NCBI GenBank assembly: GCA_030248225.1
Contig: JASANE010012258.1
Coordinates: forward strand, 1 to 64,000
DNA: 64,000 bases
Direction of reading: 5' to 3'
From: Trileptium ribeirensis
Taxonomy: Eukaryota > Nematoda > Enoplea > Enoplida > Thoracostomopsidae
Shown: positions 1-64,000 of the stretch, in pieces
Layout: each line of letters opens with the position of its first letter
Numbering within the stretch: the first letter of the stretch is position 1
The notes under the pieces: generated by a model
Seen by the model: only the letters and a program-made list of their open reading frames with translations
Database searches by the model: none
What the model was told of the DNA's origin: nothing
Program-made: the position numbers and the translations under genes

Positions 1-224
1 AAGCTCAATAAAATTTTCTGTCGATCTTAAATTATGGAAAAACGGTTCTGGTAATTATCAACTTTTTGCAAGTAACAATTCAATCGCAAAATAAAACTAA
101 ATTGTAAAGGCATACTAAGTATTGTCGTACATAATAAAGGCAACACAAATAATTAAATGATAGCTTGCATGAACCAGCAAACAACTACTATATTAAAAAT
201 GTTAGAAAACAGGTAAACTCGTAC

Positions 225-297
225 CTCGTAGAATGTTTTTGAAAAGAGCGTTTTCTTTGACAATTTCAGGACCAAACGCATCGCAGCGATTCTTCAT
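225..297 (-). pseudogene. NSUN2: Antisense duplicate of NSUN2 exon 1 with one extra base
   Basis: Read on the minus strand, 297 down to 225 is the same as exon 1 (3182-3253) except for one additional base in the TTTT/AAAAA run, which shifts the last part of the frame (ends FKNILRG instead of LKTFYE). The GTAG before the plus-strand exon is GTCA here, so no 3' splice AG precedes the ATG. It lies in the left arm of the 1-3468 inverted repeat. The 73 nt are about 99% identical to exon 1, while by eye the neighbouring arm sequence differs far more. It could be a dead copy, or a terminal exon copy belonging to something further left. Confidence 0.85.
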
Positions 298-1789
298 TGA
301 CGAAAACAATGGACGGATCAGTATAAAGACGACTGTAGAGACAGTAGGACAGTACGTACATCAGGGACTAACCGGAGTTGTATCTCCCGCGAAAATCGTG
401 TTGCGGTTGCGATCTGGCAAAAGGCAAAATATACCGGAACCGGAATTCCAGTTTCAAATTGTCCATATTTTTCCTGGGTTTTTCTATTAGTCTAAAATTT
501 TGCCAGGTGGCATGAACCGGGGTCCCTGATTCGGAACCTGGTGCTAGATTTTGCCAAGAGAAAAACAGTTAAAAATCGTGTCAGAAACACTCCTAAACGC
601 TTTTGATGAAGCGACAACGCGATTTTGAAGCAAATTTTGAGTAAAATGTGCGAAATTTTTGATCTCAGAACGGGTTTTCAGATAAATTTTGATCAAATTT
701 TATGTCATACTTTGGACAACAAAATTCTCCAAGAGGCGTTGAACCGGGCGGGGGGGAATTTTATCAGGAGGGACAAACCGGGAACAGTCGAAAATACCGG
801 CCCCCCTTCTCTTAATTGGAGACCCATTAAATTAATACTTTAGCAAGTAGGACACATAATTTTAGTAGGTATTTTTCATCTTGACCCTGCAGGAGTTTGT
901 TAACAGAACAAAGCCAGGGTAATGCGTGTAACAGCATGGCAGAAGTCACATAACATTTATGTTTACCATGTATGCCACGACACATTTACATGTTCAGAGG
1001 TCTGCATTGTATGTTAGAATTAAACTGGTCCACCATGGTAATAGAATACATATGGATTATTTAGAAGTACTCAGCCGTAAGCTTGGCTAACATAGTTTGC
1101 GTCAAGCACCTGCCAGTGTGTTTATAAACTTTGTAAATCAGTCTAGATTGGAGTAAAGTAACTCTGCAAAGCACCAGAAACTGCGTTCTTGGTAATGAAC
1201 TGTATTTATTGAAAATGTGCGAGTAGCATTACAGTCTGTTTTATATAGCATTCTGATCGTAAAGTCATCATCATCATCATCTAGCTAACGGGTTCTGGTT
1301 GCCCAACGCTAGCTTAAACAATGTATCTGACCACGGATCAGAAGATGATAGTATATATACCTTCTTTTATTTTTTAGAACCATATAAACCAATAATCTCA
1401 GATTTACTACGGAACAACATGTAACACACATGTCTAGTAAAGGGAGGCGATTGGAAACAGCGAAAGTGTTTAGTGTACGATCCATGCATTAAAAGTACAT
1501 TCAGTTTGACTTAATTTACGCAAGGCTGGGTCGTGGAAGATTTTTGCTCTGGGGTCCAAAAGCGGACATATTGATCGATAAATAAAGGAGAGAGGTTTCA
1601 AAGTTCCCGAGAGTCAATAATGTCAACACAATGCATTAAGTTTAATGTAGAAGTTATTTTTAATAGATTTTAAATCCACTGCACCTTCATTTCATTTTTC
1701 ATCTGTTTTACCATATATAAGTTTCGAAGACCAGGTTCCGGTTTCGGTTTAAATACACTGTTCCCTTATATATAGCTGGTCTGTCCACA

Positions 1790-2145
1790 GCCCTCGGAAA
1801 GTGAGTGTGGAAACTTCGAGGCATGTTCATCCGCGGGAGAAATTTCAAACTGTAGGATTAATTTTGCTTAAAATGCTAAATATTTCCATATCTTCGTGTA
1901 GTTTAGATAATGTATTGTAAAGCTATAAAACTTCGTTTTAGCATAAGAAATAGTGGTAATTAATGTTTAAAAAGCATTTTGCATACAGAAATTATAAATC
2001 CAGTGCCAAAAATTTTTGGATTTATTTGAACATGGCTCTTTCGGCCGATGGGGGGTGGGGCGGACATGGGGAAAATCTCAAAAAAACAAGAGAGGATTTG
2101 GAAAGTGGAGGTGCCCCCATCACCCCCTGTGGACAGGCCAGTATA
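1790..2145 (+). repeat. Dispersed repeat, copy 1 (apex of the inverted repeat)
   Basis: This roughly 350-400 bp unit recurs at 63110-63505 on the plus strand, and its right part recurs at 4215-4425 on the minus strand. Shared landmarks are GGTAATTAATGTTTA, CATTTTGCATAC, TTTCGGCCGA and CTGTGGACAGGCCA. No coding potential is visible. The family is not recognised. Confidence 0.75.
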
Positions 2146-3181
2146 TATCAGGGAATAATCCCAACCGTCGATTTCATCCGGAACCGGATCCTGGTCTTCC
2201 AAACTTATATATACAAGTAAAACAGATGAAGAAAGAAATGAACGTTCTGTGGATTTAGAATGTATTAAAATAAATTTTACATTAAACTTAATTTGTTGCG
2301 ATGACATTATTGCCTCTCCGGGACTTTGAAGAGGCTGAGAAAGCTAAAATATTTATTTATAGATAGATCAAGACGTTGGTGTTTTGAACTCTCAGCGGAA
2401 AATGTCTTCCGCTGTAAAACAATTTTAACATATACCGCAGATTTCGGAATGGGTAAACTGCTACGATCATCGACCTAGCTTTGTTTTGTTACCAAACTCC
2501 TGCCGTATGACGATGAAAAATACCTAATGAAATTGTGTCCAACATACGTTTCACAGGCCTGCTTGATGAATTAATCTTTTCCTTTGTTTGGTTGTGTTAA
2601 AAGTTGATCATTGGATATATAACGTATGTTTGGACCACTAAAGCAATGATATGGGGTCTCCAAATTTGGGGGGGAGGGGGGGCCGGTATTTTCGACTGTT
2701 CCCGGTTTGTCCCTCCTGATAAAATTCCCCTCGCCCGGTTCAACGCCTCTTGGAGAATTTTGTTGTCCAAAGTACGACATAAAATTTGATCAAAATTTAT
2801 ATTGAAATTCCGTTCTGAGATCAAAAATTTCGCACATTTTATCAAAATTTGCTTCAAAATCGCGTTGTCGCTTCATCAAAAGCGTTTGGCAGTGTTTCTG
2901 ACACGATTTTTAACTGTTTTTCTCTTGGCAAAATCTAGCGCCCCAGGTTCCGAATCAGGGACCCCCCGGTTCATGCCACCTGGCAAAATTTTCAACGAAT
3001 AGAAAACCCAAAAAATATGGACAATTTGAAACTGGAATTCCGGTTCCGGTATATTTTGCCTTTTGCCGGATCGCAACCGCAACACGATTTTCGCCGGAAT
3101 TAGAACTCCGGTTACTCCCTGATATACGTATGTATATGTGTGTACAGTCGTCTTTATATAATACATCCATTGTTTACGTAG

Positions 3182-3253
3182 ATGAAGAATCGCTGCGATG
3201 CGTTTGGTCCTGAAATTGTCAAAGAAAACGCTCTTTTAAAAACATTCTACGAG
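3182..3253 (+). CDS. NSUN2: NSUN2 exon 1 as recognised (possible start codon)
   Basis: This exon encodes 24 residues, starting MKNRCDAF and containing PEIVKENALL, which matches the N-terminal YPEIVKEN segment of NSUN2. The donor follows codon 24 (TACGAG|GTACGA, phase 0). The ATG at 3182 may be the true start, giving an N-terminus shorter than human by about 30 residues. Alternatively, the GTAG just before it is a 3' splice site and a further upstream exon exists. I saw no upstream exon in 1-3180. A TATATAA-like stretch lies about 22-28 nt upstream. The exon sits in the right arm of a large inverted repeat, and a nearly identical antisense copy lies at 225-297. Exon identity is secure; the start is uncertain. 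Confidence 0.88.
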
Positions 3254-3855
3254 GTACGAGTTTACCTGTTTTCTAACATTTTTAATACAGTCGTTGTTTG
3301 CTGGTTCATGCAAGCTATTAGTAATTATTGTGTTGCTTTGTTATGTACGACAATACTTAGTATGCCTTTACCGATCATCCTATTGTACAATTAAATTGTT
3401 ACTTGCAAAAAGTCAATAATTACAGAACCGTTTTTCCACAATTTAAGATCGACAAAATTTTATTGAGCTTTGGTTTAATTTCTGGCATATACTTAACATG
3501 GATTTGCCCAATTTCTGGTTAACAAAACACCGTCCTGAATTCGGTATCTTTTCGTAACAAGCGTTTCGGTTCGATATCGGTTATTGCAAAATAGGAGGGT
3601 TGGTATGGTAGTATTATGTTTACTAGTGTATTTTAGTTCTGCTATTTATTTTTGCATTTGAGCAAACGTAAATTTATGGCCGGTCGGTGCCGACACTTTG
3701 TTTGAATAACTGTGTCATTATGTTCGAATGTGTAGGTATTTTCCACTTTGTTTGTGTGTTTGCTTCAACTTTACAGACTTGCGCAATCTCTGATGATGTT
3801 GAATTTGACCGGTCTTAGATCCATTTGATAGGTCCTAAAACAGTAAGAGGCAACA

Positions 3856-4074
3856 TCAGCAAGCGATAAATCTCTGGAAGGATTCTGGAGCCACGGGTAA
3901 AACCTTGAATGATGCCACCGGATGAGCTGCCAAAACTTCAGCAGGAAGATTGTTCCAAATAATTAGCACCCCGTCACTAGGAAAATTTAGCTGCTTATTA
4001 ATTGTAGCCGTCTTTGGGAGCTTCAATTTAAAACGAGGACCACGTGTGTTAGAGTTGTCTGGTAGAAAAAACAT
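3856..4074 (-). pseudogene. C-terminal remnant of a non-LTR (LINE) reverse transcriptase
   Basis: A 72-codon minus-strand reading frame contains RGPRFKLKLPKTATINKQLN, then IIWNNLPAEVLAAHPVASFK. This is the usual tail of LINE ORF2 proteins (pattern R....LP........F..R....WN.LP..V......FK..L). The reverse transcriptase core and endonuclease are absent, so this is a 5'-truncated, dead copy inside intron 1, opposite in orientation to NSUN2. The assignment rests on motif pattern only. Confidence 0.6.
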
Positions 4075-4214
4075 ACGGTGACACAGGTCTACCGCACGAC
4101 ATTTGATATACGTAACAAAATAGTATGAGCTTCGGACAGACGTCTTCGCTATGTTTATGGCTTAAGAAGCCGCAATCTATCGTAGTAGCTGAGATGACGT
4201 GTGCACGGCAATAA

Positions 4215-4425
4215 CCTAGCTGGACTATCCACAGTGGGTTTGGGGTGGACCGCCACTTTCCGAACTCCCTCATATTCATCAAATTTTTCCCCATGTACCC
4301 ACACTCGGGTTGAAACCCCCATGTTCAACTAAATCCAAAAATTTTTGTGTCTGAAAATTTATGTTTTTTGTATGCAAAATGTTTTTAAACATTAATTACC
4401 ACTATTTCTAATGTTTTATAGTGTA
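4215..4425 (-). repeat. Dispersed repeat, copy 3 (partial, inverted)
   Basis: On the minus strand this matches the right half of the 1790-2145 unit: GGTAATTAATGTTTAAAAAC, the GCATAC word, and CTGTGGATAGTCCAG. It ends exactly where the first structured-repeat (SR) copy begins. Confidence 0.65.
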
Positions 4426-4426
4426 A

Positions 4427-7060
4427 CAGCGCTACGCTGTTGCACTGCACACTTTTAGACGCAAGGCCCATACAACCCCAACTATCGTAACCTCAAGTGC
4501 GGACTCAATTTTCTTGGTCGGTCCTAACAAGCTACGTAGCTTAACAAGCCGCGAGGGCTCTTCATAGGATGTGTTCTGATTGTGCCGCATGGGTGCGTGC
4601 TTAGTCTGCGTGGTACACATTTGAGTTCCCAGGAAAACTGGCTGTGTCAGCTGCTCACAGGCCAAACAGCTCATACTGCTATTCCCTATCTAGGATCCAC
4701 CTGGAAGTATCAATCGGGTTATATTTATGGTTAATCCGACCATCCCTAGACGCATAACGTCAGATTGTTATTGTTCCATGGGAATGGGTATTTGGCAGAT
4801 GGTCCCTTCAAAGCTTTGCCTTCGATGATAGGTCTTGGGAGTGTTAATATCGCACGAGTGGAATTTACACAGTAGAATCGGCGAACCATGCTAAGATTTG
4901 CGACCTGTTCGACGTCATGTCTGAACGCAGGTCGTCCACGAGGGCTCGACGATTTCAAACCCGTTAATACATATCGCTAAATATGGCATCAACAAACACA
5001 AGAACACATTGGGTTTTCAATTACTATTTATTCCTAAGGTAGTAGATTACACGTTCAAATAAGACAATACGGTCATACAATTCAGTTAGGCATACATTCA
5101 CAAAATACAATTTTTTTATTTCGCCAATAAAATTTTAATTGGAGCTGCTGGCATAAACCGGTGGCGGTCCTAATCCAAATGAAATTTGTTTGGGATTAAA
5201 CTAATTACTAATTAAAGCGTTCACTAATTTTAATGAGCGTGTCTGGCGAACCTCGATTTTTACTAACCTTTCCGGCTTCCCAGACCTTAGTCAGCAAAAT
5301 CGTCAATTTTCGCGACCATTTGCCTCATTTTCCAGACAGTTTAATTTCGCCAGCTTTGATCTTCCCAAAATGGCTCATCTTTTTCTCCCGAAATTAATCC
5401 TGATTTACGTAATTTTTATTAAATTAATAATTATTTTAATAATTTCAAATTATTATATTATCTGTCTAGATAAATGTCCCTATACATACATACTAAATTG
5501 TATTACTTCATTGTTTAATATTTGCTTAATCAATATATTAATATAAACAATCCGTATTATAATTAATTTGTACAATATTTACTTAGTGGGATATTAATAA
5601 ACTATATTTTAATATTAAATTTATAAATATATACACTCCAGATATATATGTGTAGTAGCAGTTTTCCCCCATGAAAGATTGAACTGAAAACTGGATTCGA
5701 AAAACCGGTTCCTGCATAAAGCGTTGAAGAAATTTGCACCTTGAAAATTAGCTTAAATGAAATTATATATATGCCTAATGGCTTACAGAAACATTGATTG
5801 TTCTGACATATATGTTGGTGTCATGTACGGCGTCATGCGACTCCGCTGAATCTACGCTGTTCGATATTTTAAGTTGTACACAGTTGTTTATTCTATTAAA
5901 CGGTTCTTTCTTGAATCTGGCGGTCCATTCGCAGCTCTTTGTGATTAACTTTAGCTTACGCCGTAAATTAATTCGCTTGTAAGGACATGTCATTCGTCCT
6001 CATATAGATATATGCTCATAAATATATTAGTTTGATTGTTTACTTAATTAATATATTAATAATATTTTAATATTAAATTTATATGTATCTTTTATAATCG
6101 TAGAGAGACATATTAACATATATATTTATACATGGGTGGACATCTGTTAGCGCAAGCAAAATGACGGAAAACAAACAATCACGGGAGTGGGGCACAAAAA
6201 GGCTCATAATCTTTTGATCACCTTCTGGGCAAGGTACGGGTCTTAGACTCGGTTCCTCTAGGTGATCATTTTGATACCCAACACCATCGGGTTCAGACCA
6301 GATAGGGAAAACTGGGCTCTCTGATGAGCCCATCGAAGGTAGGAAAATTGAAGGTTTCAAGGACTTCCGGCAGGCTGGCGTTACCTTTTTAGAACCAGAG
6401 AGTTATATTTTTGGATAGTGTTTAATAAGGGAACACAACGATGGGTCGCATGCCCGTTGGGAAAATTTTCAAGCGGATGCTATATCTAATGTGGGCACAG
6501 CGGGCTCTTGCCGAGCTCAAATTGAACACTAGAGTCCGGGGGACCTTTCCAATTGGGAATACACATTTCGAAGGTATTTACAATTATTTCTTGATAAGTC
6601 CGTGGGTTCTGATTAGATTAATACGAAGCTAGTCTCATTAGAAAGATCGAAGGATTTTGTACCAATAAATATGGCCTTCCCACGATTTCTCAACCGTCCC
6701 GGGGTTATGAACCGGAACCGTTATCCTCAATTCCGAAGAACTGGAATTGACAGTTTAAATTTTTCTTATCAGTTAAAATTTTCCAGTGAAAATAAACACT
6801 GGTAAATTGCTATTTCATTTTTTGTACTGCGTTTTCCAATGTCCACTAAGAAAATAAACATTGGCAAACTAATATTTCAACCTTTATGCTGTTTATTTCA
6901 AAAAAATTTGCCCATTTCCTGTTCGTTGCACGCCGAACAGCCACAATTCGGGACAATTTTCACGGGTAGGGGCGGTTGGGACTGGTTCTTCAAAATTGCA
7001 CGCCTTAAGCTATTGCAGCTACGATATTGCAAGAAAACAATATTTTATGATATTATGTTA
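4427..7060 (+). repeat. Structured repeat family (SR), copy a, shortened
   Basis: This begins near GCGCTACGCTGTTGCACTGC and follows the same order of landmarks as the longer SR copies: the AGGATGTGTTC block (about 4565-4580), CCCTAGACGCATAACGTC (about 4743), TTTCAAACCC (about 4950), a 'TTTATT' joint, an AT-rich middle (5400-6070), then GGGAGTGGGGCAC (about 6183), GGGCACAGCGGG (about 6494) and the hairpins at 6630-6649 and 6920-6939. It lacks the 21.3-22.9 kb type middle. There is no coding frame of note. Boundaries are approximate. Confidence 0.7.
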
Positions 7061-7258
7061 TTGTAAACCTAACGCAACAAATAGCAAAAGCTAAATTATT
7101 GCTGCTACAACAACGTTGGCTTTTATTGCACACTCGATAGCGGAAAAAATTATTGCCGCTACAATAATATTAGCTGGTGTTGTACAACCCCAGAACGGAC
7201 GAGTTATTGCTGCGTCAAAGGCAGCTAGTTGGTGTTGTAGCGACAATGTTCACTTGAG
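7005..7258 (+). repeat. TATTGCNGCTAC-rich low-order repeat
   Basis: Words of the type TATTGCAGCTAC, TATTGCTGCTAC, TATTGCCGCTAC and GGTGTTGTA recur every 20-60 nt, forming short foldbacks around TTGC. The array follows directly on SR copy a and runs into the 23-bp minisatellite. No function is recognised. Confidence 0.5.
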
Positions 7259-7462
7259 TTTGATAATGGTGCTCCCTCCAGTCTGATATTGGTGCCCCCC
7301 TCCAGTTTGATATTGGTGCCCCCTCCAGTTTGATAATAGTGCCCCAAAAAAGTTCTTCAGCTTGATATTGGTGTCCACATGCAGTTTGATATTGGTGCCC
7401 CAGAGTTTGATATTAGGGCCCCTCTAGTTTGATATTGCTGCCCTCCTCCAGTTTGATAGTGT
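7259..7462 (+). repeat. Minisatellite, about 23 bp x 9
   Basis: Nine diverged units of the form GTTTGATATTGGTGCCCCCTC start at about 7259, 7282, 7306, 7329, 7360, 7384, 7405, 7427 and 7451. The unit length is 21-31 nt. It is in intron 1. Confidence 0.9.
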
Positions 7463-9454
7463 CAACTAGTTTTAAAAGACAATACCCGTGATATAGAAGT
7501 CTAAAGCTGTCCATGATCTAATAGACTATAGAACTACACAAGTTATTGATGTTATGGGATGGTTGACGTGAGTTGCGTTTTGGCGCCGGTCCGATTTGAT
7601 ATGAGGCGACTCGTCTATAGAAGTGGCCCTAATAGCAGCAAATTAAGAAAAATTCACGCACCTCTTTCTCCATGATTATTGAGAATTTTGATGCACATTG
7701 CTATCCTGTAAACATTAGCCTTAAAATATGCCAACAGACCAGTCTATTTTATACATTGAGTACACATTTCTTTGTAATATAAAACTCATTTGTCGTATAT
7801 TTTTCACTTCCAGTAAGCAAGATTCAGATCAATCACCGCTGTCGCATATAACTTATTTCAAACTGGACACCCTTTCATTTAAAAGAATTCACAATGTATA
7901 ATTTCGCTGTTACCGATAGCTGATGAGTCACATTCGGAATTATCGGTTTTATTGTATGTACAGCTATTTAGAAGAATTTACATAATTGGAATTATTGGCA
8001 GAATTGGAACAGAAGAAGAAAAAATTTGTATTTGCAATGTGCGTATAATACGAGGGCGGCTGCTTTTTACTCTATAAAGAACGGAAATGGACAACGCAAT
8101 TACGTGTTTCAATTGTAATATTTGTGTAATATGAGAAAACGGTATAAATTCGTTGTGAATGGTATAATTCGGGATTTCACAATTCGGTATGGTACAATGC
8201 AAAGTCAGCAAGGTGTAACGGGCTTTTAACAGCCTTATTTAAACTTTCATGAGTATATATGGTATAATTTCTACACATATGCCAAAATAATCTTACGTTA
8301 AATACAGCAACGATAATTGTACGGTACTCCTACACATAGTCGCCGTCATCTAGCACTGTGTGACGTCATTAACAGCACACCACGTTAGCGGATATAGACG
8401 ATGTGATTGCACGGGACCTATAGCTTCCGTAGCTATGCTGGTTGCTGACATTCTAGCCACCTTTATGTAAGTTGTGCAGATATATACGACCGCGTAAGGC
8501 AATGGCATATGGGTCTGCGCTGAATAGAGACAATCTTCAATTTTTCACATTTTCTATTTATATGATCCGCGCTCTTTTGGGCGCTCGTCACAGTATGAAA
8601 ACCGTATAATAATAAAATGTTGATACCAAAATCATTACCTGCACAATACATTAGCTATTTTATTATATTGTTCTAATAGTAATTCTAACAGTCTGACTTT
8701 AAAATAAAAGTAGTGTCTCTGTCAATTTGATTTATTTTGATCATGCAATTATAACTTCACTAACGCAGAGGTATTGTCGAAAAAGGATACAATTACAGGT
8801 TGGATACAACCAATTATAAATAAATATATACTTAAGGTAGATGTCCATTTAAGTGTCTACACTCAAAATACTTTTCATGAAATTTCAAAGAAGTCTCTTC
8901 CAATTTTTCACCAACTGATATTATTTTAAAATCCAAAGAATATTTCTTCAAATTTCTAAGAATTATCTTTGATATTTTTAAGATATCATATTTTTTAAAG
9001 ATCATTCTTTGAAATTTCGACACCTATGATTTATATGTGTCGTATGTATATTATGCTCTCATTTGAAACGCGAAATTTTATTATCAAGAGCCCAAGAGCA
9101 GAGCCTGTATTTCCGTCGAAATATACGGGCCGAACATGGGTCACGAAAAGCCGAGCCGAGTCAGAGCTTGAAAATCTGGCTCTTTCTCACCTCGAGTACG
9201 CATAGTGTTACTAGTGGCGAATTCCACTGAGCGAGCTAGCACATAGTAGTTCGCTCGCCTGAAAACAAAGCGTGATAATATAGGCATCGTAATTTAGATA
9301 ACCATATGTTTGGAGTATAGTCAATGGCATATACAATGCAACGCTACATGAATGTGTTATAAATAAGAGCGTAGCTAAAGAGGGGGGGGGGGCACGAAAG
9401 TTGACACAAAAGCGGACTACACTATAAGAAGTTAATGTCGGCACAATTGTTTCT

Positions 9455-9860
9455 GTCTGAACACAATTTGGGCAAGCTAAGTATGATTCTAGTTTGGGTT
9501 AAACGCTCAGTGCTCAAAAATCCCATATTTCGTGCCTGGAAACCTTGATATGCTGTTATATACCTCCATCAGTGACTATAAAAATAATTTCGGCATATTA
9601 TGACTAACTGACCACTATTTCGGTTGGCTAATTACGATTCTATGCCCGTAAAATTGAGTTAACACTCTTCTGAGGGCACAAAATGCTTAAAAATCAATAT
9701 TCGTATCTAACGCCACCAGTATGATATATTTCCTTTAATGAATGTAGCAAGGTAATTTTTATTAGGGTGACTGTCTCAACACTATTTCAGAAGGCTAAGT
9801 GCTATTCTATATCTCTAATTGGGCTAAACGCCCTTTTCTAACTAAAATTGCAATATCTCC
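9455..9860 (+). repeat. Diverged tandem repeat, about 150-170 bp x 2.5
   Basis: Three blocks starting near 9466, 9616 and 9785 share the word order ATTTnGG..GGCTAA..ATTCTA..TTGGGnTAAACGC and end in a TATATTTC/ATCTCC-like stretch. It is in intron 1 and non-coding. Confidence 0.5.
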
Positions 9861-9949
9861 TATCTAGCACTCTTATATAATAGCAATATTTAAAAAAACC
9901 AGGTTTTCTTGTAGATAAATGTTTTTGTTTATACATGAATTTATTGTCA

Positions 9950-10012
9950 GTTAATGCATAAGAAATAATAAATGCATAAGAATGCATAAGAAATAATAAA
10001 TGCATAAGAAAA
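9950..10012 (+). repeat. Short tandem repeat of AATAAATGCATAAG
   Basis: Four or five overlapping copies of a 14-nt AATAAATGCATAAG word, some lacking AATAA, are visible. It is a simple microsatellite-like array in intron 1. Confidence 0.8.
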
Positions 10013-10399
10013 ATATAAAAAACACAACAGAAAATACTCTTTTAACGTGAATTGAAAAAAGGACCCCATGTAACCTTTGAAAACTAGTCTCATCGCATAA
10101 AATCATATTTGTAGAATTTTTTTGCGTTTGTTATAAAATGAAAAATACTTTTTCAATCTGAACAGTTGCATTTTACTCACTAAAATATGTCCACAAAAGA
10201 TGATGAATAATATATATAAGCGTTGCTTGGAGAACCCAGTGGTGTGTCTTTGTTATTCTTTTTCGCATCAAGCTGTACTCAGCCGTCTCGATTTTCAAGC
10301 GCGTAACAGGTATATTAGGAGATACTTTTATTTAGTGGACAAACCATTTTTTGCGCAATAATTAATTTAAAAGAGATACTAGCATAATGTTTGTTGCAG

Positions 10400-10494
10400 A
10401 GTCAAACAATCATACCAGCTGCAGAGTTATCGGAATTTTGGGAAGCGCTCGGTCGCGATTTGCCGCACTCGTTTCGTTTGTCCGGAAATAAAGA
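10400..10494 (+). CDS. NSUN2: NSUN2 exon 2
   Basis: This exon is 95 nt, 31 codons plus two bases, bounded by TTGTTGCAG and GTAACT. It reads SQTIIPAAELSEFWEALGRD and then LPHSFRLSGNK, matching the family segment with the pattern 'IVPxxEWxxFxxALRxPLPxTFRITG'. Phase 0 in follows exon 1, and phase 2 out joins exon 3 to create an Asp codon. The region belongs to the N-terminal extension and RNA-binding part of NSUN2 ahead of the methyltransferase fold. No disabling change is visible. Confidence 0.9.
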
Positions 10495-11273
10495 GTAACT
10501 GCTATATCATTTTTTCTTTGTGTATGATCTGTTTTTGCGTAATAATTGATCTTGATTGGTGTCTTAAAATTTTTACTAAATAAATCAATGTGGAGTAGCT
10601 GTGTTTAGACGTACTTCAGGATGTGTTCACACCGCGACCGGTTCGATATCGCACATAATTTCATCTATAATTTATAATTTTATTTTATCGGATCCAAATA
10701 GTATGATGCGGTGTGAAACATAGTATACACATAGGCCTGCCAACAAGTTTGTGAAACGTCAGGGCATGTTCTTGGGCGTGAGGAACTTTGGGCATCTATA
10801 AAATTTAAAATGCCTAGTATACAGATAACATTATTTAGGGACAATATTAAATCATGGATTTAGTTGAGCGTGGGTGTTTCGGGTAATTGGGGACGAACAT
10901 GGAACTTGGAAGAAACGCGGGTTCTTCACTGACGGATTGAACACACCTTTAGACTTAAAATTTGTAATGTATTCTTAGATTTGTCTTTGGATTAAGTTTA
11001 CAAGCTTCATTTAATGCCGCATCATCGATTTAACAGCAAAATTCCACAGGTGACTTGTTTCACGTTTTTGTTCTTTCACTCCACATTAGAAGCATGTGGT
11101 GCTACAAATTTAATAAACATAAAGATAAAATGTATTCATCTGGTGGCATCGGGGATTCTTACGCAGTATGAATAACTTGTTTATTAGAAGGCCCAGAATA
11201 CAGTTGTAAAATTGTGTAACATTATAATGGAAGCTCTGCTTTGCGCTGTAAGTTATTGTATGTTTTATTTTAG
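10495..11273 (+). other. NSUN2 intron 2 (779 nt)
   Basis: This is the shortest intron. Nothing beyond the splice sites is recognised. Confidence 0.85.
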
Positions 11274-11378
11274 CGAAGCTGAATTATTGCGTCTAATAAT
11301 GGAAGAACGATATTTCTCGAAATTAGAAAACTTGGAGATTGACGGGGAAACCATCGGGACTCCGAAACTCATTACATG
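11274..11378 (+). CDS. NSUN2: NSUN2 exon 3
   Basis: This exon is 105 nt after TTATTTTAG, ending before GTATTT. It reads EAELLRLIMEERYFSKLENL and then EIDGETIGTPKLITW. It aligns with the human segment '[20 protein letters not shown]...VPQPLSW', keeping the YF.KLE.LE.DG core. The terminal Trp codon is split (TG|G) and completed by exon 4. The reading frame stays open past the donor to 11511, but the sequence after ITW no longer resembles the family and exon 4 resumes the homology exactly, so the splice is preferred. Confidence 0.92.
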
Positions 11379-12885
11379 GTATTTAAAACTATGTTTTGGA
11401 ACATTGATTGTTGTACCAGAGTTTTGCATCATGAAAGATCGCACGCGATGTCTTCCAAATACCAGGAGCATTCGTTATAGACAGTATTTTTCAAATGAAA
11501 ACATTGCATAATACTTTGTTTCATGTCGCACTTCTCAAGGTATTATATATTTATTCTATTGATCAAAACTGGTTTCTTTGCGCCAAATTATAAGAGAGGT
11601 GTGTTCTCGAGGGTCTGGCCGATCCTGTGGTTGGGATAAGACTGTTGCATTTAGGAGATTCTAAGGGCGAAAAATGTTCTTATTTTGCTATCACGTTATA
11701 AATTGCATATATATTGCACGTTATATGTTATTACTACTGCATTAAATGCGATGGGATGCTTACTATAGTGTAACGGGGAACTACAAGAGCATGATGTATA
11801 ATTATAGTCAATTTTAATCATATTATCAATCTGAATTGAAGCATATTTTTCGGCAAAAATTGTGCGTAAACATCTTGGGGGTTGGCGGCCTTTATTTTGG
11901 GCGTTGGCGTGGTGGACTCTGGCCCCACCTCTGTAAAAATTGTTATTGCTAACATTCTTTTCTTCAACCGAGTGGATCAGCTCGACGGTCTAAGCACTGA
12001 TGGCTTCTCGGAACCGAAGGCCTTCCATCGACCTGACCCGGCCCCCTGATTCGGGCCCCTAACGAATTTTGTTTCGGGGTGCCTTCCGATTGATGCCTCC
12101 GCTCCGCGAGGGTCTGTGGAGAAGCCACGTGTCTATAGTGATTCGATGTCTCGTCGTGGTGGTTTTCGCAATTTATTGATGTATCACCTGATTAATATGA
12201 TCCTGGATTGTAAATTTCCGCCACTTTCACCATCGTTAACCTCGTTTGCACGCCATTGGCGCAGGAATCAATGCCGTACTCTATCGTTGCCTATTTCTTC
12301 AACGGAATGTAGTGTGACCACTATTTAATGACTTAGATTAGTTTTCGCAACCATGATAGGAACACCGCCAGTCGGATTCATTATATTGGAGGTATTATCA
12401 ACTTAGGCCGACGGGAGTGAGTGTGATAGTGATATGAAGTATAGGACACGTGATACTCATTTAGCCTTCTCAGTTAATAGATAATGCACTGGTAGTTGAT
12501 TTAACAGAAGCGACGTTAGTTTCTGCATCCAGTGAAGATTCACAAATAGAAAAAGTCTGTTTCATGTATGTTCTTGACCAATCAAACGATTGAGCAGAAG
12601 ATCTGAAGAGTATTGTAGTCCTAATTAAAGAGTATCGTTATTGTTACCGCAGAACCTTGTAATTATGATAATAAATTCATTGCGACTTCTCTCCATTCAT
12701 TCTAATATTATATAAATTGATCAGACAAGGTTTCTGTTCCGTTTATTTGATATTAAAAACTGACAAAATTACCGGTGAACGTTACATTTCGGTTTCGATT
12801 GGTAATCATTTATGATAGTTCGATTTTTGGAAAACATGTAGTGTTATAACAATTTTAACATCTGAGTTTTTAAACTAATCTTCAG
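11379..12885 (+). other. NSUN2 intron 3 (1507 nt)
   Basis: This contains the GC-rich island at 11870-12135. The rest is AT-rich and unassigned. A 70-codon frame at 12116-12328 has no recognisable motif. Confidence 0.85.
11870..12135 (+). other. GC-rich island in intron 3, unassigned
   Basis: This stretch is clearly richer in G+C than its surroundings, with GACCCGGCCCCCTGATTCGG and GCTCCGCGAGG. A tRNA D-arm-like word (ATCAGCTCGACGGT) occurs near 11976, but no matching B box or cloverleaf was found. It could be the 5' part of a SINE or of another mobile element. No coding frame fits. Confidence 0.35.
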
Positions 12886-12991
12886 GTATCCGAATGGTCA
12901 CGCATATCAGATGGCTGTGTCGAGGAAAACTGTTCGAAAATCCGAAGTTCTCAGTCATTTTCATAACTTTCTTATTACCGAAACGGAAATG
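12886..12991 (+). CDS. NSUN2: NSUN2 exon 4
   Basis: This exon is 106 nt between CTTCAG and GGAAATG|GTAATA. The first base completes the split Trp codon and is followed by YPNGHAYQMAVSRKTVRKSE and VLSHFHNFLITETEM. It matches the human run with WYP, LSRKILRKSP and FHQFLVSETES. The family R.LRK..L..FH.FL..E.E pattern is clear. It ends in phase 0. Confidence 0.92.
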
Positions 12992-15678
12992 GTAATATTA
13001 TTGTGAAATGAGTTATTTATTCATTTAAGATAATAAATGTAATTTGATTGTGCGCCGCAGAAGCTTTTATATATTCCGTAAATTTGTATTTGTTTACGTG
13101 CTGGTTCTCGAGAGTAGTTTTATTTTTCAGCGGGAAATCGACAGTATTTGCAAAAACTGAGCAAGTGAATAGTAATGACTCAGAATAATTATAGTTGCTG
13201 TTGGGTTGTCTGTAACATTATACACTTTTCTTCCGGCTGAATTTTGTTTTAGTATAAATGTCTGCTATATATTTTTATATATCTTTTTTAAACGCTTAAA
13301 CATACTGACATTGTGCAAAAAATTCTTTACACGTAGCTGTCAGTTTTACATATAATTTTACGGGACTGATGGTTTTTGCGAAGTTTTATTCGAAATGTAA
13401 TTGGATGTAGTAGTGCCCCCAAGTTTGTGTGTAGGCTGCTCGATTTCCTGTCCAAAATTTTCGGAAAACCGACATGAATTAATAGAAGACTAATATTGGT
13501 CATTTCATGAAGCCTAATATAAGTTACAGCCCCTGCAAGAGGCATTACATAAAAAAACAGAAAACTCTATGCAAAATCCTCATATCAAATACTACAACTT
13601 TGGGTACTGTGTATTTCTGTCAGACCAGTAGTCTCAGTGTTTTAAACTCATATTAAGGTTGACGTTTCAGCGTTGGCAGTGCGCTTAGTGTTTAAAAAGT
13701 TAAATTTTGGGGCGTAAAATTGTTAAATTTTGCTACATTTTCAATTTACATTGGGCTAGTCTATCGGTTTTCGCGGTCAATAAGCATGGTAAATCGATTA
13801 TATTTGAATGGTATGCATTAAACAGTTCAAAAGTTTTCGGGTGTTAGGTCATTGCAGGAAGAAAATAGTACCTACGGATTTGCTATGTTTTCATAATGGT
13901 GCTTGCTTTGCCCTTGATATAGTCCTGGTCTTTTATTCCATTTTTGGGGCTATATATTGTGCTTCGGAATTTCGAGCTTGAAGTAGTCACTGAGCACAGA
14001 CTAGCCGTACTTGCTGCGTTTGCCGTTGCTCGGCGTTATATTTTTCATTTTCGCTGGAACAGTTCATAGTTCATTAAAAGAGAGTTGCGTAGTTCAAGAG
14101 TTTGCCTAAATAGAACACATTTGATTTCTATTACAACCCATTTTTCTCAATCCTTTTCCAGTAAACTAAATGTAATAAAATAGTCAAGTTTTTTAGTATG
14201 CGGTTAAGCGACCGAGTAGAATCGTTACTACGCGGATTTAGTATAAAATTTTTGATATGTTGCTCAGGTTCGCCTTTATAAACCATAGTGAACTCATTGA
14301 ATGAATGACTGAGCTTTACGCTTTGTTGAATTCGGAATCGTTTATTAAAACGAGTGATGCTAAGAACTCGTACTAACAGTGGCATTGGTGAAAATTGTTA
14401 ATGAACGTTATTGGTTTTTGGGCGACAAGCATTACTCAACTTTGGCTGGACGCATTAATGTACGCGATAGCTCATTTGAAATCATGAAATATCTATGTAC
14501 GCCTTTTAGTCAAGCGCGAAGACTCTATTCCAACATCTTCCCCCACTACAAAAAGCTGGCCAAACGGCCTCGCGTCGGTCCGCAAAGTGGCTCAAAAAAA
14601 CCACGTTATTTAATATGACTCGACAACCGGTGTAGACATCGTAGTTAAATTGGATTAATTTTGTAGAGAAGTATGCTCTATATGGCTATATATAATTTTT
14701 GCTACGCGGTTCTTGTAGGATTTGGTTCAAAACGGGTTCTAAAATGAGTGTTTTGGTCTCATTTTGTAGAGACATTTTATCCTGTATATGCCTGTTATTG
14801 GTATGCTGCTATTGTATATATTACGCTAGAGGATTGGGTCAAAAACGTTTTTCAATGAGTCCATGGATCCCAAAATACACGAAAATGGTAATATATCTGC
14901 AACCGCTCGAGTTATATAGGTGTTTTAGTCTGATTTTGTAGAGGAATTCTTTTTGTAATTTCATACTCAATACAGTCTGTGCCTAGTAGGGAAACGTAAA
15001 AGCATGCGTAGCCTAGCGACACACTGTTTATGCATGTATAGTGTAGGAGAATTGTAACTATATTTAATCTCGTAAAGAGATACATTGGTTCTAGCCATAT
15101 TTGGGAAAACTCGCATGTTTTAATCCCTCAGAGTAAAATTTTCCAATTTTTTACCCAGGTAGGGTAGTTCCTGATGAACTTGAAGGAACCAGGGAAGTCG
15201 AAATATTTATGTGCGCGCCCTATGCGAAAATCATTTTCAAACTATGGGTTTTAACGTATTTGTGGCTGGTGACGACACGATCTATGGAGAAATCAAAATA
15301 TAGCTACGGATGTTACCTGAATAGAGTTGGAAATACCTTGTGCCGGCGCTCCTCTCTGTAGAAAATCTAGACTGATTTGAACAAGACTGCATTCTAATGT
15401 ATTGACAAGTCATATCACCGTTTAACACGTAATATATGATTGGAAGGTTTGCAATATTATAAGAAAATATTGTACACTGTTACAGGGTAGCATGTAACAT
15501 TCAGTTGTGCCCATGCTATTGGGAAGCGCGGCTTTAGTTCATATGTTGTTAGCGAATCGTTCTTTTATCTAAATATGTTCAGTGGTTTTCGTGTCGACAT
15601 TTTAGTTTGTGAGCTGATGTAAAATCGCTTAGCATGGGAATATATAATAATTGATACCACTATTTATTATTGCTTCAG
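12992..15678 (+). other. NSUN2 intron 4 (2687 nt)
   Basis: Apart from the weak tandem repeat at 14655-14950, nothing is recognised. Small frames on both strands carry no motif. Confidence 0.85.
14655..14950 (+). repeat. Weak tandem repeat around TTTTGTAGAG
   Basis: Three occurrences of a TTTTGTAGAGA/G block (about 14661, 14765 and 14934) are each followed by a similar T-rich stretch, and the last two are preceded by GGTCTCA/AGTCTGA. They are 100-170 nt apart. It is in intron 4. Confidence 0.35.
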
Positions 15679-15750
15679 GGCGAAATAAGTCGCCAGGAAA
15701 CGGTCAGCATGATACCTGCATTATTTATGGATATCAATCCGGACAGTAAA
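15679..15750 (+). CDS. NSUN2: NSUN2 exon 5
   Basis: This exon is 72 nt, 24 codons, bounded by TTGCTTCAG and the strong donor AAA|GTAAGG. It reads GEISRQETVSMIPALFMDIN and then PDSK. GxISRQExVSMIPxL is one of the most conserved stretches in NSUN2 and Trm4 and sits just before the SAM-binding loop. Both ends are in phase 0. The intron that follows is 19.3 kb, the longest in the window. Confidence 0.95.
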
Positions 15751-16164
15751 GTAAGGTTTATTCGGGATATTTAAATGTGACAGCACTAAGAGTTTATGGT
15801 ACCGGTTTATTTGTTTTATACTATCAGTTTCTAACGGATTATTTTTGTATTTTTGGCAATAATCAACTTCTCAACATTTTGCTATTGTAATGTCAGCAAT
15901 ATTGGTAGGGTGCTATCCCAGTATCACGCAATCAAACATTGGGACTTCCAAGACTATGATAATTTCTAGGAAATTTTAATATTCTTATTATAAAACGCCG
16001 CTGTTTCAGCTCATGAATTTGATTTTCGAATAAGCTAGTTCATTGTTGCAACAACTTCAGCGTAGTGCACTATTTGTAACAACAAAGTATCGCTTTTAAA
16101 GCCATCAGAAATCAACTCACCAATAATCGTGGGGTTACACCTTATCGACACAGCTTGGAATATT

Positions 16165-18115
16165 TGTGTAATAGACGGGACGCTGCTGCACTGTACAACT
16201 TTCAAACGAGCTTAGCAAGCCGCAGGAGCTCTCCACATGACGTGTTCAGTTCCCGCCGGTTGGTTGCGCACGTCGCTTGTACGTGGTGCTACCTTTGATG
16301 TTTCCAGGAGGTTGGCTCCGTCACCTGCTCGTAGGCCCAGGAGTCCATACCGGTATTTCCTGTTATGGTCTCACTTGGAAGTTTGCTTTATTGCTTCCAA
16401 AATACATCGTTGGGGTTGTTAGGAACAAATTTTATTAATTCTGTTGCCACTTTGGCCCCACTAGGGTCCAAAAATCCCTGCACGTTTAACGTCGGGTTGC
16501 TTTGCTCTATTCATTTACGAATTTCATGGGTGGTTCCCCGATTCTCAAGTATTTGACCCTAGGAACTTTCGCATTCTAATTCGTACCTATTTGTTGAGCG
16601 GCGAAACACGCTGAGGCTTGTAACCTTTCGACGATAAGCCTAAAAGCAGTTTATCTTTGGTGCGACGATTTCAAACCCCTTAAGACATATCGCTTGATCG
16701 GTCAACAGTCAACACAAGGACACAGGTAATCTTCATTGATCATTTATTGATAAGCAAATTCGTTACGTATTGGGCTACAGGCCGGTACAATATAATTAAT
16801 AGTATACACAATAGGATCGGTCGGCATGGACATAAAATATGATAATTGATAGATCAATCGGAGAACGAGCCTTAAACGAAGTACACACCTGTAAGTTATT
16901 TCGGAAACATCCGAATCTCGGTAATACTCGATCAAAGAGGTGCGCTTATCCTACTAGCAACGGGAAAATCGAGACGAACGCTAACGATACATATGGATTG
17001 ACATCGATATTCAAAATATCGCTCAAAGCCAATCGGACGGTTAAGGTAAGCGAAGGGTTTCCCTCGTGGGGTACGAAACCAGTTACCGGAAAACATGGAC
17101 GAGTGGCGTCTGGGCACGTCTATCAGTGGATAAGGGGGATAATAAAACGTCTTATGTCGGGCACGACAGAATTTCTTGCCTCAACGAGTCCTAATGTAAA
17201 TCTATCTGGCTAAAAAGCTAAATATGCCAAAGTCTATACTCAAGAAATTGAGAATAGATCGCAAACGACATAATAAATCAGCAATTCTGACTTTGACTAC
17301 TCTGATAATACACATGGGTACAATAGAACATGGTATGGTGTAACGCATTCCAAATAAGGTATGGTACGACAAAACGACATTGCGTATACAGCAAACGAAC
17401 AATAACGCGTGTGCACGTGATCCATGGTACGTGGCATTTAAAATTGCTTTAAAAATTAGATTACCTATTTTAATCCACAATCTAATTGTATCTATCATTG
17501 TAACCAAGATCTAGGCGAGTCGTTCCAAACTAAATTTGATATTCAGCGCGCAGCAAAATTCGGTCACTCGTTTAGATATTTACCCAGGGTCGGGGTTTTG
17601 TCTCAGTACACGGTAAATTTTAAACCCTAACGCTAAGCGGGCTCTTTTATCGCACTAGATTTAAGCTTATCCGATGGCCAGTTCATCGGGACATAGATAA
17701 CTGTTTAGACTAGCAGGGCATGCCATTTCAACAAGTCAATGAAGAAGGACAAGCATGGTGTTCCGGCTCGAGAGGGAAGGGAAAATGCGACGTAGATCAA
17801 CTGTCCACCGTTATTATTTTCACGGGGAACAAAAAATCGTATCGGTGACACCATCTTCGCTGAATATCTGTTAGCATGGCGTTGCTTAACGATTAAATGT
17901 ATACACATAATCTAGAAGTTTTCGGCTTAGGTTCAATGGTTGAACCCCTTTATTTCCACCGTTTTCACACTCTAAACTGCCGCAAACCAAAATGCGTGCT
18001 ATTCGGGGTCCTAAAGTACGTCGGAGGTGCCGGTAAAATTAATGGGGACCAATTTCCGACTTTTGTGATTCCCAGAAATTGACGTTTCTAAAACTTATGA
18101 AATTTTTTGTGTATG
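16165..18115 (+). repeat. SR family, copy b (5' part only)
   Basis: This starts GGGACGCTGCTGCACTG and carries the SR head landmarks GCAGGAGC, GTTGGTTGCGCACG, GTTGGCTCCGTCACCTGCTC, CACTAGGGTCC, TTTCAAACCCCTTAAGAC and TTTATTGATAAGC. It stops where copy c starts, so b and c are head-to-tail. A 124-codon open frame at 16839-17213 is not recognised and has no counterpart frame in copies c or f. Confidence 0.7.
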
Positions 18116-18119
18116 TAAC

Positions 18120-21100
18120 AACGTGACGCTGCTGCATTACGCACTTCCAAAACGTAATGCCCATACGACCCCGGCTATCGTAACATCTATGGCAAACCTA
18201 ATGTTTTCAAATTTTCTATTTCGGGTCGGTCTCGAAAGACTACGGAGCTTAGTTAGCCGCAGGAGCGCTTCACAGGATGTGTGCTTATCCTACCGGACGG
18301 TTTGCGTACGTAGCCTAAGCGGTACTACCTTTGAGGTCCCTAGGCAAGTTGGCTCCGTCACGTGCTCTCAGGCCAAAGAGACCATACCACTATTCTCTGT
18401 CCACCGGGAAGTGTGTTGAACATATGGATTGATTGATTTTCTACTTTCCTTAACGGTTAATTTATTTAGCCAGTGGCCCCCACTAGGGTCCGACAAATCA
18501 CTAGACGATTAACGTCGGATCGCATGTGGTTTCCTATTTTGGACGTTTAGTGAAAGCTTGTTTTCGGGTAAAAAGTTCTTTCTTACGTCGCACGAGTCGT
18601 ACTCACTCAATCACTAATAGTAATACAAATAGGAATCGGCTAGTCAAGCTAAGGTTTGCTTCTTCCGTGCGTGTGTAAAACCTGAACGTTCGTCGTCGAT
18701 AGGGGTAACGGATTTCAAACCCCTTCAATACGTATCGCTACCACTGGTCAGTAAAACGCATGGACACATTCGGGTTTTGATTGAGTATTTATTGATAAGC
18801 CAAAATCGTATGTATAGACATGAGTATATTGTACGGCAAAAGTACAATAGATACAATGCCAACGGAATAGTACGCTATTGGGAAAAATTGGACGGATAAC
18901 AAATGGGCTTGTCGGAGTCATCGCATTTTTCATGGGACTCCCAAAGTTGGTAAAAATCACGGCGTGAACTACTAGACCTTCCGAATGACAGCTACGCTTA
19001 CCGTACTCGAAAACGGGAAGAACAGTATGAAACATAATGCAATGGGGTCAGTTAGTTATCGAGGCGCCGATCGAGTAACTACGACTACTGGGGTACTCCG
19101 GTTAAACAGTAGGTTCAGGTAAGCTAAAGGCGACAAAACAACGGGTAAACCCAGATATGCGGGTCAAAGCGTACACAATAGGGATTTTGGGGTCTTGGTT
19201 TAGCTCATCCTAATCAACGGCTATGGTACACGATAGATGAATATTGATAAATTCGGTAAAACAAGAATAAATGGGTTAAGATACGGCAGGTTACAACAAA
19301 TCAACAAAGGTTACAATTGAACAATCAACATGGGGGCAATATAAGCAAAAGTACACGTTAACATGGGTGCAAGTTTGTGAATTCACGATGGATACAACTC
19401 CTAAATTCAAGTGCGACAATGGCGTAACTTTTCTTTCCTACACGCAAACGTATGTATGAACAGTAACCGCAGGTATAGCAAATTTTCCTTAGTACATGGT
19501 ACAACAGGCTAATCGTGATTCCAGGTTCCTATTATATTGTCCTTCAAATGTGGTAACAGAGATGCAGAATTTTGAGCTTAAATATATACTCATTTGCAAC
19601 CTAAGTATTCTCGGAAAGTGGACATTTTCTTGTACATGATAATGCGCCAGAATAGATTCACAATGGGCAGGATAAAATCTTTCCTGAGCTGCTTAGAGCT
19701 CCCGATAGAAAGAGATTGGGACCGAATTTTCTAACTTTTCAAACATTCCCAACACAAAATTTACAGCTAAAATTTAATATGTGTTGTGTACATTAATTGT
19801 ACTTTATCAACAGTAGGAATATTGATATTTTAATTTGACGGGCAAATTTGTACATTTTAAGAAGGTGCTGGATCGAGCCGGATCCGGGTAACAGTACTAA
19901 AATGTCAATTTTGAGCCTACTTGAGGTTCGCTCAGGACCTTTGTTCACGCTTGGCTCAGCGGAACAATGCTCTAATTTCTTACCAAACAGTACGGCTATA
20001 CCACAACTGATAAGGAAAAGAATCTCTAAATAACAACTCGGAAATACTAATTCGAGTACACCACGTCCTAAGATACGTCTATTCGATTCATTTGCAGCGT
20101 ATATTTATTTAGTCTATCAAAATGTTCCAAATGGGCTGTTCCTACACCTACGAAAGGGTCGGAGGCGTTGCCGCAGACTTAAATCTTCGCTGCTAATACG
20201 AGCGTATAAACATAGCTTGATGTTCACTAGTAATTCAACCAGAAGGTAATGCTCTAAAACTTTATGCGGGTCTAAGAGTTTATAAATGTATCAAGTACAA
20301 ATTTTATCATTCAACTTTTACAAAAAGGATCGTGATAATTGACGGTTCAGGTCGGAAAGACTATATTTATATACGGGACAACAAACGTTTGGTAAATTTC
20401 TTGATTCGTCCTATGTTAGATTTTCTAATCTTTATAATTAAATAGTTGCTTGATCCTTGATCGAAAACGAGAAACGCTACGCTTGGGCGTGCGAGTAGGC
20501 CACTGCCGAAGCATTGAACCGCTCTGGAGCTATTCCAAACTTCCAGAAGTTCAAATGGGCTAAAAGACCTAGCTTGCTTAACTAATTTCTCAACTAATTG
20601 AATGTCAACCTGATTTCTTGATGCGAAAGTTTTTTTACAATAGCGTCGGATCGCTCATCGTCGCTACGACGCAACGGTACTGATGTGGGGCAAGGGACGG
20701 GCTCAGTCGGCTCCCTAATTTACGATGCCACAAGCAAATGTTGTGCTTGTGTCAGGGGTAGTCTGTATAAGTTGTGTGGCTATACGGTACAATTGTGTAA
20801 GTTTGATGACAACTTCGGGGCATGGGGGCAGGGGTTAAAATTGTTTTCAGCTACCTAGAAATTTATTCGAGACTAAACCTATAAATGACAATGCCTTGCA
20901 AACCATCGCCATTACCCTAAAGATCCTTGAGCTCCTGTTATTTCAACTTAAAGATGGCTCTCGAAAAGAGCTTAGTTGCTACTAAAATTTTGTTAGTATT
21001 TCTCATGGTCCCTACTTATTAAAATAGGGCCGTAAACGGCAGAGCTGGTTGTCAGTGCAACCGTAACAGATTTACCTACCAAATTTCATTCGGTTCATGT

Positions 21101-24100
21101 CTTTAATTGTTCGGTTTTCTCGGTTTCGGCCAAGATTCCTAGTGTAATCTATCCAAGGGCTGGGGTAGACGTATAATCTTTAATTTTTCGATAATTTACC
21201 AGCCTTTCTCTGTGAAATTTTGCACAGGGGCTGGGTTCGACCCAATATTTCATTTTATTAGGACCAAGTCAACGGTCCTCACAAAAATTGATCCGTCGAG
21301 CCGTGCCCGATAGACCCTATATGGCGTTTAGCGATATCGCTGACTTCTATACACAAAAAGTTTGCCACTGCTTTTAAATTTACTAACTCTGGTAAATTTA
21401 CTAACTCTGGTAAATTTAATATTTCTATCGAGGCAGAAGCATATCGGAGTTTATCCGATAGCTTTCGTGCTGCCTTTATGACCTACTACAGAGACAGAGA
21501 AATATGAAGCTGAAAGCTTGGAACATATGTGCTAAAGCTAAACCAAAACCGACATATGAAACTGCATATACTGCGAAGAAATCTATGAAATTTGTGTAGA
21601 CCCTGAGCGGCTTTTGCGCTGCTCGGGTCCATATTTTTCACAATTTTTGAACGGGCCACGGCTTTGCCGGGCTTAATATCGCAAATGGAAGGCCTAACGG
21701 GACTCTATCTGGTAAAAATCGTCAAAATTCCTAGAAGGAATTTTGAATTAACTATTAAAGTTTTAGATGAGGGCGGGCCTCTATCGGGTCGTCGGGTTTG
21801 TGATTCCGACGCGATATTTTTAAATTTTAAAGTTGTATTTGGTGCCGGACACTCCTACGAAGAAACGGCCAGATTCTCAATAAAATTCCTGGAGAGGATC
21901 TCAAAATATTTTAAATTTACGTTTATGGTGGGGTGCAAGCCCCTTCAGGTTCGTCGGGTTTGTGATTCCGACGCGATATTGTTCAATCGTAGTATTACAT
22001 TCGGTGATAAACATTCCTACGAAGAAGCGAGCAAAGTGTCAGCCAAATTCCTGGAGTAACTTTAAAGTTATGGTAAGTTTTCACTTAGAGTGAGCTGTCT
22101 CACTCTGTAAACATTAGATTAACAAATTCGGTTGCGGGTCGATTACGCCTTGGGCTCGATTTCAGAGACATAGGTTGCTACTAACATCCTAACAAAATCT
22201 CGGCAAGAATGCTGGAAGGAACAGGGTGCCACATAAATTTTATCGATTACAAGTGACTATCTGTAATCATTCCGATCACGATTTTGCCATGGTATCTTCT
22301 ACTAAAGTGTACTATATCTAATGATACTGCATAATCAAATTTAGATTCAGCAAACAAGGCCAAGGATGGTACGGAGTTTTATTCCGAATATCCATTGAGG
22401 AAAGTTTTATTTAACCTCGGTCGGCTCAAATGTTACGTTTGGGCTACTTACTCTACTCAAGAAATCATGTAAAATAGATCTACACACGGGTGTCGCGTTT
22501 ATTTATGCCTTAACTCATCGACTGAGGGAGGTTCAGCATGACTTCGACTATTCAGTGTATTCTTAGAAGCGGCCAGCAAAGACTATGGGTCTGCGGGACA
22601 AGCTAGGACTGGCTAGATTATCATGTAAACCAAAAGTACGGACAGGGAGTCCTTAGAGGCGTAACACTACGCTAATCAACACGAACTTTCAGCTCCACTA
22701 AGCGCCAAGTACTCTCCGGACTTATCCTATGTAACATCAGTAATATCTATTTATTAAAGTACACCTCCCTGCCCACACTTACATACTCGGATTCGTTGGT
22801 TCGAAGTCCATCGCTCGTCCATCCATTCGCAAAAACGAGAAAGCCAAGAAATGAACAAAAGTTAACAACTAATACTGGAAGACTAATAGTAAAGAATAGC
22901 ACAGCATGTCTACAAACCAACCGTACTTTGCGCTGCCGAAGTCAGACTGAAGTTAACTAGTTTGATCGGTGCCGCTTAAATAGCTTAATTCGCGGGAATT
23001 AAATTAATTTATGGGGCCCTTAAAATTTTGTTAAAAGTGCTCGGTCATCACTTTTCGGACGATTTGACCCAAATTTTAAGGTTAAATGCAAACATTCTTA
23101 TCAGCACCAATTTCGTTGAATTTTGGACCATTTTAACGGTCAATTTAAATGATTTATTGTCCTTTTATATCAAATTTATATAAAACTTTTATACATTAAG
23201 CTAAACTTTCTAGAAACTTCTTGTTTGCTCGATAAATCAACAACAAGGATTCTCTATGGAATCCATAGCGCGTCCTTTAGTTTATTCTCGGTCCTGAAGT
23301 GACCGGTATTTTATAACTAAATAAATAAACCCCTATACTTTTCACGTGGTTTGTATTGCTTTATAATTCAAATTTTCAAATTGTATATAAAACTTATATT
23401 AACTTTATATGAAACTATTAGCTTTAATATAATTTTCATATTAAGCTTGAGAGGTCAAGGTTATTTGCTTTAGAGCTTAAATTTCGGTGGTTCGAGCAGC
23501 ATTAAACTAAATATAAAACTCTAAATTTTATATGAAACTTCTATCAATTTTCAATTTCATATCAATGTTATATTATTCTAATGTTTACTCAAGCGTGTGT
23601 GAAACTTCTAATATTAAGTTAAGCTCAGCTTAATATCAAATTTATACAACGACACTGTTGACCTACGTGCTTACTTTTCGACCGGTTGATGGGTCCCTGC
23701 AATTTAATATTAAACTTATACGAAACTTCTACTGATAAGAAGTTTCTTAATATTAAAACTTTTAAATTTTGTATAAAAGTACAAATTAAATTTATTTGCT
23801 CAATAAATATATATAAAACTTTAATCCGGCGTTTATAGCAGGTTATAAACACAAACGCTGGACGTTGCTACCAAATTAGATTTAAAATTTATATCAAATT
23901 TATATTAGATTTATATTAATATGTATTTACTTTATAGAAACTTATACATCAACATATATGCTTATGTATTTGGGATCGGTTTCGAAAGAAAAGAGACGCG
24001 GCTTAAGTAAACAGACCAGAGGCAAAGAGGTAAAAAGAGGGTTCCATTCCCTCAGCGACGGCCAAAGTGCCAAACGAGTCTCAGATTTGGACTCGGTGCG

Positions 24101-25680
24101 TCCTTCCGAGCATTTTGATATGCAATAGGTCGATTTTTGGACGAGAAAGGGGAAGGTTGGCTCACGAGCGAGCCCATCGTGAATTTCGTAAAGAATTAAA
24201 GTGTTTTAAGCGGCTACCACCGGTTCGGGTTGCCTTTCTGTGGGGCGAGGGGCATATATTTGTGTCAGATTTGACGAGGGGAATCCAATGATGGGTTACA
24301 CGCCTATCGGGGTACAATTTGTGCGATTTTCAAGGAACGGGTACCCAAAAGTGGGCACAGCGGATTCGTTCCGGGCTCAAATGGAAGCCTCGGTTTCAGG
24401 AAATCTAACGATACCGTTTACATAAACTGGTCTTGATTATTCGCTAAAGTATTTAATTAAAAGTGATATATCTGATATACGTACATAGTTATTTCCTAAT
24501 AAGTCCGCGGATCCTGATCGGATATCCTCGGGACCGGTCTCATTATTAAGACCGTAAAATTCTCTATTAATAATGTTGAGTACTTAATGTGTGATTTCTG
24601 GAGTTATGGGCCCGAGCCGCAACCTTCAATTCCGAGTTTTCGGAATTTACAATTTCTTTTAGTTTTATCAAGTAACTTAGCCATGTCGTTATAGTTGACC
24701 AGTGTTTTTTAATTTTCAACACTGGTAAAGTTAATATCTGGTAGGTTGACTTATAAATTTCAGAAATTCTGTTACTTTGCTGTTCGCTATAGGGCGAACA
24801 GCCAATATTTTTGTGGTCCTCACTCGTGAGGACGGTCGTGACGGGTTTCCGTCACGGCCGCTCTTTTCTACAACAATTCGGGGAGAATTTCGCGGTCCTA
24901 CCACGCGGGGTAGAGCTTTTCCTATACATATCGGGGCATACTGGGAGTCGTACCATCCTATTTATTCGCGGGGCGGGTATGGCAAGAGCTCGCCAAACCC
25001 GAACGTTTCTACCTACAAAAAGACTAATTCGTATGCGCCAAATCGCTAACTACTCTCTAAAAATCAACCTAATCAAGAATGGTTGGCTCATGAATGTACA
25101 CAGCTTGCCAGTTACGAATATCAAATATACAGCGATAGTCATAGAAGCAGCATGGAAAGTACAATGGGATTACGTACAGATATGTGCCTTTGTGGCCACA
25201 ATCAACAAGGAAATTGACATGGATATGATACGACAGTTATATATATAAACGGTTACAGTCATTCGCCTATGACCAAGAATACAAATCCAATATACAGTAT
25301 CCAACGTAACCGATTTCAACATGTTTGTATACGATCAGCGATATAAATGGGTACCGAACAATTGATATGATCATGAATACAATATACAAATCAAATACGC
25401 AGATGGGTGCCTTCATGGCAACACAAATGGTATGATACGATAACAACGGCAATAGTAATCATATACAAATTAAGTACACCAATGGGAGCCTTTATGGCAA
25501 TGCAAACGGTATATAATACGACAATTACAATCATAAATGTACAACAATTTTCCATTCCTGAAATAGTATTGATACCCGTCTTGATCACGAAAATGTTGGC
25601 GGTGCAACCCGAAGTGTTAAAATACATATTTATGTAGCGAGACTATCGGGCCTAGTTATTCCTGATTTGCGATGTACCTA
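18120..25680 (+). repeat. SR family, copy c (long, about 7.5 kb)
   Basis: The order of landmarks is: CGTGACGCTGCTGCATTACG head; CACTAGGGTCCGACAAATC (18482); TTTCAAACCCCTTCAATACG (18713); TTTATTGATAAGC; the GAGCGGC..GCTGCTC hairpin (about 21606-21626); RRVCDS repeats (21664-22059); GAGTGAGCTGTCTCACTC hairpin (about 22088); ACTGAGGGAGG (22521); TTCTAAT/ATAAAACTT AT-rich middle (23.0-23.95 kb); hairpins at 24535-24554, 24781-24800, 24816-24833 and 24837-24856; GCCTTTATGGC words; and the end GTTGGCGGTGCAACCCGAAG (25597). The same order and orientation is seen in copy f at 40.2-47.0 kb. It is mostly non-coding and carries no transposase, polymerase or integrase motif that I can see. Confidence 0.8.
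21664..22059 (+). CDS. Possible coding remnant with internal repeats inside SR copy c
   Basis: This is an open frame of 131 codons. RRVCDSDAI..SYEETARFS.KFLE recurs twice about 54 codons apart (codons about 42-76 and 98-131). SR copy f has a gap-free counterpart (42854-43087) that keeps RRVCDS, SYEETAKVSAKFL and KYF at the same spacing of 41 residues, although many codons differ. Gap-free agreement in an otherwise indel-rich repeat is a weak hint of past coding. Against coding, the start is not convincing and conserved hairpins overlap the frame. No family is recognised, and I do not assign a function. Confidence 0.25.
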   Translation: MPGLISQMEGLTGLYLVKIVKIPRRNFELTIKVLDEGGPLSGRRVCDSDAIFLNFKVVFGAGHSYEETARFSIKFLERISKYFKFTFMVGCKPLQVRRVCDSDAILFNRSITFGDKHSYEEASKVSAKFLE

Positions 25681-26399
25681 ATGATTATCAAATCTGTTCC
25701 AAGTACATATATACACGAGGACGGGGAAGAGGCTTCGCGTTCCTGCAGCCATAGTCGCTGGGGATTCAGTTTCAGGAGAGATCAGTGACTCGAATTCGTA
25801 AAAGTTGTCCACTATCGTGTGGCCATTTATCTGCCTCGTAACTATCCAGCATGGATCTGTTACAAGTACAACTCTTGCTACAACTTGTGTACAACAGTTT
25901 CTAAACATGGGGGATTTGATGCTTCACTTTGCTCGTTTGTTATAATTGTTTATACACGCATTCGTGAAGCTGCAGGATCGGGTCGGATCCGGGGAAGTTT
26001 ACGTAAACGATCATAACTTATGTGTCGGAAGTCCCATGGTGTTCTCATAATAACGAATAACTCAACGGGTCAATTTAACGAGCCATCATTGCTACACTGT
26101 TGCACAACTCATGCTTTTATAAAAACTTACTTCTTTTCTCTACTCTTGTAAGATGGGTCACTGTCGTTATCGCCTAGCGAAGATACAACTCGAACCAAGA
26201 GGGTCTAATTCTTTCCCTAGATAACAGCTACCAATTGTTGGCCACTGGTCAGTTTAATATTTAACCCAAACCATCTACAGCTAATTATTGTTAAGTCAAT
26301 TACGACGAAGAAACGTGCTTCTCGCCGGAAGTGTGAATTTTTGAAGTTCGGCGCATTGCTCCTGTCATATCTATGGTTTGCGGGATTACATCCGGGGAC

Positions 26400-29300
26400 G
26401 CACCTCTTTATACCTGTAACAGCGCCGTTAGGCTGCTGCGATGCGCACTTCCAAACGCAATGCACATACTGCCCCAGCTATCATAGCCTGAAGGGCGGAC
26501 CTAATGAATTCACTACTCCTGGTCGGTCCCAGGAAGCTACGGATTTTAGCAAGCTGCAGGAGCGCTTCACAGGATGTATTCAGACCCTGCCGGATGGGTT
26601 GCGTGCATAGTCTACGTGGTACCACCTTTAAGGTCACCAGGGAGGTTTACAGGCCACGGAGACCGTAGCGCAATTTCCTATCCAGGTTCCAACTGGAAGT
26701 GTCAATCGGGTTTTATTTATAGTTAGTGTAACCCCAGGAGGGTCTGACAATCCCTAGACGCTTATCACCGGATCGTTGCCCCGCGGGAAGATGCGTTTGG
26801 TTGGCAAGTGGTCCCTTCGAATCCTTGTCGACGGTGAGGGGTCCTTGGAAAGTCAATGCCGCATTAGTCGCAATAATCGACGAACCACGCCAAGACTTAA
26901 GGCCACTTAGACGTCAAGTCTGAACGCAGATCGTGGATTGGGGCGACGGTTTCAAACTACTTTGATACATATTGCTACATATGACACCAGCAAATTCAAA
27001 AGAACATTGGATATTCAATTATTATTTATTGATAAGCTAATCTAATACACGTTCGGTTAAGCGATAAGGCAATACGGTCATGCATTTAATATGAGCATAC
27101 AGTCACGAATATATAATGGTATCAAGATCACATTACAAGTGTACACAGTTAAATAAAAGGGTTAGGTCAAACCACCGGTCCTAGCCATCTTAATTGAACG
27201 TCCACAGTAGCATGTTAGATCGATTTCATCGGCTTTGACAAGCCCTTTAGTAACGGCTTCGCTTACCTTGCTGCAAGAAATTTAGGACAGGCAGAAAATG
27301 GATCGCATGATATATCTAACCGGGCGTCTATAGCAGGCTGATGGCTCGATAACAACATGCCATTCGGCTGATTCAGGTAATCTGAAGGCTGTTCACAAAA
27401 TAGAAAATGTTAGATTCAGGGTCGTAGTATGCTCCGGGGAACAGGCCACAAGCACGAAGGTTAGAATGTGACTCGGCTATACCTATCAACAAGCTTGGTT
27501 ATTCTTGGATCGAGATTTTGAGCTCCCGGGGATACATTTATGATACAAAAGTACATACGTGCAAACGTGCAGGAAAATTTTGAACGGCAAATAGTGTTAG
27601 CGATCTCTTTTATTCCGGTCAACTCAAGGGTACTTCATCGGGACTTATTATACCTAGTGTCACTGGAACTGGAAAATCAGCAGGGAACAAAGATGCTGTT
27701 AACGATGCTACGATGCGGGGGAACATAAAAAGCGCAGGATGGATTTGACGTCTACTTCTAATGATTTCAGCGGAGGCACGATGACTCGCGTTCGGTAACA
27801 CTATCCTTGCTCACCAACAGTGCAAAGTTATGCATAAATATATTTGAAGCTCAAAGCTCGGCTCAATTGTGTTTGATTATTTTGTGCACACCCGTTTCGG
27901 GGTTACACTCGTGAACCACTACGAACCGTAGGGGCGCGCAGTGCGGACATCATATTTCTTGGCTCGTAGGTCCCGGTCAAAATGAACCGGGCCGAATTTC
28001 TAATTCCTAAGATATTCTGAAATTGATATTGTCCCGCGAAGTTTCTCCACACGTTTGTACACAATGCCTAACTCATCAAACCTGTGGAAAATAATTTACT
28101 TCTATCTGCGAAATTCGGTGTTAAATTTGAAGGTGAAGACGCCGGATCCAGTGAAAATTAAATTGTGAAGCATTTCGAGGTTTGTAAGTGAGCTGAAGCC
28201 TAGGTCTGATATGGCAGGGCCGTTTTCTTGGTTCCTAGCCAAAAGAACGGGCTCTCCCAGTGTACTGCAAGAATCCTGGTGAATGAAGTATTGAGTACGA
28301 TTTAATAAGGAAGTAAATTTCTTCTTTCGTCTTTATTACTGCCCCAAAACGGGGCAGGTTTAAAACTATAAACCTTTTAGGATAGGAAATGGTCGGAATT
28401 TCACAAGTTCTTACCAATCTTAGCCTAGGTCTTAGGATTGAGTTTCTAAAGGCACGACAGCGACGTTGCTGCGTCGCATTTTAAATAGAATCTTAGGATT
28501 GTTGCAACTAAGTAAAAGTCGAAATTAAATATTATCCTAAATCATCTTATGTCCAGATAAATTACGACTATGGTACAAATTAGTGGTTCGGGTAACTAGG
28601 TGTTACTCAGAACTAAAGCTAATTCATTGAGTACTAATTTTACTTAGTTCGAAAATGTACGCTTATTTCAACCTAAGAGTCTTATTTGAAAGGTTAAATA
28701 CATATATATTTATAATTCAACAAAATTTTAGCAAAATTCTTTGAGGAAATTTTGAATTACGCTCAATTTAAGCCACTGACGGAGGCATCTCACTTTCGAA
28801 ATAGCTGGCTTGTGAAACTGGCTGAATTCCCTCAACCTTTCAAACATTAACTACTCATATGTTATGCGACAAAGTTTCAGCAAAATTTTTGGAAGGAATT
28901 TTGCTCAATAATAATGTATTAATTTTTGTTAGACTTGATTATGGCGTGAATCCAATAAACTGTATATATGTGTAAATAATGAGCAAGGCCTATGAAAATT
29001 CTCCAAATCAAAATAGTAGCATGGGTCAGTGCTTTAAATATTTTTCTATCAAAAATTTTATCTAATCTCACTCGGTCAAATTCAATCTCATAGCTCTTAA
29101 CTCGACGCAGGAATCATGTAATTTATTCTTCGCGAGTGTTGCGATTAGTTTGTGCCCAAACTCATAGCTGAGTGGAATTCAGATTGGCTTCGGCTGGAGT
29201 GAAAAGTTTCCTACAGGTCTGTAAAGGTCACTATCCTGTGATGGACGGAGGACGAAACGGCGTGGGCAAATAGTGGGGGCGCAGTATTTACTGAAATGGA

Positions 29301-32300
29301 ACGCCATATTTTCTATTATAAATATGGCTTGTCTACTACTCCTGCATGTTCCCATACCCAAACTTACATGCCATCTCGTCGGTCGTCCAACCACCGTCCA
29401 TGCGCGATCATCCATACGAAAACGAAAACCGAAAATTAATACAACTAATTTAAGAAAGCATTGGAGCCGGACAGTATAGTCGTCCGAACTCCGCGCTGCC
29501 GAAGTCAAACTGAATTTTTCAAACTTAGTCGCGACGTCTAACCGTATTTTTTATTTTTAGTTTCCGGCCAATCGGAGACAATTTAATGAAACCAAGATTT
29601 CGATGTTTTCCTAATTCATCCATTAAAATTTTAATTTAGGACTGCAACCATAAACCGGTGGCGGTCCCAATCCAAAGGAAATTCCTTTGGTATTAAAGTA
29701 ATTAAAACGTTCGTTAATATTACTGAGCGTGTCTGGTGTCAGCCAATTTTTGGCAACCATCCCGGGACCCAGACCTAGTCATTAAAATTGTCAGTTTTCG
29801 CGGGCGAATTGCCCCAATTTTCCAGACAGTTTATGTTATTTCCCCAAAACCCAAGCTTTTTCCAACGTTTCTAATCAAAATTAATTCTCAATTATGTAAT
29901 AATTGTTATTTTATTATTAATTTTAATATTATTAAATGTTTACTTTATATATAAGTTATTAATACTAACTATAGGTTATTATATTTTTCGATTAAGATTT
30001 GGGCTAGACAGATATATAAATAATCGTATACCCACATTTGAAATTATTTTATTTCATTAGTTAATATGTACTTAATATATAAATAATCCGTATTAAATTA
30101 AATTCATAAATTAATAATTTAATTATGGACTGTTTACTAAAAATATATTAATAAACTTATACTTTAATATTAAATTTATAACAAATTATTATACAGATAT
30201 TTAAGTATATTTTCATAAAAATATATTATACAATTTTATTGTTTACTTAGTTAATTGAATTCGAGTGGAATGAGCGAGCGAAGCGATCTTATTCCACTCG
30301 CGATCGAAGCGAGTGAGTGGAACGAGAATTTTCAATTTTGGCTCTGGCGGAGGGGTAAGGAGGTCATGTCTGTGTGTGTCTGTCGCACCTGGATTTCGAT
30401 AACGGTTGGGCTGATTTTCATGCAAGTAGTTCATTCGAACCGCAATGGTCGATTTAGGTGTAGTGACGGAGTCCGATTTTTGACTTTTTTCCCGTGGGAA
30501 AAGTTATGGGGCAAAATGACGTCATTTTGGCCCATTTTCGGGCACTCCCTCCAGTTTTTGCGACTTTTCTCAATAAGTAAACGAGGTATCCGTAAACTAA
30601 TAGGCCTATTCCGTGTAGCTTTACCAGCGCTTTTCAATGATATTTAACAAGTTTTTCAACTACTTCCCAATCTGGAGTCTATAAGCTTATAGTTGGCGCC
30701 AAATTTCATATTTGGTGAAAAGTCGTGGGAAATGTACCTAAATGTGTGTTTTTTTGTTACTTTTAGTGTCTTATATGTGGTTTTATGAGCCAACAAACTC
30801 ATTGCGAGTGTCAAAAATATTGTGTGGCAAATATTTTTCACACTTCTGCTTCATACTTGGTATGAAAAATGAGATTTTCTCAAGTGTCGGTTTGAATTCT
30901 TTAACGTTCTTTTCACGGTCAATTTAGGGTTTTATTGAATTATTAAATTGTTAGTTCATTGTTTTTGTACTCGTTGTATGATGTTTTGTCTACTGCATAC
31001 GTTGGCTATCAAAAGAGGCAGGCGTAACTATGACTCATCACTCACGGTTTATATAATGCTGCACCTGCGTACTGTGTGTAGGCTTTGTTGGTGTGAGCTT
31101 TCTACAACAGACTGACTAGGGGATTGTTCTCACCACTCGAATTCTGGCTCGCAAGCGAGCTTCACTAGTATATTAATAACAAATTTTAATGCTAAATTTA
31201 TAAGTTAACTAACTATATTTGCTTAATAAATATATTAATAAACAATATTTTAATATTAAATTGATAAATAAATTACTTTAATTAATAAATATATTAATAA
31301 TACCTTATACTAACGTATGTGTATTTATTTATAGTCGTAGACAGAAATATAAACATATATATTTTTATATAGATGGGCAGTCGTCTACGCAAACTAAACG
31401 AGGAAAACAAACAAACACGGGAGTGGGACACGAAAAAAGGACTCACAGTCTTTATCCAGGGGATAATTGAGGTACGAAGTTCGGATTCGGCTCTTCCAGC
31501 CTATCATTTTAACACCCAATACCATAAGGACTAGAGCAAGAATCGGAAACCGAGCTCGCAAGCGAGCCCATTCAGGTTTACGATAATAAAATCAAAGGAT
31601 TTATGAGCGTCCAACGGGATGGGGTTATCTTGGAAGAGCCAGAGAATTATATTTTTCGATCGGGTTTAATGAGGAAAACACAAAGATACATTACTATCGG
31701 CAAAATTTTCACAAATTTCCCGGGGGTACTGTACCCAAAGTAGGCACAGCGCGATCTTACCGGGCTCGGGGAAACCTCGCTATAATTATATTTATAACTA
31801 TATATATTATTAAAATAACTATTTCTAATTCGACCAATTATCCCTTTATAAATCCGAGGAATCTGATCAGATTTACCTGAAGCCGATCTCATTGGAAAGA
31901 TCGAAAATTTTTATACCAGAAAAGTATGCTCTCTAACAATTTCGCAACCGTTCCGCAGTTATGGGCCGGAATATTAATGACCCTCATTCTCGAGGATTCG
32001 GATTTGACATTAAAAAACTCTACTTATGTGTTCAAGTTTTCCTGTGTCCACAGCGAAAATGAACACTGGTAAAACGATATTTTAACTTTTATACTAATAA
32101 TTTCCAGACTGTTCGCTTTACGGCGCACAGCCACAACTCAGTAAACTTTTTCACGGATAGGAGCTGTTGGGATGCGTTCTTTTAAATGCCAATTTTTTGT
32201 ACTTTCACTGCTTTACCTCACTCAACCGTATCGCGCGTGGTCGTACCGTATTTTTATAAACGGGACGGGTTAATAAACCGCAAAATTTAAGCACATTTCG

Positions 32301-33000
32301 GGTTAGGGAATGGTAAGGTATCCCGAAACACCGGCTATATATATATACACAGACCGATATTCACAATAAACTATTCATAATTAATACGGTTGGTGTTGAT
32401 ATAAATATATAGCAAATAAGAATGGTAGGTCAGGACCGATAAGGTACCAAGAGGTATCCTACCAAACCCTGCCGACCAGCATCACCTTGGTTATACATAA
32501 AATTATCGATATATATACGAGCAAAAAAGTCATGCGGGTTTCGCATTGCCAATATAAATAACAATGACCATGAATTTACGAACAGATGATGCAATAAAGG
32601 TACAAATGGAATACGACAATGAAGGTACAAGTCGAGCAGTATATACATTAGATAATTGCAAACATACTCGATCAATGTTTCATGCAACAATGGGTAACAT
32701 GAATTAATACAACGGCAAACCATACAATTATGGTAACAATAAATCGTACAATTAAATATATAATTATGGTAACAATGAATCTTACAATAAAGTATGCGGT
32801 AATGGTAACAATGAACCATGCCACTATGAATACAAATATGCTAACATTAAATCCCCCAATTACAACAATTTCTCATATTATAATAATTATTTATCATACA
32901 CACACAATTTAATTCATACAGGTATAACTTGGTCAAAGTAGCAACAGATCATGTGTTTACAATATATAAACGATGTCAAATTCGTGGTTACAATTACACT
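26400..33000 (+). repeat. SR family, copy d (interrupted)
   Basis: The head is at about 26415 (GTAACAGCGCCGTTAGGCTG), with CACAGGATGTATTC, the CCTAGACGC block (26754), TTTCAAACTACTTTG and TTTATTGATAAGC. The middle landmarks at 28.7-29.5 kb include CTCCGCGCTGCCGAAGTCA (29489). The CCGGTGGCGGTCC block (29656) is shared with copy a (5158). The AT-rich middle is 29.88-30.24 kb. The unit is then broken by a DNA-transposon-like element (30257-31169) and resumes at about 31170 with GGGAGTGGGACACG, GTAGGCACAGCG and the hairpins at 31884-31903 and 32110-32129. Confidence 0.65.
30257..31169 (+). mobile_element. DNA-transposon-like non-autonomous element, copy 1
   Basis: The ends form a 12-bp inverted repeat: GAATTCGAGTGG at 30257 and CCACTCGAATTC at 31133-31144. 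A further shared tail, TGGCTCGCAAGCGAGCTTC, reaches about 31169. The left end carries nested palindromes (GAGCGAGCGAAGCGATC, GATCGAAGCGAGTGAG). Internal landmarks are shared with the copy at 54266-55034: TCGCACCTGGAT, TGACGTCATTTT, AACGAGGTATCCG, AAGTCGTGGGAAAT and GTGTGGCAAATATTTTTCAC. No transposase was found. It interrupts SR copy d. I could not fix a target-site duplication. Confidence 0.7.
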
Positions 33001-33649
33001 TCCAATTTTTCTCAAGTTCTTGTGCATGCACATACACCCGCTCGGGGAAGGGGCACTTTAATTTTATTCAAAATCATTTATTTTATTGCTAATTCCTATA
33101 CAACACATTACCTTTCTGATCAAATATGTTGCCCATTACTCTTTACTCAGGATCAATCTGTCTCGTAACGATCCAAAATTCCTCTTTTACATACGTACCC
33201 AGCGTAACATTGTTTGCAATCCTAACATCTCAATACATAAATCTAAATGCAATTATTTCTTACCAGCACTAACATATCTCATATATATGTCCAACATTCA
33301 CCTTCAAAATATTGCTGATTTTTGCCGTGGCCCAAAGACAAGATTAAAATGTATATTTTAAGATAGAATATTACTTTGAATTCCCCTATCCTAATCTATT
33401 CAAACCTACTTCCTATTTTTCAATTCATTAATTCCAACCCTACATACCAGCATCGCAATTAAAAATTCATTTTTCCTTTTGATCATCGTTATCATCATCC
33501 CGTGATGGTACCGTGACATCCTCCTTTTAGGCAGGTACATAGAAGTATAATTATAGTGTATGTATATATCTATGTATGTGTGTAAGCATTTAAATGTGTA
33601 ATTTAGAGATAGTAATGATAAAGTACTATTTGATATAAAATATTACAAT

Positions 33650-34900
33650 CCGGTTCTATGATGGGAACACAACAATGAATCGCATGCCCATCGGGGTACT
33701 ACTGTACGCAACGTTGACACAGCGGGTTCGTGGGTTCAAATTAAACCGTATAAGGATGGCATTATTAGTTTTTACTAAGATTAATATCGTACATTAATTA
33801 ATACCCAAATTCCACCCATCTAAACCACCCCAGTTCCCTAAATTGAGTAAAGGTTCGGTTATTTCTTAATAAATTCGTGTACTTTGATCAGATTCCAACG
33901 GACCGTTCTCATCGGAAAGACCGAAAAGTGCTACGCCGAAAAATTGCGGCCCGTACCTAAAAATTCTCAGCCGTTCGGAAGTTATTGCCGGTAACAGCGA
34001 AGACCCTTTAATTATTACTCTCATTATAGTAAATTTGGTAATTTATGAACTCTACATAAAATTTTCTAGTTTTATCAAAATTTTCTGTTCGCTGCACGGC
34101 GGACAGCCGAAACTCATTTTACCTCTCGGAGTTTTGACGGTTGGGATGGGTTGCTTAGATTCTACCTTTCGCAAATTTTCCTGAAGCATGTCCTAGATTT
34201 TACTAAATTAGTGCCACGTACCATAATTTCCGCAAAGAGCACGCACAGCTGGCTGGATCCGGTAAAATACGCTGAGGTATCGCACCAGACCTAACCGGCT
34301 AGGAAATACAGCCACTATAAATAGCACAACAATGTTGTCATGTAGGTTTCACATGTCCAAAATATGACACAATAATAGTCATTAAATTGGACAACACTTA
34401 GCATATGATAGTACGACGTTCCAGACCTAACATTTCATGCGTATATAATTCCGACAGTTACAGCTATGAATTCGATACTCATTATACGGTTATACACACT
34501 GATATGTATGAATGGCACCTTATTTGCAACATAACATCATACCCACGATTCATGTAGCATGCGATACAAGCAGTACAATGGGTAATCATGTACGATAATA
34601 TTAATGATCAATTATTTAACAGTACAGCAACAGAATCATAATCATGCTTAACGTTATCGGTGTAATGACGCGAAATCAGTACTATCACATGTCATATGAT
34701 TCATGAACTACACAGCAATAAAGATGTAAGCACATGCGATAACGATCATGAAATGTTATACATCTAGTAATCAAGAAATATTGCACGAATGACAGTGTAA
34801 TCGTGTACAATAGTAGACACATGATTATACAGCAAAAGGTCGATGATCAACATGCACTATAACACGATAACAGTATATAATAATATATAATCGGACACAG
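33650..34900 (+). repeat. SR family, copy e (3' part only)
   Basis: Only the late SR landmarks are present: GAATCGCATGCCCATCGGGG (33676), TGACACAGCGGG (about 33715), hairpin 33904-33923, hairpin 34086-34105, GACGGTTGGGATGGGTT (34137), then an AT-rich tail with repeated ATGATACGA/TACAATGG-like words. It is on the same strand as all other copies. Confidence 0.6.
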
Positions 34901-35069
34901 GCGCACGATCGGGATTTTTGTTTGTTGCTAATGTTGCGGCAACTGCGGTCAATGTGGATTCTGTCACTGGTTCCAATTCTCGTCATGACTCAATACAAGT
35001 GTGGTATTGTTTCCTGACACTAAAATTTTTGCTCAGAGTGTTTAACATAGTTTTAATATTTTATTATAG

Positions 35070-35160
35070 GTTTTGGATATGTGTGCCGCCCCTGGCTCGA
35101 AAACTGCCCAGTTGATTGAGTTATTGCATCAAGGGAAAGATGGATTTGTTCCGGTGCCAG
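35070..35160 (+). CDS. NSUN2: NSUN2 exon 6 (SAM-binding motif I)
   Basis: This exon is 91 nt between TTATTATAG and CCAG|GTAACA. It begins VLDMCAAPGSKTAQLIELLH and continues QGKDGFVPVP. The AAPGSKT loop is motif I of the m5C RNA methyltransferase fold and binds S-adenosylmethionine. The motif lysine is codon 161, equivalent to human K190. It is in phase 0 from exon 5, and its last base begins the Glu codon completed by exon 7. The match is close to exact, so function is very likely retained. Confidence 0.96.
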
Positions 35161-35575
35161 GTAACAGCGGCAAACATTTCTCAAATTATTTTAGTTTTGC
35201 TCTCAAAATTTCGTTCAAGAAAACTTAACTTTATCACTATTATATTAATCAGTGTTATTTCGCGTTACGATGTCTTTTTGTCCCAGAAAAAATGACTAAT
35301 AATTTTTTGGCTCTGATTATATTCATTTTTACTCCCTATGACCAAAAACGTCAAGGATTCTGAATTTGAGGTCGTTATAGTAAATTTTTTAACCGTTCTA
35401 ATGCTATAGCTTCCCAACTACCACACCCTGATAACCAACCTATCAGACGTAAAATGGCCTCTGGCATGCCCCAGGTAGAATCTAGCCTCCATTTTATGAT
35501 TATATATCTTGTGTATCCTGTCAACACTCAACTGTATTTCTCATCATCCACTGTACATTTTTTCATCTAAAAATA

Positions 35576-36625
35576 ATGTGGTCGAGGGGTGGAGGTAAAT
35601 TTGGTCGGGGGTGGGGTAAATTTTTTATTTACGTTCAAAACCACTCAAAAATTCTAGAAACAACATTCAACTGTCTTTTTAACATCATACACTCTATATT
35701 ATTTCATCCAAAAACATTTATGGTACATGCATACCAATCGCCAGTGTACATGCCTGGTAACATGGTCGGGGGGGGGGGGGTAAATTCAAAATAAAAAAAT
35801 AATTTTATGTCATATATATGTGGCCGAAATGCAGTGCCACAATGTAATGTGAACTATACGCTCTCAAAATTTCATCGAAATACCGTTACATGGCCGATTT
35901 TTCGAAATTTTGGTGGTGGTCGGGGGGGGGGGGTAAAAGCCTGAGATAAACAGGTCGGCCGTAAGATAGAGCTCGGATCGTGTCAGCATTCCGTTCCTCA
36001 TGGGAATGCACCTTAACAGACAAATTAATAAACTTGTACTTACTCCACCATACCCCGAACTAGCAATGGTCGGGGGGGGGGGTAATCAAATGTGATAAAA
36101 TCAATCTTTTAACCCTGGCGCCGGGGTAAGTAACAAGAAGCCCCTGGGTTAATATTTTTTCAAAAGGTACCCAGGGGATAGGTGGTCTATGAATAACGTT
36201 TATGTACCGTGTATAAGTAAAGAGTAATGACCAAAAAAGAATTTGGTCGGCGGGAGGATAAAAATGGGGTTCATTCCATTTCGGCCGCTCCCACTCTCCA
36301 GGATTGGTGTAGATTTGAAATTTGTGTAACTAAAAACGTAGTGTAGACCTGACTAATTCTGTACAAAAAGAATTAAGGCCAATAATTTCTAACATAGAGT
36401 CACACCATTACCCGGAAAAAACAGGTCATAAAATTAGTCATTACGGTTTTTGTCAATATGGGACCAATGTGGATGTCCAGCCCCTTATGGCGGGGGTGAG
36501 GCCAAAAAAATTTTGTTGTTTAAAGTAGTTAAGTAATGAGGCTTCCTGGCGTAAGTAATATTTTTGCCAGTTCCCTGCCCGTTTCTGTACTAGAGACCAA
36601 AATGTCCACTTCTACCCCCCCCCCG
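35576..36625 (+). repeat. Poly-G-tract repeat cluster
   Basis: A GGTCGGGGGGGGGGGTAAA-type word recurs at about 35605, 35763, 35919 and 36068, each followed by similar A-rich sequence. A complementary run (ACCCCCCCCCCGACCAAA) lies at about 36615. The same word type recurs near 39687-39740, 40024, 47966 and 48220-48400. The tracts are 8-14 Gs long. They are probably diverged units of one repeat, and the sequence is likely polymorphic and error-prone here. Confidence 0.6.
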
Positions 36626-36899
36626 ACCAAAAACACATCGTAGCGTGAAATGACCCATCAAAGGAGTTGTGAAGTAGTTCTAATGCAAATAAATTTACTA
36701 TTCGTTTATTTCGGGCCACACGAGCCCCATTTATAGATTATTTTGACCCAACCTTGCAACTTGAATAATAATAGTGGGTCGCTATATGTAACTGCTCTAC
36801 AGAATGAGCTCCAATTCACCGATATAGCCGAAGTGGTTTTTTCGCTAATTTTGGATTTCAACGGTCTGTTTAATTTTAACGTTTTGTTTGATCCGAATC

Positions 36900-37190
36900 C
36901 TGTATTATTAAGGTGATATGTACCAAAGCGTTATATTCAGTCTTATAAAGTTTGTACGCTGCAAAAAACTAATTAGCCTAATTTAACGCAGATATCTGCA
37001 CCACTTGTCGAGATGCAATATGTAGCAAGTTTATCGGTCTGTTGTTCGACACGACCCGAGTTCTTAGGTACGCTTTTCGGGGGAAGATGATGGAATAGGT
37101 TTTGGGCTTTAACTAAAGGACACAAATATCGCTTCATTGTGGGGCTATGTGACGACTTTTGCTCGGAGAACCGCTTAAGACTTCAAAGAA
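36900..37190 (+). repeat. Dispersed repeat pair, copy 1 (partner at 62740-62970)
   Basis: Both copies share, in order, a TTATTCAGT word, ATATCTGCA, a TATAGCA/TGTAGCA word and GGAAAGATG/GGAAGATG followed by GGAATAGGTT. The copies are diverged. No function is recognised. Confidence 0.4.
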
Positions 37191-38347
37191 TTTTCTAATT
37201 TACATTAAATGAAATATTTCGTATGGCCAAAAATATCATATATTAGTGTATTTATATAATAAGTGGTAAACTTGAAATATATGTCTAACAAAAGGAATTA
37301 AGTGTACTAGTAACTAGCGCGGCGAGATGAAGCGGGTGTGGTTACTCTGTACGTATAAATATTTCACGGTTGCCAAATGAGTTTCCTGTGCATCCTCCAA
37401 CGTCCCATAAGTACAATCCTATATCAGAAAATATATGAGTGGATACGGCCAGTTTCATAAAACCCATAGGACATTCACTTCTTATAGCAATCCAAACACG
37501 GTTGCTTTCCAATCATAATAAATCCCAAGATTCAATTTAAAATTATAATTTCAAGAGTCGTTGCTCCACGTTGTAGGTCCTTAGCGCTAACTAAGCTGTA
37601 TTATTACTTTGGAAAATTGCTAGCATGTCGTAACCCAGTAAACTTATAGACCTAGTCTGATCTTCCATGTACTACTAAATTAAATGGTCCCATTTTTTCT
37701 TTTTTAATTCCCTTGCAACTTGCCACATAGGCAGCAACACTGACAGTGCAGGTTTAAAACAACGAAACAAAAATGTTTGGCTGTTTAACTAGCTCTAAAC
37801 TTCCATGGTTCACCCCTTTACGTATAAACTCAAAATAATTATGAACATTTAAATTTTTTGGTGTGCATTTAAAATTCTGCTTAATTTAAGCTCTAAAATG
37901 GAGTTTTAGCTCTCACTGAGCGGAATCTGTGTGGTCTCCAGTTTTTATGAAGATTGGCGGTCATCATTTTTGATCCTACACCTCTGAGTATTAGTTATTT
38001 AACTGTCAATGTCGGATGATCTGAAATGATTCGGAGATGGGGCAAGTTCGTAGATGGAAGTATGGTAGAACTGTCTTGTGTTTCTTATAGTGGGCACTAT
38101 GTTAGCAAATATTTACAATCTAACAAAAAACTGGATGTAAAAGCTCTTTCCAAGATTGCGTTATCCGTCACAGATAATTTTTTCGTTCTGCTTGGTAAGT
38201 AGAAACTGTAGTAGCTCCATTTGTAAATGCTTCTGTGCAGTTATTACTTTCAATTAACGGCCGCAAAGAATTAAATTTTTATGTTTTCCACATTATGTCG
38301 TGTAAGCTTATTTTTCTGCCAAAAGAAAACGATGGTACACTGCATAA

Positions 38348-38539
<192 letters not shown>

Positions 38540-40164
38540 TGATTTTGCACTTTTTTGCTGCAAAGTTTCGACGCGGCACCACAACGATATTATCCTGTAG
38601 TTGCTTTTAGCTGCGCATCTTTGATTTGCTGTATAAATAAATTATTGTTATGAGCTCGGATCCACAGTTTGCATCATATTTTGATAGGCTAATATAACTT
38701 AAAATCCAGTGACAAATGTTATACTTCAGTTGTTCATTCATCCGACACACAGTAGATTTGTAACGTTATTGAAACCGAAAGAAAAAGGTTTAAGTATTTT
38801 TAATTATATATATCATGCTTGCTCTTATAAAATTCGAAACCTTGACTATATGTACTTTTATCACTTGAAATTTAACTCCTGAAAACAATATCACAGCAAG
38901 CATAGACAATAAAATAGCAGGGCATTCGCAAATCGTAATGCTTCGCCGTTATATATAGTAATACTATTATCTCGCAATCGAGGATGAAATGGGGCGAGCG
39001 TGGTTTCATCTAGCAATAATTTTTGTGTAATTATTTGTAACAGGCTTTGTATTTGATGTATATACTACACTAAAACCTCTATAACCCTGAGCCCATTGAA
39101 AATCATAAAACCATAAATCTTAAACGCATCGAAAATAACTGAAAACACACAAAGTATTCGTGCTAGTCTATGGATAAATGAACCATCGTATCCAGCTTAC
39201 TTATAAACCAATACGGGTCATTTCACGAAACCATGTACTTTTGAAACACCCGTCTTTGAAGCCAAAATGCAACGTTTTCGACTGTACAGTGTCTAGACCC
39301 CTGCCGACGTAAAAAATCATGAATTTTTCGTATGCAAAAATAGCTACCTGAAACCTGCTACAGGGGTCGCAAAGGGTCCAACTGGGGGTCAAATCTTAAT
39401 CTGAAAAGTCATTATTCTGTAGGTTGACGCAGTGGCACGTGAACCATAATCTGTTTGTATGCAAGTCGGAGCAAAATGGTCGCCGTCAAGCCATTTGGAG
39501 GACTTGCGACCTAAAATTGGTGCCGCTAGGGCCCTTTTGGGGTTAAAAATCGACCAATCCTGTTGCAGAAGTTTTTCTAGCGCAACGAGACAGCACCTAC
39601 ACATACCATTTTATGCACACAAACCAACCATGAGTGGGGGATATCCGACAAGAACTTTCAGGCAGATCCTTAGGCCTTGTAAAAAATGCCCCCCCCCCGA
39701 AAGGTTGAGTCGGGGGAGGCTACACCTCAGGTCGGGGGAATACAGCTTCCTACAATATACAACACGTGAAACGTTAATTACTTCTAAAGATTCTACATTT
39801 GGTTTAATACGCTGCTGGTGTAAAACAAACACAATTGATCTATGATTAGCATACATTTAGGTGATGATACCAAGGAAAATGCGCGCAATAGACGTAGGGG
39901 CAGTCAGAAGGGTTCTGTAGCTGGCCAGTTACCCGCACGGCTGAATATCACGGTGCAATGATGATGAACTTATATACTAATATGGTTCTTGCGACCTTCG
40001 GTTTCGCTTACTATACATGTCGTCCGGGGGGCTACATTTTCATTAAAAAATTTTAATACAAAAATCGATTGTAGTGAGACGTTACTATGTTTCCATTCGG
40101 CCTATTGTAAGACTGTATGCTAGATTTGGATTTTTAATTTATATTTTAATTTATTAATTTTTGT

Positions 40165-43100
40165 GTAATAAAATCGACGTGACGCTGCTGCATTGCGCAC
40201 TTCCAACGCAATGCCCATACGACCCCGACTATCGTGACTTCGAGGGCGCACCTGATGGGTTTCCATTGCTCGAATTTCCTTCCCCACGCGAGTCAGGCCC
40301 AAGAAATGACGGAGCTTAGCAAGTCGCAGGAGCGCTTCACAGGATGTGTTCTGATCCTTCCGGACGGGTTGCGCACGTAGTCTACGAGGTACTACTTTTG
40401 AGGTCCCCAGGGAGGTTGGCTCCGTCTCCTGCTCACAGGCCAAAGAGACCAAACCGCTATTCCCTATCCACGTTTAACCCGGGAAGTGTAAAATTTTGAA
40501 TACTTACGCTTGATCGAAATTGGTTCGTACTTCTTCGAAATGACTCCTCCATTTAATTTAGCCAGTGGCCCCCACTAGGGTCCGACAAATCCCTAGACGT
40601 TTAACGTCGATCCGTGCGTGTCTATGTTTCCTATTTTGGGTGCTCAGCGTGAGTTTACAATTTTTTCTGTATGTGAGTCGCACCAGTCGTACCTGTACAA
40701 CAATCATCATTAACAAACTTAGTTGTAATCGGCGAGTCACGCTGAGGTTTGCTTCTTCGATGCGCGTGTCAAACCTGAACGTGGGTCGTCGATTTGGGGT
40801 GACGGATTTCAAACCCCTTCAGTTCCTATCGCTACTACGGGTCAACAAAACACTTGCACAAATTGGGTTTTCAGTGAGCATTTATTGATGAGTTGCACAA
40901 GAACTTATGGGTACACAGACAGTTACATATTGTACGGGCGAACACAATAAGCGTTATGTCACAATTAAGGTACGCTAATACAAAATGAGCAGCGTTTCAA
41001 TTGGGGAGGGTTGCGGAGTCATCGCCTTTTTCACTGAACTCTCACAGCTGGGTCAAATCACGGCATATACTGTGAAGCCTTATCTTATGACAGCTGTGCT
41101 TACCTTACTCATGAAAAAATAGTGGGTCAAATTAAAATCAGTACCGGTAGGTGCCACGGTTAGTTGTCGATAAAATAAAGGCGCCATCGAACTAACTATT
41201 TACTCGGTACTATGTTTGCTAACGGGAAGGGTACTCCGACACAACGATAGGTTCAGGTAAGCGAAAGGCGGGAACGAAGCGGGGTATGCGGGGTTGAGCG
41301 TACTTACGAGACGCTTGCAAGACTTCATCTGGCTCATTCGAATCACAAAAGTATGGTACATGATAATCGGTTATTTATACTCGCAGTTAGTAGCGATGAG
41401 GTTAGTCTATGACAACATGATACAACAATGCTTGATGATACCATGACAAGATTATGAAATGCTCCTCGGTACGACTCCTACATTCTTTTGTACAGGTGCG
41501 ACAACGGTACGATATTAATTTTGTCCTACTCGCATACATACATACGTACTTGGAATGACCATATAAAATTCGTTATGCTGACTAATTTCGGTGCTTATTC
41601 TTTATGCAAAATCCCTGATATAGGTCACTACAAAAGACAGACATTTCAAATACACTGACGTGAGTTATAACAACATGGAAAGGGACGATCGGACGGACTT
41701 GTCTTTCAAACAGCTTGCGGGTCCCGGTAGACTGAAGTTGGGACCGAATTTCGAGCTTTTCCTAATCTAGATTAGTTGCCAAAAATCAATGTGAGCGTGG
41801 TCCTTGGCTCATTATATGATCCAAACATTCGTCCTGGGTTGGATTAATTATTGCCGGACAGTGGCAGTGCGAGATCACTATACAAATTTATGTCCACTTT
41901 GAAGCGTACAGGCAGAGTTAAAAACCGTGTCGCGGTACCTATGAAGTTTCATTAAAACGAGTACTATTGGCGACGAGGACTCGCAGGTCCTCGGTACAGT
42001 TCTAGAGGTGCTAAAACTTGAGTTAATTTTTTTGACTTGAAGAATTCTCAAAACAAGCTATATTCGGCACTAAATTTTAATTATTACTTCGGGCAATTAC
42101 TACTCGACCGAAAGAGTCGGTAGACGGAGGCCCCGGTTGTCGGGACAACCGTAACCATTTTGCTAACTGAAATTCTCTCCGTACGCGTCTTCAATTTGCT
42201 TGAGTTCCTAGTTTTCGGTTGAAATTTGAGCTTAAATTCCGTAGGGGCTGGAGAAAACCTACGATTCTCCGTATCTTCCTAAATTACCAGCCTTTCTCTA
42301 CGAACTTCTGCAGGGAAGCTGGGTTTGACCTCTTACATCGATTTCCTAGGACCGGGTCAACGGTCCTCACAAAAATGGTCGGTCGGGTCGGGACCCGACA
42401 GACTCGACATCGCGTCTAGCGATATCGTCAATTCTAGTACTCAAAAATGGTTGCCACAACTAGCAAATTTATCAACTCTGGTAAATTTGATATTTCTTTT
42501 ACGGTGGCAGCATATAAGAATTTCGCGACTGCGATGCAGTCGTGCTGCCTTGATGTCACTACACAGAGCAAGAGGGCTACAAAGCTGAACTGTACTAATG
42601 AAATGTACTAAAACTAAACTACAATCTGACTATAAACGTGCTTATACAAGAGAGAAAGTCTGACAATTCTGTGCAAAAAGCTGAGCGGCTTTTGCGCTGC
42701 TCGGGTTCGAAATTTTTATAACTTTAGAACCAGCCACGGCTTGGCCGGGCTCAGTAGCTCAAATGGAAGGCCTAGCGGGCCTCTATTTGTACTGTAAAAA
42801 TCATCGAAATTCCTGGAGGGGATTTTAAGTTGTAACTAAATGAAGTTTTAGGCGTGGGCGGACCCCTATCGGGCCGTCGGGTTTGTGATTCCAACCCGAT
42901 AATGTTGGGTTTCAGAGCGGTATCCAATAGCGGACGTTCCTACGAAGAAACAGCGAAAGTTTCGGCTAAATTCCTGGGGCGGATCTTGAAATATTTTAGT
43001 TTTACTCTGGATTTTACATTTTGGTGGGGCAAGGCCTCTTCGAGGTCGTCGGGTTTAGGGTTCCGACTCGAAACTGACATGTTTTAGAATCCTATTCGTT

Positions 43101-46100
43101 GAAAGACAGTACTATGAAGAAACTGCCAAGGTTTCAGTGAAATTCCTGAAAGAGAACTTAAGTTATTTGAATTCCCGCGTTTTGGTGGGCGCGATCCCTT
43201 TCAGGGTCGTCGGGCTTAAGTTTCTGACGTGGTATTTGAACGCTTTAAATATTGAATCTATAGTTCGGATCCTCCGAGAGAACCGGGTAGAATTTTAACA
43301 AATTTGCTGGGGTAATTCCTGAAATGCGCCAACTTTCTACCTAGGTGAGCTGTCTCACTCACGGAGCATTGGATCACTACGCCTATTTAAGTTCCAACAC
43401 GATATTTTAGCAGGCGGACATTGCCTATAGCACAATTGTCTTATAAATAAGGCTTACACGGGTTCCTAGCATAAATCGATGCAAAATATTAGTGAATTCC
43501 TAGTAACAAAGCCAAAAACGAAAGGACGAACTCTCGTCCAAAGAAACCATAAAACGCATAAAATCTTGAAAACGAACTTTGGTAAGTCCTACCTAAGACG
43601 CTCATGTGCGTGTATGACCGTGGATGATTCGGAGTACTAATCGAAACGTCTTGTTTAACCAAAATGCTTTCATGTAAAAGGTTTGTTTAACCTCGGTCAG
43701 CTCAAGGAAAATTTTCCTAACTCCTAACTCGACTCAGGGAATCGTGTAAAATTAATCGCAACGCGAGTGTCGCGCTTATTTGTGCCCTAACTCACCGACC
43801 GAGGGAGGTCCAGTACGACTTCGGCTATCTAATTAAATGAGGCGATCGGCTAACCACGACTACGTGCCTGCGGGACAAGCTAGGACGGACGGAACTATCA
43901 TGTAAACCGACGTATGGACAGGGAGTCCATGGAGACTTGTGCTTACGATTGTTCGATACAGACTGCTCGGGCCTAACTTAAATAACTCTAACCAACGTTG
44001 ACTCTAACCGAGGCTTAACCTAAGCCTCCCAGTCCATACTTACGTAGGGCGATCCTTTGACTCGGCGTCCATCGCGGGTGTCCATTCCATCGCAGAAGCA
44101 TAAAAGCGTAAAGAAACAAGCCGTACCATCGCGAATAACCAGTGAAGTAAAATCAAGACATTACTAAAGCGACAGAGCCGGTCTGCAAAACGACCGAACT
44201 CTGCGCTGCCGCAGTCGTACTGAACTCTAGAGACTTTGTGCGTCTCTGCTTTTATATGAAATTTGAAAATATTTGAAATTTTGAATTTTGGGTCCGTTAG
44301 AGTGCTTATTCCGCACTTTTCTGGAAATCTGACCCCAATTTTAGGCTTTATTGTAAATATTGTTACCGGAACGAATTCCGATCATATTTGAAAAATTTTA
44401 TGTCTAAAATTTGTATAAATTTTATATAAAAAAAGGATTTACGACCTCAAAGTTGATATAAAACTTTAATAAACTTATACCAAGCCTAACCAAAACTAAA
44501 TTAAACTACCAAACACTGTTACTCGACACGTGAGTAAATGCCGGTACTGCACATTGCTTCAAACGTTCCGAATGTTTCTACGTGAGACTGGTGTCAGCTC
44601 GACACTGGGTCGTTTATATTATTTTAATATAGAGCTGACTGCTTCAATATTAACTTCATAGCAAACGGGAGGGGGTCGAATTTACTTACTCAAAGCAGCA
44701 AAGTTCGGTACTCGGAGGCAAATAGAAACAGCAATCCCCACACAAAACTGTACAAATTCATACAGACTTCATATCAGCGCTTACTGGACACGATCGGAGA
44801 TGTACTACGTTGCATTCCTAATATAAAGCTGTATAATGTTGTGTCGATTTTATATCGAACCCTGCTGATAAGAGCATTGTCCTTATATAAATTCTATATT
44901 AAATTTATATAAACTTCAAGTCGGCCGATGTTTACTTAAAGAATTGATGTCCTTCAATAAAATGTGCAAGTTCCAGCTTATAGACGACTACTTCCATACT
45001 CAGCCGCTTTTAAGTGCATCAGTACATCAATAGACCACTCAAATTAAGTTTCCCTATTAACTTAATATCAAATTCATTGTTTACTTTAATGGAAACATCA
45101 CTTGTATATCGAAAGTACGCCCTTATACGAGTTTATACATATATATGTGGCCAGTGTTCGTGTGAAGGAAACGTAGCTTGTGTAAACAAAACAAAAGAAA
45201 GCAAGCGCAAAGGGTAAAAAGAGGGTGGGGGTTCCTGGGGAATGGCCAGAGTGCCAAAAGAGTCTCGGACACGGACTCAGCCAGTCCGTCCGAGCAAAAC
45301 AATATGTAACAGGACCGTATTCGGTCCACAGGGGGAATAGACTCTTGGGGGAGGGTCCATGCCAAATTTTTCTCCGGGTAGGGTGTTTTAAACGGTTCCC
45401 CTGGGCACGGGGTATAGTTTTCTGGGGTGTTCTATATATATTTGGGGCAGTCTTGACAAAGGGATTCTAATGAGGGGTTATACGCCGGTCGTGGCGTTAT
45501 TTCTAAAATTTTCGTATGAGCGGGTATTTAAAAGTGGGCACAGCGGGACCGGTACGGGCTCAAAATAAAGCCGGTGTTTTGGGGAACCCAATGATACCCT
45601 ATATATAATTTTATGTTTAATATCCGTTGAGTTATTTAGATAATTGTATTTTACTGGCTTACATACTTACATATTTGCTCCTAAGTCCGTGGATCCGGGT
45701 CGGATCTCCACGAAACCGGTCTCTTTCGAAAGACCGTAAAATTTCCTATAAAGAAATGTTGAGTACGAAATTTTGGAGTTCCCAACGGTTCCGGAGTTAT
45801 GGGCCGGAGCAGATGCTTTTAACACCAAATTTTCCTAAATTTCTAAGTTTTACTTCTTATCACATCCAGCGAGATTGAACGCTGGTAAATAATATTTCAT
45901 TTATCATCACAAATTACCAGTGTGCTTTTAAGACTTCAACACTGGTAAACTTGATAACCGGCGGTTTCACTTAAAAATTTCGGAAAATTTGCTCGTTTGC
46001 TGTTCGCTTTCGAGCGAGCAGCCATATTTTTGTGGTCCTCATTCGTGAGGACGGTCGTGACGGGTCTCCGTCACGGCCAGCTATTCCAACGACAATCTGT

Positions 46101-46990
46101 AACTCGTTTCGAGGTCCTACCATTCGGGGTAGGGCAATTCCTACGTAGATGCTTATTCTGGGTTCAGCGAGGGAATCGTACCGTCCTAAAATTCTCGACA
46201 AATCGTGTATGGCAAGGGCTCGCCATACTCACATTCTGCTCCTATAAAATACCAGTTTGCTTGCGTAAAATCCCTAAAATTCCTCCTAAAATTATCCCAA
46301 ATAACTTAAAAGTTACAACAATACAACAAGGTATGACAAACATGGTACATAAAGTCATGGTAAAATGCAGGCGCTTTTATGCCCTGATCAATCAAATAAA
46401 ATAGTACAATTGTAGCACAACATTATCATGAAACGGTATACAATGACATCAATAGGGCGGCGCTTTTATGGCCTCTTATAATTACAAAGAGCGGTATGAA
46501 TACAGTACAGCAAATATATACACATATATCTGGTTAACAATTCATGTCCCAGTCAGTTTGCTGGATTTGTGCCTGAAAATATGTATGAGCAACAACATCG
46601 ATTCTAACGGTACACAATTATATGATACGATCCTGATAATAGACATTGAACACGTGCCTTTATGGCCATCCAAAGTATAACAATAACAATGATAATGATA
46701 CGTAAGTCAAATATATATATCAATGATGCCTTTATGGCCAACGATACCATAGAAAATTCATGACATTGCCAATGTTTTCCAAGGCGTGCGTTTCGGGCAC
46801 TACAAGCGATATGTATATAGATGGATATAGATATTTGTATATATACGGCAACAATTCCCTGACGATTATCCATCCCTAAAATATTAATAACGATACCCAT
46901 CTTGATCAAAACAATGTCGGCGGCGCAGGCCGAAATACTGAAAATACGAGTCGGTTACATAGCGGGACTCCTTGAACCTAATTATTCCGG
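40165..46990 (+). repeat. SR family, copy f (long, about 6.8 kb)
   Basis: This is colinear with copy c over its whole length: CGTGACGCTGCTGCATTGCG head (40180), CACTAGGGTCCGACAAATCC (40573), TTTCAAACCCCTTCAG, TTTATTGATGAG, the GAGCGGC..GCTGCTC hairpin (42687-42708), RRVCDS frame (42854-43087), GTGAGCTGTCTCACTC (43344), ACCGAGGGAGG (43798), AT-rich middle (44.25-45.1 kb), hairpins 45717-45736, 46001-46020, 46035-46052 and 46056-46075, GCCTTTATGGCC words, and GTCGGCGGCGCAGGCCG (about 46915) at the end. Overall similarity to copy c is moderate, but the hairpins are nearly intact. Confidence 0.8.
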
Positions 46991-47399
46991 ACTCGTGTTG
47001 TTTACCTATATATATATATGTTGCTATTGAATTTGTTCAGATTACGTACATATATACCTTGATTTCAGTTCTGTTTCAATTATCTACATATATACCCAGT
47101 GATTTCTGACTTGTTGTAATTACGTACTTATATAACTGTATTGATCTTACGAGTTATCTCAATTACTGGTTTACGTATACACGGTGGTTCATGGTTTGTG
47201 CCAGTTAGGCAGTCTACATATGAGGTGACAACAGGGCTTTGTAGTCGATGGTCACATATATAGAGGAACTCGGTTTATATGTTTGCGTGCGCCAAGAGGC
47301 GATTAATTGGTTCTACTTACATAAACGTACATATTGTAATGCGACGGTGGGTTCCTCACCCTTTTGGGCTATTCCCGTCGGGTGTCCCAGATCAGGGAA

Positions 47400-47720
47400 A
47401 CTCTGGTGGCTGAATTCAGAAATGTTGGCCACTATACATGTGGTCAGGATTATTGGGGAACTCAACTAAATGTTGACCATTACACTATGAACATGATTTT
47501 TGGTATTCGGAAAAATGTTGTCCATTACACTGTGGACAGGATTTTTTGGTATTCGGAAAAATGTCCATTATACTGTGGACATAATTATTGGTGGTCGAAA
47601 AAATGTTGACCATTGCACTGTGGTTAGAATTATTGTTAGTCAGTGAAAAGTTGACCATCATCGTGTGGTCAAGATTATGGGTTTTCGATAAAAGTTTGCC
47701 ATTAGGCCGTGGTCAGGATA
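47400..47720 (+). repeat. Minisatellite, about 45 bp x 7
   Basis: Units with the core AATGTTGACCATTACACTGTGG start at about 47421, 47469, 47514, 47560, 47602, 47648 and 47691 (spacing 42-48 nt). Each contains the near-inverted words TTGACCA/TGTGGTC(A), so each unit can fold. It lies just downstream of SR copy f in intron 7. Confidence 0.88.
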
Positions 47721-48092
47721 ATCCACCTCGTAACGATCCGTATGGATCTGTTACATTTGTAAGATCGTCGGGCTACATTTTGCATAACACATTTTTGGCA
47801 CTTCATGACGTTCGACCTCATAATCAAACAACGAATGGACAGACGCTGACAGTCTTTTTTCAGTAAAACCTGTACTGGTTACGATTATCGTTATATAGCA
47901 TTTTTGGTGCTAGTGCACTTAGACGTTATTTACCAGCGTATGCAAGCTGCCAGATTTGACCTAGGTCGGGGGGGGGAGGGGGGCTACATGTCACGAAAAA
48001 TTTTTTCGGGAGCTTGACGCTTGCTTCAGAGTCGATTCTTACTCTCAAGTTTTTACGGAAAAATTAGCAAATATCAATGGATCACAGGGAAA

Positions 48093-48415
48093 TGAAAACA
48101 GAGGGCACAGAGGTCCACCATACCTCATTGTGACCGTCGGAACCCCTATTATTACACCTCACAGCGACATTAAATTTCCTTCCAAAAGACTGGTGGTGTG
48201 GGCCAAAAGGTGCCGATGTAGCCCCCCGACCAAAATGACATGGTTTCGTGAAATGAAAACAGAGGGCACAGAGGTCCACCATACCTCATTGTGACCGTCG
48301 GAACGATTATTATTACACCTCACAGCGACATTAAATTTCCTTCCAAAAGACTGGTGGTGTGGGCCAAAAGGTGCCGATGTAGCCCCCCCGACCAAAATGA
48401 CATGGTTTCGTGAAA
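48093..48415 (+). repeat. Recent tandem duplication, period 159 bp
   Basis: Two almost identical units (starts 48093 and 48252) contain GAAAACAGAGGGCACAGAGG, CAGCGACATTAAATTTCC and GTAGCCCCCC(C)GACCAAAAT. They differ by a handful of bases. The end of each unit matches the poly-G/poly-C word seen at 36615, so this looks like a local duplication inside that repeat family. Confidence 0.92.
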
Positions 48416-49204
48416 CGACCCATACATAAAACATTCTTCATAACCTGTACGCAATACATAACCAAGATACTGAAGACAGACTATATTCTGGTAATCCGGT
48501 TCATTGAAACTTAAATCTAATCTTAAACCATATGTGTCGCAGCTCCGTTGATTTAGGGGGTAGACGGTCGGGTGGGGGTTGGGTGTTAGACCTCCCGACA
48601 TTTTTGCCAATTTACCCCAATTTTCTGCAAGCCTTCGCCGCCGGGGGGTGGTGGTTGCGGAGCCTTCAAGTGGCGAAAAATATTGTTTGAGGGGGTCCGA
48701 CCCATTCCCCCATTGAAAACAGCTGCAAAGACATGCAGTACTCGTGCTGGACTATAGCTAACCAACCTATCCTAATCAGCGTAACGGAATACCAATACAT
48801 ATACCATTCTTGATGCCGTGCGCTCAGTGTCATATCCTAACAAATGAAAACTCACTACCATATCGAAAATCTGGTTCGTCGACCGTAAAGCCTTTGAAAC
48901 CCCATGGAAAGGCATAGTACAGTCAAGTTGGAGTACTATAGATAGCGAAACCATCGTGTTCAGCGTAATTGATAAGGTAGTACAGACTCGTTGTAAGGTA
49001 AAAAGATGCAATAATATGCCGAAATTTGAAAAATCAATATTTCTGCAAAGGGTGGACGAAGCATATTCAGGACTACAGCTGCCCACGGAGTGGGCACAAA
49101 AATTTGGATCAGCAAAGTTGTACATCTCCATGTGGCCAAATTTGGCGAAAACACTTGTCTTTTTCCCGAACCTGTTCGTGTTTAACTAAAGGGTGCATCC
49201 TCAT

Positions 49205-49345
49205 CACTTATACTATCGAATAAAAAATTCTCTAAATCCACCCACCCGAAAATGAGGTATTCGTGGCAGAAGAGAAAACACGTTTTCACGATCTTTCTCC
49301 CTAGCGCCTTCAGTGGAAACTCCGGTCGCTCCATTTTAAATATAT
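49205..49345 (+). repeat. Dispersed repeat, inverted partner at 59205-59335
   Basis: AAATTCTCTAAATCCAC, GATCTTTCTCCCTA, GCGCCTTCAGT and CGCTCCATTTTAAAT here match the reverse complement of 59205-59335 (landmarks TTAAAACGGAGCG, GAGGGCGTTAGGGAGAAA and TGGATTTAGACAATTTT). It sits just left of the Gypsy element. Confidence 0.6.
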
Positions 49346-49811
49346 AGGTATTTAGTGGCTTTACTTTTTGGTCAGTATTCTGCTACCGAGATGTATATCC
49401 GATACGAAATGTTTCTATCTATCAATTTTTGCAGCTAAACTATTGTATCTCGGATATCCTAGGCTATTGGTTTGTCCAAAACTGACATAACAATACTTTT
49501 ACGTTTTCAATTAGGATGATAACGGATTACTCTGGTAATGCTCAGCATTAAATAATTTATTGCTTTATTATGATGGTTTATTAGCAACCTAAGTTGGAAA
49601 CAACTAGAAAAATTACCTTTTATTAACCATTGAGTTAAAATTATTAGGACACGTCAAACATTCGTCTGCTACTGCTGCGTTAGCTTTCAGCGTATAATCG
49701 GTATATGATAGCACGGCGTTCGAATTCACGGGAATAATATACTACAATAGCAGAAACCAGTGATATTCTGCACCTAATCGTTTCCTCCGATAACGAGTAT
49801 AGTTAATTTCA

Positions 49812-49985
49812 TGATCACGTGATACACTGGAGACCCTGATGCAATAATGATGACGTAATATGTATTTGACACGTAACTATGCTGATGTAACTATTACATC
49901 AGGCTGATGCAACACATTGCATCAGCCTGAGTGGGTGTTTCCTGGTTACTTAAATCATGAAACCATCTTGTTTAGTTCACTTGTA
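49812..49985 (+). repeat. 5' LTR of Gypsy-type retrotransposon (ends approximate)
   Basis: This is near-identical to 53365-53540. The pair starts at GATCACGTGATACACTG and ends near TTCACTTGT. By eye there are about 14 differences in about 172 aligned bases. It contains two nested palindromes, CTGATGTAACTATTACATCAG and CAGGCTGATGC..GCATCAGCCTG. At about 170 nt it is a short LTR. The exact TG/CA ends and the target-site duplication could not be fixed. Confidence 0.8.
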
Positions 49986-50031
49986 ATTTTGGTTGTCATT
50001 CATGGTTCCAGCATTAAAATTCGTGTTTTTA

Positions 50032-50990
50032 TTATGACTCATAAAATTACAACAGAGCCAGTTGGCGATCAGGTTGTTTTCAAAGATTTCAACGATTTTT
50101 TCTCATCCGTCTCCTGCTTTGCCTCGTCATGTCCGAGATCGGGTAAATGCTGCAGTTGTTTCAACAACAAATGGCAGCCCAATAACAACAGCACCAGGAA
50201 CGAGTGGCGCTGCTGCAGGAGCAAATCCGCCAACTGGTCGAGAGCCTCCGATGTTCAAGCAAGCCCGAATCAAATCGTGTGGCAATCCCGGGGTTTTCGC
50301 CTTTCGATCCGACATCCGAATTGTGGAACGATTACTTTGTCTAGTTCAACACTTTCGTGGGAGCCCACTCCATCCCACCCGAACGTCAAGCCCAGGTCTT
50401 CCTGACGAATGAATCCGCTTCAATCTGCAAGACGCTGTGTAATCTGGCCGTCCAGCAGGCGCCTTGTGAACAAATAAACGACTTGACTATTAACCAGATC
50501 GGCAACTTCATGTGGGATCAATTAGACCCCAAACCATATGTTGTCCGCTAGCAGTTCAAGTTTTGGTCCGAGATGCAACGCAAACAGGGCAGAGCAACAC
50601 AAGAACTGGCCGCCCGCATTCGACAAAAAGCGGTCACGTGCTATTTTCGTCGATCAAGGTCCCACAGGACGAGGCGCTCCACACGCAGTTCTTTTGTTCG
50701 GTGGGCAAAGAGGCCGTCCTCAAGGCGTTTGTTCAAAGTCCCCGATCACGAGCTGTCGTTTGGGATGGGCATTTCACTTGCCCTCGAAACGGAGGACGCA
50801 GCTCGGGTAGCCGGAGCACGATCGGAATTGGTTCTCGCGCTCAAGCCGGACCCATCAACAGTCAATCGATCGAATCGGACCCTAGTTTAAATCAACAGAG
50901 GGTCAAAGGTTTCCATTCCCAGAGGACCGTGCGGTCGATCCAATAGCAGGGGCGTTGACTGTCCGCACGAAGGTAGAAAGTGTCACTATT
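50032..50990 (+). pseudogene. Decayed Gypsy gag (K02A2.6/mag-like)
   Basis: Three frames together resemble the gag of animal K02A2.6-like Gypsy elements. Visible pieces are GAHSIPPERQAQVFLTNESA (about 50357-50420), INDLTINQIGNFMWDQLDPK (about 50477-50540), QELAARIRQKAVTCYF (about 50597-50645), a segment in another frame with CSVGKEAVLKAF (about 50695-50730), then ELSFGMGISLALETEDAARV (about 50752-50815). An in-frame TAG at about 50549 and at least two frame changes disable it. A zinc-knuckle remnant (CHYCWITGH) follows at about 50980, with its last cysteine lost. Confidence 0.8.
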
Positions 50991-51007
50991 GCTGGATCAC
51001 GGGTCAT

Positions 51008-53345
51008 ATGAAAATGAAGAGAGGTGTCCGGAAGAAAACCCAGGAAGCAAGCGCATCCGTCAAGGCGATCCAATCAATCGACACCGTCAAGGTGGTCAAT
51101 TCGATCCCTCAATTAATGGAGCTGGTTCAAATCAATGGCAAGTCGTTCAGCTTCGAAGTCGATACCGGTGCCGGCGACAACTGCACCGAACAAGGACGGA
51201 ATTTCAAGTCGAGTCTGACATCACCAACCCAACGAAACGGCGACAGGTGACCTTTTCCAGTCAAAGGAGCATTCAAGGCGTCTGTGGCGCTTCCAGGTTT
51301 ACCAGTCAATCGATCGAATCCGGGCCCAGGCGGGAGCCTCCAAACATTGTGCCAACATCTATGTTCCGAGTTTCCCGATGTATTTAAACCCGTGCTCGGG
51401 TGTCTCAAAGGCCTTCAATTCGAGGTCAAGTTGAAACCATGGGTCCGCTCAATCTTCTGCAAACCCGATCCCGTACCGTTAGCGATCACCGACGACCTCA
51501 GCTAAGCGTACGACGCCGGCATTACCCGAGGTGTTTGTGTGGAAGTCGACAAGTTTCAACAGTTATAGAATACCAGTCGTTCCGATTCGAAAGCCAAAAT
51601 CTTCAGGTGAATCCAACATTTTGGGGACTATTCCGTGACTGTTAATCCCCAACTCGAAGATCGTCGACACCTGCTGCCGCTTTCAGATGACATGATGCCT
51701 AAGCTTGGCGCCGGTACTGCTTTAGCAAGATAGACTTGGCCGACGCGTATAACCAGGTTGAACTAGGCCCAGAAAGCCAAAAGAAGCTGGCTGTCAGCAC
51801 TCACCGAGGAGTATCGCTACAGTTACGTTTACCATTTGGAATCAAGTCAGTTCCTAGTTACTTCCAGCAAACCATGCCGACCTCAACGGAGTCGCCATGT
51901 ATTTGGACCACATCCTTATTAGCGGCGAAGATACAGAGAGTCATCTCAATAACCTCCAACATCTACTACAACTTCTCAATGACAAAGGCTTCCGGTGCCG
52001 ACTGAAGAAATGCACACTTGCCCAAGACGAAATGCAATACCTTGGTTTCAAGCGCTCCCGAGCTGACGTCTCCAAAAGTCTTAAAGTAGACGCAGTACAA
52101 CAAATGCCTGCACCCCACGATGTATCCTCGTTGCATAGTTTCCTCGGGTCGATCCAACTCTACGTCGTTTTCAACGCCATTTGGCAACTGTCACAGAACC
52201 GCTCAACCGACTTCGTCAGAAACATACACCTCGGCGCAGAGGACCAGAACAGCAAGCGGTCTTCGACAAGTTGAATACGATGTTGGCGATCGACGTCGTT
52301 TTGGCCCACTTCGACCTCGTCCAAATGCTGGGATCTCCTGCGACACGTCAAATGTTTAGAAATGGGAGCAGTTTTGTTCCATCGATACCACGATGCATGT
52401 GAGCTGCCGATTGCAAAAAGTTGACGAAAACTCAAAAACGCTGCAGCCAAGTTTATAAGGAGGCGTTGGCTATTGTCTTTGCCTTCTACAAGTTTCATCA
52501 GTACATCTGTGGCTGGAAATTCATACCGGTAACTAACACAAGCCCCTCATCGCGATGTTTGGTCCTCATCAGCCTCCTCCAGCCATGGCGACAAACCGAT
52601 TGGAGATAGGCTACGATCCTTCATCAATATTACTATGATATTGATTATCGAAAGACAACCGATCACGGAAATGCGCATGTACTCAGTCGATTGCCAGCCA
52701 GCGATGACGTTGATTTCGATAGAACGGAAGTTGTAGCCGATATGGGATATGGCGTACACCATCCAGACAATGGACCGGCAACTACGTTCCGCCGACAGCC
52801 AAGCCATGGTCAAATGGTCTGCATCGTAGTGCCATTGGTAATGAGGTACACCAGGGAAGGTTGGCTCCGCGATACCGTCTCGGGAGCCCATGCGGCCCAA
52901 TGTCGGCAATGCAAAACGACCAATTTTGACAACAATCCCACGGTGGTCGGAAAGGTGTACAAATCTGGAACGCCGTGCCATTCTCTTTATTGTGCTTCTT
53001 GCCATGACAAGGATCCGCGATGGGTTCCTGGCTATCATCATCAACACAGTGGGAGCCAGCACTGTCAACGTTTGCGTGATTCCACATGGTCCCGCACGAC
53101 TGCGACACATCGAACAACTGCGGCCACGATACGGGGTACAAGAGGAGGCCGATACCAGAGAAGTACATTTTGGCATAAATCGTTTCCAACGATTCCAGAA
53201 GTTGAACGACACACTCCACCAGTAAAGATCAACGCAGACTCCCGGTCAGCAACGAATGCGAAATACACAATGCGAGGCGCTTCAAGCGAACTCACAAGTC
53301 GGTCACCTGTCCCACATGTGCCTAGGCCTGACGTTGGGATCTTTT
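51008..53345 (+). pseudogene. Decayed Gypsy pol (protease, RT, RNase H, integrase tail)
   Basis: The pieces run in the normal pol order but in changing frames. They are the protease VDTGAGDN (about 51158), RT finger and palm pieces IDLADAYNQVELG (about 51730) and LPFGIKSVPSYFQQTM (about 51830), the palm box YLDHILISG (about 51900; the family has YxDD, so the second Asp is His here), the RNase H/tether region KEALAIVFAFYKFHQYICGW (about 52451), integrase CRQCK (about 52905) and the GPY-type tail DPRWVPG then RHIEQLRPRYG (about 53017-53140). The integrase catalytic core is missing: only about 100-200 nt separate its zinc-binding end from its C-terminal domain. The copy is dead. It is in the same orientation as NSUN2, in intron 7. 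Confidence 0.82.
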
Positions 53346-53364
53346 GATGGTCGGAAGGTGTCGC

Positions 53365-53540
53365 GATCACGTGATACACTGAAGAACGTGATGCAATAAT
53401 GATGACGTAATATGTATATGACACGTAGATATGCTGATGTAACTATTACATCAGGCTGATGCAATGTATTGTATCAGCCTGAGTGGGTGATTCCTGTTAC
53501 TTAAATCATGAAACCATCTTGCTTACTTCACTTGTTAATG
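53365..53540 (+). repeat. 3' LTR of Gypsy-type retrotransposon (ends approximate)
   Basis: This is the partner of the LTR at 49812-49985. The inner palindrome differs (GCAATGTATTGTATCAGCC versus GCAACACATTGCATCAGCC), yet folding is mostly kept through a G-T pair. The whole element is about 3.7 kb, short for a Gypsy element, consistent with the integrase deletion. Confidence 0.8.
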
Positions 53541-54265
53541 TAATTGCCAATTGAAATAGGTTAGTTTACTATAGACTGTCGCGTGACATTCATACGTACG
53601 GTAAAGCAGTAAAACAATTTAGTATTAAATTGTATTTTACTGTTTGTAATGTGATATCGCTTGTGTTTGGGATCTGCATGCTAAGTTGCTTTAGACCTAA
53701 CATTGGTCAATACCAAGTCGAGTCACATTGTTACACGTGGCAGACGTCAATTCGTACTAGCTGAGATTCTTCTATTACTAGAGGTCTAACATAAAGTGGT
53801 TCATCTAAAGCTAGAGCTACCAAACTTATGCTATCCAACACTGACTTAGTTTACGTGGTAATTATATCTGTTTTGGATTTATCCGTTTTGTGCAGGCACT
53901 TTGTAGTTCAAAATGAATTAACGGCTTTTGCATAATGACTCGAAACATGGTCGGTGAAATTTTTAAGTTGAAACTATAGTTTACTGTCATTGCTTACATA
54001 TTGCAAGTTTGAATACCAAGATTCCACGCCTTGTCAATACTACTACTGCTTAGAAACAAGCCCCAAACGGTACTAGACGACCAAAATAGTGTTTAAATAA
54101 ACTTATAGCTTTTTCAGAAGGAGGGCCGTCGTAATCTGATGGAATAGCCGCATGGGAGAGTTGCCACTATGAGTAAAATTTTAATTTGTTTAAATCTATT
54201 ACTGTACCAGTCAACTCAGCGACAAACTAGCCTATAGTAGTACTAACTGTCCTTGGTATATAATT

Positions 54266-55034
54266 GAATTCGAGTGGAACGAGAATTTTCAATTTTGGCT
54301 CTGGAGGGGGGTTGAAGAGGTCCTGTCTGTGTGTGTTTGTCGCACCTGGATCTCGATAACTGTTGTGCCGATTTTGATGCACTATAGCTCATTCGAACCG
54401 CAATGGTCGATTTAGGTGTAGTGACGGAGCCCTATTTTTGTTTTTTCCCGTGGGAAAAGTTATGGGGCAAAATGACGTCATTTTAGCCCATTTTTCTGGC
54501 ACCCCCTCCAGTTTTTGCGACTTTTATCAATAAGTAAACGAGGTATCCGCACACTAATAGGCTTTTTCCATGTAGCTTTACCAGGGCTTTCCAATGATAT
54601 ATAACAAGTTTTTCAACTACTTCCCAATCTGGAGTCTATAAGCTTATAGTTGGCGCCAAATTTCATATTTGGTGAAAAGTCGTGGGAAATCCACCTAAAT
54701 GTGTGTTTTTTGTTGCTTTTAGTGTCTTATATGGGGTTTTCTGGGCAGATAAACTCATTGCAAGTGTTAAAAATATTGTTGGGCAAATATTTTTTACACT
54801 TCTGGTTCATACTTGGCATTAAAAATGACGTTTTCGAAATTTTTGGTGAGAAGTCGTGGGAAAAGCACCTGAATGTTTCTTTATTGTTGGTTTTACTGTC
54901 GGATATGGGGTTATCTGGGCCGACAAGCTCATTACAAGTGTCAAAAATATTGTGTGGCAAATATTTTTCACACTTCTGCTTCGGGGGATTGTTCTCACCA
55001 CTCGAATTCTGGCTCGCAAGCGAGCTTCACTAGT
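54266..55034 (+). mobile_element. DNA-transposon-like non-autonomous element, copy 2, next to exon 8
   Basis: The ends are GAATTCGAGTGG (54266-54277) and CCACTCGAATTC (54998-55009), with the TGGCTCGCAAGCGAGC tail to about 55034. It matches the copy at 30257-31169, but a block of about 174 nt (GGTGA(A/G)AAGTCGTGGGAAA to CACTTCTG) is duplicated in tandem (about 54672-54812 and 54844-54982), and about 270 nt of the other copy's right half is absent. The 127-codon open frame 54650-55033 comes from this duplication and is not considered a gene. The element ends 29-54 nt before the exon 8 acceptor. Confidence 0.72.
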
Positions 55035-55063
55035 TGTAGATTTATTAGTATGGTATCTTGCAG

Positions 55064-55122
55064 GAGAATGGCTCGATACCGTTTGTGGAGTATGATCGAA
55101 TCTTATGTGATGTTCCATGCAG
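55064..55122 (+). CDS. NSUN2: NSUN2 exon 8 (PC motif)
   Basis: This exon is 59 nt between ATCTTGCAG and TGCAG|GTATGT. It reads ENGSIPFVEYDRILCDVPC. DRILCDVPC is motif IV, and its cysteine (codon 246, human C271) resolves the covalent enzyme-RNA intermediate. The Ser codon after it is split across the intron. The acceptor lies only 29-54 nt downstream of a DNA-transposon-like element, so the polypyrimidine tract and branch region are partly element-derived or nearly so. Confidence 0.95.
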
Positions 55123-58100
55123 GTATGTAAGCGTAAGTATGGAATGTTCCTTAATGTTTTTGCTGTTTACACTTATTCACTACTCAGCCTCATACTTATT
55201 TCCATGATGGCTTTTAGTGTATAAGATATTAAAATTTTCAACAACAGTTTTGCATGATTGCAATTTTTGTATATCTAACAGTTACATGTTGAAAGCTTAT
55301 ACGACGAGTCTTGTTATTTTTGATTGATGATAACTTATTATTGAACTAATCGATCTTTACGTCACAATCATATTTATTTTGTGTCAGATTTTTCGGAATA
55401 TTTATATAAGTGTATATCGCGGATAAAGCGAAATTTCTAGCTAACCAGTTGATTTTCAATATAAAAAAGCATATCGGTAGTTATTCGAGATTAAGTTCCA
55501 GCTCCCTTAAATTTGTTTGCAGTTAGTGCTTGTATTTCTCACAAAAATTAGGTATGAAAATAATGAAAAGATGTTTCGCGGTAATAATTTGGGGAAGATC
55601 GACTGTTTTAATTTTAAGAGGATACATTATCGGACAACAAGCATAAGTAGTTGCTATAGTATTATATGCATTTTATTATTACGTAGTACTTATTTTATAT
55701 ATATTTAAGACTTGGAGGCTTTTACTCATAAGTTTTCTATAATTAATGGTGCCAAGCGTCTTCCTCATTGGACCAATGCGTCCCTTTGTTTCATTCTGTG
55801 GTGTTTTTGAAATTTGTCTATTATCTATATTATTGTAAATATCATAAGATTGTGACGCTGAAATAACACAACATAACAGCTGATGTCTATTGTGGCATAG
55901 CCACTGGGAAAGTAATAATTATTATCGACACGTGATTCCGAACGCAGCTACGCGACCTTGAACGTGGTAAAAAGTGTAAGCATTCATTGTCTCAGGTTTT
56001 GAACCTATTATCAGGTTTAACTAGAAAAGGTTTCAGCGGTGGGTATTTTTCCTTTCGCTTAGATATTTCTAATTTTACAGAATATTTCTCCAATTAGTTT
56101 AGTATGGTCTTGTTCATCTATCGTGGTTTCTCGGAGGGAATCCAAAACCACAAATCCCCTTGTAAGGCCAAATTTCACAAACCATAGTGATGTTTCTTCT
56201 ACAGGTTAAATATAATTCTGTCATTTTCATGTTTTTGCCAGTAGGACCTAGCGGTTTAGTGATACGTTTTCTGTGGGTGTTTTCTGTGATGTCTCTAGGT
56301 TTTTTGGGGCCGCGTGTTCGGAGCGTTTTTATTGTTTCGATATCTTTACTATTGTGTGTGAACACATCATTTTATTTCCCTGAAAATTGCAAGATCGACA
56401 CAGGACTGTCACCTCCTAGATCTCTTCGCGCCGAAGATTAAACAAAGTTGACAGTATGGGCCCAGTGGTTAGTTCTGCAGCCCTGCGATTAAGTTGTACC
56501 AAAAATCTATGTTTTACACAATATGACGTACAAAGCATAACTCGTATAGCGGCGCATAGCTCGTAAACAGGGTGAGATATCAAGAATGTCTTCTGCATCT
56601 CATTTGTAATTATTTTGACCTTATTTAGCGGTTCCATCTATAAAATTGGTGCTGCAGTGGTACCGGTATACCAGATGTTCACCATGTGTATTGTATTTTG
56701 GCTATAAAAATTGGATTTTTGCCCAGTTTTGAGACCATAAGTTGATGTTGGGGTCAAAATTCCAAAAAATCGAAGCAATAAGTTGGGAAACCATATTTGA
56801 TTGACATTTTTTTTGCCTCAATTCACATAGATTAAAAATTCGCGCAACGGAAGCATTTCGACGGACCATCAAAACCTATTTTTGTATCTAATGGCGTCCC
56901 AGAAGCTCAATTTTTGATATTACCTTATGTTTGAAGCCCTTAAATTAATTTTGGCTGTGCAAATTGGTGTTTGGATAGATCAAGTTTATTTTTTAGACAG
57001 CCTAACTATGATTTAGGCCTCTTCTAGTTCTTAATGTACCCCAAAAGGGCCAAATTTCGCTGTCAACTCCTGTTTGAAACCCTTAAATAAATTTCGGTTT
57101 GCAAGTTGAGTTTGCCTGATATATACTAGATCGGGGAAGGTCATGTTTATTTTTTTGGACAGCCTAACTGTGATTTTGGCTCTTCTAGACCTGTAAAATA
57201 ACCTAATTTACCCCTATGATGGCCACATTTCGCTGTCAGCTCCTGGTTGAAGTCATTATTTTAATTTTGGCCTTGCAAATCGTCTGGATTATAGATACTA
57301 GGTCGGGGAATGTGTTGCTATTTTGTGGACAGCCTAACTATAATTTTGGCTGTTGTAGCCCCCTCCTCCAAATACCCTAATTTACCATCAAAAATGCCAA
57401 ATGTCGTTGTCATCTCCTGTTTGAAGCCCTTAATTAAATTTTGGTTGTGCAAAATAGAGTTTGAGTGACAGATATTAGTTTGGGGAAGGCCAAGATTATT
57501 TTTGGGCAGCCTGACTATGTTGTTGTCTCGTCTAGCACCCAATATACCCTAATTTACCCCCTCAATTACCAAATTTCGTTGTCATCTCCTGTTTGAAACA
57601 ATTATATTAGTTTTGGTTGAGCTGAATTGTTAGGGTGACAGATACCTGGTCGGTTAAGGTCAAGTGTATTTTTTGGGCAACCTAACTGTGATTTTGGTTC
57701 TTGTAGACCCCCAAAATATTCTAATTTACCCGTACAGTGTCCAAATTTCGCTGTCATCTCATGTTTGAAACCCTTAAATTAGTTTTGGCTGCGCAAATTG
57801 TTTGGGTGACAGATGCCTTTTCGGGGAAGGGCAAGCATATTTTTCGACAGCTTAACTATGATCTTGGCCCTACTAGCCCCCACAAACACCTAAATTTACC
57901 GCCAAAATGACCAAATTTCGCTGAGAGCTCCAGTTTGAAGCCACTAAATAAATTTTGGCTCTGCAAATTGTTTGGCTGACAGAGGGCTGGTCGGGGAAGG
58001 TCAAGTTTATTTTTTGGACAACCTAAATATGGTTTTGGCTCTTCTAGACCTCCAAAATATCCTAATTTATCCTCAACATGTTCAAATTTCTCTGTCAGAT

Positions 58101-58760
58101 CCTATTTGAAACTATTACTTTAATTTTGGCTGGGCAAATTGGTGTTTGGATGACAGATACTAGGGCAGGGAAGGTGCATTAAAATTTGGGTCAGGCAAAA
58201 TGTAAATTCTATACTCCTGGAGTCTATAACCCTGTACGTTTTTGATTGCCGTAAAACGACATATTGATCAATGAAGGAACATGCATGTAATTTTTAGAAT
58301 AACATGCATGTAATGAAAAAAGCTCATTTTCCGCCTTGTACAGTACACCAAGCCCATACTAATTTGAAAATAAAGAGTATTTTTCTGCTGAAACGGCCAA
58401 TAACATGTTTCAAGTTCATTAAGAAAATAAATGCATTTTTCAAAGCAAAACCATTGCCATAACGCATTACCTCAGTATTTCATTATTAGTGGTGTTATAT
58501 TTTGCGTGTACAATTATCTTGTTAATGCATTATAATACTAAATCATCCTAAGCACTTACGTTTCAATACTGACACGATTTGAAGTGAATACACTAATGGA
58601 AAAACGTTTCTAACATCGATTGTATAAAAAATATACAGTACACATGTTTTATTTTTCAAAATATATTGACATTGACATGTTTTCTTACATATTTTTGATT
58701 AAAGAGAAAAAATTGCTTGTTTTTATAGTTGCAATTTTAATTTTTCGTAAAATGTTTTAG
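55123..58760 (+). other. NSUN2 intron 8 (3638 nt)
   Basis: The 172-bp satellite fills 56890-58190. Bases 55123-56885 and 58195-58760 are AT-rich and unassigned. Confidence 0.85.
56890..58190 (+). repeat. Satellite-like tandem array, about 172 bp x 7.5
   Basis: The word TGTTTGAAGCCCTTAAATTA recurs at about 56929, 57071, 57244, 57419, 57590, 57762, 57932 and 58104 (spacings 142, 173, 175, 171, 172, 170 and 172). Each unit also has TGACAGATACTAG, TCGGGGAAGGTCAAG, TTTTTTGGACAGCCTAACTA, CCTAATTTACCCC and CAAATTTCGCTGTCATCTCC. Units are diverged but nearly constant in length. It is in intron 8, on the sense strand. Confidence 0.93.
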
Positions 58761-58835
58761 TGGTGACGGTACTTTGCGCAAGAATCCTGACATATGGAAA
58801 TGTTGGAATCCGAATTCTAGTTATAGTTTGCACAA
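58761..58835 (+). CDS. NSUN2: NSUN2 exon 9
   Basis: This exon is 75 nt after AATGTTTTAG, ending CACAA|GTGAGT. It completes the split Ser, then reads GDGTLRKNPDIWKCWNPNSS and YSLH. SGDGT.RKN continues motif IV and the W..W pair matches human 'DVWKKW'. One small oddity is Cys where most relatives have Lys (WKCW). It ends in phase 2, and the next exon supplies a C, giving Asn. Confidence 0.93.
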
Positions 58836-60239
58836 GTGAGTGCGCATCAATTTATACTTATTATTTTTATAATATATCATTTTCTTTAGAATGTGGGCTA
58901 CCTGCGGGTATATTAATTGTAAAACTTAAAACAGATGTGTCAAGCCTTTCATCAAGTCATCATGTGAGTTATGCCCAGTCAAATATTACGGTTTTGGTCT
59001 AAATTGAGCAGTTTCAAGGGCTATTTTGCGTCTGAAAATGTTGCGCTGATGATACACGTACCAATTAGGAATATCGTTATTTTAGCTTTCATTCTTTAAA
59101 GAAAGGAAATTGCTCCCGTAGGCCATGCTCGAAAATATATTACTAAGTAATACGTACTGTGAAAATTTGATGCAACTCGGTGAAACATTGCCCAGTTAGA
59201 GATTTAAAACGGAGCGAGCGGATTTCGACTGAGGGCGTTAGGGAGAAAATTATACAAAATTCTTTCTCTGTGTATGGGTATAACTCATAACACTCATCTT
59301 CGAGTCAATGGATTTAGACAATTTTTTATCGTTCCATAGCAAAAATGATGAAGATGGCCATTCGTTGAATGCTAAGTGACTACGCCCCCATTTTCTTGGC
59401 CAAAATCGTAAAAAACTGGTTTTACTAGGCCTTTGCCAAATCTAGCCATATTGTACCAGCGTTTCGTAGCCCATAATGTTGCGATGCAAGTCTCACAGCG
59501 AAAAATAGCCGCCATTGGAACCAGTTCATCGAAATATGCAACTTTGTTGAACAACACTTTTTGTGGGATCACTCCATGGGCTTCTGTGCGCCCGAATGTG
59601 TTTCATCGACCCTTTTCCAGAACTATATAAGTTTTTCAAACTTCGGCTTGTTATAGTGTGTATTATCTTTACAACAAGCCTTCATAGGTTACCAAGCAAG
59701 GTGATTTGGAAGGGTTTGTTATTTTATGTCCGGCATGGCTAATTATTACGCATCTGTGTGACAGTTAAAAGTGTCTGCAAATATGAAAATATGGAGCATA
59801 TAGAGTAAAATTTTGTTCCTCACTTTGATATTTCCACCGAGAATGAACACACGTGGGGTTCCCTAAAGCCGCCTTTCCACTTTTAGAAAGGACGTGAACA
59901 TGCTACTTTCAGACTTGCTAACAAATAGAGTCAAAAACCCTGAGATAATATTTGGTTATAACATCGTAATACGAATCCTTCCATGCTGCATTTTGCCATA
60001 TTTATGACAAATTTGTGTAATAATGTTGCTACTTAAGTTAATATAAGAAATGTATGTAATAATGTTCGAAACTGATGTTTCACGGTATTACTGGAGTGTT
60101 CAACGTACAATATTGCTGTCAATCCCATAACACAGACGGAGCTTATTACGCTGTTGCATTGCCTGCTCAGTACGCGTCAAAAGTGAGTTCTGGTCGCTGG
60201 AAACGCGGTCGTCTGTCTTGGATGATTTGGATATTTTAG
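58836..60239 (+). other. NSUN2 intron 9 (1404 nt)
   Basis: This contains the inverted repeat partner at 59205-59335. A stretch at about 60145-60180 (TTATTACGCTGTTGCATTGC) faintly resembles the SR head but is too short to call. Confidence 0.8.
59205..59335 (-). repeat. Dispersed repeat, inverted partner of 49205-49345
   Basis: This is the reverse-complement match described for 49205-49345. It is in intron 9. Confidence 0.6.
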
Positions 60240-60373
60240 CATTCAGACTAGAATTGTCAAACGTGGACTCGAACTGTTGTCACCGAACAACGGCCTACTC
60301 GTCTACTCTACGTGTACGCTGAATCCAGCCGAAGACGAAGCCGTCATTGTTCAAGCTTTGCAATGGGCTCAAG
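60240..60373 (+). CDS. NSUN2: NSUN2 exon 10 (catalytic TC motif)
   Basis: This exon is 134 nt after GATATTTTAG. It encodes IQTRIVKRGLELLSPNNGLL, VYSTCTLNPAEDEAV and IVQALQWAQ. VYSTCTLNP is motif VI. Its cysteine (codon 297, human C321) attacks C6 of the target cytosine. EDEAVI follows as in the family. The donor is read as CAAG|GTCGGT, a weaker consensus, because a GTAACC three bases further on would put exon 11 out of frame. Confidence 0.94.
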
Positions 60374-60784
60374 GTCGGTAACCAAAGATTATAACAATAT
60401 GTGGTTTTAGCATGATTTTATACGAAATCCTAATTTTGATTTATCGTGGCGCAATAGAACTATAGATATCGCTGGTAACTTATGCTAAAACTCGAACTCT
60501 CGTAACAGATGCTGGTGGTACAAGTTGCCAACATATTCGTGATTACGTAAGCCGTTAACTGTTTTTAGTTTTGGTTCTTAGATTTTATATTTAACGTGCT
60601 TATATTTTGGCTGTAGCTGCTAGCATATATGATTTCCTCCTTTTCCACGGTCATCAGCTCACTCATGTCACCAAAAATCGCTACAGATTCGATCTGCAGT
60701 CAGCATTGACCTGTAACAGGCTGTTTTTGATGTATATACCACCCTAAACTTCTTGATTCGTGAATCCATTAAAAATTCTAAATT

Positions 60785-60935
60785 GCGACCCCACCCAAAA
60801 AACAGAAACGCACAAAAACCCCCAGACAAGCGCGAAAACGCCAAAAAAAAAAAACACCCACCCCCAAAAAGAAAACCCAGGCAAAAAAAAAAAGCGAGAC
60901 CACCGCCCGACCAAGACAAAAAAAGAAAAACAAAA
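60785..60935. other. 151-nt stretch with no T, A/C-rich low complexity
   Basis: Not one T occurs from 60785 to 60935 in a genome where T is about a third of bases. G is also scarce, and the text is runs of A broken by C and short CCC tracts. It starts abruptly inside a sequence that otherwise resembles 39048-39110 (TGATGTATATACnACnCTAAA). Candidate explanations are a low-quality consensus segment or an expanded A/C repeat. The minus-strand open frame here (Gly/Phe-rich) is an artefact of composition. Confidence 0.85.
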
Positions 60936-62130
60936 TGACAGAAACAGATAAAAAAGAAATTTTACGGTTTTCCCGCTATCGCGCTTGTTTCACTCGCTCC
61001 GTTTCAAAAATATCTCACGAAAGACGTGATGACCTCCTTGGTGTGGTGGTACTTATTTTACAAGAAGATGACTGAATTTTAATATATCAGAAATATGTCA
61101 GCATTTGAATGATTTTAGCACAATTAATAATTTCTGGTTTTAAAATGCCTTTCAAAATGTTTTTTGGGGCCCACAGGCGGGTATGGACCCAAATATTTTC
61201 ACGTTGTCCCAAAAAATTTGGCTGGACCCAGGGCACTTCAGGATTCGGGGACATTGGGTTTGCTAATAAGTTTTATTAGGTTTGCGCTTGGTTTGGATCA
61301 TACCTAACAAGAAATCTCTTCATAACATAAATATCAACGTACGTAATAAGCAGATTAATACAGTCTAAAAAGATATACAAAATATAGTTAGCGTGCTGGA
61401 ACTCCACAAACCACAGATGCTGTGCACCTGACAAAGGCGTACATGAAATTTGGTCCAATCGTTTGCATTTGGAGGTGGTGTAAATTTTGTATGGCTATGT
61501 AATTACGTTTCTTTATTGTGTCATAATTCGAAAATTCTCGAGCCAAAAATTTTAAATCTGGACCCAGGGTCGGCTTTGAAATAAATATCCTTCTCGTACG
61601 TGTTATAAGCAACCGACGAGTCACTAATAGTTGTAGCTTGTTTGTTGTGGTAGCGACCACACCTTTGCGGTTTGAATATTACGTACCGTTTTGATCTATA
61701 TACTAGTAGCTTGCCTTATTGCCAAGGTTGTTAATTCTGAGTGTAGAATACGTAATGTAGAGACCTATACAGTTATATTAAGCATCCTCTTAGAAAATAA
61801 GCCGGATATCAGCGACTTTTCTTGAATAGTTGATAAGATGTACCAGTAGCGCTTGTGCCTTCGCTACATTTCCTCCTACTCAGCCATGATTGTTGTGTCT
61901 CGCTTTTTCTTGGTTCTGGGTCTGTTTGTTGCGATGCAAGCTTTGTTACAGGGTGGACTTGGTTGCTGCCAGTTGACATTTCATTACAGAGTTTTGCAGT
62001 ATCAAATTTTGGAGCTTATATATTGTGGAAGCAAGTTATGGTTTTCCTGTAGCGTTAAGCGAATGCTGAGTAAACGTAGCAAATTGTGATTTGTAATATT
62101 TCTTTTGTCTTGCAGTGTTAATTTTGGTTG

Positions 62131-62263
62131 AGCCGACTATTGCAGTCGGCTGGAACATATAGCGACTGTTGCAGTTGCTAGAACAAATACATTTTCAGCT
62201 GTTGCAACTGAAACCAGCTCTTTAAGCTGGCCTCCGTGCTATGCTTCGACTGTTGCGGTCGAA
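62131..62263 (+). other. Row of five short hairpins with a shared CTGTTGCAG-type loop
   Basis: The hairpins are 62131-62151 (AGCCGACTATTGCAGTCGGCT), 62161-62179 (AGCGACTGTTGCAGTTGCT), 62194-62212 (TTCAGCTGTTGCAACTGAA), 62214-62230 (CCAGCTCTTTAAGCTGG) and 62245-62263 (TTCGACTGTTGCGGTCGAA). The stems differ in sequence but each is self-complementary, while the TTGC loop is kept in four of five. It is in intron 10. No known RNA family is recognised. Confidence 0.75.
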
Positions 62264-62739
62264 CGAAAGATCATTCCCCTTCGTGATACGTAGCATCGTC
62301 AGAAACATTGGTAACGCCATATACCAGCTTATTGTGCATACCTCTTTACTAATCATGCATCCTTACTGATGCTGAAAAATGCGCAGCTATGTAAGATGAT
62401 TTGTTCTGCAAAATGAGACTAGAAACACCCAAATAGTTTGATCGTTTGCGCAGATAGAGTCGTTGCTCTGTATTTTGGATATCGTATTGGTATTTTTTAT
62501 ATTTTGTCGTGGGCTGATTCATAAACCTATTTTGACCTAACCCTAATGCGTAGATAATGACAGTAGCACTCCATGTGCGATTACACAGAGGATGATAGTT
62601 GATCTACAAAACGAGACCCTTGACGCCAACGTAATTTGAGCGGTTGCGGTGATATTGGAATTTTTTTATATTTACGGTCTCTTGGGCCCATTTAAAAAGG
62701 AATTTTATTCCAAATCTTGCAACCTAAAGGTGTCGTATA

Positions 62740-62970
62740 TCAAAAACTTTATTCAGTTTTACAGACCGATATGCCTTAATTTGGGTCAAATATCTGCATA
62801 ACTTATTGGAGTACAACCTATAGCATGTTTTATGGGGCGCCTTGCCGGCGCGACGCTAGGTCTTTCGGCTTGTTTTTTGAGGGAAAGATGTTGGAATAGG
62901 TTGTTACTTCCTGCTAATAAATTTTGAGACTTCGAATGAGCTATCGTGCCAATCAATCGAGTTATGCGTA
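62740..62970 (+). repeat. Dispersed repeat pair, copy 2 (partner at 36900-37190)
   Basis: This has the same landmarks as the partner: ATATCTGCATAACTT, TATAGCATGTTT, then GGGAAAGATGTTGGAATAGG. It is in intron 10. Confidence 0.4.
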
Positions 62971-63109
62971 TCACCTCGGAAAAAAACACAAACAGACACC
63001 GTCGAAATTTACCACTCTAGCTAGTTATAATTCTTCGCTACGTTCGAAATTCAGTTATTAATGTGACATATTTATTTTGTTTGTCTCTAAGGCCGTGTAT
63101 TTAAGAGAG

Positions 63110-63505
63110 AAACCCGTCAACAGCCCTCCGAAAAGTGGGGGGACTTCGTTCCCCATGTTCATTCCCGGGGGAAATAGCAAAGTGTGGCGGAATAAATTTT
63201 GCTTAAATTACTACATATATATGTACACATTTTCATGTAGTTTTACTGCCGTGCGTGTATTTTCAAGCTATAAAACGACGTTTTTGCATTAGAAATAGAA
63301 ACAGTGGTAATTAATGTTTACAAAACATTTTGCATACAAAAAATATAAATTTTAAGATATAAAAAAGTTTTGTTTTTGTTCAACATAGGGATTTCGGCCG
63401 AGTGGGCGATGGCGGATATGGGGGAATATCTCATGAATATGGGGGATTTGGAATGTAAGGGTCACTCTAGCCCTCCTCCCCCAACTGTGGACAGGCCAGA
63501 TGAGG
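63110..63505 (+). repeat. Dispersed repeat, copy 2, ending just before exon 11
   Basis: This has the same landmarks and order as the unit at 1790-2145, including GGTAATTAATGTTTA and CTGTGGACAGGCCA. It ends about 40 nt before the exon 11 acceptor. The sequence between is T-rich and serves as the polypyrimidine tract. Confidence 0.75.
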
Positions 63506-63546
63506 ATTTTGCATGCATCTTTTTCGAGCTTTTTGGTTTCTTTCAG

Positions 63547-63620
63547 GTTGCGTCGAGCTAGTTGACGTATCGAATCATCTGCCAGATCTCAAACGTACAC
63601 CTGGAATATATACGTGGAAG
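63547..63620 (+). CDS. NSUN2: NSUN2 exon 11 (last exon inside the window)
   Basis: This exon is 74 nt between GTTTCTTTCAG and TGGAAG|GTTTGT. After the split Gly it reads CVELVDVSNHLPDLKRTPGI and YTWK. It matches human 'LELADVSNELPGLKWMPGI' with the WK end. It closes in phase 0. No following exon was found in 63621-64000, so the PUA-like and C-terminal parts, including the 'HHQNTGGFFVAV' segment, lie downstream. Confidence 0.92.
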
Positions 63621-64000
63621 GTTTGTACCTATTTGATGGCCAATGTAGCAATTATTTACCTAAAAAGTCATATACTACGCCTAAGTCGGGAAGGGAGGGT
63701 TGTGGCATCCCCGAACCTCCCACACTAAGCTGTTCTTTCTTCTAACGATATAACGTTGGCCTATAAGTTGGCAAGGACCCAGTTTGATTTTGTTACCTAA
63801 TGAACATGGGGTGAGTAGTGGACAAATAAATCAACAGCTAATAGGAACTCCATGGTACAGTTTGATTTTGTTAAAATATTTGTCTTTATCAGAGTTTGTG
63901 CTTAAACGAAAGAGCTGTGTAAAAACGCATGTCACGGTTAATAGGGTTTCCAGTCTTATTTTATTCTCCCCTGAACAGTGCTATTCAGGAATGAGAGCTA
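63621..64000 (+). other. NSUN2 intron 11, 5' part, runs off the window
   Basis: After the GTTTGT donor nothing resembles the next conserved NSUN2 segment, so the next exon lies beyond 64000. Confidence 0.75.

What the first reader, a model, noticed from the sequence alone, without database searches (positions are those of the whole stretch)
4427..46990. Unrecognised large repeat family with conserved hairpins (SR), at least six copies
Copies at 4.4-7.1, 16.2-18.1, 18.1-25.7, 26.4-33.0, 33.7-34.9 and 40.2-47.0 kb share an ordered set of landmarks over up to about 7 kb. There is no transposase, polymerase or integrase motif, almost no coding frame, no terminal repeat that I could find, and a series of short hairpins that survive better than the sequence between them. 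It fits no standard TE class that I can name.
Basis: partly seen in the sequence, partly recalled or inferred. Interest (0 to 1): 0.8.

Follow-up and report, generated by a model that had tools for sequence, protein, structure and literature searches.

The report
Giant solo LTRs of gypsy retrotransposon
The puzzling 7-8 kb non-coding, hairpin-rich repeats are the unusually long end repeats (LTRs) of a giant 33-36 kb gypsy-type retrotransposon, left behind as solo LTRs and read here on the strand opposite to the element's genes.

Summary
The repeat is real, and it has a class. The copies are giant long terminal repeats (LTRs) of a Ty3/gypsy-type retrotransposon, standing as solo LTRs and read on the antisense strand. 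Ends are TGTAA[C/T]A...TGTTACA (TTTTACA in D). Copies C, D and F have both ends (7,751, 6,777 with a nested insertion, 7,592 bp) and 4-bp target-site duplications matching at 10 of 12 bases. C is nested inside B. The same genome holds full-length elements. C18499:9412-45472 (36,061 bp) has two copies, 96.3% identical over 459 nt, exact outer duplication ATAT, and reverse transcriptase and integrase pieces between them on the opposite strand. C3737:80936-114296 (33,361 bp) has exact duplication CTTA. Four of four candidate elements share one internal end before the 3' LTR. 844 places match the LTR start and 78 match it joined to that internal end (the second pattern misses two of the four), so the family is probably mostly solo. 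Hairpins are about 8-fold enriched in C and F; covariation is suggestive in one of three alignments. Interest lies in LTR length (7.5-7.8 kb) and structure.

The parts
40164..47755 (-).
   Evidence: Ends; TSD TTTG/TTTG 4 of 4; other genome places listed are 88-94% identical, 30 of 41 listed rows (self included) beginning at query base 17 (=40164) or later
40160..40163 (.). 4-bp target-site duplication of F, left copy (TTTG); right copy 47756-47759
18114..25864 (-). Copy C: complete solo LTR, 7,751 bp, nested inside copy B; TSD TGTA/AGTA (3 of 4)
26415..33191 (-). Copy D: solo LTR with both ends (last seven bases TTTTACA), 6,777 bp including a nested ~0.9-kb unrelated insertion; TSD TACC/TACG (3 of 4)
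30255..31165 (.). Unrelated repeat inserted in D (copy at 54272-55034, 90.7% identical over its main 567-bp alignment)
16167..18113 (-). Copy B, first part: older LTR copy into which C inserted
   Evidence: End at 16167; joined flanks of C align continuously to the element (468 vs null 284, sd 21)
25865..26414 (-). Copy B, continuation after C
   Evidence: On C the right flank aligns from element offset 1670 where the left flank ends at 1677; the right flank alone is not placed significantly on D or F
33640..34152 (-). Copy E: fragment of the sense-5' part of an LTR, probably the rest of B beyond D (not shown)
4422..7010 (-). Copy A: LTR lacking its sense-5' end and inner parts, closest to D
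40190..40214 (-). Conserved hairpin near the LTR sense-3' end (U5 side) in F
   Evidence: both-side changes at 2 of 8 pairs (3 cells) in six copies, covariation score reached by 7 of 500 shuffles
40881..40886 (-). AATAAA polyadenylation-signal-like motif, 723 nt from the LTR end in F; kept in A, B, C, D, F at 582-723 nt
47468..47658 (-). 45-bp tandem repeat array in the U3-side part of F
   Evidence: related repeats in copy G
47730..47754 (-). Terminal hairpin GTAACGATCC/GGATC-GTTAC at the LTR sense-5' end of F
   Evidence: fold; 844 genome matches to the terminal 29 bases with up to 3 mismatches

Best explanation
Each SR copy is a long terminal repeat, about 7.5-7.8 kb, of a giant (33-36 kb) Ty3/gypsy-type LTR retrotransposon. 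C, D and F in the window are solo LTRs: a full element inserted, made a 4-bp target-site duplication, and later lost its internal region (18-21 kb in the two elements measured) and one LTR by recombination between its two LTRs. SR as written is antisense: in the sense direction the LTR starts TGTAACAGATCCATACGGATC and ends ...ATATTACA; TAAGTGGGGG[T/C]CACGCC (primer-binding-site-like) follows the 5' LTR, and a purine-rich AAAAATTAAGAGA-like end precedes the 3' LTR. Shown: ends, duplications, paired LTRs, a shared internal end, RT and integrase pieces between one pair, nesting of C in B, abundance, conserved AATAAA. Inferred: solo formation by LTR-LTR recombination; that most of the LTR lies in the R region, present at both ends of the RNA, and that the hairpins act there in the transcript (packaging, strand transfer or polyadenylation); the primer-binding role. 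The hairpins outlasted the rest because they were selected in active source elements; after insertion the copies decay.
For: Termini TGTAAYA at 5 window starts and TGTTACA (TTTTACA in D) at 3 window ends, plus sampled loci. 4-bp TSD 10 of 12 bases at the three copies with both ends, while 3-bp and 5-bp readings give 3 of 9 and 3 of 15; about 5e-5 of random triples do as well. Genome search: 3,006 first-look candidates, 40 scored. C18499: copies at 9412-17158 and 37954-45472, inner flanks unlike each other, outer flanks ATAT/ATAT, 442 of 459 identical to each other at one end and 120 of 123 at the other, about 90% to F at the first end. Between them on the opposite strand RVT_1 1.6e-17 and rve 2.7e-8. 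C3737: outer CTTA/CTTA, 33,361 bp. The internal end ...TTTTCCCTTAAAAA-TTAAGAGA before the 3' LTR is shared, with small differences, by 4 of 4 candidate pairs, the sequence after the 5' LTR by 2 of 2 captured. 844 LTR starts against 78 LTR starts joined to the internal end, both reversed-pattern controls 0. Sense-strand AATAAA in 5 of 5 copies at 582-723 nt from the LTR end, a motif described for animal Metaviridae LTRs (passages of PMC3601003).
Against: RT and integrase were sampled in one element only (C18499); a nested foreign gypsy there is not excluded, and a weak, below-cut-off integrase zinc-finger match at 23.0 kb, downstream of the integrase core, hints at a second or rearranged pol. 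For C4648 and C2918 the outer duplication was not captured, and in C4648 an open frame, not an LTR end, was found where the 5' LTR should end. The junction pattern misses C3737 and C4648, two of the four pairs, so the solo share is uncertain. Nothing shows that the hairpins work as RNA: one-sided G-U and A-C changes are about equal between C and F (13 vs 10, 19 vs 19), and two of three covariation tests were not above shuffles.
Confidence: 0.87

Rival explanations
1. The window copies are LTRs, but of a non-autonomous giant element (LARD-like), with the RT and integrase of C18499 belonging to a nested foreign element.
For: pol seen in one element only; a second weak integrase match there; pieces at 19.0, 29.0, 31.0, 33.0 and 35.0 kb, scanned on the sense strand in one frame each, gave no convincing Pfam match; pieces at 21.0 and 37.5 kb were not scanned.
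Against: pol strand agrees with the strand predicted by the primer-site-like and purine-rich sequences; spacing between LTR starts is similar in four pairs, 24.3-28.3 kb.
Confidence: 0.1
2. A non-autonomous cut-and-paste DNA transposon moved by a gypsy-like integrase (Ginger-type), 7.6 kb and non-coding.
For: TGTNR-type termini and 4-bp duplications are shared with Ginger elements (passages of PMC2836005).
Against: Terminal inverted repeat is 7-8 bp, not 40 bp or more. Paired copies enclose pol with one outer duplication and a shared inner end, which a solo DNA transposon does not explain.
Confidence: 0.02
3. A tandem or segmental duplication, or a lncRNA gene cluster, with conserved RNA hairpins.
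For: All six window stretches are on one strand; hairpin enrichment.
Against: Copies lie across the genome on both strands (453 and 391 ends; copies G and H reversed on this contig), have target-site duplications, and C is nested in B.
Confidence: 0.01

Closest known systems
Burro giant gypsy-like LTR retrotransposons of planarians (passages of review PMC6431247, and of PMC11410931)
   Same: Gypsy-type, total length above 30 kb, high copy number, animal genome
   Different: Burro internal region is up to 25 kb; here the internal region is 18.3 and 20.8 kb in the two elements measured, and the LTRs 7.5-7.8 kb. No sequence comparison with Burro was possible; the species of the window is not known to me.
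Ogre Ty3/gypsy elements of plants (passages of the same review)
   Same: Giant element whose size owes much to very long LTRs
   Different: Ogre LTRs 1.9-6.5 kb, total 16-25 kb; plants. The LTRs here are longer and hairpin-rich.
LARDs (large retrotransposon derivatives; recalled, not read)
   Same: Long non-coding LTR-type elements with conserved RNA structure
   Different: LARDs have an LTR pair around a non-coding interior; here the window copies are single LTRs, and one full element holds pol pieces.
Ginger DNA transposons (passages of PMC2836005)
   Same: TGTNR termini, 4-bp TSD
   Different: Ginger has TIRs of about 40-270 bp and no LTR pair.

Membership tests
LTR retrotransposon, solo LTR | TG...CA termini with short inverted repeat | tested here: met
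   TGTAAYA...TGTTACA, TTTTACA in D
LTR retrotransposon, solo LTR | Short target-site duplication of fixed length | tested here: met
   4 bp, 10 of 12 bases over C, D, F; ATAT and CTTA exact around two full elements
LTR retrotransposon | Full elements with two near-identical direct LTRs around an internal region | tested here: met
   C18499 442 of 459 and 120 of 123 identical at the two ends; C3737 by ends and TSD, its LTRs not compared with each other
LTR retrotransposon | Primer-binding site after the 5' LTR and purine tract before the 3' LTR | tested here: inconclusive
   Shared TAAGTGGGGG[T/C]CACGCC (2 of 2 captured) and AAAAATTAAGAGA-like end (4 of 4) in place; complementarity to a tRNA not tested; similarity of TGGGGG to a proline-tRNA primer site is recalled
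Ty3/gypsy (Metaviridae) | RT followed by integrase in the sense direction | tested here: met
   RVT_1 at 27.0 kb then rve at 25.0 kb, sense = minus, in C18499; one element only, nesting not excluded
Ty3/gypsy (Metaviridae) | Phylogenetic placement of RT | not tested
   Only a 111-residue piece held; RT pattern judged gypsy-like by eye
Burro | Sequence relation to Burro pol and accessory domains | not testable with these tools
   No Burro sequence at hand; the pieces at 29.0 and 35.0 kb had no Pfam match in the frame scanned
Ginger | TIR of about 40 bp or more | tested here: not met
   7-8 bp only (yardstick)

The most novel reading that the evidence does not exclude
Possibly the longest LTR of an animal element described so far, 7.5-7.8 kb, in which most of the length is a transcribed, non-coding R region packed with selected hairpins: an RNA leader and trailer of several kilobases carried at both ends of the genomic RNA and serving packaging or strand transfer of a 30-kb-class retroelement.
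Probability: 0.25. Interest if true: 0.7.

Novelty: new member of a known kind. Interest (0 to 1): 0.42.

Why it matters
It turns an apparently class-less repeat into a defined one and shows how giant LTRs can escape recognition: solo, antisense, non-coding and very long. In the window such LTRs make up about 26,800 of 64,000 bases. An LTR of 7.5-7.8 kb lies above the 1.9-6.5 kb given for Ogre in the review passages seen, so it is a good place to ask what an extremely long, structured LTR does for a 30-kb-class retroelement, whose RNA must be packaged and copied across its whole length.

Tried and rejected
Rejected: protein-coding repeat (no Pfam match in the nine frames scanned with stops as X: three plus frames of C, three minus frames of F, three plus frames of D; no period-3 pattern); structural RNA family (one sub-threshold MIR396 match outside the repeats) or tRNAs; a TIR beyond 8 bp or a direct terminal repeat inside C, F, A, D (nothing convincing, one weak hit in D at E 0.005); Ginger (TIR length); a lncRNA or tandem gene cluster (dispersal, TSDs). 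A splice-donor-like CAGGTAAG near offset 1000 of C and F was dropped: it lies on the strand antisense to the element and may be one arm of a stem. L004/L038, first taken for an SR end, did not align to the SR end (z 0.5) and were dropped. The nested position of D in the same old copy as C could not be shown. Literature queries on conserved-hairpin repeat families and giant LTRs gave no description of an LTR this long in the titles, abstract starts or passages seen; that is not proof that none is in print.

Full report
What was checked. The window is from an animal genome: two NSUN2-like exons lie on the plus strand at about 35.07 and 38.4 kb (the gene name is recalled from its motifs). Its assembly has 687 Mb in 20,229 contigs, and the window is bases 1-64000 of an 89,476-base contig. 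Self-comparison confirmed six repeat-bearing stretches on one strand. None gave a Pfam match in the nine frames scanned (C and D plus strand, F minus strand). There was no period-3 pattern between C and F (summed chi-square 39 against 62 expected over 31 runs). The only Rfam row up to E 1 was a sub-threshold match elsewhere.

Hairpins. With stems of at least 7 bp and 3 GC pairs, C holds 11 against 1.3 +/- 1.0 in locally shuffled sequence and F 12 against 1.4 +/- 1.3; A holds 4 (0.6) and D 4 (1.1), one of D's being in its nested insertion; B 1 (0.5) and E 0 (0.4) are not enriched; three background stretches hold 0, 3 and 1. Between C and F, pairs of shorter stems (at least 5 bp) stay unchanged in 117 of 175 cells going from C and 139 of 230 going from F (40 and 17 more cells fell in gaps). 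Identity alone (64.6%) would give about 42%, but this compares stems with the whole copy, not with equally conserved surroundings. Covariation was tested on three alignments I chose. A hairpin near the LTR end had both-side changes at 2 of 8 pairs (3 cells) in six copies; its covariation score was reached by 7 of 500 shuffles, its number of changed pairs by 42 of 500. In the two others one pair each had a both-side change, and the covariation score was reached by 140 and 431 of 500 shuffles. One-sided G-U and A-C changes were about equal (13 vs 10 and 19 vs 19), so no strand of action can be read from these old copies. Structure is therefore real as enrichment and only suggestive as covariation.

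Ends. Twenty 10-kb and twenty 3-kb samples of the genome gave further copies. Three of them (L009, L010, L013) share one end abutting different flanks, which fixed that boundary as TGTAATA. The other end is CTCGTAACGATCCGTATGGATCTGTTACA or a near variant. F is 40164-47755, C 18114-25864, D 26415-33191. Their flanks match at 4 bp: TTTG/TTTG, TGTA/AGTA, TACC/TACG, 10 of 12 bases, against 3 of 9 for 3 bp and 3 of 15 for 5 bp; random triples do as well in about 5e-5 of 200,000 trials, not corrected for the choice of 4 bp. A, B, E and the reversed copies G and H lack an end that I could see and were not in this count. Joining the flanks of C gives a sequence that aligns without a break to the element (468 against 284, sd 21, on C; 445 against 280, sd 20, on D; no clear signal on F, 284 against 270, sd 14). 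The right flank alone is placed correctly on C (z 4.2) but not on D or F. So C sits inside B. The same test for D gave nothing on C, D or F.

Full elements. The genome search answered once for the first 970 bases of F: 3,006 first-look candidates, 40 scored, other places 88-94% identical; 30 of 41 listed rows start at query base 17 (position 40164) or later, 11 before it, the self match included. One contig, C18499, had two copies on one strand. Their ends were fetched: 9412-17158 and 37954-45472. They are 442 of 459 identical to each other at one end and 120 of 123 at the other, and about 90% to F at the first end. The outer flanks are ATAT and ATAT, and the inner flanks are unlike. Ten pieces of 450-461 bases of the interior were taken. 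Plus-strand frames of three of them gave no Pfam match. On the minus strand the piece at 27.0 kb matched RVT_1 (1.6e-17), the one at 25.0 kb rve (2.7e-8), and the one at 23.0 kb Integrase_H2C2 weakly (0.018, below cut-off). Five further pieces, one frame each, had nothing convincing (best: DapB_N 0.086 and Bac_globin 0.17, both below cut-off), and two (L049, L057) were not scanned. So the coding sense is opposite to the strand on which the repeats were first read.

Three more pairs stood out among the first 100 listed of 844 matches to the LTR start: C2918, C3737 and C4648, spaced 24.3-26.1 kb. Of the seven contigs with two listed places, three more have opposite strands, and one same-strand pair, C5726, is only 6.7 kb apart and was not followed. 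In sense orientation all four pairs, C18499 included, have the same internal end before the 3' LTR...TTTTCCCTTAAAAA(A)TTAAGAGA or a near variant. The two captured 5' LTR ends (C18499, C2918) are followed by TAAGTGGGGG[T/C]CACGCC. C3737 has outer CTTA/CTTA and spans 33,361 bp with one LTR of 7,655 bp; the 5' LTR of C2918 is 7,806 bp. My windows missed the outer 3' ends of C2918 and C4648 and the 5' LTR ends of C4648 and C3737. At the expected 5' LTR end in C4648 there is an open frame instead, with no Pfam match, so that LTR is probably shortened.

Solo or paired. 844 places match the LTR start and 78 match the LTR start joined to the internal end, each with up to 3 mismatches and both with 0 in the reversed control. 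The 78 include C18499 and C2918 but not C3737 and C4648, whose junctions differ by small changes, so the true number is higher, perhaps twofold. Broken contigs lose pairs too. Even doubled, and counting two LTRs per element, it leaves more than half of the 844 unexplained by full elements, which fits a family that is mostly solo LTRs. The ratio is a guide only.

Anatomy in sense direction. TGTAACA start with a terminal hairpin; 45-bp tandem repeats near the start (F; related repeats in G); long hairpin-bearing middle; AATAAA 582-723 nt before the LTR end in 5 of 5 copies (A, B, C, D, F); a conserved block of about 600-700 nt ending in T[A/G]TTACA. Animal Metaviridae LTRs are described with short inverted ends and an AATAAA motif, and conservation in long R regions is linked there to stem-loops (passages of PMC3601003). 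If transcription starts in the first third of the LTR, R would be several kilobases long. That step is inference; no transcript data were available.

Comparison. A review gives Ogre LTRs of 1.9-6.5 kb and Burro elements above 30 kb (passages of PMC6431247); [quoted passage not shown] The element here belongs to the giant gypsy-type kind by TSD, paired LTRs and RT-integrase order. Its relation to Burro was not testable. The six LTR stretches in the window are antisense to the NSUN2 exons, which fits the known tolerance of introns for antisense LTRs (recalled); copies G and H further along the contig lie the other way round, and so few placements prove nothing.

Noticed in passing
window 49813-53535: Another, shorter gypsy-type element: 172-bp terminal repeats 91.9% identical, broken RVT_1 and RNase H frames. 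Its terminal sequence differs from the giant LTR.
   Followed up: partly
window 1-809 and 2674-3470: Inverted repeat of about 810 bp, 91.6% identical, around a ~1.9-kb middle: looks like a foldback or long-TIR element.
   Followed up: no
window 30255-31165 and 54272-55034: Dispersed ~0.9-kb repeat, one copy nested in LTR copy D.
   Followed up: no
window 56908-58176: Tandem array of ~172-bp units, about 72% alike.
   Followed up: no
window 48089-48418: 161-bp sequence duplicated in tandem, 97% identical.
   Followed up: no
L049 (C18499:21000-21449): GC-rich (53%) minisatellite-like piece, open over most of its length in several frames on both strands, inside the internal region of the full-length giant element.
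   Followed up: no
L053 (C18499:29000-29449): Sense-strand open frame with a hydrophobic, membrane-anchor-like stretch lying upstream of the reverse transcriptase; an env-like region before pol is reported for Burro (passages), but no Pfam match was found here.
   Followed up: partly
L004:387-449 and L038:1-63: A different repeat whose end also reads hairpin plus CTGTTACA, shared at 95% over 63 bases by two contigs.
   Followed up: partly
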